Shown here in pieces: positions 1 to 64,000 of a stretch of DNA of 64,000 nt. Source of the stretch: Brevundimonas sp. (lineage in GTDB: Bacteria > Pseudomonadota > Alphaproteobacteria > Caulobacterales > Caulobacteraceae); NCBI RefSeq assembly GCF_013912065.1, contig NZ_JACESA010000001.1:1-64000 (forward strand). Direction: 5' to 3'. The number at the start of each line of letters is the position of its first letter. Within the stretch, counting starts at the first letter, position 1. A program made the translations under genes and the position numbers. The notes under the pieces were generated by a model. That model made no database searches and was not told the origin of the DNA. It saw nothing but the letters and a program-made list of their open reading frames with translations.

Positions 1-304
1 CGAAGACGATATGGGTCGAGTCGAGCCAGTGGTGGGTGATCGGCGCCTCGGGACTGTCCATGGCGCTCATCCGGTGCATGAAGGCGGGCGGCAGGGCCGG
101 GGCGGCGACGCAGGCGACGCAGCAGGCCATGGCCTTCATCGCCTTGGCCGGACGGTTGGGCGCGGGGTCGGTCGAGGTCGTCTCGTGGCTCATCTCATGG
201 CAGGGCGCCTCGGCCATGGCTGGAGCGGCCGAGACGCCGAGGGCGCCCAGCGTCAGCACCGCGAGGGCGCCGATCAGCAGCAGAAGGGACGAGGCGATCT
301 TCAC
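1..304 (-). CDS. Small exported Cys-rich protein of unknown function (3' end beyond window)
   Basis: A reverse-strand frame opens at a GTG (304-302) and stays open to the window edge, about 101 codons. The first ~30 residues form a typical Sec signal (VKIASS, a Leu/Ala-rich core, then SAAPAMA), so the product is probably periplasmic or secreted. The mature part has scattered Cys, His and Met (PCHEMSHE; MACCVACVAA), which could bind a metal or form disulfides. I do not recognise the family. The start is chosen because it gives an intact signal peptide; the GTG makes it less certain. The gene lies downstream of the acetyltransferase on the same strand, about 40 bp away. Confidence 0.55.
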   Translation of the reverse strand, partial: MKIASSLLLLIGALAVLTLGALGVSAAPAMAEAPCHEMSHETTSTDPAPNRPAKAMKAMACCVACVAAPALPPAFMHRMSAMDSPEAPITHHWLDSTHIVF

Positions 305-343
305 GGCGTCAGGATAGGGGCGGGCGCGGGGTGCGGCAACGGC

Positions 344-913
344 TCATCGCGCGGGCTTCTTGTCGACCAGGGGCAAGCCCGGCGCGTCGGGCGGGGTCTG
401 GCCGCCCGGACCCAGTTCGCGCTGCATGAAGACGACGTCGCGCCAGTCGTCGTGTTTCCAGCCCGCCGCCTTGAAGATCCCGGCGTCGGAGAAGCCGCGG
501 GCGCGGTGAAGGGCGATGGAGCCGATATTGTCTGAGTCCCCGATCACGGCGACCATCTGGCGCAGGCCCAGGGCCTCACAGGCGAGGATCAGGGCGTCGA
601 GCAGGGCGCCGGCGACGCCGCGACCGCGGGCCTCGGGGGCGACATAGATCGAGTCCTCGACCATGTAGCGATAGGCCTGGCGAGTGCGGAACGGCCCCGC
701 ATAGGCGTAGCCGACGACGGCGCCGTCGATCACGGCGACCAGCCGGGGCAGGCCCAGGGCCTGGACCGAAGCGAACCGGGCGGTCATCTCGATCTGGTCC
801 GGCGGCGCAAGCTCGAAGGTGCCGCGTCCGTTGGCGACGCTCTCGGCGTAGATGGCGGTGATCGCGGCCATGTCGGCGGGGGTCGCCTCGCGGATCAGGA
901 CGGCGGCGGCCAT
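344..913 (-). CDS. GNAT N-acetyltransferase, phosphinothricin acetyltransferase-like
   Basis: This 189-aa protein fills a single GNAT domain. It begins IREATPADMAAITAIYAE, carries the acetyl-CoA pyrophosphate loop APEARGRGVAG near residue 95, and has the GWKHDDWRDVVFMQREL stretch typical of the Pat/Bar (phosphinothricin and methionine sulfone/sulfoximine) acetyltransferases. It would acetylate an amino group of a small amino-acid analogue; the true substrate cannot be read from the sequence. The start ATG (913-911) overlaps the hemB stop by one base (TGATG), so the two genes are translationally coupled, although no functional link is evident. A longer frame upstream was rejected because it runs into hemB. 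Confidence 0.85.
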   Translation of the reverse strand: MAAAVLIREATPADMAAITAIYAESVANGRGTFELAPPDQIEMTARFASVQALGLPRLVAVIDGAVVGYAYAGPFRTRQAYRYMVEDSIYVAPEARGRGVAGALLDALILACEALGLRQMVAVIGDSDNIGSIALHRARGFSDAGIFKAAGWKHDDWRDVVFMQRELGPGGQTPPDAPGLPLVDKKPAR

Positions 914-1911
914 CAGCCCAGCAGCCGCGCAGCCTGGGGCGCGAAATAGGTCAGGACGCCCGCGCAACCGGCGCGCTTGAACCCGTGCAGGGTCTCCAGA
1001 ACGGCGCGGTCGTGGTCCAGCCAGCCGTTGGCGATCGAGGCCTGGATCATCGCGTACTCGCCGGACACCTGATAGGCGAAGGTCGGGACGCGGAAGGTCT
1101 CGGACACGCGGCGGACGATGTCGAGATAGGGCATGCCCGGCTTGACCATAACCGCGTCGGCGCCTTCCGACAGGTCCATGGCGACCTCCTTCAGGGCCTC
1201 GTCCGAGTTGGCGTAGTCCATCTGATAGGTCTTCTTGTCGCCCTTCAGCGCGGTCGAGGAGCCGACGGCGTCGCGATAGGGGCCGTAGAAGGCCGAGGCG
1301 AATTTGGCCGCATAGGACAGGATCAGGGTGTCGTGGAAGCCATTGGCCTCCAGCGCCTCGCGGACCGCCTGGATGCGGCCGTCCATCATGTCCGACGGGG
1401 CGACGACATCGGCGCCGGCGTGGGCGTGGATGAAGGCCTGTTCGGCGAGGCGGTCCAGGGTGGCGTCATTGACGATCCGGTCGCCCTCCATGACGCCGTC
1501 GTGGCCGTGGTCGGTGTAGCAGTCCAGGGCGACGTCGGTCATGACGCCGATCTCGGGCGCGGCGTCCTTGATGGCGCGGATACAGTCGGGGATCAGGCCG
1601 TCGGGATCGGTCGCCCCCGTGCCGACGCCGTCCTTGATCGCCCCGTCCACATTGGGAAACAGGGCCACCATCGGAATGCCCAGGTCGCGCGCCTCGACGG
1701 CCGCCTGCGCCGCCGCCTTGGGCGACAGGCGGAAGACGCCGGGCATGGAGGCGACCGGAACCCGGTCCTCGGCGCCGTCGTGGACGATCAGCGGCCAGAT
1801 CAGGTCGGCCGGGGTCAGGACGGTCTCGGCCACCAGGCGGCGGACCCAGGGACTGGCCCGCAAACGGCGCGGCCGGGCGAGCGGGAAGGGGGCGGGCTGA
1901 TAGGGAAGCAT
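913..1911 (-). CDS. hemB: Delta-aminolevulinic acid dehydratase (porphobilinogen synthase)
   Basis: The enzyme condenses two 5-aminolevulinate molecules into porphobilinogen, the second common step of haem biosynthesis, in the cytoplasm. The 332-aa product has the two active-site lysines in their usual contexts, YAAKFASAFYGPYRDA (Lys203) and AVMVKPGMPY (Schiff-base Lys257). The metal loop reads DVALDCYTDHGHDG (about 126-139), with Asp/Ala at two of the places where zinc-type enzymes have Cys; this is the magnesium-type loop usual in alphaproteobacteria. The start MLPYQPAPFPLARPRR is typical of the family. An open frame continues well upstream but has no HemB homology. The gene is the first of a two-gene unit with the GNAT gene and is divergent from the lipoprotein methyltransferase gene. 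Confidence 0.96.
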   Translation of the reverse strand: MLPYQPAPFPLARPRRLRASPWVRRLVAETVLTPADLIWPLIVHDGAEDRVPVASMPGVFRLSPKAAAQAAVEARDLGIPMVALFPNVDGAIKDGVGTGATDPDGLIPDCIRAIKDAAPEIGVMTDVALDCYTDHGHDGVMEGDRIVNDATLDRLAEQAFIHAHAGADVVAPSDMMDGRIQAVREALEANGFHDTLILSYAAKFASAFYGPYRDAVGSSTALKGDKKTYQMDYANSDEALKEVAMDLSEGADAVMVKPGMPYLDIVRRVSETFRVPTFAYQVSGEYAMIQASIANGWLDHDRAVLETLHGFKRAGCAGVLTYFAPQAARLLG

Positions 1912-2058
1912 GGCGGGACTTTCGAAACCTGGCGCCGGACTAGCGCCGCCGGAGCCGGGGCGCAAATCGCGTGAGGCTTCGGATCGTTTCGGCCGTGATA
2001 CCGGCTTGCGCGGATCGGCGAAATGCGAGCCTATCGCGACAAACTCAGGGAGAAGACC

Positions 2059-2862
2059 ATGATGAAGCGATTGGCGGCGGGCGCGGCGGTTCTGGCCCTG
2101 GCGGCGGGACTGTCGGGGTGCATCATCATCGCGTCGGACGGCGGCGAGCGGGTCGTCGTGGCGGGAGAGACCGTCGGCCTGAGCGCGCCCTCCTATATGT
2201 CGCTGTATTCGGACGCCGTCGCCGATCCCCGGCGTCCGGCCGAGGAGGTCGAGCGCGACCCCCTGCGCCATCCGGCCGAGATCCTGGCCTTCGCCCAGGT
2301 GGCGCCGGGCGACAAGGTCGCCGATATCCGCCCCGGCGCGGGCTATTTCTCGCGCCTGTTCTCGGACGTGGTCGGGCCGACCGGCCGGGTCTACGCCTTC
2401 GTGCCCGAGCGGACGATGGCGCGGGAGAATCCGACGGCCGACCTGTTGGTCGCGGCCTATCCGAACATCACGCGCGTCAACGGCCTGCTGGACTCGATGA
2501 GTTTCGCCGAGCCGCTGGACCTGATCTTCATGAGCCAGGAATATCACGACTTCCACATCCCCGGCTTCAACACCGATGTGGCCAAGATGAACGCGGCGGT
2601 GTTCGCGGCCCTGAAGCCGGGCGGCCTCTATGTGGTGATCGATCACCAGGCGGCGCCCGGAACCGGGATTTCGGCGGTCCAGACCCTGCACCGGATCGAG
2701 GGCGACTATCTGAGGCGGGAGGTCGAGGCCGCGGGCTTCGTTTTCGACGGCGAGAGCGCGGTGGTGGCCAATCCGGCCGACGACCACAGTCTGAACGTTT
2801 TCGACGCCGCCATTCGCGGCCGGACCGACCAGTTCGTCTATCGCTTCAGGAAGCCGGGCTGA
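2059..2862 (+). CDS. Predicted lipoprotein with class I methyltransferase fold
   Basis: The 267-aa product starts with a lipoprotein signal peptide (MMKRLAAG, hydrophobic stretch, lipobox LSGC near residue 20). A methyltransferase-like domain of the COG4798 type follows, with HPAEILAFAQVAPGDKVADI, RPGAGYFS in place of the usual glycine-rich SAM loop, and a late KPGGLYVVIDH strand. Proteins of this group are predicted SAM-dependent methyltransferases, but placement on an outer or inner membrane leaflet makes SAM access puzzling, so the role is unknown. ATG 2059 is preceded by AGGGAGA at good spacing; an in-frame upstream ATG at 2023 has no such site and would hide the signal peptide. The 3' end overlaps the convergent small gene by 17 bp. 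Confidence 0.8.
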   Translation: MMKRLAAGAAVLALAAGLSGCIIIASDGGERVVVAGETVGLSAPSYMSLYSDAVADPRRPAEEVERDPLRHPAEILAFAQVAPGDKVADIRPGAGYFSRLFSDVVGPTGRVYAFVPERTMARENPTADLLVAAYPNITRVNGLLDSMSFAEPLDLIFMSQEYHDFHIPGFNTDVAKMNAAVFAALKPGGLYVVIDHQAAPGTGISAVQTLHRIEGDYLRREVEAAGFVFDGESAVVANPADDHSLNVFDAAIRGRTDQFVYRFRKPG

Positions 2863-3118
2863 AGGCGTCATAGCCTGAGCCCAGCGGTTGCCCGGCGTCC
2901 AGACGGAGCTGGGCCTGTTCGGCGAGCAGCAGGGGCCAGGGCAGGATGAAGTCGTCATAGGTCACGGCGTGGCGCGCCTGCATCGACCACAGGAACAGCT
3001 GCTCGCGTTCGCACCGGGGCTCGGCCCGGCCGGTGGCGACCAGCTCCAGCCTGTGCCGCTGAAGGGCGTAGGCGAACAGGCGTCGGTTGCGGGCGAGGCT
3101 GGGACGGCGGGGGCGCAT
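2846..3118 (-). CDS. Small basic hypothetical protein, 90 aa
   Basis: A 90-aa frame with an AGAAGGA ribosome-binding site before its ATG (3118-3116). The protein is rich in Arg, Leu and Ala and has no signal peptide or membrane segment. A central stretch LFLWSMQARHAVTYDDF and a C-terminal LLAEQAQLRLDAGQPLG look like conserved helical protein rather than random translation. I do not recognise the family. The frame remains open far upstream (to about 3472), but only the part from MRPRRPSL follows a ribosome-binding site. It converges on the methyltransferase gene, and the two coding ends overlap by 17 bp. Confidence 0.55.
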   Translation of the reverse strand: MRPRRPSLARNRRLFAYALQRHRLELVATGRAEPRCEREQLFLWSMQARHAVTYDDFILPWPLLLAEQAQLRLDAGQPLGSGYDAFSPAS

Positions 3119-3759
3119 GGCGGTTTCCTTCTGATTTTCGGCGTGGGTGAGAATTGGCTTCGTTCCCCGCCGCTTTCGCGGCGAAGTTGGGGGAGGGGGC
3201 GGGACGCCGGGTCTGCGCCCGGTGAGATGTGTTTTGTTACCGTTTCGGCGCAGTCGTTCGTCCCGTGCGGTCGTTTTCCACGCGCCCTCCGGCTGGCGGC
3301 CCTTGCTTTCGAGCCTTGCCGGATCGGCGGGACGCCTTGCGACGCCTTCGCCGGGGCGGACATGCCGGTGACGACACCGACGGCGGTCCGCATCCGAAGC
3401 GCGCGGCGGGCAGAGGACGGCATCCATCGCCGCCCTTAAGGCCCCCGGCGGTCTCCACCCCGCCGGCTTCATCGCTCGACCACAGCCCCGCCGCCGTCAG
3501 GGCGTGGATCCGACGCCCTCCCCATCGGCGGGGATGGAAAGCAGCATAGGGGCGCCGGGACCCCTGGGGCGTCGATCGGGGCGAGAAAGACGCAAGCGGT
3601 TGGAAAGACTGGGTTTGGACCAGCGTCATTGTGACAGTTGGGGCGGGAAGGTCGTCGTTTGCGTCGGTGAGGCGTCGAGAGCCCCTCCACCCCCGCGCAA
3701 GAGGCGCGGCGGTCCCCCTCCCCGCAAAGCGGGGAGGAGACGATGGGGCGGCGAGATCT
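3119..3759. other. Long non-coding stretch upstream of serS
   Basis: About 640 bases with no frame I would call a gene. Several overlapping frames are open on both strands but have low-complexity Arg/Pro/Gly products and no ribosome-binding sites. Visible structure includes REP-like GC palindromes (around 3160-3205 and 3715-3740, for example CTCCCCGCAAAGCGGGGAG) and a 7-bp-arm hairpin CCGGCGG...CCGCCGG around 3445-3470. A structured small RNA cannot be excluded, but I recognise none (no SRP, tmRNA or RNase P signature). Confidence 0.4.
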
Positions 3760-3833
3760 GTCTCCTCCCCACGGAGTGGGGAGGTGGCGCGGCGCTTCTT
3801 CAGCGCCGTGACGGAGGGGTTCTAAACCGCGTC
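3760..3833 (+). repeat. 74-bp dispersed repeat, copy A
   Basis: This stretch begins GTCTCCTCCCCACGGAGTGG and ends GGTTCTAAACCGCGTC. It is almost identical (two differing bases by eye) to the reverse complement of 6982-7055. It contains two internal palindromes, TCCCCAC...GTGGGGA and GGCGCTTCTTCAGCGCC, so an RNA copy would fold into a double hairpin, as in REP/BIME-type intergenic elements. It lies about 100 bp before serS. Confidence 0.85.
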
Positions 3834-3935
3834 GCCGATGTGCGGGCGCGATGAAAGATGAGCCGGGGCGCGTTGCTCGACTCCGTCGGGGAGGTTAGAG
3901 CGTTCGGCTTCTCCCGCCTTGCCGAAGTTTCGACC

Positions 3936-5366
3936 ATGCACGACATCAGAGCCATCCGCGAAAACCCGCAGGTCTATGTGGCGGGCTGGTCGTCGCGCGG
4001 GGTCGATGAGGCCGACGGGCTGGTCGCCGAAATCCTGCGGCTGGACGCCGAACTGCGCCACGCCCAGACCACGGGCCAGGACGCCCTGGCCAAGCGCAAC
4101 GCCGCCTCCAAGCTGATCGGCGCCGCCATGGGGCGCAAGGACATGGACGAGGCCGACCGGCTGAAGGCCGAGGTCGAGGCGCTGAAGGGCGATATCGCGG
4201 CAGCGGCCGAGGTCGAGGCGACGGTGGGCAAACAGCTGCGCGACCTGCTGGCGGGCCTGAAGAACCTGGCGGCCGAGGATGTGCCGGACGGCGAGGACGA
4301 GGCGGGCAATGTCGAGGTCTCGCGTTGGGGCACGCCGCGTGAAGGCGGCCCGGCCAAGGATCACGCCGACCTGGGCGAGGCCCTTGGGATGCTGGACTTC
4401 GAGGCGGCGGCGAAGATGTCGGGCGCCCGGTTCGCGGTGCTGAAGGGGCAGCTGGCGCGGCTGGAACGGGCCGTGGGCCAGTTCATGCTGGACCTGCAGA
4501 CGGATCAGCACGGCTATCTGGAAGTGAACCCGCCGCTGCTGGTGCGGGACGAGGCGATGTTCGGCACCGGGCAACTGCCGAAGTTCAAGGAGGACTTGTT
4601 CGGAACCACCTCGTTCGATTTCGATCTCTTTGAGAGCCAATACCAACGCCTTCAAACATTTTCCCACCAAGCCCAAGGAGCGGGAGATTACGAAGAAGCT
4701 ATCGGGTTTATTTCCGAAACAATGACCTTGTTGAGTGACGGACCCAACAAAGTCAGTCACTACCTCATCCCCACCGCCGAGGTCTCCCTGACCAATCTCG
4801 TGCGCGAGACCATTCTGTCCGAGGACGACCTCGCCACGCCGATGCGGATGACGGCCCTGACGCCCTGTTTCCGGGCCGAGGCGGGGTCGGCGGGGCGGGA
4901 TACGCGCGGGCTGATCCGCCAGCACCAGTTCTCCAAGGTCGAGATGGTGTCGATCGCGCGGCCCGAGGACTCGGACGCCGAGCACGAGCGGATGACCGGC
5001 TGCGCCGAGGCGGTGCTGAAGGCGCTGGAGCTGCCGTTCCGGCGGATGCTGCTGTGCAAGGGCGATATGGGCTTCTCGGCCCAGAAGACCTTCGATCTGG
5101 AGGTCTGGCTGCCCAGCCAGGGGACCTATCGCGAGATCAGTTCCTGCTCCAACTGCGGGGACTTCCAGGCGCGGCGCATGGAGGCGCGGTTCAAGCGGGC
5201 GGGCGAGAAGAAGACCGAGTTCGTCCATACGCTGAACGGGTCGGGCCTGGCGGTCGGCCGGACCCTGGTGGCGATCATGGAAAACTATCAGCAGGACGAC
5301 GGGCGGATCGCGGTGCCGACGGTGTTGCAGCCCTATATGGGAGGTTTGACCCATGTGGGCGCTTAA
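3936..5366 (+). CDS. serS: Seryl-tRNA synthetase with an unusual internal insertion
   Basis: Class II synthetase that charges tRNA-Ser (and tRNA-Sec where present). The 476-aa product begins [18 protein letters not shown] and has the N-terminal coiled-coil tRNA-binding arm (about 30-110). The catalytic core carries motif 1 (near [11 protein letters not shown]), motif 2 ([20 protein letters not shown]) and motif 3 ([19 protein letters not shown]). Between [11 protein letters not shown] and [12 protein letters not shown] it has about 40 residues more than the E. coli enzyme (roughly residues 226-275). That segment is about 47% GC by hand count over 4621-4740 and uses codons unlike its surroundings. 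All catalytic motifs downstream are intact, so the enzyme is probably functional. ATG 3936 is chosen over an in-frame 3858 start by homology. It heads a serS-surE-pcm unit. Confidence 0.93.
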
Positions 5367-5367
5367 T

Positions 5368-5491
5368 CTTCCCCCCTTGGGGGAGGGGGACCGCGAAGCG
5401 GTTGAGGGGGCTTGCCGCCTCCGTGACGGTTCCGCCTTGCCCCCCTCTGGCGCGCTATGCGCGCCTGTCTCCCCCCAAGGGGGGGAGATCG
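5368..5491. repeat. Imperfect palindromic element between serS and surE
   Basis: The element opens with TCTTCCCCCCTTGGGGGAG and closes with CTCCCCCCAAGGGGGGGAGA, which are near-perfect inverted ends. Internal hairpins are CCGCGAAGCGG and GGCGCGCTATGCGCGCC. At about 124 bp with terminal inverted repeats it resembles a paired REP or MITE-like element dropped into the serS-surE gap. Its last GGGGGGAGA sits just before the surE ATG and provides the apparent Shine-Dalgarno sequence. Confidence 0.65.
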
Positions 5492-5492
5492 C

Positions 5493-6284
5493 ATGAGAAT
5501 CCTCCTGACAAACGACGACGGGATCGAGGCGGAAGGTCTTGAATCCCTTGAGCGGATCGCCCGGACGCTGAGCGACGACATCTGGGTGTGCGCCCCCGCC
5601 GTCGAACAGTCGGCCAAGGGGCGGGGGATCACGCTCAGCGAGCCGCTGCGGGTCCATAAACTGGGCGAGCGGCGGTTCTCGGTAACGGGGACGCCGACCG
5701 ACTGCGTCATCCTGGCGGTCAACGACCTGATGCCCGAGCGGCCGGACCTGGTGCTGTCGGGCGTCAACCGGGGGCACAATATCGGCGAGGACGTCAGCTA
5801 TTCCGGCACGGTCGCCGGCGCGTTGCAGGGCATGGCCTTCGGCATCCGCTCCATCGCCCTGAGCCAGAGCCTGGAACGGTTCCATGACGAGGTGGTGGCC
5901 CACTGGGAGACGGCCGAGGCCTTCGCCCCCGCCATCATCAGCCGCCTGCTGGACCAGAAATGGGCGCCGGGGGTGGTGATGAACCTGAACTTCCCAAATC
6001 TGCCGCCGGAACGGGTCGAGCAGATCGAGGTGACGACCCAGGGCTTCCGCGACGTGGGCGAGATGCATGCGGTGCGGCGAACCGACCTGCGCGGGCGGGA
6101 TTACTACTGGATGAGTTTCCGGGGCGAGAAACAGGAGCACGCCGAGGGCACGGACCTGCGCGCCATCGAGGCGGGGCGGATTTCGGTCACGCCGCTGCAC
6201 ATCGATCTGACCCACATGCCCAGCGTCCACGACCTGAAGACGGTGCTGGGCGGGGCGCCGCCCAAGTCGGTGAAGGCCGCATGA
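5493..6284 (+). CDS. surE: 5'-nucleotidase SurE
   Basis: Survival protein E, a divalent-metal-dependent phosphatase that dephosphorylates nucleoside 5'-monophosphates (and often polyphosphate) in the cytoplasm. The 263-aa product starts MRILLTNDDGIEAEGLESLE, where the DD pair binds metal, and has the second signature SGVNRGHNIGEDVSYSGTV near residue 92. The start is fixed by this N-terminus; GGGGGGAGA lies 4 bp upstream and belongs to the palindromic element. The stop overlaps the pcm start (ATGA). The pairing surE-pcm is conserved across proteobacteria as a stress-survival and protein-repair unit. Confidence 0.96.
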   Translation: MRILLTNDDGIEAEGLESLERIARTLSDDIWVCAPAVEQSAKGRGITLSEPLRVHKLGERRFSVTGTPTDCVILAVNDLMPERPDLVLSGVNRGHNIGEDVSYSGTVAGALQGMAFGIRSIALSQSLERFHDEVVAHWETAEAFAPAIISRLLDQKWAPGVVMNLNFPNLPPERVEQIEVTTQGFRDVGEMHAVRRTDLRGRDYYWMSFRGEKQEHAEGTDLRAIEAGRISVTPLHIDLTHMPSVHDLKTVLGGAPPKSVKAA

Positions 6285-6925
6285 ACCTGCACGACGACCG
6301 CGCCGGCCGGCTGATCCTGTCGCTGCGCCAGCAGGGGGTGACGGAGCCCCGGGTGCTGGCGGCGATGGAGAGCATCGACCGCGCGGTCTTCGTGCATGAG
6401 AAATTCCTGGATCAGGCCTGGGAGGACCAGGCCCTGCCGATCGACTGCGCCCAGACCATCAGCCAGCCCTATATCGTCGGCCTGATGACCCAGGCCCTGG
6501 ACGTCCAGCCGCGCCACCGGGTGCTGGAGATCGGCACGGGCAGCGGATACCAGTGCGCGGTGCTGTCGCGGCTGGCGCGCTATGTCTATTCGGTCGAGCG
6601 GTATCGCAGCCTGCTGGTCGAGGCCGAGGCCCGGCTGCGGACGCTGGAGATCGACAATGTCATCACCAGACACGGCGACGGCGGCCTGGGCTGGGCCGAA
6701 CAGGCGCCGTTCGACCGGATCATGGTGACGGCGGCCTCGCCGGCCGAGCCGACCGAACTGCTGAAACAGCTGAAGCCGAACGGGGTGCTGGTTGCGCCGG
6801 TGGGCCGCACCTCGGTGCAGATGCTGCACCGCTATGTCGGCCAGGGCGACGGATCGTTCCGCCGCGAGAGCCTGACCGAGGTGCGGTTCGTGCCCCTGGT
6901 CGAGGGGACGGCGAAGGAGGGGTGA
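6281..6925 (+). CDS. pcm: Protein-L-isoaspartate O-methyltransferase
   Basis: The enzyme methylates isoaspartyl residues in damaged proteins using SAM, starting their repair. The 214-aa product has the family features: an N-terminal MESIDRAVFVHEKF, the substrate loop IDCAQTISQPYIVGLMTQAL (the QTISQP element), the SAM motif VLEIGTGSGYQCAVLSRLA near residue 76, and a late KPNGVLVAPVG. It overlaps surE by 4 bp (ATGA), so the two are translated together. The C-terminal end is followed within 60 bp by copy B of the 74-bp repeat. Confidence 0.96.
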   Translation: MNLHDDRAGRLILSLRQQGVTEPRVLAAMESIDRAVFVHEKFLDQAWEDQALPIDCAQTISQPYIVGLMTQALDVQPRHRVLEIGTGSGYQCAVLSRLARYVYSVERYRSLLVEAEARLRTLEIDNVITRHGDGGLGWAEQAPFDRIMVTAASPAEPTELLKQLKPNGVLVAPVGRTSVQMLHRYVGQGDGSFRRESLTEVRFVPLVEGTAKEG

Positions 6926-6981
6926 AGAACCCCTCCTCCTCGCTTGCGCAGGGGTGGGCTGGACGTTCTACGGGCGCTGGT

Positions 6982-7055
6982 GATGCGGTTTAGAACCCCT
7001 CCGTCACGGCGCTGAAGAAGCGCCGCGCCACCTCCCCACTGCGTGGGGAGGAGAC
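6982..7055 (-). repeat. 74-bp dispersed repeat, copy B (inverted relative to copy A)
   Basis: Reverse complement of 3760-3833 with two differences by eye. It lies between pcm and the LytM-protein gene. Together the copies form a long inverted pair flanking serS-surE-pcm. Confidence 0.85.
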
Positions 7056-7171
7056 GGTTCACCGTCTGCCGTTAACCTTCGCGCCCAATTTTGGCGATGA
7101 TTGCGGGCTTGGCTTGGCCGGCGCGAGCGGGCACACCGGGCGGGCGGTTTTAACTATGTGAGGAGCGGCCG

Positions 7172-8197
7172 GTGGCGGTGATGTCTGGCTGGATGAGAGC
7201 GGTTCTGATCGCGGGAGCCTCGCTGAGCGCGGCGGCCTGTATGACCTATCCGTCAGAGCCGCGCTATTCGACGCGGCCGACGCCGGTGCAGCCGGCGCCG
7301 TCCTCCGCGCCGGTCCAGGCTCAGCCCTATCAGCAGCCGCCCGTGACGGCGCCGGTCGGTTCGGTGGAGGGCGGGGCGCTGCCGCCGCCCGTGTCGACCA
7401 CGCCGGCTCAGCCGACCTATCCGACGACGCCCGCCCCGTCAGTCCCGTCCGCCGTGGTGACGCCGGGCGCCGCCTATGTGATCCAGCCGGGCGACACGAT
7501 TTCGGGCGTGGGTCGGCGCTTCCAGACCCCGGTCCAGACCTTGATCGACCTGAACGGCCTGGGGCCGCGCGGCGCGATCACGACCGGTCAGCGAATCATC
7601 CTGCCCGACGCCGCCGTCGATACGGGACGCGACCCTTATGCGACCGGACCGTCGCCGGCCGGGGTGCTGGTGCCGAACAATGGCGTGGCCCCGCCGCCCC
7701 CGCCGCCGCCGTCGGGCGCGGCCGCCCTGCCGGCCCAGACGCGACCGCCGGTCGTGACCGCCCCCTCGACAGCGACCGCGCAGGCGACGACGCCGATCGC
7801 CGGCGGCCCCATCGCCCTGCAGTGGCCCGTGCGCGGCGACATCCTGCGCCGGTTCGGGCCGGTGGGCATGGGCGAGCGCAACAACGGGATCAATATCGGC
7901 GCTTCGGCCGGGGCCTCGGTGGTCGCGGCTTCGGGCGGACGAGTGGCCTATGTCGGCGACGATCTGGTGGGGCAGGGGCTGACGGTGCTGATCGTCCACA
8001 ACGGCGGCTGGCGTACGGTCTATGGTCATCTGGGCTCGGCGACGGTCAAGGACGGTGACGACGTGCGTGCCGGCCAGCAGATCGGTACGGTCGGCCTGAC
8101 GGCCGGCGACGGCCGACCCTCGATCCACTTCGAGACCCGCCAGATGCGCGGCGACGACCCCGTCGCAGTCGATCCCCTGACGGTATTGCCTCGCTGA
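7172..8197 (+). CDS. nlpD: LysM/LytM (M23) lipoprotein, degenerate NlpD-like division factor
   Basis: A 341-aa envelope protein: lipoprotein signal with lipobox SAAAC (Cys23), a Pro/Gln-rich linker (24-100), one LysM peptidoglycan-binding domain (YVIQPGDTISGVGRRF, about 101-146), a second Pro-rich linker, and a C-terminal M23/LytM domain (about 216-335). The LytM zinc ligands are missing. Where active enzymes have HxGxD this reads NNGINIGA, and the final HxH is PSIHFE, with only YGHL kept. Inactive LytM domains of this kind (NlpD, EnvC) activate amidases at the division septum. Position after surE-pcm matches E. coli surE-pcm-nlpD, which supports the assignment. The GTG start (7172) has AGGAG 6 bp upstream; ATG 7181 is an alternative. 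Confidence 0.82.
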   Translation: MAVMSGWMRAVLIAGASLSAAACMTYPSEPRYSTRPTPVQPAPSSAPVQAQPYQQPPVTAPVGSVEGGALPPPVSTTPAQPTYPTTPAPSVPSAVVTPGAAYVIQPGDTISGVGRRFQTPVQTLIDLNGLGPRGAITTGQRIILPDAAVDTGRDPYATGPSPAGVLVPNNGVAPPPPPPPSGAAALPAQTRPPVVTAPSTATAQATTPIAGGPIALQWPVRGDILRRFGPVGMGERNNGINIGASAGASVVAASGGRVAYVGDDLVGQGLTVLIVHNGGWRTVYGHLGSATVKDGDDVRAGQQIGTVGLTAGDGRPSIHFETRQMRGDDPVAVDPLTVLPR

Positions 8198-8220
8198 GCG
8201 TTTAGCCGCGTTGCAATCCG

Positions 8221-8253
8221 CGAGGCGCGGCCCTAGGTTCCGCGCCTCGTTTT
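8221..8253 (+). terminator. Intrinsic terminator after nlpD-like gene
   Basis: Perfect 10-bp stem CGAGGCGCGG / CCGCGCCTCG with a 9-nt loop, followed by TTTT. It separates the surE-pcm-nlpD unit from yajC-secDF. Confidence 0.8.
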
Positions 8254-8302
8254 GAATGGGGCGCCAACGAGGGCTGCTCCAACCTGTGTTCGGAGACTAC
8301 CC

Positions 8303-8620
8303 ATGGGCGCCCCAGCTGACGGCGGCATGATGGCCGTGATCATGCAGTTCCTGCCGATCATCGCCATCTTCATCCTGTTCTACTTCCTGCTGATCCGTCC
8401 GCAGCAGAAGCGGGCCAAGGAACATGCGGCCGCCATCACTGCGGTGAAGCGCGGCGACACCGTGGTCCTGTCCAGCGGCATGATCGGCAAGGTGACCCGC
8501 GTCGAAGAGGCCGAGGTCAATGTCGAGATCGCGCCCAGCGTCAATGTGCGCGTGGTCAAGACCATGATCGCCGAGGTGCGCAACCGCACCGCCATCGCCG
8601 CCAACGATTCCAAGGCCTGA
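8303..8620 (+). CDS. yajC: Preprotein translocase accessory subunit YajC
   Basis: Small inner-membrane partner of SecD-SecF. The 105-aa product has one N-terminal transmembrane helix (MAVIMQFLPIIAIFILFYF), then the hallmark LLIRPQQKRAKEH, and a soluble domain with VKRGDTVVLSSGMIGKV. The start ATG 8303 has CGGAGA upstream; an in-frame ATG at 8252 lies inside the terminator region and was rejected. It is 33 bp before secD, in the classic yajC-secD-secF order. Confidence 0.95.
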   Translation: MGAPADGGMMAVIMQFLPIIAIFILFYFLLIRPQQKRAKEHAAAITAVKRGDTVVLSSGMIGKVTRVEEAEVNVEIAPSVNVRVVKTMIAEVRNRTAIAANDSKA

Positions 8621-8653
8621 TACCAAGCGTATCGCTGAACCGAGACCATCCTC

Positions 8654-10246
8654 ATGATTCAGCTGTCGCGCTGGAAAGTCACGCTCGTCGTCGTCGCCCT
8701 TCTGCTGGGCTGTCTGCTGGCCTATCCGAACCTGCTGAGCCCGGCGCAACGCGCCGCTCTGCCCGGCTGGCTGCCGAAGAACGCCCTGAACCTGGGGCTG
8801 GACCTGCAGGGCGGGTCCTATCTTCTGCTGGAGGTGGATGTGCCGGCGATGCGCGAGAAGCGCGTCACCAATCTGGTCGAGGACGTGCGCGTCACCCTGA
8901 ACGGCGAGGGCATAGCCACCAACGGCTTCCAGCGTGAACCCGGCGGCGTGGTGGTGACCCTGGCCAATCCGGCCCAGCAGGACGCCGCCTTCGAGGCACT
9001 GCGTCAGCTGGCCGGCGCGGCCGGTCCGTCGGGCCAGGTCGAACGCACCGCCTCGCGCGTCGGCGCCGACCGCGTCCGTTTCGCCTATACCGACGCGGCT
9101 TTGGCCGGGATGGGATCGACGGCGGTGGATCAGTCGATCGAGGTGGTGCGCCGCCGGATCGACAGTCTGGGCACCCGCGAACCCTCCATCACCCGCCAGG
9201 GCGCCGATCGGATCGTGGTCCAGGCGCCGGGCGAGAGCGATCCGGCCAAGCTGGAAGACGTCATCGGCCAGACGGCCCAGCTGACCTTCCAGATGGTGGA
9301 CACCGAAAACTCGATCACCGACGCCATGGCCGGCCGGGTGCCGCCCGACGCCGAACTGCTGACCGACGAACAGGGCACGCCCTATCTGGTCAAGAAGCGG
9401 GTGCTGGTCTCGGGCGAGAACCTGACCCGCGCCGGCGTCGGCGCCGACCAGAGCGGCCGCCCGGCCATCGACTTCCGCTTCGACGGGGCCGGCGCGCGTC
9501 GTTTCGGCCAGGCCACAGCCGCCAACCTTGGCAAGCCCTTCGCCATCATTCTGGACGGCAAGGTCATTTCGGCGCCGACGATCCAGAGCGCGATCACGAC
9601 CGGTTCGGGCCAGATCACCGGCAGCTTCTCGATCGAGGAAGCCTCGACCCTGGTGAACCTGCTGAACGGGGGCGCCCTGCCGGCGCCGCTGAACGTCGAG
9701 GAGCGCCGCACCGTCACCGCCGAACTGGGCGCGGACGCCGTCGCCGCCGGGGGGCTGTCGACCGCCATCGGCTTCGCCATCATCGTCGTCTTCATGATCC
9801 TGTCCTACGGCCTGCTGTTCGGCGGGATCTCGGTTCTGGGCCTGATGCTGAACGGCCTGCTGATCGTGGCGGCCATGTCGCTGACCCAGGCCACCCTGAC
9901 CCTGCCGGGCATCGCCGGTCTGATCCTGACCTTCGCCGTCGCGGTCGACGCCAACGTGCTGATCTATGAGCGGATGCGCGACGAGGCCCGGGCGGGCCGC
10001 AGCGTTATCGCCACCATGGACGCGGGCTTCTCCAAGGCCTGGGGCACGATCCTGGACGCCAACGTCACCACACTGGTGGCGGCGGCCATCATGTTCGCCT
10101 TCGGCGCCGGCCCCGTGCGGGGCTTCGCCTGGACGCTGAGCATCGGGGTTATCACCTCGATGTTCTCTTCGATCCTGGTCGCCCAGGTCCTGCTGGCGTA
10201 TTGGCTGAAGACGGCCAAACCCAAGAAACTGCCGATCGCGGAGTGA
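8654..10246 (+). CDS. secD: Protein translocase subunit SecD
   Basis: RND-type membrane protein that uses proton-motive force to pull exported proteins through SecYEG. The 530-aa product has an N-terminal membrane helix, the conserved LGLDLQGGSYLLLEVD start of the periplasmic region (P1 head and base), the substrate-handling repeat (FAIILDGKVISAPTIQSAI), and five C-terminal helices including GLILTFAVAVDANVLIYERM, the SecD family signature with the functional Asp. It overlaps secF by one base (TGATG). Confidence 0.96.
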   Translation: MIQLSRWKVTLVVVALLLGCLLAYPNLLSPAQRAALPGWLPKNALNLGLDLQGGSYLLLEVDVPAMREKRVTNLVEDVRVTLNGEGIATNGFQREPGGVVVTLANPAQQDAAFEALRQLAGAAGPSGQVERTASRVGADRVRFAYTDAALAGMGSTAVDQSIEVVRRRIDSLGTREPSITRQGADRIVVQAPGESDPAKLEDVIGQTAQLTFQMVDTENSITDAMAGRVPPDAELLTDEQGTPYLVKKRVLVSGENLTRAGVGADQSGRPAIDFRFDGAGARRFGQATAANLGKPFAIILDGKVISAPTIQSAITTGSGQITGSFSIEEASTLVNLLNGGALPAPLNVEERRTVTAELGADAVAAGGLSTAIGFAIIVVFMILSYGLLFGGISVLGLMLNGLLIVAAMSLTQATLTLPGIAGLILTFAVAVDANVLIYERMRDEARAGRSVIATMDAGFSKAWGTILDANVTTLVAAAIMFAFGAGPVRGFAWTLSIGVITSMFSSILVAQVLLAYWLKTAKPKKLPIAE

Positions 10247-11232
10247 TGGCGATGCGTGGATGGCCCTTCATCAAGCTGCTGCCGCAGAAGACGAATCTGC
10301 AGTTCGTCCGGCATGCGCGCGCCGCCGGCATCGTGTCGGCGATCCTGTGCGTCGCCTCCATCGTGGCGTGCTTCTACCCCGGCCTGAACATGGGCATCGA
10401 CTTCCGGGGCGGCGCCTCGATGGAGGTATCCAAGCCCGCCGGCCAGGAAATCCAGCTGGACCGCGTGCGTCAGGCCGTGGGTAATTTGGATTTGGGCGAC
10501 GTCCAGGTCCAGGGCATCGCCCGACGCGACACAAACGCCAATGACGGCTCGACCGCCATCCTGCGCTTCCAGGTGCCGGAAGGCCGCGACCAGACCCAGG
10601 TGGTCCGCCAGGTCGAGACCGCCATCTCGGGCGCCGTGGGCGAGGTCGCCTATTCGGACGTCAGCGTCGTCGGCTCCAAGGTTTCGGGCGAACTGTTCAC
10701 CTCGGGCATCCTGGCCCTGGTTGTCGCGATCGGCCTGATGTTCCTCTACATCTGGTTCCGGTTCGAGCCCCAGTTCGGCTTCGGCGCCGTCGCCGGCCTG
10801 CTGCACGACGTGGTGCTGACCTTCGGCCTGATCGTCCTGTTCCGGCTGGAGTTCAGCCTGAACATGGTCGCGGCCATCCTGACCGTCATCGGCTATTCGA
10901 TGAACGACACCGTGGTGGTGTTCGACCGGCTTCGCGAGAACCTGCGCAAGTACAAGACCATGCCGCTGCGCGACGTGATCGACCTGTCGATCAACGAGAC
11001 CCTGAGCCGGACCATCATCACCGGTGTCACCGCCGTCATGGTGCTGGCGGCCCTGGCGGTGTTCGGCGGCGAGGCCCTGTTCGGCTTCTCCATCGCCCTG
11101 ATGTTCGGCATCATCATCGGCACCTATTCGTCGATCTATGTCGGCGCGCCGATCATCCTTCTGTGGGGCGTCAAGCGCGGCGGAACCGAAGAAGCCAAGC
11201 CGATCAAGCTGGGCATGGCCAGCCGGCCCTGA
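10246..11232 (+). CDS. secF: Protein translocase subunit SecF
   Basis: Partner of SecD. The 328-aa product has a first membrane helix, the LNMGIDFRGGASMEV signature, a short periplasmic domain, and a C-terminal membrane block with GYSMNDTVVVFDRLREN, the equivalent of the SecD functional helix. ATG 10246 shares its A with the secD stop; ATG 10252 (MRGWPF) is an equally possible start 6 bp later. Cys and Gly-rich helices near the C-terminus end in a polar basic tail, as usual for the family. Confidence 0.95.
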   Translation: MAMRGWPFIKLLPQKTNLQFVRHARAAGIVSAILCVASIVACFYPGLNMGIDFRGGASMEVSKPAGQEIQLDRVRQAVGNLDLGDVQVQGIARRDTNANDGSTAILRFQVPEGRDQTQVVRQVETAISGAVGEVAYSDVSVVGSKVSGELFTSGILALVVAIGLMFLYIWFRFEPQFGFGAVAGLLHDVVLTFGLIVLFRLEFSLNMVAAILTVIGYSMNDTVVVFDRLRENLRKYKTMPLRDVIDLSINETLSRTIITGVTAVMVLAALAVFGGEALFGFSIALMFGIIIGTYSSIYVGAPIILLWGVKRGGTEEAKPIKLGMASRP

Positions 11233-11270
11233 TCAGGGCATCCTCATCCCCGGAAACGGGGGCGGGGATC

Positions 11271-11654
11271 ATGGGGCGAGGACTTGTCCTGGCGGTGGCG
11301 ATGACGCTGGCTTCAGCCGCGGGGGCGCAGGCCCAGACCCATGTGGGCAAGGACGCCTATCAGGGGCTTCACTGGTCCGTCGCCGCGCCCCAGGGCGCGT
11401 CCTGGACCCTGGTCTGCCGATTTCGACCGGTGACGGTCTGGATCAGCCCCTACGAACGCGATCGCTGGATGAACATCATGACGCTGGAAGGGGGCGGCGA
11501 CGCGCGCGGCCGCCTGCCGGGCGACAACGGCCGCTGCACCCTGACCAAGACCGGCGGCGAGGGCGCGGTCGGGATCGCCCTGGTCAAGCACGGCGAGGCG
11601 ACCTCGGCCGGCACGCGCGATCCGGCGGCGCCGGCGAAGGTGACGGTGTTCTGA
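11271..11654 (+). CDS. Exported hypothetical protein, 127 aa
   Basis: The product begins MGRGLVLAVAMTLASAAGAQAQ, a Sec signal with an AQA cleavage site, so the ~105-residue mature domain is periplasmic. It has two Cys (VCRF and GRCTLT), which could form a disulfide, and several Gly-rich turns. I do not recognise the family. It follows secF by 38 bp with a GGCGGGGATC leader and may be transcribed with it. Its stop codon abuts the convergent stop of the GH2 gene. Confidence 0.6.
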   Translation: MGRGLVLAVAMTLASAAGAQAQTHVGKDAYQGLHWSVAAPQGASWTLVCRFRPVTVWISPYERDRWMNIMTLEGGGDARGRLPGDNGRCTLTKTGGEGAVGIALVKHGEATSAGTRDPAAPAKVTVF

Positions 11655-13559
11655 TCAGCGCCGGGCGCGGCGGGCGTAATAGTCCGCCAGCACGGCGAAG
11701 GCCTGTTTGCGTCGTCCGGTCTCGGAGGTCAGGCCCTTGCGGTTCCAGCCCTGCTGGAAGACCGGGTGCTGGCGGCGCGGGGCGCGGAAGTCCTTGAGAA
11801 TCCAGGGCGACAGGCCGCGCAGGAAGGGAATGCCGTCGGCCATGGCGAGGGTCTGGCGATAATATTCGGCCTGGAATTCCTCCGAGAATTTCCGGGTAGC
11901 GCCGCTGTCGCGGAAGCCGGCCAGAGCGCCGGCGCCGAATTCGGAAAAGATCAGCGGCTTGGAGAAGTCCGACCGCCACCTCATGGCCGGCAGGTCCGTC
12001 AGCCGGTCGTGCGAGTACCAGCCGCCGTAGGTGTTGACGGCCATGACGTCCAAGTCTGCGACCAGGGGGTCGTCGATGCGAATCTCGACCCGGCCGTCCA
12101 CATCTTCGCGGTCGGTCAGCAGGGCGGCGGTGACCAGGCGGCTGTCGTCCAGGTCGCGGACGTCGCGGATCAGGGCCCTCAGGAAAGCATTGCGCGGCGC
12201 GCTGATCGGCGTCTCGTTAGCCACGCTCCAGAAGGCGATCGAGGCGCGGTTGCGGTCGCGGCGGATGTTCGACGCCAGCATTCGGCGGGCGACGCCCAGC
12301 GTGTCCATATTGGCGAAGTCGATGCGCCAGTAGACGGGGATCTCGCTCCAGACCAGCAGGCCCAGTTCGTCGGCCAGACGTGTCGTGACCTCCGAATGCG
12401 GATAGTGGGCCAGGCGGACGAAGTTGCAGTTCAGGCCGTCCTTGGCCTCGGTCAGCAAGGCGCGGGCGGCCTCGGGGGTGATGATACGGCCGGGGTTGGG
12501 GCCGTATTCCTCTTCGTGCAGGCAGATGCCGCGCAGGAAGATCGGGCGGCCATTCAGCAGGATGTCCTCGCCGCGCACGGCGATGGTGCGAAGTCCGACG
12601 CGGTCGGTCAGGCGGTCCTCGCCGGCCTCGAACACCACGTCGTGCAGCGTCGGCGTCTCGGGGGACCACAGCGCCAGGCGGCGGGGCGCGGGGACGGAAC
12701 CGCGCCAGCGACCCTCGGCGTCGGTGCGGCCGTTCAGCGTCAGGTTCAGGCCGGGAAGGCGAGCGGCGACGGCGCGGTCGGCGCGGTCGGCGCCGTTCAG
12801 GGCGATATCGGCGACGATCCGGCCCTGGCCGTCCAGCCGGATCCAGGCGTCGTCGATGAAGGTGGCGGGGGTATGGACCAGCAGCACCTCGCGCGTGACC
12901 CCCGCGTAGTTCTCCCAGTCCGTGACCGGCGGCGGGACGCTGGTCGCCGTGCGGACGGATTCGACGCCCAGGGTGACGTTGTTGCGGCCGGGCCGGAGGA
13001 GGTCGGTCACGTCGAAGGCGAAGGGAACGAAGCCGCCCTCGTGCTCACCGGCCTTTTCGCCGTTGACGTAAACGACGGTTTGATAGTCGGCCGCGCCCAC
13101 GCGCAGGTGGACCCGACCGCCGCCCGGCGCATGATCGAAGTCGCGCCGATACCACATCAGCCCCTGATAATGGCGCAACTCAGGTTCGGCCGCGATCCAG
13201 GAGCCGGGGAGGGTGGTCGTCGGCGACCGATCCATGTCGTACTCGTACAGGGCGTTCGGATCGGCGGTCATGGCCGCCTCGACATCGATGTCGTCGTAGC
13301 GGCGGTGACCCAGGTCCGCCTCCGCGCCGTGGAAGCCCGCCATGCCGTCGCGGAAGGGATCGATCGACCAGCGCCAGGTTCCGGACAGGTCCATGACATC
13401 GCGCGCGCCGGCGTTGATCAGCGTCAGGGTTTCCGGGGACGGACCGGTCGCAACCGGGGCCGGTGTCTGGCCTTGGGCTTCGGCTCTCAGGGCCGGCAGC
13501 AGGGCGGCGGAAGCCAGGCCCAGGCCGATCCAGCCGCGCCGTGTCGGGTTAAACGTCAT
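11655..13559 (-). CDS. Glycoside hydrolase family 2 (beta-glucuronidase/beta-galactosidase type)
   Basis: A 634-aa exported GH2 enzyme: a Tat-like signal (TRRGWIGLGLASAALLPAL), a sugar-binding jelly-roll (about 60-225, with GLMWYRRDF and YVNGEKAGEHEGGF), an immunoglobulin-like domain, and a TIM barrel starting near VRGEDILLNGRPIFLRGICLHE. The expected catalytic pair is present: acid/base Glu449 in SVANE and nucleophile Glu540 in IFSEFG. The barrel layout (HYPHSEVTTRLADELGLLVWSEIP) is that of beta-glucuronidases, but substrate cannot be fixed. The start has GGGGAGG upstream. It is isolated from the xyloglucan locus and follows the aminotransferase gene on the same strand after a strong hairpin. 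Confidence 0.88.
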   Translation of the reverse strand: MTFNPTRRGWIGLGLASAALLPALRAEAQGQTPAPVATGPSPETLTLINAGARDVMDLSGTWRWSIDPFRDGMAGFHGAEADLGHRRYDDIDVEAAMTADPNALYEYDMDRSPTTTLPGSWIAAEPELRHYQGLMWYRRDFDHAPGGGRVHLRVGAADYQTVVYVNGEKAGEHEGGFVPFAFDVTDLLRPGRNNVTLGVESVRTATSVPPPVTDWENYAGVTREVLLVHTPATFIDDAWIRLDGQGRIVADIALNGADRADRAVAARLPGLNLTLNGRTDAEGRWRGSVPAPRRLALWSPETPTLHDVVFEAGEDRLTDRVGLRTIAVRGEDILLNGRPIFLRGICLHEEEYGPNPGRIITPEAARALLTEAKDGLNCNFVRLAHYPHSEVTTRLADELGLLVWSEIPVYWRIDFANMDTLGVARRMLASNIRRDRNRASIAFWSVANETPISAPRNAFLRALIRDVRDLDDSRLVTAALLTDREDVDGRVEIRIDDPLVADLDVMAVNTYGGWYSHDRLTDLPAMRWRSDFSKPLIFSEFGAGALAGFRDSGATRKFSEEFQAEYYRQTLAMADGIPFLRGLSPWILKDFRAPRRQHPVFQQGWNRKGLTSETGRRKQAFAVLADYYARRARR

Positions 13560-13596
13560 GGAAGCCTCCCCTTGCATTTGCCGGGAGGCTAACCGA

Positions 13597-13634
13597 GGCC
13601 GTGACGGGTGGGAAGACAACCCCCCGTCACGGCC
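13597..13634 (-). terminator. Stem-loop after the aminotransferase gene
   Basis: Perfect 12-bp stem GGCCGTGACGGG / CCCGTCACGGCC with a 14-nt loop, immediately downstream of the aminotransferase stop on the minus strand and upstream of the GH2 gene. There is no clear T-run in the minus direction, so it may be a transcript-stabilising hairpin rather than an efficient terminator. Confidence 0.5.
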
Positions 13635-13638
13635 AGTT

Positions 13639-15679
<2,041 letters not shown>

Positions 15680-15760
15680 GGATTTGTCCGTATATGGAAA
15701 TTTAACGGTCGTTATCCCGGATCAATCAGGTTGTTCCTGAAGGTTTCAGGAGTTGCGGTC

Positions 15761-16186
15761 ATGGATTTCGTTGCGCTGCACGGCCAGCACCGTGTCATCC
15801 TGAAGCTCGCCAGCGGTTTGATCGGCACGGCGGACGAAGTGCGCACGCTGGACGACGCCGTCGCGGCGCGGCGAGCACTGGAGCGGCTGGACCGAATCCT
15901 GATGTCCCACCTCGCCGTCGAGGACGAGGTGGTGATGCCGGTTCTTCTGGACAGCGAGGATGCGGGAACGCGGGCTGCGGCCCTTTGCTGCCACGAGGAA
16001 ATGGGCGGCATCGCATCGGTCTGGGCCGATTACCTGACCAAGTGGGACGCCGAGCGAATCCACCGCGAACAGGCGCGTTTCGCTGCGGTGACACGCGGAC
16101 TGATGGCCGCCCTGGCCCATCGGGTGGACCGCGAGGAACGCGAACTGTACCCCTTGGCCCAGGCCGCCGGAGCGCGCGCCGCCTGA
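15761..16186 (+). CDS. Hemerythrin-like HHE-domain protein
   Basis: A 141-aa four-helix-bundle protein with His and acidic residues at the expected di-iron positions: LHGQHRVIL (helix 1), SHLAVEDEVVMP (helix 2), CCHEEM (helix 3) and LAHRVDREERELYPL (helix 4). Such stand-alone hemerythrins bind O2 or protect against oxygen and nitrosative stress. ATG 15761 is preceded by CAGGAG at 8 bp; an upstream in-frame TTG (15731) was not used. Confidence 0.85.
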   Translation: MDFVALHGQHRVILKLASGLIGTADEVRTLDDAVAARRALERLDRILMSHLAVEDEVVMPVLLDSEDAGTRAAALCCHEEMGGIASVWADYLTKWDAERIHREQARFAAVTRGLMAALAHRVDREERELYPLAQAAGARAA

Positions 16187-16356
16187 GCGTCTCCCGCCTA
16201 GGAGGAAATGCAGGGTGACGAGGCCGTTATCGGGCTTGCGTTCGCCTCCGCATGCGGGCAAACCGACCTCCGGTAGACGTGGCGAAGACGATCAGGACGC
16301 GGACGGGGAAGGGGATCTCCGGACGTGTGGGCGTCGCCAAGTCGACTGCGAGCTAA

Positions 16357-17433
<1,077 letters not shown>

Positions 17434-17443
17434 TCCCTTATCG

Positions 17444-17467
17444 GCGGCCAGGTGAAAGCCTGGCCGC
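17444..17467 (+). other. Stem-loop between mreB and mreC
   Basis: Perfect 9-bp stem GCGGCCAGG / CCTGGCCGC with loop TGAAAG, followed by AAATCC rather than a T-run. It could attenuate transcription or protect the mreB mRNA end, giving more mreB than mreC. Confidence 0.5.
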
Positions 17468-17581
17468 AAATCCTTATCAGCCCTGCGTGATCGACGGTTC
17501 CATTCCGGCCCCGATTTTGCGATAGGCAGGCAGAACGGCAGGGGCGCCTGCCGATTCCAACCCCTTTTGTGGAAGTCGCCC

Positions 17582-18841
17582 GTGGCGTTTCGCGACGGCC
17601 CTTTTGAAAACCTGAAGGTGCCGCTGGCCTGGACCGCCGCGGTGGTCGCCGTCGTGGCCATGATCGCGGCCGGCCTGCTGCTGATCAGCGACCGGGGAAC
17701 GCCGGACGGCGGATCCAGCTATGGACCGGCGCGGGGGGCGGCGGAGACTGTGACCGGGCCGGTCAGCGGAATCCTGGCGGCGCCGGTGCGCTGGGTCGGC
17801 GCCGTGACGGACTACGTCGGCGGCTATTTCTTCGCCGTCTCCGAGAACCGCCGGCTGAAGGCGGAACTGGCCGAGTTGCAGCCGTGGCGCGACCAGGCCA
17901 TCGCCCTGAAGAACGTCAACGCCCGCTACGAGGCCATGCTGGGCCTGCGAACCGAGCCGGCCGTGCCCATGGTCACGGCGCGAGCCATTTCCGACGCGCG
18001 CGGCCCCTTCAATCGGGCGAAGCTGGTCGATGTCGGATCGTCCAAGGGCGTGCGCATCGGCAATCCCGTCATCACCGAACACGGACTGGTGGGACGGGTG
18101 GTCGGGGTCTCCGGCGGCGTCAGCCGGGTGGTGCTGCTGACCGACGTCGCGTCGCGCACCCCGGTCCTGGTCGATCGCACCGACGCCCGCGCCATGCTGA
18201 CCGGAGACGGCAGCGGCAATCCCCGACTGGAGTTCGTACGCGGCGCCGGTTCGGTTCAGGCGGGCGACCGGATACTGAGCTCCGGCGACGGCGGCGGCCT
18301 GCCGCGCGGCATTCCGATCGGCGTGGCGGCCAAGGGAATCGACGGCAGCTGGCGCGTCAAACTGTTCAGTGATCGCGGTCCGGTCGACTATGTCCGGGTG
18401 CTGTTGTTCCAGGACTTCGGTCAGTTGATCGATCCGAACGCCCTCAATGCGCCGCCCCTGGCCGGTCTGACGACGGCCCCGCCGCCGAGCGCGGAACAGG
18501 CCGGCGCCATCGACGACGCCAATGCGCGCCGACAGGCCGCCGCCCAGGCCCAGGCGGAGCGCGCGCGCATCGCGGCTGCCGCCGTCGCCAGGACGCCTCC
18601 CGCACCCGTCGCCGCCAGGCCCGCCGCCCAGACATCTTCCGGTTCGACGGGGGGCGCGCAGCCGCGGTCCACCCAGACCCCTTCCGCGCAGACTCGCCCG
18701 ACGCCGCCTCCTTCGGCCCAGACCGGTCCCACGCAGACCCGACCCGCACAGCCTCGTCCCGTGCAGGCGCGCCCCGCCGAAACCCGTCCGGAGCCGTCGC
18801 AGCCCGCCGAATCGGCGCCCGCCACGGAGGGCGCGACGTGA
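17582..18841 (+). CDS. mreC: Rod-shape-determining protein MreC with long Pro/Thr/Gln-rich tail
   Basis: Bitopic periplasmic scaffold linking MreB to the elongation penicillin-binding proteins. The 419-aa product has one N-terminal transmembrane helix (about 14-36), a coiled coil (SENRRLKAELAELQPWRDQA), and the beta-barrel MreC core (KLVDVGSSKGVRIGNPVITEHGLVGRV to about residue 285). After this it carries roughly 130 extra residues rich in Ala, Pro, Thr and Gln with repeated (S/T)AQT and RP units. GTG 17582 has GGAAG at 6 bp. The stop overlaps the mreD start (GTGA). Confidence 0.94.
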   Translation: MAFRDGPFENLKVPLAWTAAVVAVVAMIAAGLLLISDRGTPDGGSSYGPARGAAETVTGPVSGILAAPVRWVGAVTDYVGGYFFAVSENRRLKAELAELQPWRDQAIALKNVNARYEAMLGLRTEPAVPMVTARAISDARGPFNRAKLVDVGSSKGVRIGNPVITEHGLVGRVVGVSGGVSRVVLLTDVASRTPVLVDRTDARAMLTGDGSGNPRLEFVRGAGSVQAGDRILSSGDGGGLPRGIPIGVAAKGIDGSWRVKLFSDRGPVDYVRVLLFQDFGQLIDPNALNAPPLAGLTTAPPPSAEQAGAIDDANARRQAAAQAQAERARIAAAAVARTPPAPVAARPAAQTSSGSTGGAQPRSTQTPSAQTRPTPPPSAQTGPTQTRPAQPRPVQARPAETRPEPSQPAESAPATEGAT

Positions 18842-19356
18842 GACGGCCGGTCGCGGTCCGCGTCGTGGGCCCCCTGCAATGGATCGTCTATCCGGCCCTG
18901 GCGGCGGTCGCCGCCACCATCGTCTTCGCGACCCCGGTCGAGCTTTTCGGCCTGACCCTGCCCGAGCCGGTGTTTCCGATGGTTCTGGCCTTCGCCTGGC
19001 CGCTGATCCGCCCGTCGATGACGGCGCCGGCGGTGCTGTTCGTGCTGGGCCTGTTTCTGGACCTGTTCTGGAACGGTCCGCTGGGCCTGTGGTCGCTGTG
19101 CCTGATGGGCGTTTATGCCGTCGTCCTGCTGTCGCGGAACCTGTTGGCCGGGCATGAGGGCGTGGTCCGGTTCGCCTGGTATGCGGCCTGCACCCTGGGG
19201 GCCTTCCTGGTCGCCTATGTCATCGTGGCGATCCGGGCCGCCAATCCGCCGGCGATCCTGGCGCTGATCGGCCAGATCACCCCGACCCTGATCCTGTATC
19301 CGATCGCCGACTGGATGCTGGAGCGGTTCGACGACGGGGATATTCGGTTCCGATGA
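18838..19356 (+). CDS. mreD: Rod-shape-determining protein MreD
   Basis: Inner-membrane protein of the elongasome with about five to six hydrophobic helices in 172 aa. Conserved features are the middle segment LGLFLDLFWNGPLGLWSLCLMG and the end IADWMLERFDDGDIRFR. The GTG start overlaps the mreC stop, and the stop overlaps the mrdA start (ATGA), giving a fully coupled mreC-mreD-mrdA run. Confidence 0.93.
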   Translation: MRRPVAVRVVGPLQWIVYPALAAVAATIVFATPVELFGLTLPEPVFPMVLAFAWPLIRPSMTAPAVLFVLGLFLDLFWNGPLGLWSLCLMGVYAVVLLSRNLLAGHEGVVRFAWYAACTLGAFLVAYVIVAIRAANPPAILALIGQITPTLILYPIADWMLERFDDGDIRFR

Positions 19357-21383
19357 GCGGCGAGCCCTCGATCTTCTTTTCGGATGTCAACGAGCGCCAG
19401 GGCTCCTTCCTGCGCCGCACCTTCGTGTTCGGCGGTCTGGCGGCGCTGGGGGTGACGGCCCTGGTGGGGCGGCTGGCCCAGCTTCAGGTCGTCCAGGCCC
19501 AGGAATATGCGACCCTGTCGTCGCAGAACCAGTTCAACTTCCGCCTGGTGCCGCCGCCGCGGGGTCTGATCAAGGACCGGAACGGCGTCGTCATCGCCGG
19601 CAACCGCCCCAGTTTCCGGGTGCTGGTCGTCCGCGACGAGACCAAGGACCTGGACCAGACGCTGGACCTGCTGGGCCGGCTGCTGCCCGATACGCTGGAG
19701 CGTCGCCGGGCCATCATCCGCGAGGTTAACGCCTCGCCCAAGTTCAACCCGGTCCCGGTGAAGAGCGACCTGACCTGGGAGGAGTTCGCCAAGGTCAATC
19801 TGTACGCCAACGAACTGCCGGGCGTCATGGCCGACATGAACGACGCCCGCTACTATCCGTTCGGCGGGGCCTTCGCCCATGCCATCGGCTATGTGGCCAA
19901 GGTCTCGGACCGCGACGTCAAGGCGATCAAGGACAAGGGAGAGACGGTCCCTCCGCTGTTGTTCAACCCCAGTTTCCGCATCGGCCGTCAGGGGGTCGAA
20001 AAGGCCCTCGACGAGGCGTTGCGCGGCGAACCGGGCGGCAACCGCGTCGAGGTGGACGCCCGCGGCCGGGTGGTGGCCGAGGACGTGGGCGGCTCGCGGC
20101 CGGCCGTGCCGGGCCAGGAGGTGGTCCTGACGCTGGACGCCGACGTGCAGAACCGCGCGCTGGAGGTTTTCGGCGACGAGTCGGGGGCCTGCGTGGTCAT
20201 GGATGTCCGCAACGGCGACATCCTGTGCATGATGTCCGCCCCGTCGTTCGATCCCAATCTCTTCGTCAGCGGCGTCCCGACCAAGGTCTACAGCGCCTTG
20301 CGGGACTACGAGCGCAAGCCCCTGTTGGACAAGACGTTGAACGGCACCTTCCCGCCGGGCTCGACCTTCAAGCCGACGACGGCGTTGGCCCTGCTGGAAG
20401 CGGGCGTGGATCCCAGCCAGACCGTGGTCTGCACCGGCGCCTATCGAACGGGAAACAAGGTTCAGCGCTGCTGGGGGCGTCACGGCGTGCAGAACATGCA
20501 CGACGCGATCAAGAACTCGTGCGACGTCTATTTCTACGCCATGTGCAACCGCGCCGGCGTGGACCGGATACGTCAGGCCGGCCTCGCCCTGGGTTTTGAG
20601 CACACCTTCGACATCGGGGTGGGCAACCAGAAGAAGGGCTTGCTGCCGTCAACGGAATGGAAGGCCCGCACCTTCCCGCGCGATCCGGTCTGGCATCCGG
20701 GCGAGACGACCTCCGTGGCGATCGGGCAGGGGGCGATCACCGTCAATGCGTTGCAGCTGGCTGTGATGACATCGCGGCTGGCCAACGGCAAGAAACAGCT
20801 GCAGCCGCGTCTGATCAAGTCCATCGGCGGGGTCGAACAGCCCAGCGGCGCCGAGGCGCCGGATCTGCCGTTCGTGCCCGAGCATGTCGAATATGTGCGT
20901 CAGGGCATGATCGCCGTGGCCAACGACCGGTCCGGCACCGCCTATCGCCAGAGCCAGCTGGGACTGGGCGACATTCAGATGGCGGGCAAGACCGGCACGG
21001 CCCAGGTCCGCAACTATGGCACCGGTTCGCGCAAGAGCGACATCTGGGCGCTGAAGGACCACAATCTGTTCGTGGCTTTCGCGCCGGTCGACGCGCCACG
21101 CTATGCCGTGGCCATCATCGTCGAGCACGGCGGCAAGGGCGGGGCCACGGCCGGCGCGCCGCGCGCGCGCGAGGTCATGCGGACGGTCCTGCTGAAGGAT
21201 CCTGACATGCGCGCCCGGATCGAGCGTCCGTTGCCGCCCGAGCCTGTCGGACCCGAGGTCGATGAAGGCCTGGTCGGGGCCGCGCCCGAGCCCGACATCG
21301 TCGTGGACACGCCGGCGAACGCGCCGCCGTCCGGTCCGGCGCCGTCCACGGGCCCGCGCCCCTATCTGTCCGAGCCGCGCTGA
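19353..21383 (+). CDS. mrdA: Penicillin-binding protein 2, elongation transpeptidase
   Basis: Class B transpeptidase that cross-links lateral-wall peptidoglycan. The 676-aa product has a short cytoplasmic start, one transmembrane helix (about 24-45), the pedestal domain opening with PPPRGLIKDRNGVVIAGNRP, and a transpeptidase domain with SxxK at PPGSTFKP (nucleophile Ser337), the SxD motif NSCD (Ser389; SxD is normal for PBP2) and KTG at GKTGTAQV (about 546). It ends in a Pro-rich tail. It overlaps mreD by 4 bp and rodA by 1 bp. Confidence 0.96.
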   Translation: MSGEPSIFFSDVNERQGSFLRRTFVFGGLAALGVTALVGRLAQLQVVQAQEYATLSSQNQFNFRLVPPPRGLIKDRNGVVIAGNRPSFRVLVVRDETKDLDQTLDLLGRLLPDTLERRRAIIREVNASPKFNPVPVKSDLTWEEFAKVNLYANELPGVMADMNDARYYPFGGAFAHAIGYVAKVSDRDVKAIKDKGETVPPLLFNPSFRIGRQGVEKALDEALRGEPGGNRVEVDARGRVVAEDVGGSRPAVPGQEVVLTLDADVQNRALEVFGDESGACVVMDVRNGDILCMMSAPSFDPNLFVSGVPTKVYSALRDYERKPLLDKTLNGTFPPGSTFKPTTALALLEAGVDPSQTVVCTGAYRTGNKVQRCWGRHGVQNMHDAIKNSCDVYFYAMCNRAGVDRIRQAGLALGFEHTFDIGVGNQKKGLLPSTEWKARTFPRDPVWHPGETTSVAIGQGAITVNALQLAVMTSRLANGKKQLQPRLIKSIGGVEQPSGAEAPDLPFVPEHVEYVRQGMIAVANDRSGTAYRQSQLGLGDIQMAGKTGTAQVRNYGTGSRKSDIWALKDHNLFVAFAPVDAPRYAVAIIVEHGGKGGATAGAPRAREVMRTVLLKDPDMRARIERPLPPEPVGPEVDEGLVGAAPEPDIVVDTPANAPPSGPAPSTGPRPYLSEPR

Positions 21384-22540
21384 TGACCGCCTCCGCCCTG
21401 TCCCGTCCCGGCGAGCGCGAGCGCGTCTCGACCAAGATCAGCCAGATCGACTGGCGTCTGCTGGCCCTGATCTGCGTGGTGTCCGGCACCGGCGGCCTGA
21501 TGCTATATTCGGTCGGCGGCGGGTCCTGGTCGCCCTGGGCGGCGAACCATCTGATCCGGTTCGGCATGTGCGTGGCCCTGATGCTGGCCTTGTCGATGGT
21601 CAATATCCGCTTCTGGTTCGGCCTGGCCTATCCGGTCTATGGCGTCGCCTTGCTGATGCTGGCCCTGATCGAGGTGCCGGGTCTGGGCTATACCGCCATG
21701 GGCGCGACGCGCTGGCTGAACCTTGGCGTGACCCGGATCCAGCCGTCCGAGATCATGAAGATCGGCGTCGTCCTGGCCCTAGCGCGCTGGTACCACGGCG
21801 CCTCGGCCAAGGAGGCCAGCTTTCACTGGAAACTGATCTTCCCGGTCGCCATCATCGGCCTGCCTTTCCTGCTCGTGGCGCACCAGCCGGATCTGGGATC
21901 GGCGATGCTGATCGGCCTGACCGGGGCGGCCATCATGTTCATGGCCGGATTGAGCTGGAAGATCATCGCCGCCGTCGGCGCGGCTGCCGTGGCCCTGGTC
22001 CCGCCCTATGTGATGTTCGGCATGCACGACTATCAGCGTCACCGCGTGCTGACCTTCCTGAACCCGGAGGCCGATCCGTCCGGCACCGGCTATCACATCA
22101 TGCAGTCGAAGATCGCCCTCGGGTCGGGCGGTTTGCTGGGCAAGGGGTTCGGCCTGGGCAGTCAGAGCCAGCTGGAATTCCTGCCGGAGAAACACACCGA
22201 CTTCATCTTCGCTGCGGTGTCGGAGGAGTTCGGCTTTGTCGGCTCCTTCACCATCCTGGCCTGTTATGCGGCGATCATCCTGATCTCGCTGCGGATCGCC
22301 TCTTTGTCGCACAGTCATTTCGGCCGTCTGGCGGCGTCGGGCGTGACGGCGACCTTCGCCATGTATGTGCTGATCAACGGCGGGATGGTGATGGGACTGG
22401 CGCCTGTCGTGGGCGTGCCCATGCCGCTGTTGTCCTATGGCGGCACGGTGATGCTGACGGTGATGATCGGTTTCGGCCTGGTGATGGCGACGCGCGTGCA
22501 CCGCTATGCCGAGCTGCCGAAGGGCCATGGGCTGATCTGA
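21383..22540 (+). CDS. rodA: SEDS peptidoglycan glycosyltransferase RodA
   Basis: Polytopic membrane polymerase (about 10 helices, 385 aa) that extends glycan strands with PBP2. SEDS hallmarks are GATRWLNLGVTRIQPSEIMKI, the catalytic-region VAHQPDLGSAMLI, LGSQSQLEFLPEKHTDFIFA and PMPLLSYGGTVMLT. The TGATG overlap with mrdA couples translation. It is the last gene of the mre unit; the next gene is a sugar regulator 67 bp further on. Confidence 0.96.
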   Translation: MTASALSRPGERERVSTKISQIDWRLLALICVVSGTGGLMLYSVGGGSWSPWAANHLIRFGMCVALMLALSMVNIRFWFGLAYPVYGVALLMLALIEVPGLGYTAMGATRWLNLGVTRIQPSEIMKIGVVLALARWYHGASAKEASFHWKLIFPVAIIGLPFLLVAHQPDLGSAMLIGLTGAAIMFMAGLSWKIIAAVGAAAVALVPPYVMFGMHDYQRHRVLTFLNPEADPSGTGYHIMQSKIALGSGGLLGKGFGLGSQSQLEFLPEKHTDFIFAAVSEEFGFVGSFTILACYAAIILISLRIASLSHSHFGRLAASGVTATFAMYVLINGGMVMGLAPVVGVPMPLLSYGGTVMLTVMIGFGLVMATRVHRYAELPKGHGLI

Positions 22541-22607
22541 TGCCGGGCGCGCTACCTCAAGCGATGGTTCTGGACAGATGCGCCAGGGTTGTGATCGTGT
22601 TCGTGCG

Positions 22608-23621
22608 ATGACGACCAAGACCGGCCAGGGCCGCAACCGAACCATGGGCGATATCGCCCGCCTCGCCGGCGTCTCGCCGATGACTGTTTCACGCGTCGTC
22701 AACGGCGACGCCCGCGTGCGCGAGGCGACACGGGCCAAGGTCGAGGCGATCATCCGCGAGACCGGCTATGTGCCCGATCCCGCCGCACGGATTCTGGCGC
22801 GGGCCGGGGGCGGGCGGATCGGCCTGTTGTACGCCAACCCGTCGAACGCCTATCTGGCCGAGGTCCTGTCCGGCGCCCTGGAAGGGGCGCGTTCGGTGGG
22901 GCTGCTGCTGTTGATCGAGCCGTCCCAGGCCGGCGCGCCCGAAGAGGAGCGTCAGGCGGTGCAGCGGCTCGCCGCGGGCGGCGCCCTGGGGGTGATCGTG
23001 CCGCCGCCGCTGGGCGAATCGCGCGCCACCCTGGACGCCATCACCCAAAGTCGCATGAAGGCCGTGGTCCTGGCCGCCCCCGCGCCGAGCGAAGACCTGG
23101 TGTCGCTGCGGGTGGACGACGTCGGCGCCGCCCACCAGATGACGCGGCATCTGCTGGACATGGGCCATCGCATCATCGGCTTCATCGAGGGACGGGAAGA
23201 CCAGACCGCCAGCGGCGACCGCCGTCACGGCGCCCAGACGGCAGTCGACGATTTCGACGGAGCCGTGCTGCTGGTGCAGCCGGGCGACTTCACCTACCGG
23301 TCCGGCTTCGAGGCGGCGCGGCGTCTGCTGGCCCAGGGGTCGCGGCCGACGGCGATCTTCGCCAGCAACGACGACATGGCGGCCGGAGCCCTGGCCGCCG
23401 TCCACGCCGCCGGCCTGTCGACGCCGGGCGAAGTGTCGGTGGTCGGATTCGACGACACCTATCTGGCCGCCAGCGTCTGGCCGGCCCTGACCACCATCCG
23501 CCAGCCGGTCGCGGCCATGGCCCGTCGCGCCGCCATTATTCTGGGGCGGGGCGGCGAGAATTCCGGTCCCGTGGCCCACGAATTGATCCTGCGCGAGAGC
23601 ACGGCGCCGCCCGCCGATTGA
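22608..23621 (+). CDS. LacI-family transcriptional repressor (XylR-like)
   Basis: A 337-aa regulator with an N-terminal helix-turn-helix (TMGDIARLAGVSPMTVSRVV, about 12-31), a hinge helix (VPDPAARILARAGGG) and a periplasmic-binding-protein-like sensor domain with IFASNDDMAAGALAA and VVGFDDTYLAASVWPALTTI. Its stop lies 22 bp before a perfect 14-bp palindrome that precedes xylX, so it is the natural candidate to bind that site and respond to xylose or a xyloglucan-derived sugar. Start choice between ATG 22608 and 22578 is by homology length; neither has a strong ribosome-binding site. Binding is inferred. Confidence 0.88.
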   Translation: MTTKTGQGRNRTMGDIARLAGVSPMTVSRVVNGDARVREATRAKVEAIIRETGYVPDPAARILARAGGGRIGLLYANPSNAYLAEVLSGALEGARSVGLLLLIEPSQAGAPEEERQAVQRLAAGGALGVIVPPPLGESRATLDAITQSRMKAVVLAAPAPSEDLVSLRVDDVGAAHQMTRHLLDMGHRIIGFIEGREDQTASGDRRHGAQTAVDDFDGAVLLVQPGDFTYRSGFEAARRLLAQGSRPTAIFASNDDMAAGALAAVHAAGLSTPGEVSVVGFDDTYLAASVWPALTTIRQPVAAMARRAAIILGRGGENSGPVAHELILRESTAPPAD

Positions 23622-23642
23622 CACGACGCCTACTATGCAAGA

Positions 23643-23656
23643 TGGTAGCGCTACCA
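23643..23656. promoter_or_regulatory. LacI-type operator upstream of xylX
   Basis: Perfect palindrome TGGTAGCGCTACCA with a central CG, the shape expected for LacI/GalR hinge-helix binding. It lies 29 bp before the xylX start and 22 bp after the stop of the LacI-family gene. Related sites occur at 40205-40218 and 54212-54225. Confidence 0.85.
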
Positions 23657-23684
23657 CATCGTAGAGTGTGGATGGGAGACGATC

Positions 23685-24836
23685 TTGAACCTTGCCTCAC
23701 ACCTGCCGGCGGACTGGCGCGACGCGCGCCTGTTGGGACGCATCCTGACGTCGGCGGGGCCTTCGCCCGTTCTGGCGCGGGGCGGGCGGCTGTTCGACAT
23801 CTCCGGCGAGGTGGCCACGAGCGCCGAGGCGGTGTCACGCGGCGATCTGGACGGCAAGGGCGTCGACCTGGGCGCGCTCGACGAACTGTCGTTCGCGACG
23901 GCCTGGGATGAACCGCGTGAGGGCGACATCGTCCTGCTGTCGCCGCTGGACCTGCAGTGCATCAAGGCGTCCGGCGTCACCTTCGCCGTCTCGGCCCTGG
24001 AGCGGGTGATCGAGGAACGGGCGCGGGGCGACGCCGACGCGGCGAACGCGGTGCGCCAGTCGATCCTGGACCGGATCGGCGGCGATCTGAAGGATCTGCG
24101 CCCCGGATCGGAACAGGCCGAGGCGGTCAAGGCGCAATTGATCGCCGACGGCCTGTGGTCGCAGTATCTGGAAGTCGCCATCGGCCCCTATGCCGAGATC
24201 TTCACCAAGGCGCCGGTGCTGGCCTCGGTCGGCTTGGGGGCGGAGGTCGGCGTGCGGTCTGATTCGGCCTGGAATAATCCGGAGCCCGAGGTCGTGGTGA
24301 TCTGCGACCCGACAGGACGTCCGGTCGGCGCCAGCCTGGGCAATGACGTCAATCTGCGCGACATCGAGGGCCGTTCGGCCCTGCTGCTGGGCAAGGCCAA
24401 GGACAACAACGCCTCCGCCGCCGTCGGCCCCTTCATCCGCCTGTTCGACGACGGTTTCGGCATGGACGACGTGCGCGCCGCGACAGTGCGGCTGGAGGTC
24501 GAGGGGCCGGACGGTTTCCTCATGACCGGCGAAAGCTCGATGCGGCTGATCAGCCGCGATCCGGAGGAACTGGTGCGCCAGACCTTGAGTGCTCATCAGT
24601 ACCCGGACGGTTTCGCTCTGTACCTCGGAACCATGTTCGCGCCGATCGAGGATCGCGACGCGCCGGGCAAGGGCTTCACCCACAAGATCGGGGACCGTGT
24701 GCGGGTCTCGTCCGAGAAGCTGGGCGTGCTGGAGAATATCGTGGCCCACTGCGACCGGGCTCCGGCATGGCGGTTCGGGGTGGTGGAGTTGATGCGTAAT
24801 CTGGCCGGTCGCGGCCTGCTGGGAGTATCTGTATGA
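23685..24836 (+). CDS. xylX: 2-keto-3-deoxy-D-xylonate dehydratase
   Basis: Fumarylacetoacetate-hydrolase-fold enzyme that dehydrates 2-keto-3-deoxyxylonate to 2-oxoglutarate semialdehyde in the Weimberg pathway. The 383-aa product closely resembles Caulobacter XylX as I know it: LPADWRDARLLGRI at the start, SPLDLQCIKASGVTFAVS, ERVIEERARGDA, the metal-binding region WNNPEPEVVVICD, LGNDVNLRDIEGRSALLL and FALYLGTMFAPIEDRDAPG. ATG 23685 is preceded by TGGGAGACGATC. The stop overlaps the xylB-like start (ATGA). It is the first gene after the LacI-type operator. Confidence 0.92.
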   Translation: MNLASHLPADWRDARLLGRILTSAGPSPVLARGGRLFDISGEVATSAEAVSRGDLDGKGVDLGALDELSFATAWDEPREGDIVLLSPLDLQCIKASGVTFAVSALERVIEERARGDADAANAVRQSILDRIGGDLKDLRPGSEQAEAVKAQLIADGLWSQYLEVAIGPYAEIFTKAPVLASVGLGAEVGVRSDSAWNNPEPEVVVICDPTGRPVGASLGNDVNLRDIEGRSALLLGKAKDNNASAAVGPFIRLFDDGFGMDDVRAATVRLEVEGPDGFLMTGESSMRLISRDPEELVRQTLSAHQYPDGFALYLGTMFAPIEDRDAPGKGFTHKIGDRVRVSSEKLGVLENIVAHCDRAPAWRFGVVELMRNLAGRGLLGVSV

Positions 24837-25591
24837 GTCGCGCCGTCTATCCGTCGCTGAAGGACCGTCTGGTCGTCGTCAGCGGCGGCGGTTCCGGCAT
24901 CGGCGCCGGATTCGTCGAGGCTTTCGCGCGCCAGGGCGCCCGCGTCGTCTTCCTCGACATCGCCGAGGCGGAATCGAGAGCGCTGGAAGCGGCCCTCGCT
25001 GATCTGTCGCCGGCCCCGGTCTTTCATCCCTGCGACCTGACCGATGTCGCCGTGCTTCAGGCCTGCCTGGCCGAGGTGGTCGCGAGCCACGGGCCGATCG
25101 ACGTTCTGATCAACAACGCCGCCAACGACGATCGCCACAGCCTGGTCGAAGTCACGCCCGCCTATTGGGACGAGCGGATCGCGGTGAACCTGCGCCACCT
25201 CTATTTCGCCGCCCAGTCGGTCGCGCCGGGAATGCGCGGACAGGGGCGTGGGGTGATCATCAACATGGGGTCGATCAGCTGGCATCTGGGCCTGCCCGAT
25301 CTGTCGCTGTACGAGACCGCCAAGGCCGGGATCGAGGGGATGACGCGGGCCCTGGCGCGCGAGCTGGGCGGCGACGGGGTGCGGGTGGTCTGCATCGTGC
25401 CCGGCAATATCCAGACCCCGCGCCAGATGCAGTGGTACACGCCCGAGGGCGAGGCCGAGATCGTGGCGGCCCAGTGCCTGCCTGGACGGCTTCAGCCCGA
25501 GGACGTCGCGGCCCTGGGCCTGTTCCTCGCGTCCGACGACGCACGTTTGATTACAGGCCACGAATATTTCGTGGACGCAGGCTGGCGATAG
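24833..25591 (+). CDS. xylB: D-xylose 1-dehydrogenase, SDR family
   Basis: NAD-dependent oxidation of D-xylose to xylonolactone. The 252-aa SDR protein has the cofactor loop SGGGSGIGAGF, NNAAND, a catalytic Ser in SISWHLG, and the YETAK catalytic Tyr/Lys pair. The pattern YPSLKDR, DDRHSLVEVTPAYWDERIAVNLRH and IQTPRQMQWYTPEGEAEIVAAQCL is that of Caulobacter XylB. It overlaps xylX by 4 bp and is 59 bp ahead of the MFS gene. Confidence 0.9.
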   Translation: MSRAVYPSLKDRLVVVSGGGSGIGAGFVEAFARQGARVVFLDIAEAESRALEAALADLSPAPVFHPCDLTDVAVLQACLAEVVASHGPIDVLINNAANDDRHSLVEVTPAYWDERIAVNLRHLYFAAQSVAPGMRGQGRGVIINMGSISWHLGLPDLSLYETAKAGIEGMTRALARELGGDGVRVVCIVPGNIQTPRQMQWYTPEGEAEIVAAQCLPGRLQPEDVAALGLFLASDDARLITGHEYFVDAGWR

Positions 25592-25612
25592 GCTTTCCTA
25601 CCGCCGATCAAC

Positions 25613-25629
25613 GCCCGCGTCAGACGGGC
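25613..25629 (+). other. Small stem-loop before the sugar MFS gene
   Basis: GCCCG / CGGGC with a 7-nt loop in the 59-bp gap between xylB and the transporter gene. It is too weak for a terminator and could modulate expression within the operon. Confidence 0.3.
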
Positions 25630-25650
25630 TCTATATGGGAGTATCATCGA

Positions 25651-27084
25651 ATGGCAGGACCGACGGGGGGCTCAGGCCCGGATATTGCGGGTGACGACCG
25701 CGTCAACATGGCCTTCATCGCCCTGATCGTGGCCGTCGCCACCATCGGCGGCTTCATGTTCGGCTATGATTCAGGCGTCATCAACGGCACCCAGGACGGG
25801 CTGGAGGCCGCCTTCAACCTGTCGGAACTGGGCACCGGATTCAACGTCGGCGCCATCCTGCTGGGCTGCGCGTTCGGGGCCTTCATCGCCGGCCGTCTGG
25901 CCGACGCCATCGGCCGTCGCACCGTGATGCAGATATCGGCGGTGCTGTTCATCATCTCGGCGGTCTGGGCCGGGGCGGCCGACACTTCGACCCACTTCAT
26001 CATCGCCCGCTTCATCGGCGGTCTGGGCGTCGGCGCGGCCTCGGTCCTGTCGCCCGCCTATATCTCCGAAGTGACGCCGGCATCGATCCGCGGCCGGCTG
26101 TCGTCGGTGCAGCAGATCATGATCATCACCGGCCTGACCGGCGCCTTTGTGGCCAACTACGCCCTGGCCCGCACCGCCGGCGGGTCGACCGCCGACTTCT
26201 GGCTGGGCTTCCCGGCCTGGCGCTGGATGTTCTGGCTGCAGGTGATCCCGGCCGCCATCTATCTGTTGGCCCTGCTGGTCATTCCCGAAAGCCCGCGCTT
26301 CCTGGTGGTCAAGAGGAAGGACGCCCAGGCCGAGGCCGTGCTGTCGAAACTGTTCGGCCCCGGCGCAGGCGCGCGCAAGGTGCAGGAAATCCGCGCCTCT
26401 CTGGCCGCCGACCACAAGCCCAAGTTCGCCGACCTGCTGGACCCGGCGACCCGGAAGGTTCGTCCCATCGTCTGGGCCGGCCTGATCCTGGCCGTCTTCC
26501 AGCAACTGGTCGGCATCAACATCGTCTTCTACTATGGCGCCGTGCTGTGGCAGTCGGTCGGCTTCTCCGAGAACGACGCGCTGCAGATCAACATCCTGTC
26601 CGGCGTCCTGTCGATCGCGGCCTGCCTCGCCGCCATTTCGGTGATCGACAAGATCGGACGCAAGCCGCTGTTGCTGATCGGTTCGGCCGGCATGTTCGTG
26701 ACCCTGGCCGTCGTGGCCTGGTGCTTCTCGCGCGCGGCCCTGATCGACGGTTCGCTGCACCTGGACGACCAGACCGGTCTGACCGCCCTGATCGCGGCCA
26801 ACGCCTATGTGGTCTTCTTCAACTTCAGCTGGGGCCCTGTCATGTGGGTCATGCTGGGCGAGATGTTCCCGAACCAGATGCGCGGTTCGGCCCTGGCCGT
26901 CGCCGGCTTCGCCCAGTGGATCGCCAACTTCGCCATCTCGGTCAGCTTCCCGTGGATGGCCGCCAACCTGGGTCTGGTCGTCACCTACGGCTTCTATTCG
27001 GTCAGCGCCCTGATCTCCTTCTTCCTGGTCCAGGCCTGGGTCAAGGAGACTCGCGGTCGCGAACTGGAAGACATGACGGGCTGA
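25651..27084 (+). CDS. MFS sugar:H+ symporter (xylose-type sugar porter)
   Basis: A 477-aa, 12-helix sugar-porter-family transporter in the inner membrane. Signatures are GYDSGVINGTQDGLE in helix 1, RLADAIGRRTVMQ (loop 2-3), PESPRFLVVKRKDA after helix 6, QQLVGINIVFYYGAVLW in helix 7, DKIGRKPLLLIG and the C-terminal VKETRGRELEDM. XylE/GLUT-like members carry xylose, glucose or galactose. Its place between xylB and xylA argues for xylose. ATG 25651 has GGGAG at 9 bp; the frame is open further upstream over xylB but without homology. Confidence 0.92.
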   Translation: MAGPTGGSGPDIAGDDRVNMAFIALIVAVATIGGFMFGYDSGVINGTQDGLEAAFNLSELGTGFNVGAILLGCAFGAFIAGRLADAIGRRTVMQISAVLFIISAVWAGAADTSTHFIIARFIGGLGVGAASVLSPAYISEVTPASIRGRLSSVQQIMIITGLTGAFVANYALARTAGGSTADFWLGFPAWRWMFWLQVIPAAIYLLALLVIPESPRFLVVKRKDAQAEAVLSKLFGPGAGARKVQEIRASLAADHKPKFADLLDPATRKVRPIVWAGLILAVFQQLVGINIVFYYGAVLWQSVGFSENDALQINILSGVLSIAACLAAISVIDKIGRKPLLLIGSAGMFVTLAVVAWCFSRAALIDGSLHLDDQTGLTALIAANAYVVFFNFSWGPVMWVMLGEMFPNQMRGSALAVAGFAQWIANFAISVSFPWMAANLGLVVTYGFYSVSALISFFLVQAWVKETRGRELEDMTG

Positions 27085-27114
27085 CATCGTCGGCCTGTCT
27101 CACCATCTCCCCGA

Positions 27115-27142
27115 GACGGGCGGCGCTCCCCCGCCGCCCGTC
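27115..27142 (+). other. Strong stem-loop between MFS and xylA
   Basis: Perfect 10-bp stem GACGGGCGGC / GCCGCCCGTC with loop GCTCCCCC, 20 bp before the xylA ATG. No T-run follows, so it is more likely an mRNA-processing or attenuating hairpin inside the operon than a full terminator. Confidence 0.5.
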
Positions 27143-27162
27143 AGCCACGAAAAGGACATCCC

Positions 27163-28605
27163 ATGACCGACACGCTTGAACTCTCGCACTGGATCGGCGG
27201 CGAGAAGGTCTCTGGCGCGCTTGCGGGCGAAAGCCTCAATCCGTCCGACACGCGCGACGTCGTGGCCCGCACGCCCCAAGGCGGCGCGGCTGAGGTCGAT
27301 CAGGCCGTCGCCGCCGCTCGCGCCGCCTTCCCCGGCTGGTCGGACGCCTCGCCGGAAGTCCGGTTCGACGTGCTGGACAAGGCTGGATCGCTGATCATGG
27401 AGCGCGCGGCCGCTATCGGCCGCCTGCTGGCCCGCGAAGAAGGCAAGACCCTGCCCGAGGGCATCGGCGAGACCATGCGCGCCGCCCGTATCCTGAAATA
27501 TTTCGCGGGCGAGGCCCTGCGCGTGCACGGCCAGAACCTGGCCTCGACCCGTCCGGGCGTCGAGATCCAGACCTATCGTCAGGCCGTCGGCGTGTTCGGC
27601 CTGATCACGCCCTGGAACTTCCCCATCGCCATTCCGGCCTGGAAGATCGCCCCGGCCATCGCCTTCGGCAACACCGTCGTCATCAAGCCCGCCGGCCCGA
27701 CCCCGGCCACGGCCGAGGCCCTGATCGCCGTCTTGCATGAGGCCGGCCTGCCCAAGGGCGTCGTCAACATGGTCATCGGCGACGGGGACGTCGGCCGCGC
27801 CATCGTGGCCCACCCGGGCGTCGACGGCATTTCCTTCACCGGCTCGCAGGCCGTCGGCGCAGGCGTCGCCGAGGGCGCGATGAAGCGTCAGGCCCGCGTG
27901 CAGCTGGAGATGGGCGGCAAGAACCCGCTGATCGTCCTGGACGACGCCGACCTGGACCGCGCCGTCGCCATCGCCCTGGACGGCTCCTATTTCGCGACCG
28001 GCCAGCGCTGCACCGCCTCCAGCCGCCTGATCGTTCAGGACGGCATCCACGACCGGTTCGTCGCCGCCCTGGCCGAGAAGGTCGCGGCCCTTCGCGTCGG
28101 CGACGCCCTGGACCCCAACACCCAGATGGGTCCGGCAGTCAGCGAGGCTCAGCGTGAGACCTCGTACAAATATATCGACATCGCCCGCGAGGCCGGCGGC
28201 CGGATCGTCACCGGCGGCGAGCGGCCCAACCTCGACAAGCCGGGCTGGTACGTCCAGCCGACCCTGATCGCCGACACCCTCGCCGATGCCCGGATCAACA
28301 ACGAAGAGGTCTTCGGCCCCGTCGCCTCGACCATCCGCGTGGCCAGCTACGAAGAGGCGCTGGCCGTCGCCAACGGCGTCGAGTTCGGCCTGTCGGCGGG
28401 CATCGTCACCCAGTCGCTGAAATACGCCCGCGACTTCCAGAAGAACGCCCGCGCCGGCATGACCATGGTCAATCTGGCCACCGCCGGGGTCGACTATCAT
28501 GTGCCGTTCGGCGGGTCGAAAAAGTCCAGCTATGGCGCGCGGGAGCAGGGGTTTGCGGCGGTCGAATTCTACACCCAGATCAAGACCTCCTATTCGGCGA
28601 GCTGA
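27163..28605 (+). CDS. xylA: 2-oxoglutarate semialdehyde dehydrogenase
   Basis: Aldehyde dehydrogenase superfamily protein (480 aa) expected to oxidise 2-oxoglutarate semialdehyde to 2-oxoglutarate, the last Weimberg step. Visible are the cofactor region GLITPWNFPIAIPAWKIAPA, catalytic Glu249 in LEMGGKNP, catalytic Cys283 in GQRCTASSR, and NNEEVFGPVAS. AAAGGACATCCC precedes the ATG. Succinate-semialdehyde-type activity is possible, but the neighbours (xylX, xylB, xylC) support the xylose role. Confidence 0.9.
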   Translation: MTDTLELSHWIGGEKVSGALAGESLNPSDTRDVVARTPQGGAAEVDQAVAAARAAFPGWSDASPEVRFDVLDKAGSLIMERAAAIGRLLAREEGKTLPEGIGETMRAARILKYFAGEALRVHGQNLASTRPGVEIQTYRQAVGVFGLITPWNFPIAIPAWKIAPAIAFGNTVVIKPAGPTPATAEALIAVLHEAGLPKGVVNMVIGDGDVGRAIVAHPGVDGISFTGSQAVGAGVAEGAMKRQARVQLEMGGKNPLIVLDDADLDRAVAIALDGSYFATGQRCTASSRLIVQDGIHDRFVAALAEKVAALRVGDALDPNTQMGPAVSEAQRETSYKYIDIAREAGGRIVTGGERPNLDKPGWYVQPTLIADTLADARINNEEVFGPVASTIRVASYEEALAVANGVEFGLSAGIVTQSLKYARDFQKNARAGMTMVNLATAGVDYHVPFGGSKKSSYGAREQGFAAVEFYTQIKTSYSAS

Positions 28606-28608
28606 TCC

Positions 28609-29463
28609 ATGGGCGATGTGGAACTGGTCTGGGACGTCCAGGCGGAGTTGGGCGAAGGCCCGGTCTGGGACGACGCGCGCAAGGCGGTGTGGTTCGTCGA
28701 TATCAAGGGGCGCAAGCTGCACCGCTATACCCCCGCGAGCGGCGAGACCGTTTCGTGGGACACGCCGGACCAGACCGGTTTCGCCCTGCCGGCGGAAGAC
28801 GGGTCGCTGGTCTGCGGGGTTCGCGGCGGCCTGCACCGCTTCGAGCCCGAGACGGGCGTCTTCACCCTGATCCAGCCGGTCGAGCAAGACCGGCCGCAGA
28901 ACCGTCTGAACGACGGTTTCGTGGCGCCGGACGGCTCCCTGTGGTTCGGATCGATGGACGACAGCGAACAGGTCCAGACCGGCGCCCTCTATCGCTGGTT
29001 CCAGGGCGAGCTGACCCGGCACGACGACGGTTACGGCGTCACCAACGGCCCGTGCCTGAGCCCCGACGGCCGGACCCTGTATCACCACGACACCTTGGCC
29101 AAGACGGTCCTGGCCTTCGACCATGACGACGGCGCCCTGTCGAACCGCAGGGTCTTCGCCGTGACGGAGGACGGTTACGCCGACGGGCCCAGCATGGATT
29201 CAGCCGGGGTGCTGCACGTCGGCCTGTTCAACGGCTGGGGCGTGGCGAAATTTTCGCCGGACGGCCGGCGGATCGGCAAGATCGACATGCCGGTCCAGAC
29301 CGTCACCAAGGCGGCCTTCGGCGGCGAGGATCTGCGCGACCTCTATATGACCACGGCCTGGCTGGGGAACGCCGACAAGCGGGGCGAGCAGCCGACGCTG
29401 GGCGGCCTCTATCGGGTGCGGGTCGAGACGCCGGGCCTGCCGCAGAACCGCATCCGCCTGTGA
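28609..29463 (+). CDS. xylC: Sugar lactone hydrolase, SMP-30/gluconolactonase family
   Basis: Hydrolyses xylonolactone (and probably other aldonolactones) to the acid. The 284-aa six-bladed propeller starts VELVWDVQAELGEGPVWDD with the metal-binding Glu and has RLNDGFVAPDGSLWFGSM, the second ligand loop YGVTNGPCLSPDGRTLY and the Asp region YADGPSMDSAG. It begins 3 bp after xylA, and its stop overlaps galM (GTGA). It could also serve the galactonolactone step of the neighbouring galactose module, which has no lactonase of its own. Confidence 0.9.
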   Translation: MGDVELVWDVQAELGEGPVWDDARKAVWFVDIKGRKLHRYTPASGETVSWDTPDQTGFALPAEDGSLVCGVRGGLHRFEPETGVFTLIQPVEQDRPQNRLNDGFVAPDGSLWFGSMDDSEQVQTGALYRWFQGELTRHDDGYGVTNGPCLSPDGRTLYHHDTLAKTVLAFDHDDGALSNRRVFAVTEDGYADGPSMDSAGVLHVGLFNGWGVAKFSPDGRRIGKIDMPVQTVTKAAFGGEDLRDLYMTTAWLGNADKRGEQPTLGGLYRVRVETPGLPQNRIRL

Positions 29464-30347
29464 GCGGCGAGGCTGTGATCCGGCTGAGGGCCGGCGGCTG
29501 GCGTGCGACCCTGGCGCCGGAGCGGGGCGGGGCGATCCTGGACCTGAGCCTGGGCGGCAGGCCGGTGTTCCGGCCGACGCCTGATGGGGCGACGGACATG
29601 CTCGACATGGCCTGTTTCCCCCTGGTCCCCTACGCCAACCGGATCGCCGACGCGCGGTTCGTGTTCGAGGGGCGTGAGGTCCGACTGGCCGCGCAGGACC
29701 GGTTCGCCCCCCACGCGCTGCATGGGGACGGCTGGCTGAATCCATGGACGGTCGAGACGGCGGGCGAGGCGCGCGCCGAACTGACGCTGGACTGGCCGGG
29801 CCAGAGCTCGGTGGACGGGGTCGGCTGGCCCTGGCCGTGGCGGGCGCGGCAGACGATCACGCTGACCGACCAGGGGCTGGAGATCGCCCTGTCCGTGACC
29901 AATACCGGCGAGACGGTCATGCCCGCCGGTCTGGGCCTTCACCCCTATTTCCACAAATATCCGGACGCGCGGCTGACGCTGTCGGCGACCGGGATCTGGC
30001 TGACCGACGCGCGCGAGATCCCCGAGCGGCTGGCGGCGCCGGACGCGGTGGCGGACTGGACCGACGGACTGGCCCTGGCCGAGGCGCCCTTCGTCGATCA
30101 CGCCTATGCCGACTGGAACGGCGAGGCCCTGCTGGACGGCGGGGGGCGGCGTATCGTGCTGCGCGGCGGCGAGGGCGCGGACTGGGCCCAGGTCTATGCC
30201 CCCGTCGGAGCCGACTATTTCTGCGTCGAGCCGGTGACGCACCGACCCGATGTCCTGAATGCGCCAGGGGGCGAGCGCGGCGGCCTGGCGCGGCTGTTGC
30301 CCGGCGAAAGCCTGACCCTGGCAATGACGGTCACGGCCGAGGTCTAG
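29460..30347 (+). CDS. galM: Aldose 1-epimerase
   Basis: Mutarotase that interconverts alpha and beta anomers of aldoses, supplying the form that the dehydrogenases use. The 295-aa product has the family layout: an N-terminal FPLVPYANRIADARFVFEG, the catalytic-region HALHGDGWLNPW, GLGLHPYFHKYPD, and YFCVEPVTHRPDVLNAP, which holds the conserved C-terminal Glu. It starts at a GTG overlapping the xylC stop and ends the plus-strand operon, 7 bp from the convergent dgoA stop. Confidence 0.88.
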   Translation: MSGEAVIRLRAGGWRATLAPERGGAILDLSLGGRPVFRPTPDGATDMLDMACFPLVPYANRIADARFVFEGREVRLAAQDRFAPHALHGDGWLNPWTVETAGEARAELTLDWPGQSSVDGVGWPWPWRARQTITLTDQGLEIALSVTNTGETVMPAGLGLHPYFHKYPDARLTLSATGIWLTDAREIPERLAAPDAVADWTDGLALAEAPFVDHAYADWNGEALLDGGGRRIVLRGGEGADWAQVYAPVGADYFCVEPVTHRPDVLNAPGGERGGLARLLPGESLTLAMTVTAEV

Positions 30348-30354
30348 GGCAGGT

Positions 30355-30987
30355 TCAGCCCGCAGCTTCGGTCCAGGCCGAGACGAAGGCGGCTGCGTTG
30401 CGGCCGACCTGTTCGGGCGACTGACCGGGCTTGAACACCGCCGAGCCGATGCCGAAGCCGGAGGCGCCGGCGGCCAGCCACTGGCCCATGCTGTCGGGAT
30501 CGACGCCGCCGACCGGATAGACGCGGGTGGCGGCGGGGAGGACGGCGCGGACGGCCTTCAGCCCCTTGGTTCCGGCGACCTCGGCGGGAAACAGTTTCAG
30601 CGCGTCGGCTCCGGCGTCCAGGGCGGCGAAGGCTTCGGACGGGGTGAAGAAGCCGGGCAGGGAAAGAAGGCCCAGGGTCTTGGTCTCGCGGATCACATCG
30701 GTATTGACGTTGGGCGAGATGACCAGCTGACCGCCGGCCTGGGCGACTTCGCGCGCCGCCGCGACGGTCAGGACCGTGCCGGCGCCGACCAGGGCCCGGC
30801 CGTCCAGGGCGGCGCGCAGCCGGCGGATGCTTTCCAGAGGCTCGGGCGAGTTCAGCGGCACTTCCAGGCAGAGGAAGCCGGCGGCGACGATCGCCTCGCC
30901 CACCGCCACGGCCTCGTCAGGCTTAAGCCCGCGCAGGATGGCGATCAGCGGCAGGGTGTCCAGGCTGTCGATGGCGACGGGGATCAT
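30355..30987 (-). CDS. dgoA: 2-dehydro-3-deoxy-6-phosphogalactonate aldolase
   Basis: Cleaves KDPGal into pyruvate and glyceraldehyde 3-phosphate. The 210-aa class I aldolase has the family features: PLIAILRGLKPDEAVAVGEAI, CLEVPLNSPEPLESI, GAGTVLTV, the Schiff-base Lys in ALKLFPAEVAGTKGLKA, and YPVGGVDPDSMGQWLAAGA. The spectrum LNSPEPLESI and AEVAGTKGLKAV favours KDPGal over KDPG. Its ATG overlaps the dgoK stop (ATGA), so kinase and aldolase are coupled. Confidence 0.92.
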   Translation of the reverse strand: MIPVAIDSLDTLPLIAILRGLKPDEAVAVGEAIVAAGFLCLEVPLNSPEPLESIRRLRAALDGRALVGAGTVLTVAAAREVAQAGGQLVISPNVNTDVIRETKTLGLLSLPGFFTPSEAFAALDAGADALKLFPAEVAGTKGLKAVRAVLPAATRVYPVGGVDPDSMGQWLAAGASGFGIGSAVFKPGQSPEQVGRNAAAFVSAWTEAAG

Positions 30988-31877
30988 TGCGAAAAGGCCT
31001 CGTAAATGCGCCACAGGCCTCGGGCCGTGGCGTCTTCGGCGCTGTGCCGGCGCACCGTGGCGCATCCGGCCAGCGCCAGGGCTTGCTGGTAGCGGATCGT
31101 AAGCCGGTCGGCGCCAACGATGCTGATGTCTCCGGCCAGGGAAGACCGGGGCTGGGCGGCGATCTCGAGGCCGATCAGCAGACCCGACATATAGTCCGCT
31201 GTCCCGCTCAAGGGAACGCGACCGGCCAGCATCTCGATCCGCACCGAAAACAGGTCCGCGCTCGCCGCCGAGGTCGCGAGACCCCGCTCGACGCCGCGCT
31301 GGAAAGCGTCGTCGTCGCCACCTGGCTCGCCCATGCCGACGCCCAGCACCGTGCCGGCCCGCAAGGCTGAAAACAGCTCGCCTGTCATGAAGGTGCGGAA
31401 GTCGCGGATGCGCGCGCCGTCCATCCTGACCCATTTGCTGTGCGTGCCTGGGGCGACGATTACAGGGGCGACGGCTTCGGCGCCGATGAGGCCGAGGATC
31501 TGGGTCTCTTCGCCGCGCATGACGTCCTGCAGGCCAGCCTCATCGACCATGGCGACGGCCGGGATGATGAAGGGGCCGTCCGGGTCGGGTCGTTTCAATC
31601 CCGCGATAATCTCGTCCGCCCCGGCAGGGCAGGGCAGGAAGCCGGCGTCGAGCCAGCGTCCTGGCGCCCCGGCCATGCCGCAAACGAAGACGGGCAGGGC
31701 GGGGTCGAGCCAGTCGCCGGCCACGGCCTGCAGGATGGGGGCGAAGGCCTCCGGCGTCAGTCGGCCGGCCCCACGGGGGTCCGAACGGCTTTCCAGCACC
31801 CGGCCGCCTTCGGCGATCCGCATCACGCGCAGATTGCTGGTGCCCCAGTCGACGCCGATAAGTCGCGGAAGGCTCAC
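30984..31877 (-). CDS. dgoK: 2-dehydro-3-deoxygalactonokinase
   Basis: Phosphorylates 2-keto-3-deoxygalactonate at C6 with ATP. The 297-aa product starts at a GTG with LIGVDWGTSNLRVMRI, the phosphate-1 loop of DgoK, followed by PVFVCGMAGAPGRW, VAPGTHSKWVRMDG and FMTGELFSAL, all typical of the family. The start is 1 bp from the symporter stop, so symporter-dgoK-dgoA form one transcript. Confidence 0.93.
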   Translation of the reverse strand: MSLPRLIGVDWGTSNLRVMRIAEGGRVLESRSDPRGAGRLTPEAFAPILQAVAGDWLDPALPVFVCGMAGAPGRWLDAGFLPCPAGADEIIAGLKRPDPDGPFIIPAVAMVDEAGLQDVMRGEETQILGLIGAEAVAPVIVAPGTHSKWVRMDGARIRDFRTFMTGELFSALRAGTVLGVGMGEPGGDDDAFQRGVERGLATSAASADLFSVRIEMLAGRVPLSGTADYMSGLLIGLEIAAQPRSSLAGDISIVGADRLTIRYQQALALAGCATVRRHSAEDATARGLWRIYEAFSQ

Positions 31878-31878
31878 G

Positions 31879-33453
31879 TCACCACCAGATCGAATAGACC
31901 AGGATCAGGAAGGCGACCACGCCGACCGCGGCCAGGTTGAAGCCCAGCGAGGTCTTGTAACTGATCTGGTCCAGCTTGATCTTCATCGCATCAGGCTTGG
32001 CCGGGACCAGCAGGGACACGACCACCGCCGCGATCAGGGAGACGACGAAGACGACGCCAACCCGGTTCATGAAGGGGAAGATGAACTGACCCGTCTCCTG
32101 CAGCCACCAGAAGATCGCCGACAGCACGACCGAGCCAATGGCGGCGGTAAGGGCGCCGGCCTCGGACGCCCGCTTCCAGAACAGGCCCAGCATGAAGATG
32201 ACGACGATGCCGGGGGTGAAGAAACCGGTGAACTCCTGGATGAACTGGAAGGCTTGATCGAAGCCGCCCAGCAGCGGGCGGGCCGTCAGGATGCCGATGA
32301 CCACCGCGGCGACGGCGGCGATGCGACCGACCGTGACCAGCTGATGCTCGGGCACGTCCTTCTTGATCTTGGCGTAGAGGTCCAGGGTGAAGATGGTCGA
32401 GATCGAGTTCACCTTGGAGGCCAGCGAAGCGATGATGGCGGCGATCAGGGCGGCGAAGACCAGGCCCTTCAGCCCGACCGGCAGCAGGTTCATCATCGAG
32501 GGATAGGCCTGATCCGGCGCGGTCAAGGTGGGCGCCAGGACCAGGGCGGCCATGCCCGGCAGGACCACGATCACCGGCATCAGAAGCTTCAGATAGGCGG
32601 CGAAGGCGATGCCCTTTTGCGCTTCCGGCAGCGACTTGGCGGCCAGGGCGCGTTGGATGATGTACTGGTTGAAGCCCCAGTAGCTGATGTTCATGACCCA
32701 CAGCCCGCCCAGCAGGACGGCGATGCCCGGCAGTTCCTGATAGTGCGGATTATCCTTCGACAGGATCATGTCGAACTTCTCGGGGAACTGGGTCAGCAGG
32801 GTGTGGAAGCCGGCGGCCGCGCCGCCTTCGCCGCCGATGGTCGACAGGGCGATGAAGCCGATGATCAAGCCGCCGCAGACCAGCAGGGCCACCTGGACGA
32901 TGTCCGTCAGGGCCACGGCCTTCAGACCGCCCCACAGCTGATAGGCCAGGGCGAAGACGCCGATGGCGACGATGGCGTAATCCTGGTTGAAGCCAGTGAC
33001 GGTGTGAACGGCGATGGCGCCCAGCCACAGGATCGAGGTCACGTTGACGAAAATGTAGAGCAGCAGCCAGAAGACGGCCATGACGTTGCGGATCGTCGGC
33101 CCGTAACGCTGCTGCAGGAACTGCGGCATGGTCACGATGTCGTTGCGCAGGAAGATCGGCAGGAAGAACTTGCCGACGATCAGCAGGGTCAGGGCCGCCA
33201 TCCATTCATAGGAGGCGATGCCCAGGCCGATGACATAGCCCGAACCGCTCATGCCGATGATCTGTTCGGCCGAGATATTGGCCGCGATCAGCGAGGCGCC
33301 GATGGCCCACCAGGGCAGGCTCTTGGACGCCATGAAATAGTCGGTGGAGGTCTTCTGCTCGCCGGCTTTGGTGCGCGAGACCCATTGGGCCAGACCGAAG
33401 ATGAAGACGGCGTAGATCGCCAGAATGGCGAGATCGATGCCCGCGAGCGTCAT
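31879..33453 (-). CDS. Sodium:sugar symporter (SSS family, vSGLT-like)
   Basis: A 524-aa membrane protein with 13-14 helices. The start TLAGIDLAILAIYAVFIFGLA, the region SLPWWAIGASLIAANISAEQ and the motif GYVIGLGIASYEWMAALTL are SSS signatures. GLWVMNISYWGFNQYIIQRAL and SLASKVNSISTIFTLDLY match the galactose/glucose vSGLT branch. It leads the symporter-dgoK-dgoA operon, so galactose is the likely cargo. The ATG (33453) follows GGGGAAA; the frame upstream was excluded. It is divergent from the IclR gene. Confidence 0.92.
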   Translation of the reverse strand: MTLAGIDLAILAIYAVFIFGLAQWVSRTKAGEQKTSTDYFMASKSLPWWAIGASLIAANISAEQIIGMSGSGYVIGLGIASYEWMAALTLLIVGKFFLPIFLRNDIVTMPQFLQQRYGPTIRNVMAVFWLLLYIFVNVTSILWLGAIAVHTVTGFNQDYAIVAIGVFALAYQLWGGLKAVALTDIVQVALLVCGGLIIGFIALSTIGGEGGAAAGFHTLLTQFPEKFDMILSKDNPHYQELPGIAVLLGGLWVMNISYWGFNQYIIQRALAAKSLPEAQKGIAFAAYLKLLMPVIVVLPGMAALVLAPTLTAPDQAYPSMMNLLPVGLKGLVFAALIAAIIASLASKVNSISTIFTLDLYAKIKKDVPEHQLVTVGRIAAVAAVVIGILTARPLLGGFDQAFQFIQEFTGFFTPGIVVIFMLGLFWKRASEAGALTAAIGSVVLSAIFWWLQETGQFIFPFMNRVGVVFVVSLIAAVVVSLLVPAKPDAMKIKLDQISYKTSLGFNLAAVGVVAFLILVYSIWW

Positions 33454-33642
33454 GTGTGTTTCCCCACTATGGCCCTTTGATCCGGGCTTCCGGCAAAGCC
33501 TAGGGGAGGCGCTGACGCGCCGCAACGATATTTTTATATATGCGTGGAGATTTTACCCGCAGCAATGTTAAGGTTCCGCGACCGTCAGGCTTCACTGGAT
33601 CGGACCACCCCGGTAGCTTGCAAGTCTTCCGACAGGATTCTC

Positions 33643-34416
33643 ATGACCGACCCAGACGCCGCTGACGACCGTAAATACCGCGCTCCGGCCCTCGAGAAGG
33701 GGCTGGACGTCCTAGAGCTTCTGTCGGCCCAGGGCGAGCCGATGACCCCGTCGCAGATGTCCATGACGCTGGGACGTTCGGTCAGCGAACTGTTCCGCAT
33801 GATCCAGGTGCTGGAGTTCCGGGGCTATATCGAACAGTCGCCGGACGGCTATCGCCTGACCAACCGTCTCTTCACATTGGGCATGACCCAGGCGCCGATC
33901 AAATCCCTGGTCGATGTCGCAATGCCCGCCATGCGGGACCTGGCGTCCAATACGCGGCAATCCTGCCACCTGGTGGTGCCGTCCGGCGACCAGATCGTGG
34001 TCATCGCCCGGATCGAGAGCCCTGGCGACCTGGGCTATTCGGTCCGCATCGGCTATCGCCGCAGCATCCTGCACGCGACCTCGGGCCTGATGTTCTATTC
34101 GCGGGCGAACGAGCGGGCGCGCAAACATCTGCACGACAGCCTCGTCTCCCTGTTCGGAGAGGCATCGGTGGCCGAGTTCGCGGAGCGGGCCATGGTCATG
34201 ACCCGGGGCGCCCATGTCGAACGCGCCAGCGATTTCGTGGTCGGCGTCACCGATCTGGTCGCGCCCATAATGGGGTCCGACGGCGTCATCGCCACCCTGA
34301 TCACCCCCTTCATCGAACAGGCGTCGATGGTCTGCACAAAGGACGAGGCGGCGGCGCTGCTGGTGCAGACGGCCGGGGCGATTTCCGACCAGATGAGCGC
34401 CGTTTCCCAGGCTTGA
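33643..34416 (+). CDS. IclR-family transcriptional regulator
   Basis: A 257-aa regulator: winged helix at the N-terminus (ALEKGLDVLELLSAQGEPMT, then the recognition region SELFRMIQVLEFRGYIEQ) and a C-terminal IclR effector domain (PAMRDLASNTRQSCHLVVP; ATSGLMFYSR; VVGVTDLVAPIM). It sits between the divergent symporter-dgoK-dgoA and SDR-dehydratase units, so it probably controls both in response to galactose or a galactonate intermediate. ATG 33643 has ACAGGATTC upstream; the longer frame from 33544 is not needed for any domain. Confidence 0.9.
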   Translation: MTDPDAADDRKYRAPALEKGLDVLELLSAQGEPMTPSQMSMTLGRSVSELFRMIQVLEFRGYIEQSPDGYRLTNRLFTLGMTQAPIKSLVDVAMPAMRDLASNTRQSCHLVVPSGDQIVVIARIESPGDLGYSVRIGYRRSILHATSGLMFYSRANERARKHLHDSLVSLFGEASVAEFAERAMVMTRGAHVERASDFVVGVTDLVAPIMGSDGVIATLITPFIEQASMVCTKDEAAALLVQTAGAISDQMSAVSQA

Positions 34417-34437
34417 GCCTTCCCTGAGCGGTCCACC

Positions 34438-34500
34438 GTTGACAGGAACAATGGCTGTTGTCATTTTCGTGGACGGTAACAGTTTTCATTTGTAAAAGAT
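34438..34500. promoter_or_regulatory. Probable promoter/operator before the SDR-dehydratase unit
   Basis: The gap between the IclR gene and the SDR gene is unusually AT-rich for this window. It contains TTGACAG at 34439-34445 and a loose inverted pair TGACA...TGTCA around 34440-34463. TTGACA could serve as a -35 box; no convincing -10 is visible. Confidence 0.35.
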
Positions 34501-34549
34501 CACTAACCGCCGGGTAAACGGCGGGCGTCGAGGAGGCGCGCTCAAGATC

Positions 34550-35299
34550 ATGGCCGCCATCTATTCCGATCTGAAGGACAAGACCGTCATCGTCACCGGC
34601 GGCGCCGGCGGCATAGGCGAGGGCATCGTGCGCGCCTTCCACGCCCAGGGCGCCCGTGTCGGCTTCCTGGACATAGACGCCGGGCGCGGACCGAAGCTGC
34701 AGGCGGAACTGGGGCAGGGGGCGCTGTTCGTCGCCTGCGACCTGACCGATATTCCCGCGCTGAAGGCGGCCGTGGCCCAGGTGCGCGCGGCGTTTGGGCC
34801 GATCGACATCTTGGTCAACAACGCCGCCCATGACGAACGTCATGCGACCCTGGACGTGACCGAGGATTACTGGGACGGCCGGATGGCCGTGAACCTGAAG
34901 CACCAGTTCTTCGCCGCCCAGGCCGTGCTGCCTGACATGCAGGCGACCGGCAAGGGCGCCATCGTCAATCTGGGCTCGACCTCCTGGATCATCGGCCAGG
35001 GCGGCATGCCGGCCTATACGGCGTGCAAGTCGGCCGTGATCGGCCTGACCCGTTCGCTGGCCCGCGACTTCGGTCCTTTCGGCGTCCGCGTGAACGCGGT
35101 CGCCCCTGGCTGGATCATGACCGAGCGCCAGCTGGAGCTGTGGGTCACGCCGGAGACCGAGAAGGAAATCTACGCCAACCAGTGCCTCAAGCGCCGGCTC
35201 GTGCCTGACGACATCGCCAAGGTGGTCGTCTTCATGTGCTCGGACGAGGCCGGGGCGATCACCAATCAACACTATGTCGTCGACGGCGGCTGGACCTGA
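34550..35299 (+). CDS. SDR-family aldose dehydrogenase (galactose/xylose-type)
   Basis: A 249-aa SDR enzyme with the cofactor loop [20 protein letters not shown], a catalytic Ser in STSWIIG and the YTACK pair. It is a paralogue of the xylB product (shared [50 protein letters not shown]) and probably oxidises an aldose to its lactone. The next gene is an aldonate dehydratase 1 bp away, and dgoK/dgoA are divergent, so D-galactose is the favoured substrate; L-fucose or L-arabinose remain possible. AGGAGG lies 13 bp before the ATG. Confidence 0.85.
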
Positions 35300-35300
35300 A

Positions 35301-37103
35301 ATGACCGATACCTCGAAACCCAAGAAGACGCTCCGCAGCCGCGCCTGGTTCGACAATCCGGAAAACCCGGACATGACGGCCCTCTATCTGGAGCGCTATC
35401 TGAACTATGGCCTGACCCGCAAAGAGCTGCAGTCGGACAAGCCGATCATCGGCATCGCCCAGACGGGCTCGGACCTGTCGCCGTGCAACCGCCACCACCT
35501 GGTGCTGGCCGAGCGCGTCCGCGAAGGCATCCGCGAGGCCGGCGGCATCGCCATGGAGTTCCCGGTCCATCCGATCCAGGAGACCGGCAAGCGCCCGACC
35601 GCCGGCCTGGACCGCAACCTGGCCTATCTGGGCCTGGTCGAGAGCCTGTACGGCTATCCGCTGGACGGGGTCGTCCTGACCATCGGCTGCGACAAGACCA
35701 CGCCCGCCTGTCTGATGGCCGCCGCGACGGTGGACATTCCCGCCATCGCCCTGTCGGTCGGTCCGATGCTGAACGGCTGGCACAAGGGCGAACGCACCGG
35801 CTCCGGCACCATCATCTGGAAGGCGCGTCAGATGATGGCGGCCGGCGAGATCGACTATGACGGCTTCATCGAACTGGTGGCCTCGTCGGCCCCGTCGGTC
35901 GGCTATTGCAACACCATGGGCACGGCGACGACGATGAATTCGCTGGCCGAGGCCCTGGGCATGTCCCTGCCCGGATCGGCCGCGATTCCGGCCCCGTATC
36001 GCGAGCGCGCCCAGGTCGCCTATGAGACCGGACTGCGGATCGTCGAAATGGTCCGCGAGGACCTGAAGCCGTCGGACATCCTGACCAGGGAAGCCTTCCA
36101 CAACGCCATCGTCGTCAACTCCGCCATCGGCGGCTCCACCAACGCCCCGATCCACCTGACGGCCCTGGCCCGCCACGCCCATGTCGATGTGCCGCTGCAG
36201 GACTGGCAGACGGAAGGGTTGCACGTGCCCCTGCTGGTCAATCTCCAGCCGGCCGGCGACTATCTGGGCGAGGACTATTTCCATGCCGGCGGCGTGCCGG
36301 CGGTGGTGTCCGAACTGATGAAACAGGGGCTGATCCGCGAGAACGCCCTGACCGTCACCGGCCAGTCGATCGGCGAAAACTGCAAGGACGCCGAGATCGT
36401 CCTGCCCGACGTCATCAAGTCCTTCGACGCCCCGATGAAGACAGACGCCGGCTTCGTCGTCTTCACCGGCAACCTGTTCAACTCGGCCATCATGAAGCTG
36501 AGCGTGATCAGCCCCGAGTTCCGCGAACGCTATCTGTCCAACCCCGACGACCTGAACGCCTTCGAAGGTCCGGCCGTCGTGTTCGACGGACCCGAGGACT
36601 ATCACCACCGCATCGACGACGAGAGCCTGGGCGTCACCGAACAGACGCTGCTGTTCATGCGCGGCGCCGGCCCCATCGGCTATCCGGGCGCGGCCGAGGT
36701 CGTGAACATGCGGCCGCCGTCGTACCTGATCAAGAAGGGCGTCAGCGCCCTGGCCTGTATCGGCGATGGACGTCAGTCCGGCACCTCGGGCTCGCCGTCG
36801 ATCCTGAACGCCTCGCCCGAAGCGGCGGCGGGCGGCAACATCGCTCTGCTGAAGACCGGCGACCGGGTGCGGATCGACCTGAACACCGGCCGCGCCGATA
36901 TCCTGATCTCGGACGAGGAGCTGGCCGAGCGCCGCAGGGCGTTCGAGGCGGCGGGCGGGTACAAATACCCGGCCTCCCAGACCCCGTGGCAGGAGATGCA
37001 GCGCGACGTGGTCGGTCAGCTGGAGACCGGCGCCGTGCTGGAGCCGGCGATCAAATACCACCGCATCGTCGACAAGTTCGGCCTGCCGCGCGACAACCAC
37101 TGA
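35301..37103 (+). CDS. IlvD/Edd-family sugar-acid dehydratase (xylonate/galactonate type)
   Basis: Iron-sulfur dehydratase that would convert an aldonate to its 2-keto-3-deoxy form. The 600-aa product matches the XylD-like branch: [37 protein letters not shown], the cluster cysteines in [11 protein letters not shown] and [32 protein letters not shown]. It follows the SDR gene by one base and is the only such dehydratase here. It may therefore serve both the galactose module and the Weimberg operon, which has no xylD. Start MTDTSKP is by homology; the frame is open 27 bp further up into the SDR gene. Confidence 0.9.
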
Positions 37104-37116
37104 CGAACCGGCGCCG

Positions 37117-38616
37117 CTAGACGGCCTTGCAGTGGCGGTTGATGAAGGCCTCGTGGGTCGGCATCCGCTCGACCGTCTGGCGGATCGACAGCCTGATTTC
37201 CTCCAGCCGACGCTGAATTTGTTCCAGCGTCGCCGTCTCTGTCAGGGGGTCGGGACGCAGCGGCGTCAACCCTTGGCCCAGCATGACGGCGACCCAGCTG
37301 GCCTCCTGGAACAGTTCGTCCTCGACGCGGAAGATACGGCCGCGGCTGCGGAACAGGTCGATCTTCTCGGTCAGGCTGTCGGGCAGGCTCATCGCCCGGA
37401 CCTGTCGCCACAGCGGCGAGTCGTCCCGTTCGGTGGCGTGGTAGTGCAGGATGATGAAGTCGCGGACCCGCTCGAACTCGGTCTGCATCAGCCGGTTGTA
37501 GTTGTCGATGTCGGCCTGGGCGAAGCCGGTGTCGGGGAAGCTGAGCAGCAGTTTCGATAGACCGGACTGGATCAGGTGGATGCTGGTCGATTCCAGCGGT
37601 TCGAGGAAGCCGGAGGCCAGGCCCAGGGACAGGCAGTTCTTGTTCCAGGCCTTGCGCCGACGTCCGGTCGTGAACCGCAGGAAATTGGGTTCGCCCGTGG
37701 CCGGCGCGTCCAGCGAGGCCCGCAGGGTCGCGACGGCCTCATCGTCCGAAATGAAGGGGCTGCAATAGACGTAGCCGTTGCCCGTCCGATGCTGCAGCGG
37801 GATACGCCAGCGCCAGCCCGCCGCCAGGGCCGTCGACTGGGTATAGGGGACAGGATCGGCGACACGGGCGCAGGGCATGGCCACGGCGCGATCGGCCGGC
37901 AGCCAGTGCGTCCAGTCCTCATAGCCGGTCTTCAACGCGCCTTCGATCAACAGGCCGCGGAACCCCGAACAGTCGATGAAGAAGTCGGCCGCCAGTTCGC
38001 GCCCGTCCTCTAGGGTCACGGCGCGGATGAAGCCGTCGTCGCGCAGCACGACGTCGCCGATTCTGCCTTCGTGACGCACGACGCCCCGCGCCTCGGCCTG
38101 TTTGCGCAGGAAGCGTGCATAGAGACCCGCATCGAAATGAAAGGCGTAGGTCATCCGGTGCGGGGCTGAGCCGGCGCCATCGTCCGGACGCGAGAACCGG
38201 CCGGCCCGCGCCGCCGTGGCGGTGATCGAATAGTCGTCGATCTCTCCGGCCAGACCGGCCTGACGCAGCCTCAGCCAGTACTGATGAAAGGCCGTGACGC
38301 CCAGGGGCGCGCCGAAGACGCCGAAGGGGTGGATGTAGCCGTGGCCGTGACGAAGCCAGTCCTGGAAGACGATGCCCAGTTTGAACGTGGCCTGGGTTTC
38401 GCGGATGAACTGGTCTTCGTCGAGGCCGAGCAACTGGTTGAACAGCCGGATCGGCGGAATGGTCGCCTCGCCGACGCCGACCGTGCCGATAGTTTCGGAT
38501 TCGACAAGATCGATGCGGACCGCGCCGCCGAGGATATGGGACAGGACGGCGGCGGCCATCCAGCCGGCCGTGCCGCCGCCGACGATCAGAATGCGCTGAA
38601 CTGGGGCGGGGACCAT
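37117..38616 (-). CDS. FAD-dependent tryptophan-halogenase-family protein 1
   Basis: A 499-aa flavin-dependent halogenase homologue with GGGTAGWMAA (FAD loop), the halogenase WxWxIP signature at WRWRIPLQHRTGNGYVY, the presumed catalytic Lys79 (TFKLGI) and Glu342 (LEPLESTS), which correspond to Lys79 and Glu346 of PrnA. The chemistry would be chlorination or bromination of an electron-rich ring using FADH2 and O2. Homologues sit beside sugar TonB receptors in Caulobacterales and Xanthomonadales, where their substrate is unknown. It overlaps the second halogenase gene by 1 bp. Confidence 0.88.
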   Translation of the reverse strand: MVPAPVQRILIVGGGTAGWMAAAVLSHILGGAVRIDLVESETIGTVGVGEATIPPIRLFNQLLGLDEDQFIRETQATFKLGIVFQDWLRHGHGYIHPFGVFGAPLGVTAFHQYWLRLRQAGLAGEIDDYSITATAARAGRFSRPDDGAGSAPHRMTYAFHFDAGLYARFLRKQAEARGVVRHEGRIGDVVLRDDGFIRAVTLEDGRELAADFFIDCSGFRGLLIEGALKTGYEDWTHWLPADRAVAMPCARVADPVPYTQSTALAAGWRWRIPLQHRTGNGYVYCSPFISDDEAVATLRASLDAPATGEPNFLRFTTGRRRKAWNKNCLSLGLASGFLEPLESTSIHLIQSGLSKLLLSFPDTGFAQADIDNYNRLMQTEFERVRDFIILHYHATERDDSPLWRQVRAMSLPDSLTEKIDLFRSRGRIFRVEDELFQEASWVAVMLGQGLTPLRPDPLTETATLEQIQRRLEEIRLSIRQTVERMPTHEAFINRHCKAV

Positions 38617-40127
38617 CAGGCGTGGCCGGTGAAATGTTCGGAATGGGCGGGCAGGCTGGCGACGGCCTGGCGGATCAAATCGGCGAACCGCGTCGCCTGA
38701 CGTTCGACATCGTCCAGGCCGTCGATCGAGACCAGGGGCGAGGCGCGGCGGGGCCAGACGCCCAGGCCGGTGAAGACGGCGGTCCAGCTGTCCTCGCGGA
38801 AGGACTCGTCCTCCAGCAGCGCGACTTCACCGCGCGCCCGGAACAGATCGATCTTGTGCGCCAAAGTGTCGGGCGGCGCAGTCTCGCGACAGTCTCGCCA
38901 CAGGTCGCCGTCGGTGCGGGTCGCCAGATGATAGTGCAGAATGATGAAGTCCCGGATCCGCTCCATCTCCTGCGCGGAGCGGCGATTGTATTCGCTGATC
39001 AGAGCCGGGTCGAAGCTGCGATCCGAGAACAGATCCAGCAGGCGGCCTATGCCGGTCTGGATCAGGCTTATACTCGTGGACTCCAGCGGTTCGATGAAGC
39101 CGGAGGCGAGACCCAGGGCCACGACATTGCCCTTCCAGGCCTCGCGACGGCGGCCGGCGACGAAGCGCAGCCGGTTCGGCTCCGCCAGGGGAGGGGATTC
39201 GATCTGGCCCAACAGATCGTCGAGCGCGGCTTGGTCCTCGATATGGGCGCTGGAATAGACATAGCCGTTGCCGACCCGGTGCTGGAGCGGAATACGCCAT
39301 TGCCAACCGGCCTGCCGGGCGCGGGCGGTGGTCATCGGCTCGGCCGGTCGCGCGGCGGCGCAGGGCAGGGCGACGGCCCGGTCGCACGGCAGCCAGCGCG
39401 TCCAGTCCTCGTAACCCGCCTGCATCGTCTGTTCGATCAGCAGGCCCCGGAACCCCGAACAGTCGATGAAGAGATCGGCCTCGATCTCACGGCCGTCCTC
39501 CAGCCGGACGGAGCGGACATGGCCTGTCTGGTCGTCGCGCGGCACGTCGACGATCCGCCCTTCGCAGCGGACCACGCCAAGACCCTCCGCCAGGGTGCGC
39601 AGACGCCGCGCGAACAGACCGGCGTCGAACTGGTAAGCGTAGGAGAAATGCGACAGGACCGAACGGGAATCGTCCACGGGCGGTGCGAACCGGCTCGCGC
39701 GCGCCATGGCCGTTGGCAGCGACCAGGCGTCGAGACTGTCGATACGCCCGGCCGCCTTCAGTCGGAACAAATACTGACGCCAGGCCTGGCCCGCGATGAT
39801 CGGGCCATAGTCGCCGAAGCCGTGAAAATATTCCGAGCCCGGCCCGCTCCAATCCTTGAAGGCGATCCCTAGTTTCGCCGTGGCCGCCGTCGAACGGATG
39901 AAGTCGTCCTCGGCCAGACCGACCATCTGAACGAACTGACGGATCGGCGGAATCGTCGCCTCGCCGACGCCGACGGTCCCGATGGCTTCCGATTCGATCA
40001 GGGTGATCTTCAGCGACGGACCGCCGCGGCGGGTGAAGGCGCGGGCCAGGGCCGACGCGGCCATCCAGCCTGCCGTGCCACCGCCCACGATGGCGACATG
40101 GCGCACTTCGCCCGAACGCTGATCCAT
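38616..40127 (-). CDS. FAD-dependent tryptophan-halogenase-family protein 2
   Basis: A 503-aa paralogue of the neighbouring protein, with VGGGTAGWMAASAL, VGVGEATIPPIR, Lys85 in TAKLGIAFKDW, WQWRIPLQHRVGNGYVYSS and LEPLESTSISLIQ, so the main catalytic residues are kept. It is the first gene of a two-gene unit divergent from the TonB receptor, sharing a 234-bp intergenic region that holds a LacI-type operator. Whether it halogenates anything, or is a repurposed flavoprotein linked to glycan uptake, cannot be told from the sequence. Confidence 0.87.
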   Translation of the reverse strand: MDQRSGEVRHVAIVGGGTAGWMAASALARAFTRRGGPSLKITLIESEAIGTVGVGEATIPPIRQFVQMVGLAEDDFIRSTAATAKLGIAFKDWSGPGSEYFHGFGDYGPIIAGQAWRQYLFRLKAAGRIDSLDAWSLPTAMARASRFAPPVDDSRSVLSHFSYAYQFDAGLFARRLRTLAEGLGVVRCEGRIVDVPRDDQTGHVRSVRLEDGREIEADLFIDCSGFRGLLIEQTMQAGYEDWTRWLPCDRAVALPCAAARPAEPMTTARARQAGWQWRIPLQHRVGNGYVYSSAHIEDQAALDDLLGQIESPPLAEPNRLRFVAGRRREAWKGNVVALGLASGFIEPLESTSISLIQTGIGRLLDLFSDRSFDPALISEYNRRSAQEMERIRDFIILHYHLATRTDGDLWRDCRETAPPDTLAHKIDLFRARGEVALLEDESFREDSWTAVFTGLGVWPRRASPLVSIDGLDDVERQATRFADLIRQAVASLPAHSEHFTGHA

Positions 40128-40204
40128 ACCTGTTCCCCCCCCTTCGTCGGTCTAACGCCGATTCATCTACGCATCCTACTCCAACTCGGACGTTTTGAGT
40201 TTTG

Positions 40205-40218
40205 TGGTAGCGCTATCA
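40205..40218 (+). promoter_or_regulatory. LacI-type operator between halogenases and TonB receptor
   Basis: TGGTAGCGCTATCA, one mismatch from the perfect palindrome at 23643-23656. The 17 bp from 40199 to 40215 (GTTTTGTGGTAGCGCTA) are identical to 54206-54222, upstream of the GH3 gene. Confidence 0.8.
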
Positions 40219-40224
40219 GAAAAT

Positions 40225-40245
40225 GCTTTTCATCGGATGAAAAGC
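40225..40245. promoter_or_regulatory. Second perfect palindrome upstream of the TonB receptor
   Basis: GCTTTTCATC G GATGAAAAGC: 10-bp arms with a single central base, 6 bp after the LacI-type site and 117 bp before the receptor ATG. It could be a second regulator's operator or a 5'-UTR hairpin. Confidence 0.6.
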
Positions 40246-40361
40246 TGTGCATCCTTGAAACGTGGCGAGCCTCACCCAAGGCGGGGGCGCCAATTCGGGA
40301 GGGATGTCGTTCCACGCCGCTTATAAGCGGCGGGCGCGACCAACAGGAAGGTTAGAGGCTT

Positions 40362-43292
40362 ATGTCTCGTCAGAAACAGGTTCGTCGCGTCGCTCTGTTG
40401 TGTGGAGCCTCGCTGGTCGCCGTGGCGGCCATGATTCCCACGGTCTCGCTTGCTCAGGCACAGTCCGACGACGCAGCCGTCGTCGATGAAGTCGTGGTCA
40501 CCGGCATTCGCGCCCAGCTTCGCTCGGCACAAGCCATCAAGAAGAATTCCGAAGTCATCGTCGATTCGGTGACGGCCGTGGATATCGGAGCCCTGCCGGA
40601 CCGTTCGGTGTCCGAGGCGCTTCAGCGCATCCCGGGCATCACCCTGCAGCGGACCAACTCCGCCCGCGACCCCGCCCGTCTGGCGGCTGAAGGCGGCGGC
40701 GTCTTCGTGCGCGGCCTGTCGGGCGTTCGCTCCGAAACCAACGGGCGCGACATCTTCTCGGCCTCCAGCGGCCGGGGCCTGAGCTTCGAAGACGTATCCG
40801 CGGACCTGCTGTCCGGCGTGGACGTCTACAAGAACGTCGCCGCCAACATGATCGAAGGCGGTATCGCCGGCACGATCAACCTGCGCACCCGCGTGCCCTT
40901 CGACAACGTCGAGCCCCTGCTGGCGATCAACGCCGACTACAACTACGGCGACCTGTCCGAGAAGGGTTTCTGGTCGGGCAGCATCATCGCGTCTGACCGT
41001 TGGGACACCAAGATCGGCGAGTTCGGTCTGCTGGCCAATGTCAGCATCTCGAACGTGGGCAACCGCACCGACAGCATCTCGACCGACCGCTTTGATCCGG
41101 TCGTGCTCGATGCCGGAAATGCGTCCTCGGACGGCACGGGCGCGGCTGGCGAGACGGTCTATATTCCCAAGTACATGGGCTGGCGCACGATCGACTGGGA
41201 GCAGGAGCGCACTGCGGTGGCTCTGGCCGCTCAGTGGCGTCCTAACGATCAGTGGCTGTTCACCCTCCAGGCCTTGGGTTCGCAGGCCGACACCTATAAT
41301 GTCGAATATGCGATGGGAACCGGCACGATTTTGACGCCGAACTCCTCCTACTCCTACAACGCCGAAAACGTGTTCGTTTCGGGCGATATTCCCAACGCCG
41401 AATACACGACCGACACCCGTATCGGTGACGACACCAAGAAGACCGGCGATGTCGCGCTGAACTTCAAATATACGCCAGGCGGCGCCTGGTCATTCAGCGG
41501 CGACCTTCAGTATGTGAAATCGACGGCCGAAATCTATTCGCTGACCGCCTTCACGCAGTTGGAAGACCGTCCGGACATGCGGATCGTCATCGACGGCGAC
41601 CTGCCGACCATCACCTCCACCGGCGGTTCGATGGAAGACAAGTCCAGCTACTGGTGGGCCGCCGCCATGGATCATATCGAGGATAACGAAGCCGACGAAC
41701 TGGCCGGTCGCCTGGACGCGCGCTACGATTTCCAGAACAACGACTTCTTCCGGTCGGTCGAGTTCGGCGTCCGCATGACGGACAAGAACTACACCAATCG
41801 CCAGACCGGCTATAACTGGAGTCTGCTGTCCAACCAGTACTGGCTGGGCAATGCCAATACGGTTTACCTGGACGACACGGGCTACGCCGGCGGGACGCAG
41901 GATCCGCGTCTGTTGGATTCCTCCTTCCTCTATACCTTCGACAACTTCTTCCGTGGCGACACGACGGTTCCAGGCGTGGCCTGGTTCCCGACCGCCGACC
42001 TGCTCAATCAGGGTACGGCGCACGCCTATGACATCCTGAAGAACACCCAGAGCGCCGGCTGGGGCTGGACGCCGCTCAGCGACGATTACGACAGCTATCG
42101 TCTGGGCAGCGGCAACGGCGGCGTGACCGATCTGCAGGAAAAGACCGAGGCCGCCTACATCTACACCCGCTTCGGCAACGACACCGCCTTCTTCGGTCGC
42201 GGGATGGACGGCAATATCGGCCTGCGCGTCGTCAAGACCACCACCGAGACCAACCAGGTCCTCACCCTGCCGACGATAACGGGAACCTGTCCGCCCGCCA
42301 CCAATCCAGCGGCGGACTGCACCGCCTTCAATCAGGCGGTCCAGTTCGTATCCGGCGGGGCCCTGGAGGCGGGCGCCGACATCAGCAAGGACTACACCAA
42401 TGTCCTCCCCAGCCTGAACCTGCGGGCCTTCCTGACTGACACCCTGCAGGCGCGGTTCGCTGTTTCGCGCGCTATCCTGCGGCCGGAGATGTACCAGCTT
42501 CAGCCCTTCACCAATCTGTCGATCAACTTCGAATCCGACGGCTACACGCTGAATCCGACGACGCCCTATACGGGGACGGGCGGTAATCCGAACCTCGAGC
42601 CGCTCAAGGCGACCAACTACGACTTCAGCCTCGAGTGGTATTTCGCGCCGACGGGCAGCCTGACCTTCGCCGCCTTCCACAAGGATTTGAAGGACTACAT
42701 CTTCTCCGGCAGCTCGACCGAGACCTACACCAACGGCGGCGTCACCTACGACTTCCTGATGACGCGCTACGCCAATGGCGACGAGGGCAAGATCGACGGT
42801 TTCGAACTGGCCTATTCCCAGTTCTACGACTTCCTGCCGGGACCGCTCAGCGGCCTGGGCGTCCAGGCCAACTTCACCTATGTCGACAGCAGCGGCGGCC
42901 GGAACACCAGCCAGGATATCCTGAGCGGCGACCAGAACGCCGGCGCGGGCGCGGATCTGCCGCTCGAAGGCCTGTCGAAGACCAGCTACAACGCCGCGCT
43001 GCTGTATGAGAAATACGGCATCTCGGCGCGCCTCGCCTACAACTGGCGCGAGGAGTATCTGATGACGACTTCGGCCGCCAACATCAATGCGCCCGTCTGG
43101 GCCAGCGATTATGGCCAGCTGGACGGTTCGATCTTCTACAGTCTGACCGAAGACGTGAAGATCGGCATCCAGTCGACCAACATCCTGAATGAACGGACCG
43201 TGCTGAAGGTTGGCAACGAGACCCGCAAGCCGGAGTACAACTGGGTGGATACCGATCGCCGGGTCGCCGTGGTGCTTCGCGCCGCCTTCTGA
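40362..43292 (+). CDS. TonB-dependent receptor for xyloglucan oligosaccharides
   Basis: A 976-aa outer-membrane transporter: Sec signal (to about SLAQAQ), TonB box DEVVVTGIR, plug domain (VDIGALPDRSVSEALQRIPG to about 180) and a 22-strand barrel ending WVDTDRRVAVVLRAAF with the terminal Phe used for outer-membrane insertion. It is the large carbohydrate-type receptor common in Caulobacterales. It is followed by the GH35 and GH31 genes and preceded by the operator at 40205, so xyloglucan fragments are the likely cargo. No SusD-like partner is present. A strong terminator follows it at 43309. Confidence 0.92.
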   Translation: MSRQKQVRRVALLCGASLVAVAAMIPTVSLAQAQSDDAAVVDEVVVTGIRAQLRSAQAIKKNSEVIVDSVTAVDIGALPDRSVSEALQRIPGITLQRTNSARDPARLAAEGGGVFVRGLSGVRSETNGRDIFSASSGRGLSFEDVSADLLSGVDVYKNVAANMIEGGIAGTINLRTRVPFDNVEPLLAINADYNYGDLSEKGFWSGSIIASDRWDTKIGEFGLLANVSISNVGNRTDSISTDRFDPVVLDAGNASSDGTGAAGETVYIPKYMGWRTIDWEQERTAVALAAQWRPNDQWLFTLQALGSQADTYNVEYAMGTGTILTPNSSYSYNAENVFVSGDIPNAEYTTDTRIGDDTKKTGDVALNFKYTPGGAWSFSGDLQYVKSTAEIYSLTAFTQLEDRPDMRIVIDGDLPTITSTGGSMEDKSSYWWAAAMDHIEDNEADELAGRLDARYDFQNNDFFRSVEFGVRMTDKNYTNRQTGYNWSLLSNQYWLGNANTVYLDDTGYAGGTQDPRLLDSSFLYTFDNFFRGDTTVPGVAWFPTADLLNQGTAHAYDILKNTQSAGWGWTPLSDDYDSYRLGSGNGGVTDLQEKTEAAYIYTRFGNDTAFFGRGMDGNIGLRVVKTTTETNQVLTLPTITGTCPPATNPAADCTAFNQAVQFVSGGALEAGADISKDYTNVLPSLNLRAFLTDTLQARFAVSRAILRPEMYQLQPFTNLSINFESDGYTLNPTTPYTGTGGNPNLEPLKATNYDFSLEWYFAPTGSLTFAAFHKDLKDYIFSGSSTETYTNGGVTYDFLMTRYANGDEGKIDGFELAYSQFYDFLPGPLSGLGVQANFTYVDSSGGRNTSQDILSGDQNAGAGADLPLEGLSKTSYNAALLYEKYGISARLAYNWREEYLMTTSAANINAPVWASDYGQLDGSIFYSLTEDVKIGIQSTNILNERTVLKVGNETRKPEYNWVDTDRRVAVVLRAAF

Positions 43293-43308
43293 TCGGGCCT
43301 GATCAACC

Positions 43309-43346
43309 GGGGCGTCGGCGTCGTCGGCGCCCCGACTGTTTTTTTC
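43309..43346 (+). terminator. Intrinsic terminator after the TonB receptor
   Basis: Hairpin of GGGGCGTCGGC and GTCGGCGCCCC (11 pairs counting G-U) followed by GACTGTTTTTTTC. It would end or reduce transcription before the GH35 gene, giving more receptor than enzyme. Confidence 0.75.
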
Positions 43347-43368
43347 TTATCGACGTTGGGAGGCGGCG

Positions 43369-45018
43369 ATGGGTGTTTTCGCACGTGGATTGACTTCAGC
43401 CCTATCGGTGGCGGTCCTTTTGGCCGCGACAGCGGGGTCGTCGCTTGCCCAGACGGCCATTCCCCGGCTGGTGGAGCAGAACGGCCGCCACGCCTTGATG
43501 GTCGACGGCGCGCCGTTCACCGTCCTGGGCGCGCAGGTCAACAACTCAAGCAACTATCCGGCCCCCCTGGCCCTGGCCTGGCCCGCCGTCCACCATGTCG
43601 GCGCGAATACGGTTCAGGTTCCCATCGCCTGGGAACAGATCGAACCGGTCGAGGGTCAGTTCGACTTTTCCTTCGTCGATCATCTGGTGCAGGAAGCCCG
43701 CCGCAACGACGTGCGTCTGGTCATCCTGTGGTTCGCGACCTGGAAGAACACGGCGCCCAAATATGCGCCGGCCTGGGTCAAGCTGAATTCCGCGCGCTTT
43801 CCCCATCTGATCCAGAAGGACGGGTCCGAATCCTACGCCATGTCGCCCTATGGGCGCGAGACCTTGGCCGCGGACGCGCGCGCCTTCGCCGCCCTGATGC
43901 GCCACATTCGTCAGATCGACGAACGCCAGCGCACCGTCATTATGGTCCAGCCCGAAAACGAGGTCGGCACCTACGGCTCCGTGCGCGACTATTCCCCCGC
44001 CGCCCAGGCGGCGTTCGAGGGGCCGGTTCCGCAGGTCTTGCTGGATCGGACGGGGCGCTCGCCCGGAACCTGGTCGTCCGTCTTCGGCGAAGAGGCCGAA
44101 GAATTCTTCCACGCCTGGTCCATCGCATCCTATGTCGAGGCCGTCGCGGCGGCCGGCAAGGCGGAATATGCCCTGCCCATGTATGTCAATGCGGCCCTGA
44201 CAGACCCGCTTAAACGCGTGGCGCCGACCAACTACGCCTCGGGCGGTCCGGTGTGGCCCGTGATCGATGTGTGGAAGGCGGCGGCTCCGTCGATCAGCCT
44301 GCTGGCGCCCGATATCTATGACCGCGGCTCGGACAGTTACGAAGGAACGCTGGGCCATTACGCGCGGCCCGACAACGCGCTGTTCGTCGCCGAAACCGGC
44401 AATGATCCGTCGTTCGGTCGCTTCCTGTTTTCGGTGCTCGGGCGCGGCGGCGTGGGCTATTCGGCCTTCGGGATCGACTATACCGGCTACGCCAACTGGC
44501 CGCTGGGCTCCAAGGCCGTCACCCCCGAGACCCTGACCCCGCTGAAGACCAGCTACGCCGTGATGCGCCCCTGGGGACGCGTCTGGGCCCGTGCGGCTTG
44601 GGAAGGCCGCGTCTGGGGCGTCGCCGAACCGGACGACCGTTCCGAACAGAAGATCGACCTGGGGGACTGGACGGCCCGCGTGCGCTATCGGCTCTGGCAG
44701 TTCGGCCTGCCCGAATGGACCTGGCTGGGCGAACAGGGGCCGGCGACCGGCACCGAAAATCCGAATGGCGGCGTCATCATCGCCCAACTCGACAATCCCG
44801 GCGAGTTCTTCGTCAGCGGCATGCATGCGCGCGTCGATTTCGAGTCGAAAGCCTCGACCGACGGCAAGCGTCGCATGGTCGTGCGCTATGAAGAGGGCCA
44901 TTTCGACGAGGCCGGGAAATGGGTCTTCGAACGCATCTGGAACGGCGACCAGACTGATTATGGCCTGAACTTCACCGACCGACCGCAGCTGCTGCGCGTC
45001 GTCACCGCCACCTACTGA
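43369..45018 (+). CDS. GH35 beta-galactosidase (DUF5597-type)
   Basis: A 549-aa exported enzyme (signal to about SSLAQ) expected to remove terminal beta-galactose from xyloglucan side chains. The barrel begins [20 protein letters not shown] and [20 protein letters not shown]. The acid/base is Glu198 in [10 protein letters not shown] and the nucleophile is probably Glu342 in FVAETGND. The C-terminal half matches the DUF5597 type found in Cellvibrio Bgl35A, a known xyloglucan-locus enzyme. Gene order receptor-GH35-GH31 is the same as in that organism. GGGAGG precedes the ATG at 43369. Confidence 0.88.
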
Positions 45019-45044
45019 CTGTATTGAAAGAAGCGAGCGCCCCC

Positions 45045-47975
45045 ATGACTTCGACCCTCGCCCGCCGCGTCCTGCTGGCCGCCCTGATGATCGCGCCCCT
45101 GGGCGCCTGTTCCAGCCTGATGGACACTGCCTCGGCCGGCGCGATCCAGCAGGCCGCCTTCGAGCGCATCCCCGCCGGCGTCGTCATCGCCCCGACGCAA
45201 GGACCCGCCCGCCGCGTCCGTCTGGAGGTCTATGGCCCCGAGACCATCCGCGTCACCGCCACCGAAGACGCCGACCTGGACCTGCCCGCCAGCCTGATGG
45301 TCACGGCCCAGCCCTCGACCACCACCCCGTTCCAGGTCGAGACCCAGGGCGATCTGGTCGTGCTGAAAACGGCCGAGGCCACGGCGGAGGTGTCGCGCAC
45401 CACCGGCGCCGTCCGCTTCCTCGACGAGAACGGCCAGGAGGTGCTGAAGGAGCGCCCGGGCAGCCGCGAACTGACGCCGGTCACAGTCGAAGACCAGACC
45501 GGCGATCACCGCTTCCTGGCCACGCGCCAGGTGTGGGAAAGCCCCGCCGACGAAGCCTTCTACGGCCTGGGTCAGCACCAGCAGGGCACGATGAACCATA
45601 AGGGCCAGGACGTTCTGCTGGCCCAGCACAATATGGACGTGGGCGTTCCCTTCGTCGTCTCCAGCCGCAACTACGGCCTGCTGTGGGAGACCAACGCCAT
45701 CACCCGGTTCGGCGACCCGCGCCCCTACGGCATGCTGTCCGACCGGCTGATCGTCCGCGACGCCGGGGGCGCGTTCGGCGGCCTGACGGCCCGCTATTAT
45801 CAGGACGGGGTGCTGAAGATCAGCCGGCCCGAGAGCCAGGTGAATTACGAGTTCATCCGCGACCAGCAGCGCTGGCCCGAGGGCTTCAAGGCCCAGCCCG
45901 GCGCCCCGGTCCAGACCGGCGACATGGGCAAGCCCGGCCAGGCCGGTGTGAATGTCGTCTGGGAAGGCTCGATCGAGACCGCCACTGCCGGCCTGCACAA
46001 GTTCCGGCTCTATTCGTCCGGCTATGTGAAGGTGACGATCGACGGCAAGGTGGTCGAACAGAACTGGCGCCAGAACTGGAACCCCTTCGACCATGATTTC
46101 CAGGTCCAGCTGCCCGCCGACACCCGCGTGCCGATCCGCATCGAATGGACGCCGGACGACGGCTATATCTCGCTGCGCCACATGGACCCGCTGCCGGCCG
46201 CCGATCAGGGCGCGCTGAGCCTGGCGTCGGAAGTCGGCACGGCCATCGACTATTATTATGTCGGCGGCGACGACATCGACGGCGTTATCTCCAACTATCG
46301 CGGCCTGACCGGCAAGGCCGTCATGCTGCCCCGCACGGCCTATGGCTACTGGCAGAGCCGTCAGCGTTACAACAACCAGGAAGAGGTCGTGGGCGCCGTG
46401 CGCCGCTATCGCGAACTGGGCCTGCCGATCGACATGGTGGTGCAGGACTGGTTCTACTGGCCCGAGAACGCCTGGGGCTCGCACCAGTTCGATCCGGCCC
46501 GATATCCGAACCCGACCCAGATGGTGAAGGACGTTCATGACATGAACGCCGACATCATCATCTCCGTCTGGCCGAAGTTCTATCCGACGACGGATCATTA
46601 CAAGCAGCTGGACGCCATCGGCGGCATGTACACCCGCAACGTCGATGTCGGCGCGCGCGACTGGGTCGGCCCCGGCTACGCCAACAGCTTCTATGACCCC
46701 TATCTGCCGGCGGCCCGCGACCTGTACTGGAAGCAGATGTCCGACAGCTTCAAGGGCATGGGCTTCGACGGCTGGTGGCTGGATTCGGTCGAGCCGGACA
46801 TGCACTCCAACCTCGACATCCCCGAGCGGACCCTGCGGATGGGGCCGACGGCGGTCGGGCCGGGCGCCTATGTGTTCAACTCGTACCCGCTGGTGAACGC
46901 CGAGAACGTCTATCGCAACTTCCGCGCCGAACAGGACGGTCAGCGCACCACCATCCTGACCCGTTCGGCCTGGGGCGGCCTGCAACGCACCGGCTCCATC
47001 CTGTGGTCGGGCGACGTGGTGGCGCGCTGGGACAATCTGCGCGACCAGATTTCGGCGGGCGTCAACGCCGGCCTGTCGGGCCTGCCCAACTGGACCCACG
47101 ACATCGGCGGCTTCTCGGTCGAAGCCCGCTATTCCAACCCCGAAGGCATGAAGGCCGAGGACAAGGCCGAATGGGACGAGCTGCAGCTGCGCTGGTTCCA
47201 GTTTGGCGCCTGGTCGCCGATCTTCCGCTCGCACGGCGAATTCCCGCTGCGCGAGGTCTATAATCTGGCTGATCCGGGCACGGACTATTACGCCGCCTAC
47301 GCCGACCAGATGCGGACCCGCTACCGGCTGATGCCCTATATCTACAGCCTGGCGGGCGACACTTATCTGCGCGACGGCACCATCATGCGCGGCCTGGTCA
47401 TGGACTTCCCGTCCGACATGAAGGCCCGCGACGTCGCCGACCAGTATATGTTCGGTCCGGCCCTGATGGTCGCCCCGGTCACTGAGTACAAGGCGCGCAG
47501 CCGTTCGGTCTATTTCCCCGCCGGCGCCGACTGGTACGATCTGAAGACGGGCCAGACCTTCTCGGGTGGTCAGACCGTCACCGTCCCGGCCGCCCTGGAC
47601 AAGATCCCGGTCTTCGTCCGCGCCGGTTCGATCCTGCCGACCGGCCCGGCCATCACCTATACGTCCGAGAAGCTGGACGGCCCCCTGACCCTGGTCGTCT
47701 ACACCGGGGCGAACGGCGCCTTCTCCCTCTATCAGGACGACGGCCAGGACTATGGCTATGAGCGGGGCGAGTTCTCGACCATTCCGATGACCTGGGACGA
47801 CGCGCGCGGCGTGCTCAGTATCGGCGCCCGCGCCGGTTCGTACCCGGGCATGCCGGCCAACCGCACGATCAATGTGCGCTTCGTCAGCGGACCGGGCGCG
47901 AACGTCGGCGACTTCGACGCCGCTCCGGCCCGGACGGTCCAGTACACCGGCCAGGCGGTGGAGATCCGTCGCTAG
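45045..47975 (+). CDS. GH31 alpha-xylosidase with PA14 domain
   Basis: A 976-aa lipoprotein (lipobox APLGAC) that would remove alpha-1,6-xylose from the non-reducing end of xyloglucan oligosaccharides. The N-terminal beta domain is interrupted by a PA14 module (about 255-385, including VVWEGSIETATAGLHKFRLY and PIRIEWTPDDGYISL). The catalytic barrel has nucleophile Asp580 in WWLDSVEPD and acid/base Asp657 in ILWSGDVVARW, and PAGADWYDLKTG begins the C-terminal domains. The PA14 insert is the mark of Cellvibrio Xyl31A-type enzymes. ATG 45045 is chosen over TTG 45024 because it fits the lipoprotein signal. It lies 26 bp after the GH35 gene. Confidence 0.9.
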   Translation: MTSTLARRVLLAALMIAPLGACSSLMDTASAGAIQQAAFERIPAGVVIAPTQGPARRVRLEVYGPETIRVTATEDADLDLPASLMVTAQPSTTTPFQVETQGDLVVLKTAEATAEVSRTTGAVRFLDENGQEVLKERPGSRELTPVTVEDQTGDHRFLATRQVWESPADEAFYGLGQHQQGTMNHKGQDVLLAQHNMDVGVPFVVSSRNYGLLWETNAITRFGDPRPYGMLSDRLIVRDAGGAFGGLTARYYQDGVLKISRPESQVNYEFIRDQQRWPEGFKAQPGAPVQTGDMGKPGQAGVNVVWEGSIETATAGLHKFRLYSSGYVKVTIDGKVVEQNWRQNWNPFDHDFQVQLPADTRVPIRIEWTPDDGYISLRHMDPLPAADQGALSLASEVGTAIDYYYVGGDDIDGVISNYRGLTGKAVMLPRTAYGYWQSRQRYNNQEEVVGAVRRYRELGLPIDMVVQDWFYWPENAWGSHQFDPARYPNPTQMVKDVHDMNADIIISVWPKFYPTTDHYKQLDAIGGMYTRNVDVGARDWVGPGYANSFYDPYLPAARDLYWKQMSDSFKGMGFDGWWLDSVEPDMHSNLDIPERTLRMGPTAVGPGAYVFNSYPLVNAENVYRNFRAEQDGQRTTILTRSAWGGLQRTGSILWSGDVVARWDNLRDQISAGVNAGLSGLPNWTHDIGGFSVEARYSNPEGMKAEDKAEWDELQLRWFQFGAWSPIFRSHGEFPLREVYNLADPGTDYYAAYADQMRTRYRLMPYIYSLAGDTYLRDGTIMRGLVMDFPSDMKARDVADQYMFGPALMVAPVTEYKARSRSVYFPAGADWYDLKTGQTFSGGQTVTVPAALDKIPVFVRAGSILPTGPAITYTSEKLDGPLTLVVYTGANGAFSLYQDDGQDYGYERGEFSTIPMTWDDARGVLSIGARAGSYPGMPANRTINVRFVSGPGANVGDFDAAPARTVQYTGQAVEIRR

Positions 47976-48281
47976 GACGAAACCGCGAAACGGGAACTGG
48001 GCATCGGCAACGCCCCTAATGTCGATGCCCAACCTGTTGTCTTGTAAGCCTCTTTAAAAAAGATCGGGCAATCGACCGTGCAGGGCGCCAGGCGGGCTTA
48101 TACTCTCGGCTCGGTCTTTGACATTGTCGGTCCCGACGAAGCGAAGTTGGGCTCGTTGGACTGTTTTTTCGTTGACAGTCCAACCTCCGGCCAAATTGCA
48201 CTCGATTGCATATTGCACCGATTTCGAAGGGTGCAGTTCAATTTTGGAAGCCCGCTTCTGCGGGGTGATCAGGAGGCGCAG
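47976..48281 (+). promoter_or_regulatory. 306-bp leader of the acetylesterase gene
   Basis: No gene is visible. It holds a perfect 10-bp inverted repeat GTTGGACTGT / ACAGTCCAAC (48155-48164 and 48175-48184, loop TTTTTCGTTG), TTGACA at 48172-48177 that could be a -35 box, and three TTGCA units at 48196, 48206 and 48213. A run of six A follows position 48055. An independent promoter for the esterase gene is likely. Confidence 0.45.
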
Positions 48282-50273
48282 ATGCGCTCGTTCTTGCTTT
48301 CCGCCGCCGCCGCGACCGTCCTGACCGCGACAGCCGGCTCCCTTCAAGCCCAGGTTCAGCCCCCCGTCGCGCCCCTCGTTCAGGCGTCCTCCGTTCAGGC
48401 GCCTGCCGCCCTGCTGGATCCCATGTTCCAGGATCACGCCGTGCTCCAGCGGGGCCGGCCGGTCGCGGTCTGGGGCAGGGCGGCGCCCGGCGCGGCCGTC
48501 TCGGTCGCCCTCGGTCAGACCCAGGTCCAGACGACCGCCGGCGCCGACGGCGCCTGGCGCGCCAGTCTGCCGACCCTGACTGCCGGCGGCCCCTATGTCC
48601 TGACGGCTCAGGCCGGCGGCGCGACCCAGACTGTGTCCGACGTCATGGTCGGCGACGTCTGGCTGTGTTCGGGCCAGTCGAACATGGAGTTCGCGGTTCG
48701 CCAGGCCACCAACGCCGACACCGAGATCGGCGCCGCCAACGACCCGAACCTGCGTCTCTTTCTGGTCGCCCGCTCCAGCCTGCCGGCGCCCTCGTCGGCT
48801 TCAGGTCCGGTGGGGCAATGGCGCACGACCAGCCCGGAAAGCGTGCGCGACTTCTCGGCCGCCTGCTACTACATGGGTCGAGATCTTCGGCGTACGGACA
48901 ATGTTCCTGTCGGTCTGATCTCCGCCTCCTGGGGCGGGTCGATCATCGAGGACTGGCTGAGCCGCGACGCGATCGTCAAACTGGGCGGCCAGGACCAGGC
49001 GCTGAACGCCCTGGACGCCTATGCGCGCGACCCTGCCGAAGGAGACGCCATCTGGCGCGAGGTCACTCAGGCCTGGTGGATGGCCAACGATCCCGGCACT
49101 AAACAGGGCTGGAACCTTCCCCAGACCCGCGACGCCGACTGGGCTCCCATCCCCGCCGAAGGCTTCTGGGAATCGACCCTTCCTGGGCTGGAGACCTTCG
49201 ACGGCGTCGTCTGGCTGCGGAACGAGGTCCAGCTGACCGCCGCCCAGGCGCGCCAGGCCGCGACGCTGGAACTGGGTCCGGTCGACGACGCCGACGTCAC
49301 CTGGGTCAACGGCCGCTACGTCGGCGGCCAGCAGGGCTGGGACACGCCGCGCAGCTACGCCCTGCCGGCCGGAAGCCTGAAGTCGGGCCGCAACCTGATC
49401 GCGGTCGGGGTGCTGGACACCAACGGCGGCGGCGGCGCCTGGGGACCGGCGGCGAACAAGCGGCTGGTGTTCGCGGACGGGACCAGCGTCTCTCTGTCGG
49501 CGCACTGGCGTCACCGCGTCGCCGCGCCCTTGGGCGACCTGCCCAATCCGCCCCGCACGCCCTGGATCGGCGGCAGCGGCACGACGACCCTCTACAACGG
49601 CATGATCGCCCCCCTGGGCGCCTACGGCGTGAAGGGCATGGCCTGGTATCAGGGCGAGTCGAACGTCGGCGACTATGTCGGCTATCGCCGCCTGCTGCCC
49701 GCTCTGTTCGCCGACTGGCGCGCCCGGTTCGAAAACCCCGAGATGCGGATGCTGGTGGTGCAACTGGCGAACTTCGGACCCGCCGCAACCCAGCCGACCA
49801 ACTCCTACTGGGCCGCCCTGCGCGAGAGCCAGCGCACCGTCGTCAACGCCGATCCTTTGGCGGGCCTCGCCGTCGCCCTCGACATCGGCGACCGCTACGA
49901 CATCCACCCCACCAACAAGCTGGAGGTCGGCCGCCGCCTGGCGTTCGAGGCGCGTCGTCTGGACGGGACGACCCAGCCGGTCTCGCCCCAGCCGGTCTCG
50001 GTCGAACGCGGCGCGGACGGCGTCCATGTGCGCTACGCCCCCGGCACGGCTCTGGCCGCCTATGGCTTCAACCGCCCGATCGGTTTCGAACTGTGCGGGG
50101 CCGACAACGCCTGCCGATTCGTCGATGCGACCCTGGTTGGCGATCAGGTGGTGATGGCCTCGGCCCAGCCGACCGACGTCAAGGTGCGCCTGTGCTGGGC
50201 CGACAGCCCGATCTGCAACCTCTACGGCCCCGCCGGCCTCCCGGCGGCCCCGTTCGAGGCCGCCATCCGCTGA
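48282..50273 (+). CDS. Sialate-O-acetylesterase-type esterase (CE20-like xyloglucan acetylesterase)
   Basis: A 663-aa exported protein (signal MRSFLLSAAAATVLTATAGS) with a split SGNH/SASA domain. Ser133 lies in CSGQSNMEF, block MAWYQGESNVGDYVGYR is kept, and the Asp540/His542 pair is in DIHPTNK. Between the Ser block and the later blocks sits a jelly-roll insertion (about 285-390, VDDADVTWVNGRYVGGQQGW). This layout is that of CE20-type xyloglucan acetylesterases, which remove O-acetyl groups from galactosyl residues. ATG 48282 has AGGAGG at 5 bp. It is convergent with the fucosidase gene. Confidence 0.85.
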   Translation: MRSFLLSAAAATVLTATAGSLQAQVQPPVAPLVQASSVQAPAALLDPMFQDHAVLQRGRPVAVWGRAAPGAAVSVALGQTQVQTTAGADGAWRASLPTLTAGGPYVLTAQAGGATQTVSDVMVGDVWLCSGQSNMEFAVRQATNADTEIGAANDPNLRLFLVARSSLPAPSSASGPVGQWRTTSPESVRDFSAACYYMGRDLRRTDNVPVGLISASWGGSIIEDWLSRDAIVKLGGQDQALNALDAYARDPAEGDAIWREVTQAWWMANDPGTKQGWNLPQTRDADWAPIPAEGFWESTLPGLETFDGVVWLRNEVQLTAAQARQAATLELGPVDDADVTWVNGRYVGGQQGWDTPRSYALPAGSLKSGRNLIAVGVLDTNGGGGAWGPAANKRLVFADGTSVSLSAHWRHRVAAPLGDLPNPPRTPWIGGSGTTTLYNGMIAPLGAYGVKGMAWYQGESNVGDYVGYRRLLPALFADWRARFENPEMRMLVVQLANFGPAATQPTNSYWAALRESQRTVVNADPLAGLAVALDIGDRYDIHPTNKLEVGRRLAFEARRLDGTTQPVSPQPVSVERGADGVHVRYAPGTALAAYGFNRPIGFELCGADNACRFVDATLVGDQVVMASAQPTDVKVRLCWADSPICNLYGPAGLPAAPFEAAIR

Positions 50274-50281
50274 TCAGACAC

Positions 50282-50309
50282 GGCGCCGGCCTCAGACCAG
50301 GCCGGCGCC
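50282..50309. terminator. Shared hairpin between convergent esterase and fucosidase genes
   Basis: Perfect 11-bp stem GGCGCCGGCCT / AGGCCGGCGCC with loop CAGACC, spanning the end of the GH29 frame. No T-run on either side, so function as a bidirectional terminator is only likely. Confidence 0.4.
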
Positions 50310-51911
50310 CCTCAGCCGCACGGCAGGCGCCACGGTCACGGGCCGGTTCTCCGGCAGGTCGATGACCAGGCCCTGGTCGCTCTGGCGGAAGGGCAGGGCG
50401 CCGCCGCCCAGCAGTTCGACCGCCTCGACGCGGCCGGCCTGCGGCGTCAGGGTGCGGATCTGCATCCGGCCGTCCTCGGGCCAGTCCAGGGCGAAGGCGT
50501 AGAGGGTCGCGCCCTTGGTCGTGAACCGGATGTCCTGGCCCGTCCACGGCCGGGCCGCGCCTTCGCCGTGCATCCCGCCAACCACCGTCGTCGGCCCCTC
50601 GCCATAGGTGCGCCAGGGCCGGGTCTCGAAGATCGCCTCGCCGTTGACCTTCATCCAGGCGGCGATGTCGGTCAGGATTCGCCGCTCGTCGCCGTCGATG
50701 GAGCCGTCGCCGCGCTGGGGGATGTTCAGCATCAGATTGCCGTTCTTCGACACCACGTCGACCAGCCGCTGCACGACGCTGTGGGCGGGCACATAATAGT
50801 GGTTGGTGAAGCGGGCGCGGTTGTAGTGCCAGTCGCCGATACAGGTGTCGGTCTGCCAGGGTTCGGGTTTCAGGCTGTCGGAGAAGCCGCGCTCGATCGT
50901 CTCGACGATCCCCTTGCGTTGGCGTTCGTCCAGCCGCTTGCCGTTCACGACCGGCAGCTCGCCGCGCCACTGCAGCGAGGCGTTGTAATATTCGGCCGTC
51001 GCCTCCAGCCCGTAGCGACCCAGCGGCAGCTGATAGTTGTCGAAATAGACCATGTCCGGACGATATTTGGTGATCAGGTCGCGCTGACGCGCCACCCAGG
51101 ACCGGACGAAGGCCGGGTTGTTCGGCGGCGGGGTCTCGATCCACTGGCCGTCGCGGGCGTCGTGCCAGGCGTTCATCTCGGCGATGGAAGCGATCCCGTC
51201 CGGCGGGGCGAAGCTGGGGCCGGTGTAGAGCTCCTGCGGGTCCAGACCGTCCCACCATTTGCCGGCGCCGTCCGCCTTCGTGAGGCGCGCGGCGTCATAG
51301 CGAACGCCCTTCAGCGGCCCCTCGGCGTCATAGCCATAGGCCGTCTGCCACCAGTGCCAGGCGTGAGCGCCATGGTTCGACACGGCGAAGCGCAGACCCC
51401 GCGCCCGCACCGCCTTTTCCCAGGTCCCGACGATGTCGCGCTTGGGGCCGACGCGCATCACGTTCCAGTCGTGATGGGCGCTGTCGAACAGATCCAGGTT
51501 GTCGTGGTGATTGGCCATCGACATGATGTAGCGGGCGCCGGCCGCCTGATAGAGGTCCAGCAGGCCCTCGGGGTCCCACTGGTCGGCCTTCCACTGGTCG
51601 ATGAACTCCATGAAGCCGTACCGGCTGGGGTGGCCGTAGGTGGCGACATGATGGTCGTAGAAGGGGTGGCCCTGGATATACATCAGCCGGCCGTACCAGT
51701 CGCCGAACTCGGGCACGCACTGCGGCCCCCAGTGCGACCAGATGCCGAACTTGGCGTCCCGGAACCAGTCGGGGGTCTTGTAGCCTTCGATCAGGCTGTC
51801 CCAGGTGGGCTTGAACGGGCCGGATGCTCCGCCGTTCGGCGCCGTGGCGCACGCCCCCAGCATCGAAGCTGAGGCGCCAGCGCCGAGAAGTCCGCGTCGT
51901 GACAGGTTCAT
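50292..51911 (-). CDS. GH29 alpha-L-fucosidase
   Basis: A 539-aa exported enzyme with a twin-Arg start and lipobox (LSRRGLLGAGASASMLGAC) expected to remove alpha-L-fucose from side chains. GH29 features are WFRDAKFGIWSHWGPQCVPE, the nucleophile Asp291 in PDMVYFDNYQLP, DWHYNRARF and SKNGNLMLNIPQRGDGSID. The acid/base Glu of this family is poorly conserved and I did not place it. Its start overlaps the GH74 stop (ATGA). Known xyloglucan loci often use GH95 fucosidases here; GH29 is an alternative solution. Confidence 0.88.
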   Translation of the reverse strand: MNLSRRGLLGAGASASMLGACATAPNGGASGPFKPTWDSLIEGYKTPDWFRDAKFGIWSHWGPQCVPEFGDWYGRLMYIQGHPFYDHHVATYGHPSRYGFMEFIDQWKADQWDPEGLLDLYQAAGARYIMSMANHHDNLDLFDSAHHDWNVMRVGPKRDIVGTWEKAVRARGLRFAVSNHGAHAWHWWQTAYGYDAEGPLKGVRYDAARLTKADGAGKWWDGLDPQELYTGPSFAPPDGIASIAEMNAWHDARDGQWIETPPPNNPAFVRSWVARQRDLITKYRPDMVYFDNYQLPLGRYGLEATAEYYNASLQWRGELPVVNGKRLDERQRKGIVETIERGFSDSLKPEPWQTDTCIGDWHYNRARFTNHYYVPAHSVVQRLVDVVSKNGNLMLNIPQRGDGSIDGDERRILTDIAAWMKVNGEAIFETRPWRTYGEGPTTVVGGMHGEGAARPWTGQDIRFTTKGATLYAFALDWPEDGRMQIRTLTPQAGRVEAVELLGGGALPFRQSDQGLVIDLPENRPVTVAPAVRLRGAGLV

Positions 51912-54169
51912 GCCGGTTCTCCATAGACGACGCCGCGTCCGTCGGTGGCCACATAGACGCGGCCGAACACCCTTGGATCACCCGCGATGGCGCGATAACG
52001 GCGACCATATTCGTGTTGGTCGTCATTGACCCGCATCCACGACCGGCCGCGATCATCGGACCGGAAGACGCCCCGCACCGCGCCTTGCGTGCCGATGGCG
52101 AACAGGGCGGGGTAGGGCGAGCCGGCGGGCGGCTTGCCGAAGTCCAGCATCTCGACTCTGAGGCCGCCGTCGACGCGTTCGAAGCTCTGGCCGCCGTCGC
52201 GGCTGTGGAACAGGCCCGACCGCGACACCAGCCACAGATCCCCGTCATGTCCGGGCGTCGCCTTCAAGGGGAAGGCCTGTTCGCGCCAGGTCGGTCGGTC
52301 GGCGGAGACGTCGGGCAGGCCGCGCATCGGCACGGGGGCGAAGCTGCGCGCCTCGTCCACGCTGACGAACCAGTCGCCGGTCGTGAAATCGAGGGCGTAG
52401 AACAGGCCGGAATCCTTGCGATCCGCCACCGGCCGCAGCAGCGGGGGCAGGCCGAGGCAGGGCCGCCAGCTCGCCCCCCTGTCGTCCGACCAGACCGTCT
52501 GGGGCGTGGACAGCACGAAGGTCGATCCATTGGCCGACACGGTGATCGGGGCGTCGCGGTACAGGTCCATGCGCGGATTGTCCGGCGAGGCCGTGGTCGC
52601 GCCCGAGGCGGGGCGGGGGCGACCCAGAGGCTTCCAGCTACGCCCCGCGTCATCGGACCAGGCCAGGGTCGAGCCGTCGTGTCCCTCGGACCCGACCCCC
52701 TCGTGCGGCGTACCGCTGCGGACCACCACGGTCGGGGCAAGTCCAGCGTAGTCGATCTGATTGGTGTTGGCGAAGACGGGGGTGGTGAACTGCAGGTCCG
52801 GCGACCGGTCCAGGTCTTCATGGGCGAAACCGGATATGTCGCCAAACCCGGTCAGGAGGTGCGGACCCACCGGGGGACTGACCAGGGTGATGACCGCCGT
52901 CTGTTCGATGCCCTCGACCCAGGGCTTCCAGTCGGTCGGGCGGCCTGCGTCGGCGGCCGACAGGTTGCGCGTCTGATAGACGGTCGCCCCGGTCGCATAG
53001 ACCAGCCGGTCGCTGTCGAACGGGTCCAGCGCCAGGGCCGCGATCCACCAGCCGAAGTCGGGCTTGTCGTTGCCCCAGTTCAGGAAGGGGGTTGCGCTGA
53101 CGTCGTGGCGGGCCGCCTCGCGCAGGCTGATCCAGCTTTGACCATCGTCGGTGCTGCGCCAGATCGTGTCCCCCGGCTGCCAACGGTTCAGCGTCGAGAC
53201 CATGATCACGCCGGGCCGCTTGTGATCAACGGCCACCCCCATGAAGCCCCCAAGGGGGCGGGGCGGGGTGATGTCGGTCCAGTCGCCGGTGTTCGTATCC
53301 AGCCGCCAGACTGACCCGTCCGTGACGCCGTTGGGGCCTATGCCCAGGGTGCAGGTCACATACAGCATGCCCCGCATGTCCAGTTCGGCCTTGGCCGCCG
53401 ACAGTTCGGCGCGCGGCCCGCCCGCGACCGGCCGCCAGGTCCGGCCCGCGTCGTCGGAGCGATAGAGGGCGTGCTCGTGTGGGTCGGCGACGCCGACGAA
53501 CAGGGTCCGCGACGCCTCGCCTCGGGTTCCGCTTCGGGCATCGAAGATGACGAAGCTGAGGCCGCCGTGCGTCTCACGCCCCGTCGGCAGGCCCAGGCCC
53601 TGCAGGGGGAAGCTGTCGACCCTGCCCCAGGTGCGGCCGCCGTCGGTCGAGCGCTGAAGGCCGTCGTGACGCGATCCGAAATAGAGGATGCGGTTGTCGT
53701 TCGGATCGATGGCCAGCCGTTCGCCCAGGCCGCGTCCGTCCTCGTTGCCGCCCATCCGGAACGGGACCTCGGTGCGCGACCAGGTCTGGCCCCGGTCGTT
53801 TGACCGCAGCATGGCGCCCGGGTCGCCCCGATGCACCCCGACCGCCATATGGACCACGTCCGCGTCGACCGGATCGGCCGCCACGCTCTCGACGCCGAAG
53901 TCGCTGGAAAGCGGGCTGGAGTCCTGCAGCGGCAGCCAGCGGTTCGCGCCCCTGTCGAAGCGATAGGCGCCCCCCATGTCCGACCGGGCATAGGCCAGCC
54001 CTGGCTCGACCCGGCTGAACACGATTCCCGGTATGAAGCCCCCGGCCCCGACCTTGACGTTGCGCCAGCGATAGGTCGGCGCGGCGGCCTGCGCCTGTCC
54101 GACAGTCGCGAGGCCGCCCAGGCCGAGGGCCAGAACACCCGCGGCTCGTCGCGTGATTTCGTGTCTCAT
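51908..54169 (-). CDS. GH74 xyloglucanase (endo-beta-1,4-glucanase)
   Basis: A 753-aa exported enzyme with a twin-Arg-like signal (ITRRAAGVLALGLGGLA). It has two seven-bladed propellers made of repeated SxDxGxTW/SW (Asp-box) blades such as RSNDRGQTWSR, RSTDGGRTWGR, RSTDDGQSWIS and RSDDRGRSWMR. The opening WRNVKVGAGGFIPGIVFSR and YARSDMGGAYR with catalytic Asp64 is the GH74 signature. It would cut the xyloglucan backbone into oligosaccharides. No carbohydrate-binding module is attached. Promoter and operator lie in the 282-bp gap shared with the divergent GH3 gene. Confidence 0.92.
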   Translation of the reverse strand: MRHEITRRAAGVLALGLGGLATVGQAQAAAPTYRWRNVKVGAGGFIPGIVFSRVEPGLAYARSDMGGAYRFDRGANRWLPLQDSSPLSSDFGVESVAADPVDADVVHMAVGVHRGDPGAMLRSNDRGQTWSRTEVPFRMGGNEDGRGLGERLAIDPNDNRILYFGSRHDGLQRSTDGGRTWGRVDSFPLQGLGLPTGRETHGGLSFVIFDARSGTRGEASRTLFVGVADPHEHALYRSDDAGRTWRPVAGGPRAELSAAKAELDMRGMLYVTCTLGIGPNGVTDGSVWRLDTNTGDWTDITPPRPLGGFMGVAVDHKRPGVIMVSTLNRWQPGDTIWRSTDDGQSWISLREAARHDVSATPFLNWGNDKPDFGWWIAALALDPFDSDRLVYATGATVYQTRNLSAADAGRPTDWKPWVEGIEQTAVITLVSPPVGPHLLTGFGDISGFAHEDLDRSPDLQFTTPVFANTNQIDYAGLAPTVVVRSGTPHEGVGSEGHDGSTLAWSDDAGRSWKPLGRPRPASGATTASPDNPRMDLYRDAPITVSANGSTFVLSTPQTVWSDDRGASWRPCLGLPPLLRPVADRKDSGLFYALDFTTGDWFVSVDEARSFAPVPMRGLPDVSADRPTWREQAFPLKATPGHDGDLWLVSRSGLFHSRDGGQSFERVDGGLRVEMLDFGKPPAGSPYPALFAIGTQGAVRGVFRSDDRGRSWMRVNDDQHEYGRRYRAIAGDPRVFGRVYVATDGRGVVYGEPA

Positions 54170-54211
54170 ACGGTGACTCCCTAGGTTCCAGGCGTCTGTC
54201 GGCCTGTTTTG

Positions 54212-54225
54212 TGGTAGCGCTAACT
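54212..54225 (+). promoter_or_regulatory. LacI-type operator between GH74 and GH3 genes
   Basis: TGGTAGCGCTAACT, two mismatches from the perfect site at 23643. It is 43 bp before the GH74 start and 226 bp before the GH3 start; TTGACA follows at 54234-54239. Confidence 0.75.
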
Positions 54226-54320
54226 TATTCCAGTTGACAGCATTGTCATGGGTGCATCAAGTTGCGCCTGTGAAAATCAACGTCGGTCAACGACGTGCTG
54301 GGAGAGAGGCTTGAGTTCCA

Positions 54321-54455
54321 ATGGATTTCGCCGCCCCCGGTGCGTCTGCGACGCCTGATCTTTTGCACCCTGAGCGAACTTCCGGTGCGGTCTTCACGAC
54401 CGCACCGGGCTTTTCGTCACTGTTTCCCGCACGCCGATTGACGGATCCGACATGA
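54321..54455 (+). CDS. Possible 44-aa leader peptide overlapping the GH3 start
   Basis: A 44-codon frame begins ATGGATTTCGCCGCC, about 12 bp after AGAGAGG, and ends in a TGA that overlaps the GH3 ATG (ATGA). The GH3 start has no good ribosome-binding site of its own, so translational coupling would make sense. The sequence (MDFAAPGASATPDLL...) has no recognisable domain, and the frame contains the hairpin at 54382. It may be chance. Confidence 0.25.
   Translation: MDFAAPGASATPDLLHPERTSGAVFTTAPGFSSLFPARRLTDPT
54382..54414 (+). terminator. Intrinsic terminator or attenuator in the GH3 leader
   Basis: Perfect 11-bp stem CCGGTGCGGTC / GACCGCACCGG with loop TTCAC, followed by GCTTTTC. It lies 38 bp before the GH3 ATG and downstream of the presumed promoter, so it could act as an attenuator. 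Confidence 0.65.
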
Positions 54456-57001
54456 CCTCGCGTTCTCCGAACTTCCGCCGCAGCGCCGTTTCTGTCCTTG
54501 CGCTCAGTTTGGCCCTGGCCGCCGGAGCCTGTGCGACCCAGGCGTCGCGCACTGCCCCGGTCACCTATGTGACGGCCGCGGAGACCATCGTCACCGAGGC
54601 CAGTCGCGCCCATCCCGACCTCTGGCCCCAGGCCGCATCCCCGGCGGCCATGTCGGACGCCGCGACCGAAGCCTTCGTCACCGAACTGATGAGCCGGATG
54701 ACGCTGGAGGAGAAGGTCGGGCAGACGATCCAGGCCGACATCGCCTCGATCAAGCCGGAAGACCTGCTGACCTATCCGCTGGGTTCGATCCTGGCGGGCG
54801 GCAATTCCTCGCCGGGCGGAGACGAGCGCGCCTCGGCCCGGGAATGGGTCGAACTGGCCCAGGCCTTCCGCGCCGCCGTCGCCCAGCGTCCCGGCGCCAG
54901 GATCCCAATGATCTACGGCATCGACGCCGTCCACGGGCACAACAATATCGTCGGCGCCACCATCTTTCCGCACAACAGCGGCCTGGGGGCCATGCGCGAC
55001 CCCGACCTGATCCGCCGTATCGGCGAGGCCACGGCGCTGGAAGTCGCGGTCACGGGGGCCGACTGGACCTTCGGCCCCACCCTGGCCGTGCCGCAGGACG
55101 ACCGTTGGGGCCGCGCCTATGAAGGTTATGGCGAGAACCCCGAGATCGCCCAAAGCTACGCCGGACCCATGACCCTGGGACTGCAAGGCGCGCTGTCGGC
55201 CGATCATCCGCTGACGCCGGGCCGTATCGCCGGCTCCGCCAAACATTTCCTGGCCGACGGCGGCACGACGGGCGGTCACGACCAGGGCGATTTCGCCGGC
55301 TCGGAGCAGGAACTGATCCGCACCCATCTGTCCGGCTATCCCCAGGCGATCGACGCCGGCGTGCTGTCGATCATGGCCAGCTTCTCCAGTTGGAACGGCG
55401 TCAAACATTCGGGCAACGAGACCATATTGACCGACGTGCTGCGCGGCCCGTTGGGCTTCGATGGCTTCGTGGTGTCGGATTGGAACGCCCACGGGCAGCT
55501 GCCCGGCTGTTCGAACGAAAGCTGCGCCCTGGCCTTCAACGCCGGCATCGACATGTTCATGGCGCCCGACAGCTGGAAGCCCCTTTATCAGAACACCCTG
55601 GCCCAGGCGCGGTCGGGCGAGATCCCGATGGCGCGACTGGACGAGGCCGTGCGCCGCATCCTGCGGGTCAAGGTCAAGACCGGCCTGTTCAACGAGAGCC
55701 GCCCCGTCGAGGGCCATTTGAATGAACTGGGCTCGCCCGCTCACCGCGCCATCGCCCGCGAGGCGGTGCGCAAGTCGCTGGTCCTACTGAAGAACGAGGG
55801 CTCGGTCCTGCCGATCCGCTCCGGCGCGCGCGTGCTGGTCGCGGGCCATGCCGACGACATCGGCCAGGCCTCGGGCGGCTGGACCCTGACATGGCAGGGG
55901 ACGGGCAACACCAACGCCGACTTCCCCAACGGCCAGTCGATCTGGGGCGGGATACAGGAGGCGGTCGTCGCCGGGGGCGGACAGGCGACGCTCAGCCCCG
56001 AGGGCGCCTTCACTCAGAAGCCGGACGTGGCCATCGTCGTCTTCGGCGAGACCCCCTATGCCGAGTTCCAGGGCGACGTCGACACGCTGGACTTCCTGCC
56101 GACCGAGCCGCTGGAGACACTGAAACGCCTGAAGGCGGCGGGGATTCCGACGGTGTCGGTCTTCCTGTCGGGGCGGCCGTTGTGGACCAATCCGGAGATC
56201 AACGCCTCGGACGCCTTCGTCGCCGCCTGGCTGCCGGGCACCGAAGGCGGCGGCGTCGCCGACGTGTTGATCGGCGATGCGGCGGGCAAGCCGCGCACCG
56301 ATTTCAACGGCAAACTGTCCTTCAGCTGGCCCAAGGACGCCAGGGGCGAACCGCTGAACGTCGGCCAGCCCGGCTATGACCCGCAGTTCGCCTATGGCTA
56401 CGGCCTGACCTACGCCCAGGGCGGCCGGGTCGGAACCCTGTCGGAAGAGAGCGGCGTGGCGGGCGAGATCGGCAGCGTCGACCGCTACTTCGTCGATGGA
56501 CGCTTCGTGGCGCCCTGGTCGCTGATGCTGCGCGACGCCGGCGGCGAGTTCCGGCTGGGCAATGAAAGCAGCGGCGCCAGCCCGCGCGCCGGGGTCAGCG
56601 TCCGTTCCACCGACGGCGCCGGTCAGGAATCGGCCCGCGCCCTGACCTTCGGCCCGGCCGGCGGTCAGGCCCTGATCGCCGCAAGACCCGTCGATCTGGT
56701 CCGCCAGGCGAACGGCGAGATGGCCATGGTCTTCAACTACAGGGTCGACGCCCGGCCGACCGCGCCGGTCATGCTGACGCTCGGCGCAGGCCAGGTCGAT
56801 GTGACGTCCATCTTCAACGCCGCGCCGCTGGGCCAATGGCGGACGCTGAAGGTCCGGCTGTCCTGCCTGCGAGACGCGGGGGCGAACCTGTCTGCGGTCG
56901 ACCAGCCCTGGGGTCTGAGTTCGACCGGCGTGTTCGGCGTGACGGTCGAGGACATCCGCCTGGGTTCGAACGAGGGCGACGCCATCTGCCCCGCTGACTG
57001 A
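54452..57001 (+). CDS. GH3 beta-glucosidase (exo-1,4-beta-glucanase)
   Basis: An 849-aa lipoprotein (lipobox AAGAC) that would release glucose from de-branched cello-oligosaccharides. Features are an N-terminal barrel with IPMIYGIDAVHGHNN, KHFLADGGTTGGHDQG and nucleophile Asp343 in GFVVSDWNAHG; an alpha/beta sandwich domain (about 440-650) with SLVLLKNEGSVLPI; and a C-terminal beta domain of ~190 residues like that of marine 1,4-beta-D-glucan glucohydrolases. The start is fixed by the signal peptide. It is divergent from the GH74 gene and ends at a bidirectional terminator. Confidence 0.92.
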   Translation: MTSRSPNFRRSAVSVLALSLALAAGACATQASRTAPVTYVTAAETIVTEASRAHPDLWPQAASPAAMSDAATEAFVTELMSRMTLEEKVGQTIQADIASIKPEDLLTYPLGSILAGGNSSPGGDERASAREWVELAQAFRAAVAQRPGARIPMIYGIDAVHGHNNIVGATIFPHNSGLGAMRDPDLIRRIGEATALEVAVTGADWTFGPTLAVPQDDRWGRAYEGYGENPEIAQSYAGPMTLGLQGALSADHPLTPGRIAGSAKHFLADGGTTGGHDQGDFAGSEQELIRTHLSGYPQAIDAGVLSIMASFSSWNGVKHSGNETILTDVLRGPLGFDGFVVSDWNAHGQLPGCSNESCALAFNAGIDMFMAPDSWKPLYQNTLAQARSGEIPMARLDEAVRRILRVKVKTGLFNESRPVEGHLNELGSPAHRAIAREAVRKSLVLLKNEGSVLPIRSGARVLVAGHADDIGQASGGWTLTWQGTGNTNADFPNGQSIWGGIQEAVVAGGGQATLSPEGAFTQKPDVAIVVFGETPYAEFQGDVDTLDFLPTEPLETLKRLKAAGIPTVSVFLSGRPLWTNPEINASDAFVAAWLPGTEGGGVADVLIGDAAGKPRTDFNGKLSFSWPKDARGEPLNVGQPGYDPQFAYGYGLTYAQGGRVGTLSEESGVAGEIGSVDRYFVDGRFVAPWSLMLRDAGGEFRLGNESSGASPRAGVSVRSTDGAGQESARALTFGPAGGQALIAARPVDLVRQANGEMAMVFNYRVDARPTAPVMLTLGAGQVDVTSIFNAAPLGQWRTLKVRLSCLRDAGANLSAVDQPWGLSSTGVFGVTVEDIRLGSNEGDAICPAD

Positions 57002-57013
57002 GCGGCAGGCAAA

Positions 57014-57056
57014 GAAAAACCCCGGTCCCGCCTTGCGGCGAGACCGGGGCTGTTTT
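57014..57056. terminator. Bidirectional terminator between GH3 and MHS-transporter genes
   Basis: Stem CCCCGGTC / GACCGGGG enclosing a CGCC/GGCG inner stem, with AAAGAAAAA on the left and CTGTTTTC on the right, so it can act on both converging transcripts. Confidence 0.85.
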
Positions 57057-57071
57057 CGACCGGCTGTGCGA

Positions 57072-58424
57072 TCAGGACTGGGCGGCGCGGTTCTTGTCCG
57101 ACGAACTGCGGGCCAGTTCGCGGTTTAGCCACAGGGCGGCGAGGGTGAAGATCGCGCCCGACAGCAGATAGGCGCCGGCGGCGATCAGGCCGAACTGGCT
57201 CGAGATCCACAGGGCGACTAGGGGCGCGAAACCGGCGCCGAACAGCCAGGCCAGGTCCGAGGTCAGGGCCGAGGCGGTGTAGCGGTTGGCCAGCGAGAAG
57301 CTGGAGGCCACCGGACCCGAGGCCTGGCCGAACGACAGGCCCAGCAGGATGAAGCCGGAGATCATGAAGACCAGCTCGCCCGTGGCGCCGCCGTTCAGCA
57401 ACTGGGGCGCAAAGCCCGAGAAGGCGGCGATGCCGGCGGCTGTGACGGCCAGCAGCGTACGGCGGCCGTAGCGATCCGCCAGCAGGCCGGACGCCAGAAT
57501 GGCGAACAGGCCGAACACGGCGCCGACCATCTCGATCAGCAGGAAACGGACCGGCGTCTCCTGGGTGAACAGGAAGACCCACGACAGCGGGAAGACCGTG
57601 ACCATGTGGAACATGGCGAAGCTGGCCAGGGGGGCGAAGGCGCCGATGGCGATCCGGGGGCCTTCCGCCTTGATGGCGGTGTGAACCGGGGTCGGCTGCA
57701 GTTCGCGGGTTTCAAACAGATTCTGGAAGCTGGGCGTCACCACGATGCGCAGGCGGGCGAACAGGGCCACGACATTGATGGCGAAGGCGACGAAGAACGG
57801 ATAGCGCCAGCCCCAGTCGAGGAAGTCGGCCGCCGACAGGGTGTTCAGGAAGAAGGCGAACAGGGCCGAGGCGACGATCAGGCCGATGGGCGCGCCCAGT
57901 TGTGGGATCATGGCGTACCAGCCGCGACGATTCTCCGGCGCGTTCAGGGCCAGCAGCGAGGCCAATCCGTCCCAGGCGCCGCCCAGGGCGACGCCCTGGC
58001 CGATGCGGAAGATGGCCAGGAGCACCGCGGCGGCGATGCCGATCGTCTCATAGCCGGGCAGGAAGGCGACCGCGACGGTCGAGGTGCCCAACAGGAACAG
58101 GGCGATGGTCAGCTTGGCGCCGCGACCGAATTTCTGGTCGATGGCGATGAACAGGGCCGTGCCCAGCGGACGGGCCAGGAAGGCCAGGGCGAAGACGCCG
58201 AAGGAGAGCAGGGTGCCGCCGATAGGCCCGGCGAACGGGAAGACCAACTGCGGGAAAACCACGACCGAGGCGATGGCGTAGACAAAGAAGTCGAAGAACT
58301 CGGAGGTGCGACCGATGATCACGCCGATGGCGATCTCGCCGGCGTCCACCTTGCCGTGGTGGGCGTGGAGAGCCGTGGCGTCGCGTTCCAGCGACTCTGA
58401 CGAAGGGGTCGTCGAGGCGGACAT
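57072..58424 (-). CDS. MFS transporter, metabolite:H+ symporter (MHS) family
   Basis: A 450-aa, 12-helix transporter. The MHS signature region IGVIIGRTSEFFDFFVYAIAS with the acidic residues of helix 1 is present, as are ARPLGTALFIAIDQKFGRGAKL (loop 2-3) and LADRYGRRTLLAV in the second half. MHS members carry organic acids such as citrate, alpha-ketoglutarate or shikimate; the cargo here is not determinable. It is divergent from cyoA and convergent with the GH3 gene, and does not clearly belong to either unit. Confidence 0.85.
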   Translation of the reverse strand: MSASTTPSSESLERDATALHAHHGKVDAGEIAIGVIIGRTSEFFDFFVYAIASVVVFPQLVFPFAGPIGGTLLSFGVFALAFLARPLGTALFIAIDQKFGRGAKLTIALFLLGTSTVAVAFLPGYETIGIAAAVLLAIFRIGQGVALGGAWDGLASLLALNAPENRRGWYAMIPQLGAPIGLIVASALFAFFLNTLSAADFLDWGWRYPFFVAFAINVVALFARLRIVVTPSFQNLFETRELQPTPVHTAIKAEGPRIAIGAFAPLASFAMFHMVTVFPLSWVFLFTQETPVRFLLIEMVGAVFGLFAILASGLLADRYGRRTLLAVTAAGIAAFSGFAPQLLNGGATGELVFMISGFILLGLSFGQASGPVASSFSLANRYTASALTSDLAWLFGAGFAPLVALWISSQFGLIAAGAYLLSGAIFTLAALWLNRELARSSSDKNRAAQS

Positions 58425-58636
58425 GGGCTGGGATCGCTCCGTGAAACTGAGGGAATTTGAGGCTACGGCTGTGATGCCGCATTATGACCGCGCGCCCTTT
58501 GCGATGAAAGTCGCCGTAAGAGGATAGGACAGATTGTCCAATGTCGTTCCTAATCGAAGCTGATTATCCGGCGCAACTCGAACGCCCACCGTCGCGACTC
58601 CTCCCCCTTGTCCGACGTTTTCCGATTGGAGCTCCC

Positions 58637-59848
58637 TTGCGCCGTCTGCGCCTACTCCTGCTCGTGCCCATGTTGGGGCTTCTGTCGGCCTGTAACCTGG
58701 TCGTCCTGAAACCCGCCGGCGACATCGCCCAACAACAGGGCGATCTGCTGGTCGTGACCACGCTGCTGATGCTGATCATCATCATTCCCGTGATGGCGCT
58801 GATCGTCTTCTTCGCCTGGAAATATCGCGCCTCGAACACAGAGGCCGACTATCAGCCCGACTGGGATCACTCGACCCACCTCGAAGTCGTGATCTGGGCG
58901 ACGCCGCTGCTGATCATCATCTGTATCGGCGCACTGACCTGGGCCGGAACCCACCTGCTGGATCCCTATCGTCCCATCGACCGGATCAAGCCGGGCCAGG
59001 CCGTGGCCGAAAACGTCGAGCCGCTGCAGGTCAATGTGGTCGCGCTCGATTGGAAATGGCTGTTCATCTATCCGCAGTACGGCGTCGCCACCGTCAATGA
59101 GATGGCCGCGCCGGTGGATCGTCCCATCCGTTTCCACATCACCTCATCCTCGGTGATGAACTCCTTCTATGTTCCCGCCCTGGCCGGCCAGATCTACGCC
59201 ATGCCGGGCATGGAGACGAAGCTTCACGCGGTGATCAACGAGACGGGCGTATATGACGGCTTCTCCGCCAACTACTCTGGCGACGGCTTCTCGCATATGC
59301 GGTTCAAGTTCCACGGGCTTGATCCGGCGGGCTTCGACGGCTGGATCGCCGGCGTGCGCCAGAGCGGCCAGGCGCTGGATCGCGATCGTTATCTCGAGTT
59401 GGAAAAGCCGAGCGAGAAGGTTCCGCCGATGCGCTTCTCCACCGTCGACGGCGGCCTGTGGGACGCCATCCTCAACATGTGCGTCGAGCCGGGCAAGATG
59501 TGCATGGGCGAGATGATGGAGATCGACCGCAAGGGCGGTCTGACCATGGCCTCGATCCGCAACACCATGCCGCTGGTCTATGACAAATACGCCGGTCGCG
59601 GGAAGAACGCCGCCATCTTCGGTTCGAACGACAGCTATGTCATGACCATCTGCACGCCGCTGCAGGCCGAAGCCGCCGCCGCCGACCGGATCCGCCGCGC
59701 GGAACTGGACGCCGTAAGCGCGCCGATCAGCCTGGCGCCCCTGACCGGTCAAGGCCTGTCTCAGGGCGTGCCCATGGCGTCGCTCTCTCCCAAATCCCAG
59801 TTGACGGGGGCGGTTTCGACCGACGTCCGTTCCGCCCCCAACGCCTGA
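58637..59848 (+). CDS. cyoA: Cytochrome bo3 ubiquinol oxidase subunit II
   Basis: Quinol-oxidase subunit II: a lipoprotein with two transmembrane helices and a periplasmic cupredoxin domain that lacks the CuA Cys ligands. From TTG 58637 the product (403 aa) begins with a clean signal, [18 protein letters not shown], with lipobox LSAC; GGAG lies 5 bp upstream. An in-frame ATG at 58541 would add 32 residues before this signal. Visible family features are [38 protein letters not shown] and [17 protein letters not shown]. The C-terminal ~80 residues extend past the usual core. First gene of cyoABCD. Confidence 0.9.
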
Positions 59849-59861
59849 GCGAACACAGTCG

Positions 59862-61865
59862 ATGAACGCTGACACCCTCATTCCCCTCATCTTCGGGCGG
59901 TTGACGCCCGAGGCCCTGCCGCTGCACGAGCCGATCCTGGTCGTGACCATGATCGTGGTCGCACTGGGCGGCGTCGCGCTGGTGGGTGCCCTGACCTATT
60001 TCAAGCTCTGGAGCTATCTCTGGAAGGAGTGGTTCACGACGGTGGACCACAAGAAGATCGGGATCATGTACATGATCCTGGGTCTGATCATGTTCTGCCG
60101 CGGCTTCGCCGACGCCATCATGATGCGCCTGCAGCAGGCCATGGCCTTCGGCGGGTCGGAGGGTTATCTGAACGCCCACCACTATGATCAGGTCTTCACC
60201 GCCCACGGCGTGATCATGATCTTCTTCGTCGCCATGCCGATGGTGACGGGCATCATGAACTATGTGGTGCCGCTGCAGATCGGGGCGCGCGACGTCTCCT
60301 TCCCCTTCCTGAACAACTTCAGCTTCTGGATGACCACGGCCGGCGCCATCATCGTTATGGCCTCGCTGTTCGTCGGCGAGTTCGCGCGTACCGGCTGGCT
60401 GGCCTATCCGCCGCTGTCGGGCATCGGCTACAGCCCGGGCGTCGGGGTCGACTATTATATCTGGGCGCTGCAGATCGCGGGGGTCGGGACCACCCTGTCC
60501 GGCATCAACCTGATCGCGACCATCGTGAAGATGCGCGCGCCGGGCATGGGCATGATGAAGATGCCGGTCTTCACCTGGACCTCGCTGTGCACCAACGTCC
60601 TGATCGTGGCGTCCTTCCCTGTCCTGACCGCCGTCCTGGCCCTGCTGACGCTGGACCGCTACGTCGGCACCAACTTCTTCACGAACGACTTCGGCGGCAA
60701 CCCGATGATGTACGTGAACCTGATCTGGATCTGGGGTCACCCGGAAGTCTACATCCTGATCCTGCCCCTGTTCGGCGTCTTCTCCGAGGTCGCCTCGACC
60801 TTCTCGGGCAAGAAGCTGTTCGGCTATACCTCCATGGTCTACGCCACGGTCGTGATCACGATCCTGTCGTACCTGGTGTGGCTGCACCACTTCTTCACCA
60901 TGGGCTCGGGCGCGTCGGTGAACTCCTTCTTCGGCATCACCACGATGATCATCTCGATCCCGACGGGGGCGAAGATCTTCAACTGGCTGTTCACGATGTA
61001 TCGTGGCCGCATCCGGTTCGAGCTGCCGATGATGTGGCTGATCGCCTTCATGCTGACCTTCGTCATCGGCGGCATGACCGGCGTCATGCTGGCGGTGCCC
61101 CCCGCCGACTTCGTCCTGCACAACTCGCTGTTCCTGATCGCTCACTTCCACAATGTGATCATCGGCGGCGTGCTGTTCGGCCTGTTCGCGGCCATCAACT
61201 TCTGGTGGCCCAAGGCCTTCGGCTTCAAGCTGGACAAGTTCTGGGGCCTGGTCAGCTTCTGGTGCTGGGTGCCCGGCTTCTGGCTGGCCTTCGCGCCCCT
61301 GTATGTCCTGGGACTGATGGGCGTGACGCGCCGCATGCGGGTGTTCGACGATCCGTCGCTTCAGATCTGGTTCGTCATCGCCGCCATCGGCGCCGGCGTG
61401 ATCGCCCTGGGCATCGCGGCCATGTTCGTCCAGTTCGCCGTCTCGATCATCAATCGCGACAAGCTGCGCGACACCACGGGCGATCCGTGGGGCGGCCGAA
61501 CCCTGGAATGGGCGACGTCGTCGCCTCCGCCGGACTACAACTTCGCCTCCACGCCGATCGTCCACGATTCCGACGCCTGGTGGGACATGAAGAAGCGCGG
61601 CTACAAGCGTCCGCTGTCGGGCTATCGCGCCATCCACATGCCCTCGAACACCGGAACCGGCGTCATCATCTCGGGCCTGTGCCTGGTGATGGGTCTGGCC
61701 CTGGTCTGGTACATCTGGTGGCTGGCGGCCCTGACCTTCATCGGCGTGCTGGTCGTCTCGATCGCCCACACCTTCAACTACAAGCGCGACTACTACATCC
61801 CCGAGGATGAGGTTCGCCAAACTGAAGAGGCGCGCACGCGCGCCCTGGCCGGAACGGAGGCCTGA
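59862..61865 (+). CDS. cyoB: Cytochrome bo3 ubiquinol oxidase subunit I
   Basis: The catalytic haem-copper subunit (667 aa, about 15 helices) that oxidises ubiquinol, reduces O2 to water and pumps protons. Features are [16 protein letters not shown], the low-spin haem His in [12 protein letters not shown], the CuB/cross-link region [20 protein letters not shown], and [17 protein letters not shown]. The C-terminus holds [12 protein letters not shown], as in quinol rather than cytochrome c oxidases. It starts 13 bp after cyoA. Confidence 0.96.
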
Positions 61866-61868
61866 TCC

Positions 61869-62495
61869 ATGAGCGCGACCGCGATCAAGATCGACGACCC
61901 GAACGTCTTCCACCTGGAAGAGGAGCCCCATCACGAGGAGGGCGCCAGCACCGCACTGGGCTTCTGGCTCTATCTGATGAGCGACTGCCTCATCTTCGCG
62001 ATGCTGTTCGCCGTGTTCGGCGTCCTGGGCGGCAACTACGCCGCCGGGCCGGGGCCGAAGGAGCTGTTCGACCTGGAGCTGGTGGCGGTCAACACCGCCA
62101 TGCTGCTGTTCTCGTCGATCACCTACGGGTTCGCCATGCTGGCGATGGTCAAGAACAACAAGTCCCAGACCCTGATCTGGCTAGCCGTCACCGGCCTGTT
62201 CGGCCTCGCCTTCCTTGGGATCGAACTCTACGAGTTCGCCCATCTGATCCATGAGGGCGCGACGCCGCAGCGCAGCGCCTTCCTGTCGGCCTTCTTCACC
62301 CTGGTCGGCACCCACGGCCTGCACGTGACCTTCGGCATCATCTGGCTGGTGACGCTGATGGTTCAGGTCAGCTGGAAAGGTCTGATCCCCGCCAACAAGC
62401 GCCGCCTGATGTGCCTGTCGATGTTCTGGCACTTCCTGGACGTCATCTGGATCGGCGTCTTCACCTTCGTCTATCTGATGGGCATGCTGCGATGA
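61869..62495 (+). CDS. cyoC: Cytochrome bo3 ubiquinol oxidase subunit III
   Basis: A 208-aa, five-helix membrane protein. [22 protein letters not shown] is the first helix, with the conserved Asp near the proton path; [28 protein letters not shown] is the subunit III signature; [19 protein letters not shown] is the end. It starts 3 bp after cyoB and overlaps cyoD by 4 bp (ATGA). Confidence 0.95.
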
Positions 62496-62887
62496 GCGCT
62501 GACAACCATTCGTCCGAGGCCCACGACGCGCACCACGACGCCGATCATGGCGCGCACGACGGGCACGACCACGGGTCGTTCAAGACCTATATGATCGGGT
62601 TCGTGCTGTCGGTCATCCTGACGGCCATCCCGTTCGGCCTGGTCATGACCGGCGTCCTGCCGACCCAGGCGACGGCCCTGATCGTGATGGGCCTGGCCGT
62701 GGTGCAGATCGTGGTTCACATGATCTACTTCCTGCACATGAACACCAAGTCCGAAGGCGGCTGGACCATGCTGGCCCTGATCTTCACCATCATCGTGGTG
62801 GTCATCGCCCTGTCCGGTTCGCTGTGGGTCATGTACCACCTGAATACAAACATGATGCCCACCCACGAGATGAGCGGGATGGGCTAG
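62492..62887 (+). CDS. cyoD: Cytochrome bo3 ubiquinol oxidase subunit IV
   Basis: A 131-aa small subunit with three transmembrane helices ([60 protein letters not shown]), the standard CyoD layout that aids assembly of the CuB site. The N-terminal ~28 residues are strongly His/Asp-rich ([17 protein letters not shown]), a possible metal-binding tail. The next frame follows the stop directly. Confidence 0.93.
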
Positions 62888-62908
62888 GGCCCAGGTCGGG
62901 AGACAGCC

Positions 62909-63658
62909 ATCAAGCGCGAAGGTCATAAAGCGCCGCGTTCGTCTTCGGTCCTGATCTGGGCCGGGGTCGGCGCGGCGCTGCTGTTCGCGGGCTTCGTCGC
63001 CCTGGGCGGCTGGCAGGTGCAGCGGCTGGCCTGGAAGACCGAACTGATCGCTCAGGTCGAGGCGCGGATTAACGCCACGCCCCAGCCGGCGCCCGGTCCC
63101 GACGCCTGGCCCTCGATGTCGCGCGACAAGGACCAGTATCGTCGCGTCACGGTTCGTGGCGTCTTTCTGCACGACCAGGAAGCCCTGGTTCAGGCCGTAA
63201 CCGACTATGGCCCCGGTTTTTGGGTGATGACGCCGCTGCGGGCCGATGCGGGCTTCACTGTTTTGGTCAATCGCGGGTTCGTCTCGCCTGAGCGCCGCCT
63301 GGCGTCGGATCGGGCCACAGGTCAGGTCGCGGGAGACCAGACCGTCACCGGCCTGGTGCGAATGACCGAGCCCAAGGGCGGCTTCCTGCGCGCCAACGAT
63401 CCGGCGGGCGACCGCTGGTACTCGCGGGACGTGGCGGCTATCGCGGCCTCCCGCGATCTGTCGCAGGTCGCGCCCTATTTCATCGACGCGGACGCGACGC
63501 CCAATCCGGACGGCTGGCCCAAGGGCGGGCTGACGGTCGTGCGTTTCGCCAACAGTCATCTGGTCTATGCCCTGACCTGGTTCGGCATGGCCCTGCTGAC
63601 CCTGGTCGGCTACGGGGTCCTGGTGCGCGAGGTCCGGCGTCGGCGACGTTCGCCATGA
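62909..63658 (+). CDS. SURF1-family oxidase assembly protein, non-canonical start
   Basis: Assembly factor for haem-copper oxidases: N-terminal helix, periplasmic domain, C-terminal helix. The periplasmic part has QYRRVTVRGVFLH, FTVLVNRGFVSPERR, GLVRMTEPKGGF and PYFIDAD, and the second helix is HLVYALTWFGMALLTLVGYG. The first helix (VLIWAGVGAALLFAGFVALGGWQ) is encoded upstream of the first GTG in frame (63017). The frame back to the cyoD stop has no ATG, GTG or TTG. An ATC at 62909, six bases after GGGAG, would give IKREGHKAPRSS and a normal 249-aa protein. The stop overlaps the kinase start (ATGA). Confidence 0.85.
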   Translation: MKREGHKAPRSSSVLIWAGVGAALLFAGFVALGGWQVQRLAWKTELIAQVEARINATPQPAPGPDAWPSMSRDKDQYRRVTVRGVFLHDQEALVQAVTDYGPGFWVMTPLRADAGFTVLVNRGFVSPERRLASDRATGQVAGDQTVTGLVRMTEPKGGFLRANDPAGDRWYSRDVAAIAASRDLSQVAPYFIDADATPNPDGWPKGGLTVVRFANSHLVYALTWFGMALLTLVGYGVLVREVRRRRRSP

Positions 63659-64000
63659 CCTCGACCCTGCAGCGCCTGCTGGGGTTCGGAGCCTGGCGCG
63701 AGACGGCCGTGTCGCAGGAGGCGGCCAACCGGCGCAATCTGCGGCTTCTGGTTCAACTGCGCTGGCTGGCCGTCGTTGGTCAGCTGCTCACCATAGTGAT
63801 CGTTCATTTCGGCCTGGGCATCCGGTTGCCGCTGATTTGGCTGCTGATCGCGCCCGTCAGCCTGGCTCTGGTCAATCTGGTCAGCCTGCCTCTGACCCAG
63901 AGGCGCGACGCCATTTCGGACCACGAACTGATGCTGGCCCTGCTCGCCGACGTCGTGGCTCTGACCGGGCAACTCTTCCTGACCGGCGGGGCGACCAATC
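63655..64000 (+). CDS. regB: RegB/PrrB/ActS-like redox sensor histidine kinase (5' part)
   Basis: The first 115 codons of a membrane sensor. NLRLLVQLRWLAVVGQLLTIV starts helix 1, three more hydrophobic segments follow, and the last visible residues QLFLTGGATN match the RegB family motif (LTGG.TNPF) between helices. RegB-type kinases sense the quinone pool and redox state and control respiratory genes with RegA. The kinase core lies beyond the window. It overlaps the SURF1 gene by 4 bp and so is linked to the cyo unit. Confidence 0.8.
   Translation, partial: MTSTLQRLLGFGAWRETAVSQEAANRRNLRLLVQLRWLAVVGQLLTIVIVHFGLGIRLPLIWLLIAPVSLALVNLVSLPLTQRRDAISDHELMLALLADVVALTGQLFLTGGATN

Follow-up and report, generated by a model that had tools for sequence, protein, structure and literature searches.

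A probable xyloglucan utilisation system in Brevundimonas, tied to oxidative sugar catabolism

The 64,000-nucleotide stretch of Brevundimonas sp. DNA analysed here (the window) raises the question of whether its clustered glycoside hydrolases and TonB-dependent receptor (TBDR) form a xyloglucan utilisation system, and what else belongs to it. An earlier note had read positions 37117-57001 as a locus that dismantles xyloglucan, and sequence comparison supports that reading: the TBDR, GH35 with DUF5597, GH31, split-domain esterase, GH29, GH74 and GH3 were all seven found, by profile and structure matches, where that note had placed them and on the same strands (Table 1). We consider it highly probable that they belong to a complete Brevundimonas xyloglucan utilisation system, tied to sugar catabolism under common palindrome/LacI control.

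Table 1. Genes and operator-like sites of the predicted system, with the evidence for each assignment.
Feature	Position	Strand	Evidence
LacI-family regulator, candidate XylR	22578-23621	+	Pfam LacI, Peripla_BP_3; directly ahead of xylose operon
Operator-like palindrome TGGTAGCGCTACCA	23643-23656	+	Ahead of xylX-like gene
XylX-like FAH-fold protein, candidate 2-keto-3-deoxyxylonate dehydratase	23685-24836	+	PDB 9kkt FAH-family protein, 500 bits
D-xylose 1-dehydrogenase XylB	24833-25591	+	NF053674, 439 bits (cut-off 400)
MFS sugar transporter (start approximate)	25600-27084	+	Sugar_tr, 358 bits; frame of ORF 25165-27084
Alpha-ketoglutaric semialdehyde dehydrogenase-like	27163-28605	+	Aldedh; best NCBIfam NF042993, 511 bits, under cut-off 770
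SMP-30 sugar lactonase	28609-29463	+	Pfam SGL
Aldose 1-epimerase	29460-30347	+	Pfam Aldose_epim
2-dehydro-3-deoxy-6-phosphogalactonate aldolase (start approximate)	30355-31000	-	NF006600, 273.6 bits (cut-off 207)
2-keto-3-deoxygalactonokinase	30984-31877	-	Pfam DGOK, 285 bits
SSS sodium:solute symporter	31879-33525	-	Pfam SSF, TIGR00813
IclR-family regulator	33544-34416	+	Pfam HTH_IclR
Sugar dehydrogenase, SDR, XylB-like	34550-35299	+	NF053674, 322 bits, under equivalog cut-off 400
IlvD/Edd sugar-acid dehydratase, galactonate dehydratase-like	35274-37103	+	PDB 7m3k galactonate dehydratase, 1073 bits
Flavin-dependent halogenase-like TrpH1	37117-38616	-	Trp_halogenase, 662 bits; PDB 9luq, 6y1w, 6frl
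Flavin-dependent halogenase-like TrpH2, touching TrpH1	38616-40127	-	Trp_halogenase, 600 bits; WQWRIP
Operator-like TGGTAGCGCTATCA	40205-40218	+	Divergent TrpH2/TBDR region
TonB-dependent receptor (TBDR)	40362-43292	+	TIGR01782, 648 bits (cut-off 310)
GH35 beta-galactosidase with DUF5597	43369-45018	+	PDB 3u7v (716 bits), 7kmn, 4d1i; DUF5597 profile match
GH31 alpha-xylosidase, lipoprotein-type signal	45045-47975	+	PDB 7kmp, 1088 bits; 2xvg, 1066 bits
CE20-type acetylesterase, split SGNH domain	48282-50273	+	PDB 7kmm, 372 bits; GQSNM and DIH motifs
GH29 alpha-L-fucosidase family	50292-51911	-	Alpha_L_fucos, 295 bits
GH74 endo-xyloglucanase	51908-54169	-	PDB 2cn2, 518 bits; both catalytic Asp present
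Degenerate operator-like TGGTAGCGCTAACT, 2 mismatches	54212-54225	+	Divergent GH74/GH3 region
GH3 beta-glucosidase / exo-glucanase with Exop_C, lipoprotein-type signal	54452-57001	+	PDB 3usz, 701 bits; Pfam
MFS transporter, metabolite:H+ symporter type	57072-58424	-	MFS_1; TIGR00883, 255 bits, under its cut-off of 443

The GH31, GH35, esterase and GH74 proteins all match solved structures of xyloglucan enzymes, in agreement with the families first proposed for them. The propeller protein is not merely sortilin-like, as had been considered, because it is a true xyloglucanase relative, aligned over residues 26-753 with the xyloglucan hydrolase 2cn2 (E 3e-154); nor is GH31 a plain alpha-glucosidase, because it lies closest to three xyloglucan alpha-xylosidases (7kmp, Xyl31A 2xvg and, at 847 bits, BoGH31A 5jou), the next match falling to 312 bits. 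Within GH74, D64 aligns with the residue by which 2cn2 and 2cn3 differ, and its two aspartates are those that we take to be catalytic. The GH35 structural matches comprise Caulobacter 3u7v, Cellvibrio 4d1i and 7kmn; the last, 7kmp and 7kmm are presumably X. citri enzymes, 7kmm being XacXaeA, the founder of CE20. The esterase carries the GQSNM serine, the DxH motif and an inserted domain within the split SGNH fold that are features of CE20. A PA14 domain in GH31 gave no Pfam match at E<=0.001, yet 7kmp aligns end to end, that region included.

Two gene starts could be refined. GH31 probably begins at the ATG at 45045, with a lipobox just after it, rather than at 45024, and the esterase probably at 48282 (MRSFLLSA...) and not at 48078; a Sec-like signal at this start is also present in several relatives. 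The GH29 and GH74 genes overlap by four bases. Among the ten proteins of the 37-58 kb region, Pfam detected no SusD-like lipoprotein, and the place of the MFS transporter at the end of this region in the xyloglucan system is uncertain.

Catalytic residues, which the earlier note had called recognisable, were read from alignments of the extracted Brevundimonas homologues and are indeed conserved. Both pairs, D587/D664 of GH31 and E198/E342 of GH35, are present in 20/20 aligned homologues; for GH35 a first motif pattern missed the acid/base in 4/20 and the nucleophile in 1/20, and alignment recovered both. S201/D608/H610 of CE20 (numbered on the 48078 ORF) were found in 16/18, the genomes G291 and G294 being represented by fragments only, and D291/E340 of GH29 in 16/17, the G201 copy being broken. 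The GH74 residues D64 and D444 each occur in 17/18 (the exceptions being an incomplete G201 copy for D64 and, for D444, a G200 copy truncated by the stretch), and GH3 D343 in 12/15, the remaining three being truncated where the stretch ends.

GH31 is present in 20 of 131 Brevundimonas genomes, and the order and orientation GH35-GH31-CE20-GH29-GH74 is kept in 17 of these 20 loci, so the arrangement is not a product of chance. Among the exceptions, the G291 contig ends after CE20, G200 is rearranged with CE20 and GH29 not detected, and L058 shows no CE20 over the roughly 2.5 kb that remain before its contig ends; in G231 the enzymes are present, with no receptor detected beside them and the dehydratase on a separate contig. 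The cluster could also be seen as two unrelated adjoining units, TBDR-GH35-GH31-CE20 for xyloglucan and GH29-GH74 with the divergent GH3 as a separate glucan unit. Two divergent promoter regions exist, L057 and L088 have GH3 and GH74 in a different order with CE20 and GH29 not found, and many loci outside Brevundimonas carry GH35-GH31 but lack these genes. Such a division is nevertheless very unlikely, given the preserved order in Brevundimonas and the same palindrome core ahead of both halves.

The substrate of GH29 bears on the type of xyloglucan attacked. Its best structural relatives are 7snk, a fucosidase by title, and the exo-alpha-L-galactosidases 7ljj, 7lk7 and 7lnp, and since the specificity of this family is loose and not predictable from sequence, removal of fucose is only a prediction. 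Use of fucose itself is likewise only putative, because the genome has no match to fucose isomerase (FucI) and the search for a fucose route returned one borderline enolase-superfamily (MR_MLE_C) match. The true target might be another xyloglucan, for example L-galactosylated or an arabinoxyloglucan, in which case GH29 would work as an alpha-L-galactosidase or cleave some other linkage, as the galactosidases among its relatives would allow; this is improbable, since GH35 and GH31 suit galacto-xyloglucan and the ten proteins of 37-58 kb include no dedicated arabinofuranosidase family by Pfam.

Upstream, the predicted functions of the genes between 22.6 and 37.1 kb identify a block for oxidative xylose and galactose catabolism; the range of the earlier note ends short of this linked block. 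The XylX-like protein also matches 2-keto-3-deoxy-D-arabinonate dehydratase at 63 bits, and Pfam FAA_hydrolase under its cut-off. The sugar-acid dehydratase gene was found in 19/20 genomes with GH31 and in 26/111 without it (Fisher p 1e-9, which is too small because the genomes are not independent samples), and in 15 of the 20 it lies within 14 kb of GH31, in two opposite orientations.

The palindrome TGNTAGCGCTANCA stands ahead of the xylose operon and in the gap that separates the receptor from the halogenases; a degenerate form stands between GH74 and GH3. In the window alone the count is not unusual (3 sites against 1.5 expected; 21/100 shuffles reach 3), whereas the 3.54-Mb genome holds five exact sites against about 0.1 expected and none for the reversed control. 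These five are located at or just before the xylX-like gene, TrpH2/TBDR, a GH3, GH29/GH42 and a GH39, and all adjoin sugar genes. At least two sites occur in 20/20 genomes with GH31, and any site in 11/111 without it (p 4e-16, again too small for non-independent genomes); over the 131 genomes there are 81 true sites, against 15 in 15 genomes for the reversed control. With the window included, the core precedes TBDR in 14/17 loci, missing in G291 and G201 (two of the four loci with another receptor type) and the divergent G200, and precedes GH74 in 15/17, missing in G283 and G231. Moreover, of 83 further loci, 82 of them non-Brevundimonas by title or code, 19 contain a total of 25 sites, against 0 matches to the reversed pattern, and in a second genus a site lies 127-147 bp before TBDR in 8/11 loci. 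A scan of 40000-40500 found no sigma-70-type promoter. According to the excerpted text of Blanvillain 2007 (PMC1790865), where it is cited, the Caulobacter crescentus xylose regulon has a 20-bp palindrome that likewise precedes xylose genes and TBDR genes induced by xylose; by analogy, this element may be identical to TGNTAGCGCTANCA.

The locus shares with proteobacterial xyloglucan loci (XyGULs) a TBDR in one cluster with GH31 and GH35 of xyloglucan type and an enzyme of a fucosidase family, here GH29 with predicted activity, and with the Xanthomonas type the presence of GH74 and CE20, while GH95 is absent (PF22124 has no match anywhere in the genome). As far as the consulted portion of Vieira 2021 (PMC8245568) describes it, the Xanthomonas citri locus XAC1769-XAC1774 has the same TBDR, GH74, GH31, GH35 and CE20, with adjoining sugar catabolism and an MFS carrier; it differs by GH95 instead of GH29, by two TBDTs instead of one, and by xylose isomerase/xylulokinase instead of oxidative xylose and galactose pathways, and the GH3 and halogenase pair lie inside the Brevundimonas cluster only. 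In fact, the neighbours scanned in Brevundimonas include no xylose isomerase or xylulokinase, the oxidative route being there instead. The Cellvibrio japonicus locus (Larsbrink 2014, PMC4285296) also clusters a TBDR, GH35, a GH31 alpha-xylosidase and a fucosidase, but it consists of four genes only, without GH74, CE20 or GH3, and its fucosidase is GH95; the text of that paper has 0 occurrences of 'halogenase' and 'GH74'. The claim that GH29 sets this locus apart thus stands against the Cellvibrio and Xanthomonas loci that were named, but not as a novelty: GH29 is already precedented in the proteobacterial CE20 cluster VI locus of Pseudoxanthomonas wuyuanensis, which, in the excerpted text of Teune 2025 (PMC12313940), combines CE20 with GH29, GH31_4 and GH74. 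The Gly-Trp-acidic CE20 loop is alike by description; that locus also has GH2, GH9, GH27 and GH51 and is predicted for arabinoxyloglucan. No xyloglucan locus of Caulobacterales is described in the titles or abstract openings among the matches listed for xyloglucan with Caulobacter, Caulobacterales or Brevundimonas.

The range first described also contains two Trp_halogenase genes (37117-40127, minus strand) that went unmentioned. TrpH1 has the WRWRIP, Lys and EPLES motifs and matches BrvH (6frl) at 483 bits, and the pair shares one common divergent promoter region with the receptor. BrvH and gene 13 of Brevundimonas BAL3 (Neubauer 2018, PMC5945002) are likewise neighbouring flavin-dependent halogenases of the same genus, but TonB has 0 occurrences in the main text of that paper, and no halogenase-TonB receptor pairing is reported in titles or abstract openings among the matches listed, from a search mostly outside subscription journals. 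In each of four relatives, a differing receptor comes with a differing halogenase. The enzyme tree (quick method, SH-aLRT only) omits G201, whose GH31 is broken. On this tree 3 changes account for the B-type receptor label, as against a shuffled mean of 2.9, with 500/500 shuffles as low; unclustered over three rows, the label fits, weakly, repeated replacement.

Tentatively, the halogenase-like pair may take an active part in TonB-dependent xyloglucan uptake; it would then be expressed from the divergent promoter of the receptor, under the same xylose-type operator, and be exchanged along with the receptor, and its target would be the receptor itself, an aromatic compound imported alongside, or a partner at the surface or in the periplasm. 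There is, in our estimate, an even chance that these genes are passengers, whose place beside receptors reflects descent and linkage and which play no role in sugar uptake. Linkage alone accounts for joint replacement; enzyme loci exist with no adjacent halogenase (G231; G200/L057, in which the closest group of halogenase and receptor is found about 13 kb upstream; and many non-Brevundimonas loci); and, in the portions of the literature consulted, BrvH and Xcc4156 act on indoles and not on free tryptophan, neither having a known natural substrate. Against a passenger status, all 5 Trp_halogenase matches in the genome, which form 3 units, are next to a TBDR match, a TrpH1 homologue is present in 26/36 whole-genome loci and in 26/26 of these lies within 2.5 kb of a TBDR, and only about 80 bp separate the common palindrome from the start of TrpH2.

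In the complete system that we propose, exported GH74 would cut the xyloglucan backbone and the TBDR would import the oligosaccharides; in the periplasm, CE20 would take off acetyl groups, GH29 fucose (or L-galactose), GH35 galactose, GH31 xylose and GH3 glucose. Inner-membrane carriers would hand the sugars onward, xylose to a Weimberg-type and galactose to a De Ley-Doudoroff-type pathway, both encoded in the adjacent block. A repressor of LacI type, for which the 22578 gene product is the likeliest candidate, would bind the palindrome at the xylose operon, at the halogenase/receptor promoter and, at a weaker site, at the GH74/GH3 promoter; with such a repressor at all three sites, released xylose would induce the whole chain.

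These results add Brevundimonas to the bacteria with a xyloglucan locus of the Xanthomonas/Cellvibrio type. The common palindrome suggests how polymer attack, uptake and oxidative xylose and galactose catabolism could form one regulon, with unlinked members in a second GH29 with GH42, a GH3 and a GH39. The locus is also a compact and testable place in which to ask what halogenase-like flavoproteins do beside TonB receptors and, if their part in uptake is true, would put a halogenase clade with no known substrates into a natural context.

Profile matches in Pfam and NCBIfam recover every gene named by the earlier note, which had read the region as a xyloglucan utilisation locus: a TonB-dependent receptor (TIGR01782), GH35 with DUF5597, GH31, a SASA-type esterase, GH29, a BNR propeller and GH3 with Exop_C. 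The solved structures nearest to GH31 are the alpha-xylosidases 7kmp and 2xvg (Xyl31A), those nearest to GH35 are 3u7v, 7kmn and 4d1i, and the esterase is closest to 7kmm; we take 7kmp, 7kmn and 7kmm to be enzymes of the X. citri xyloglucan locus. The propeller matches the xyloglucan hydrolase 2cn2, presumably Xgh74A, over its full length and keeps both catalytic Asp residues. GH3 is nearest to the exo-1,3/1,4-beta-glucanase 3usz, and GH29 has 7snk and the exo-alpha-L-galactosidase 7ljj as its nearest structures. The source organisms of 3u7v and 4d1i are Caulobacter and Cellvibrio, respectively, in the cited part of PMC4285296. In the alignments, each homologue in which the catalytic columns can be read keeps the catalytic residues. 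Our confidence that xyloglucan is the target of the locus is high. The start of GH31 is shifted to about 45045 and that of the esterase to about 48282. The spacing of the genes is operon-like: an overlap of 4 bases joins GH29 to GH74, and GH31 follows GH35 almost directly. The CE20 ancillary loop (window 49326-49352 and homologues) reads QGWDTPR in 16 of 18 extracted copies, the remaining two being fragments; this motif is intermediate between those of published CE20 clusters.

Genes of the locus and the five genome-wide sites of the palindrome TGNTAGCGCTANCA (C1 and C5 are contigs of the window's genome; other positions are those of the window)
Feature	Strand	Position
TrpH1, halogenase-like	-	37117-38616
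TrpH2, halogenase-like	-	38616-40127
TonB-dependent receptor (TBDR)	+	40362-43292
GH35	+	43369-45018
GH31	+	to 47975
CE20-type esterase	+	to 50273
GH29	-	50292-51911
GH74 (BNR propeller)	-	51908-54169
GH3	+	54452-57001
Site, xylX-like gene		
Site, TrpH2/TBDR intergenic		
Site, GH3 with Fn3-like domain		C1:116889
Site, second GH29 / GH42, divergent		C1:152769
Site, GH39		C5:2771

As described in the cited part of PMC8245568, the Xanthomonas locus shares GH74, GH31, GH35, CE20 and a receptor with this one, but has GH95 in place of GH29, whereas here there are a single receptor, GH3 within the cluster, oxidative sugar routes and halogenases. The Cellvibrio cluster, in the corresponding part of PMC4285296, is without GH74, CE20 and GH3. 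GH29 has already been listed in a proteobacterial CE20/GH74 locus (PMC12313940, in part), and the GH29 fucosidase FgFCO1 can act on xyloglucan (PMC7711723, in part). On sugarcane bagasse, the relevant part of PMC5834485 reports highly expressed Brevundimonas GH29 and GH35 transcripts early and suggests GH74 for Brevundimonas at 12 h, while at 48 h it assigns GH74 mainly to Paenibacillus.

GH31 is matched in 20 of 131 Brevundimonas genomes and in 19 of 200 sampled from the order, the window's own among them. The order and orientation GH35-GH31-CE20-GH29-GH74 are kept in 17 of the 20 Brevundimonas loci, with GH3 next in 14; among the three exceptions, G291 runs into a contig end, the genes of G200 are rearranged, and in L058 no CE20 is seen within the roughly 2.5 kb remaining up to its contig end. 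Loci of Sphingomonadales, Oxalobacteraceae and Asticcacaulis hold GH35-GH31 without most other genes, although detection outside Brevundimonas relied on similarity to the window's own proteins and so missed distant family members. Two records, one titled Pseudanabaena biceps with a Brevundimonas-like locus (L082, GH31 74%) and one titled Bacillus sp. 2B10 with a Sphingomonas-like locus (L104, 52%), are probably contaminated or mislabelled. In L059 (genome G201) GH31 is split by stops and GH29 is short, either through decay or through an assembly error.

Genes that would serve the catabolism of the released sugars lie next to the locus. Between 22.6 and 37.1 kb there are regulators of the LacI (at 22578) and IclR families and carriers of the MFS (sugar) and SSS types. 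The enzymes and enzyme-like proteins encoded there are a XylX-like protein, XylB (above the equivalog cut-off), a second XylB-like SDR, a lactonase, an epimerase, KDPGal aldolase, DGOK, and proteins resembling ketoglutaric semialdehyde dehydrogenase and galactonate dehydratase. This set is of Weimberg type and De Ley-Doudoroff type, routes that fit the sugars xylose and galactose that xyloglucan contains. Of the 20 genomes with GH31, 19 have the dehydratase, versus 26 of the 111 without GH31, and it lies within 14 kb of GH31 in 15 of the 20 loci, in five of which the block is inverted yet adjacent (G283, G314, G294, G250, G232). In G231 it is on a separate contig of a 7-contig assembly, in G200 it was not found, and in G234, G076 and G252 contig breaks make linkage unreadable. 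The whole xylose/xyloglucan stretch is flanked by rod-shape genes (mreC, PBP2, rodA; 17567-22540) and cytochrome/quinol oxidase genes (58541-62495), as if placed among housekeeping genes.

TrpH1 and TrpH2 abut each other and are divergent from the receptor gene. All five Trp_halogenase matches in the window's genome, which form three units, are each next to one of the 54 TonB barrel matches. Among loci chosen by GH31, in two sets with some genomes in common, a TrpH1 homologue occurs in 26 of 36 whole-genome loci, always within 2.5 kb of a receptor (26/26), and in 16 of 80 named-record loci, 15 times adjacent to one. A different receptor, with about 40% identity to that of the window, is present in four loci (G218, G291, G201, G232). 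It is accompanied there by only one halogenase, which has about 60% identity to TrpH1 and reads WQWRIQ (4/4) where the others have WxWRIP (22/22); outside these four the halogenases are mostly paired, G236 having TrpH2 only. G218 and G211 share 96% GH31 identity versus 40% receptor identity, and three of the four loci fall in three separate places of the enzyme tree (G201 was left out); thus, where the receptor differs so does the halogenase, and the enzymes are kept. This supports a functional tie but does not prove it, because physical linkage can also explain it. The near relatives with structures, BrvH and Xcc4156, have no known natural substrate in the published passages that describe them.

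A search of promoter regions revealed TGGTAGCGCTACCA at 23643, upstream of the xylX-like gene, and, in the TrpH2/receptor intergenic region, TGGTAGCGCTATCA at 40205; a degenerate third site at 54212 falls between GH74 and GH3. Taken alone, the window is no proof, since its 3 sites at up to 3 mismatches compare with 1.5 expected and 21 of 100 shuffles reach 3. Genome-wide, the palindrome TGNTAGCGCTANCA has exactly five sites, where base composition predicts about 0.1 and the reversed control has none. Two of them, at the Fn3-containing GH3 and at GH39, overlap the longest possible ORF start, so these genes would begin slightly downstream if the sites are operators. The second GH29 and a GH42 beta-galactosidase are divergent genes (G000:C1:151130-154926; L180:4131-7927) and, with the palindrome in between, this GH29 is probably a member of the same regulon. 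At 40315-40332, 29 bases upstream of the receptor start, there is also a perfect 18-base palindrome, CGCCGCTTATAAGCGGCG.

Across the genus, at least two sites occur in all 20 genomes with GH31, versus any site in 11 of 111 without (Fisher test applied), and a site is present in 29 of 45 genomes with the dehydratase versus 2 of 86 without; the genus total is 81 sites, while the reversed control gives 15, each in a different genome. With three loci unreadable in each case, the 320 bp upstream of the receptor contain the core TAGCGCTA in 14 of 17 loci (all but G200, G291, G201), and those upstream of GH74 contain it in 15 of 17 (all but G283, G231), the window included in both. A further 83 loci (L060-L076 and L091-L156, where L095 is again the window's genus) yielded 25 sites in 19 loci and no controls. 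Of 11 loci from another genus of the family (g3), probably Caulobacter, 10 have a site, which in 8 lies 127-147 bp upstream of the receptor. The C. crescentus xylose regulon has a 20-bp palindrome, also found upstream of xylose-induced receptor genes (cited in Blanvillain 2007, in part). We think that it is the same element as TGNTAGCGCTANCA, likened by description rather than letter by letter. On this sequence evidence there is good reason to propose that the xyloglucan locus would be co-regulated by a xylose-responsive repressor.
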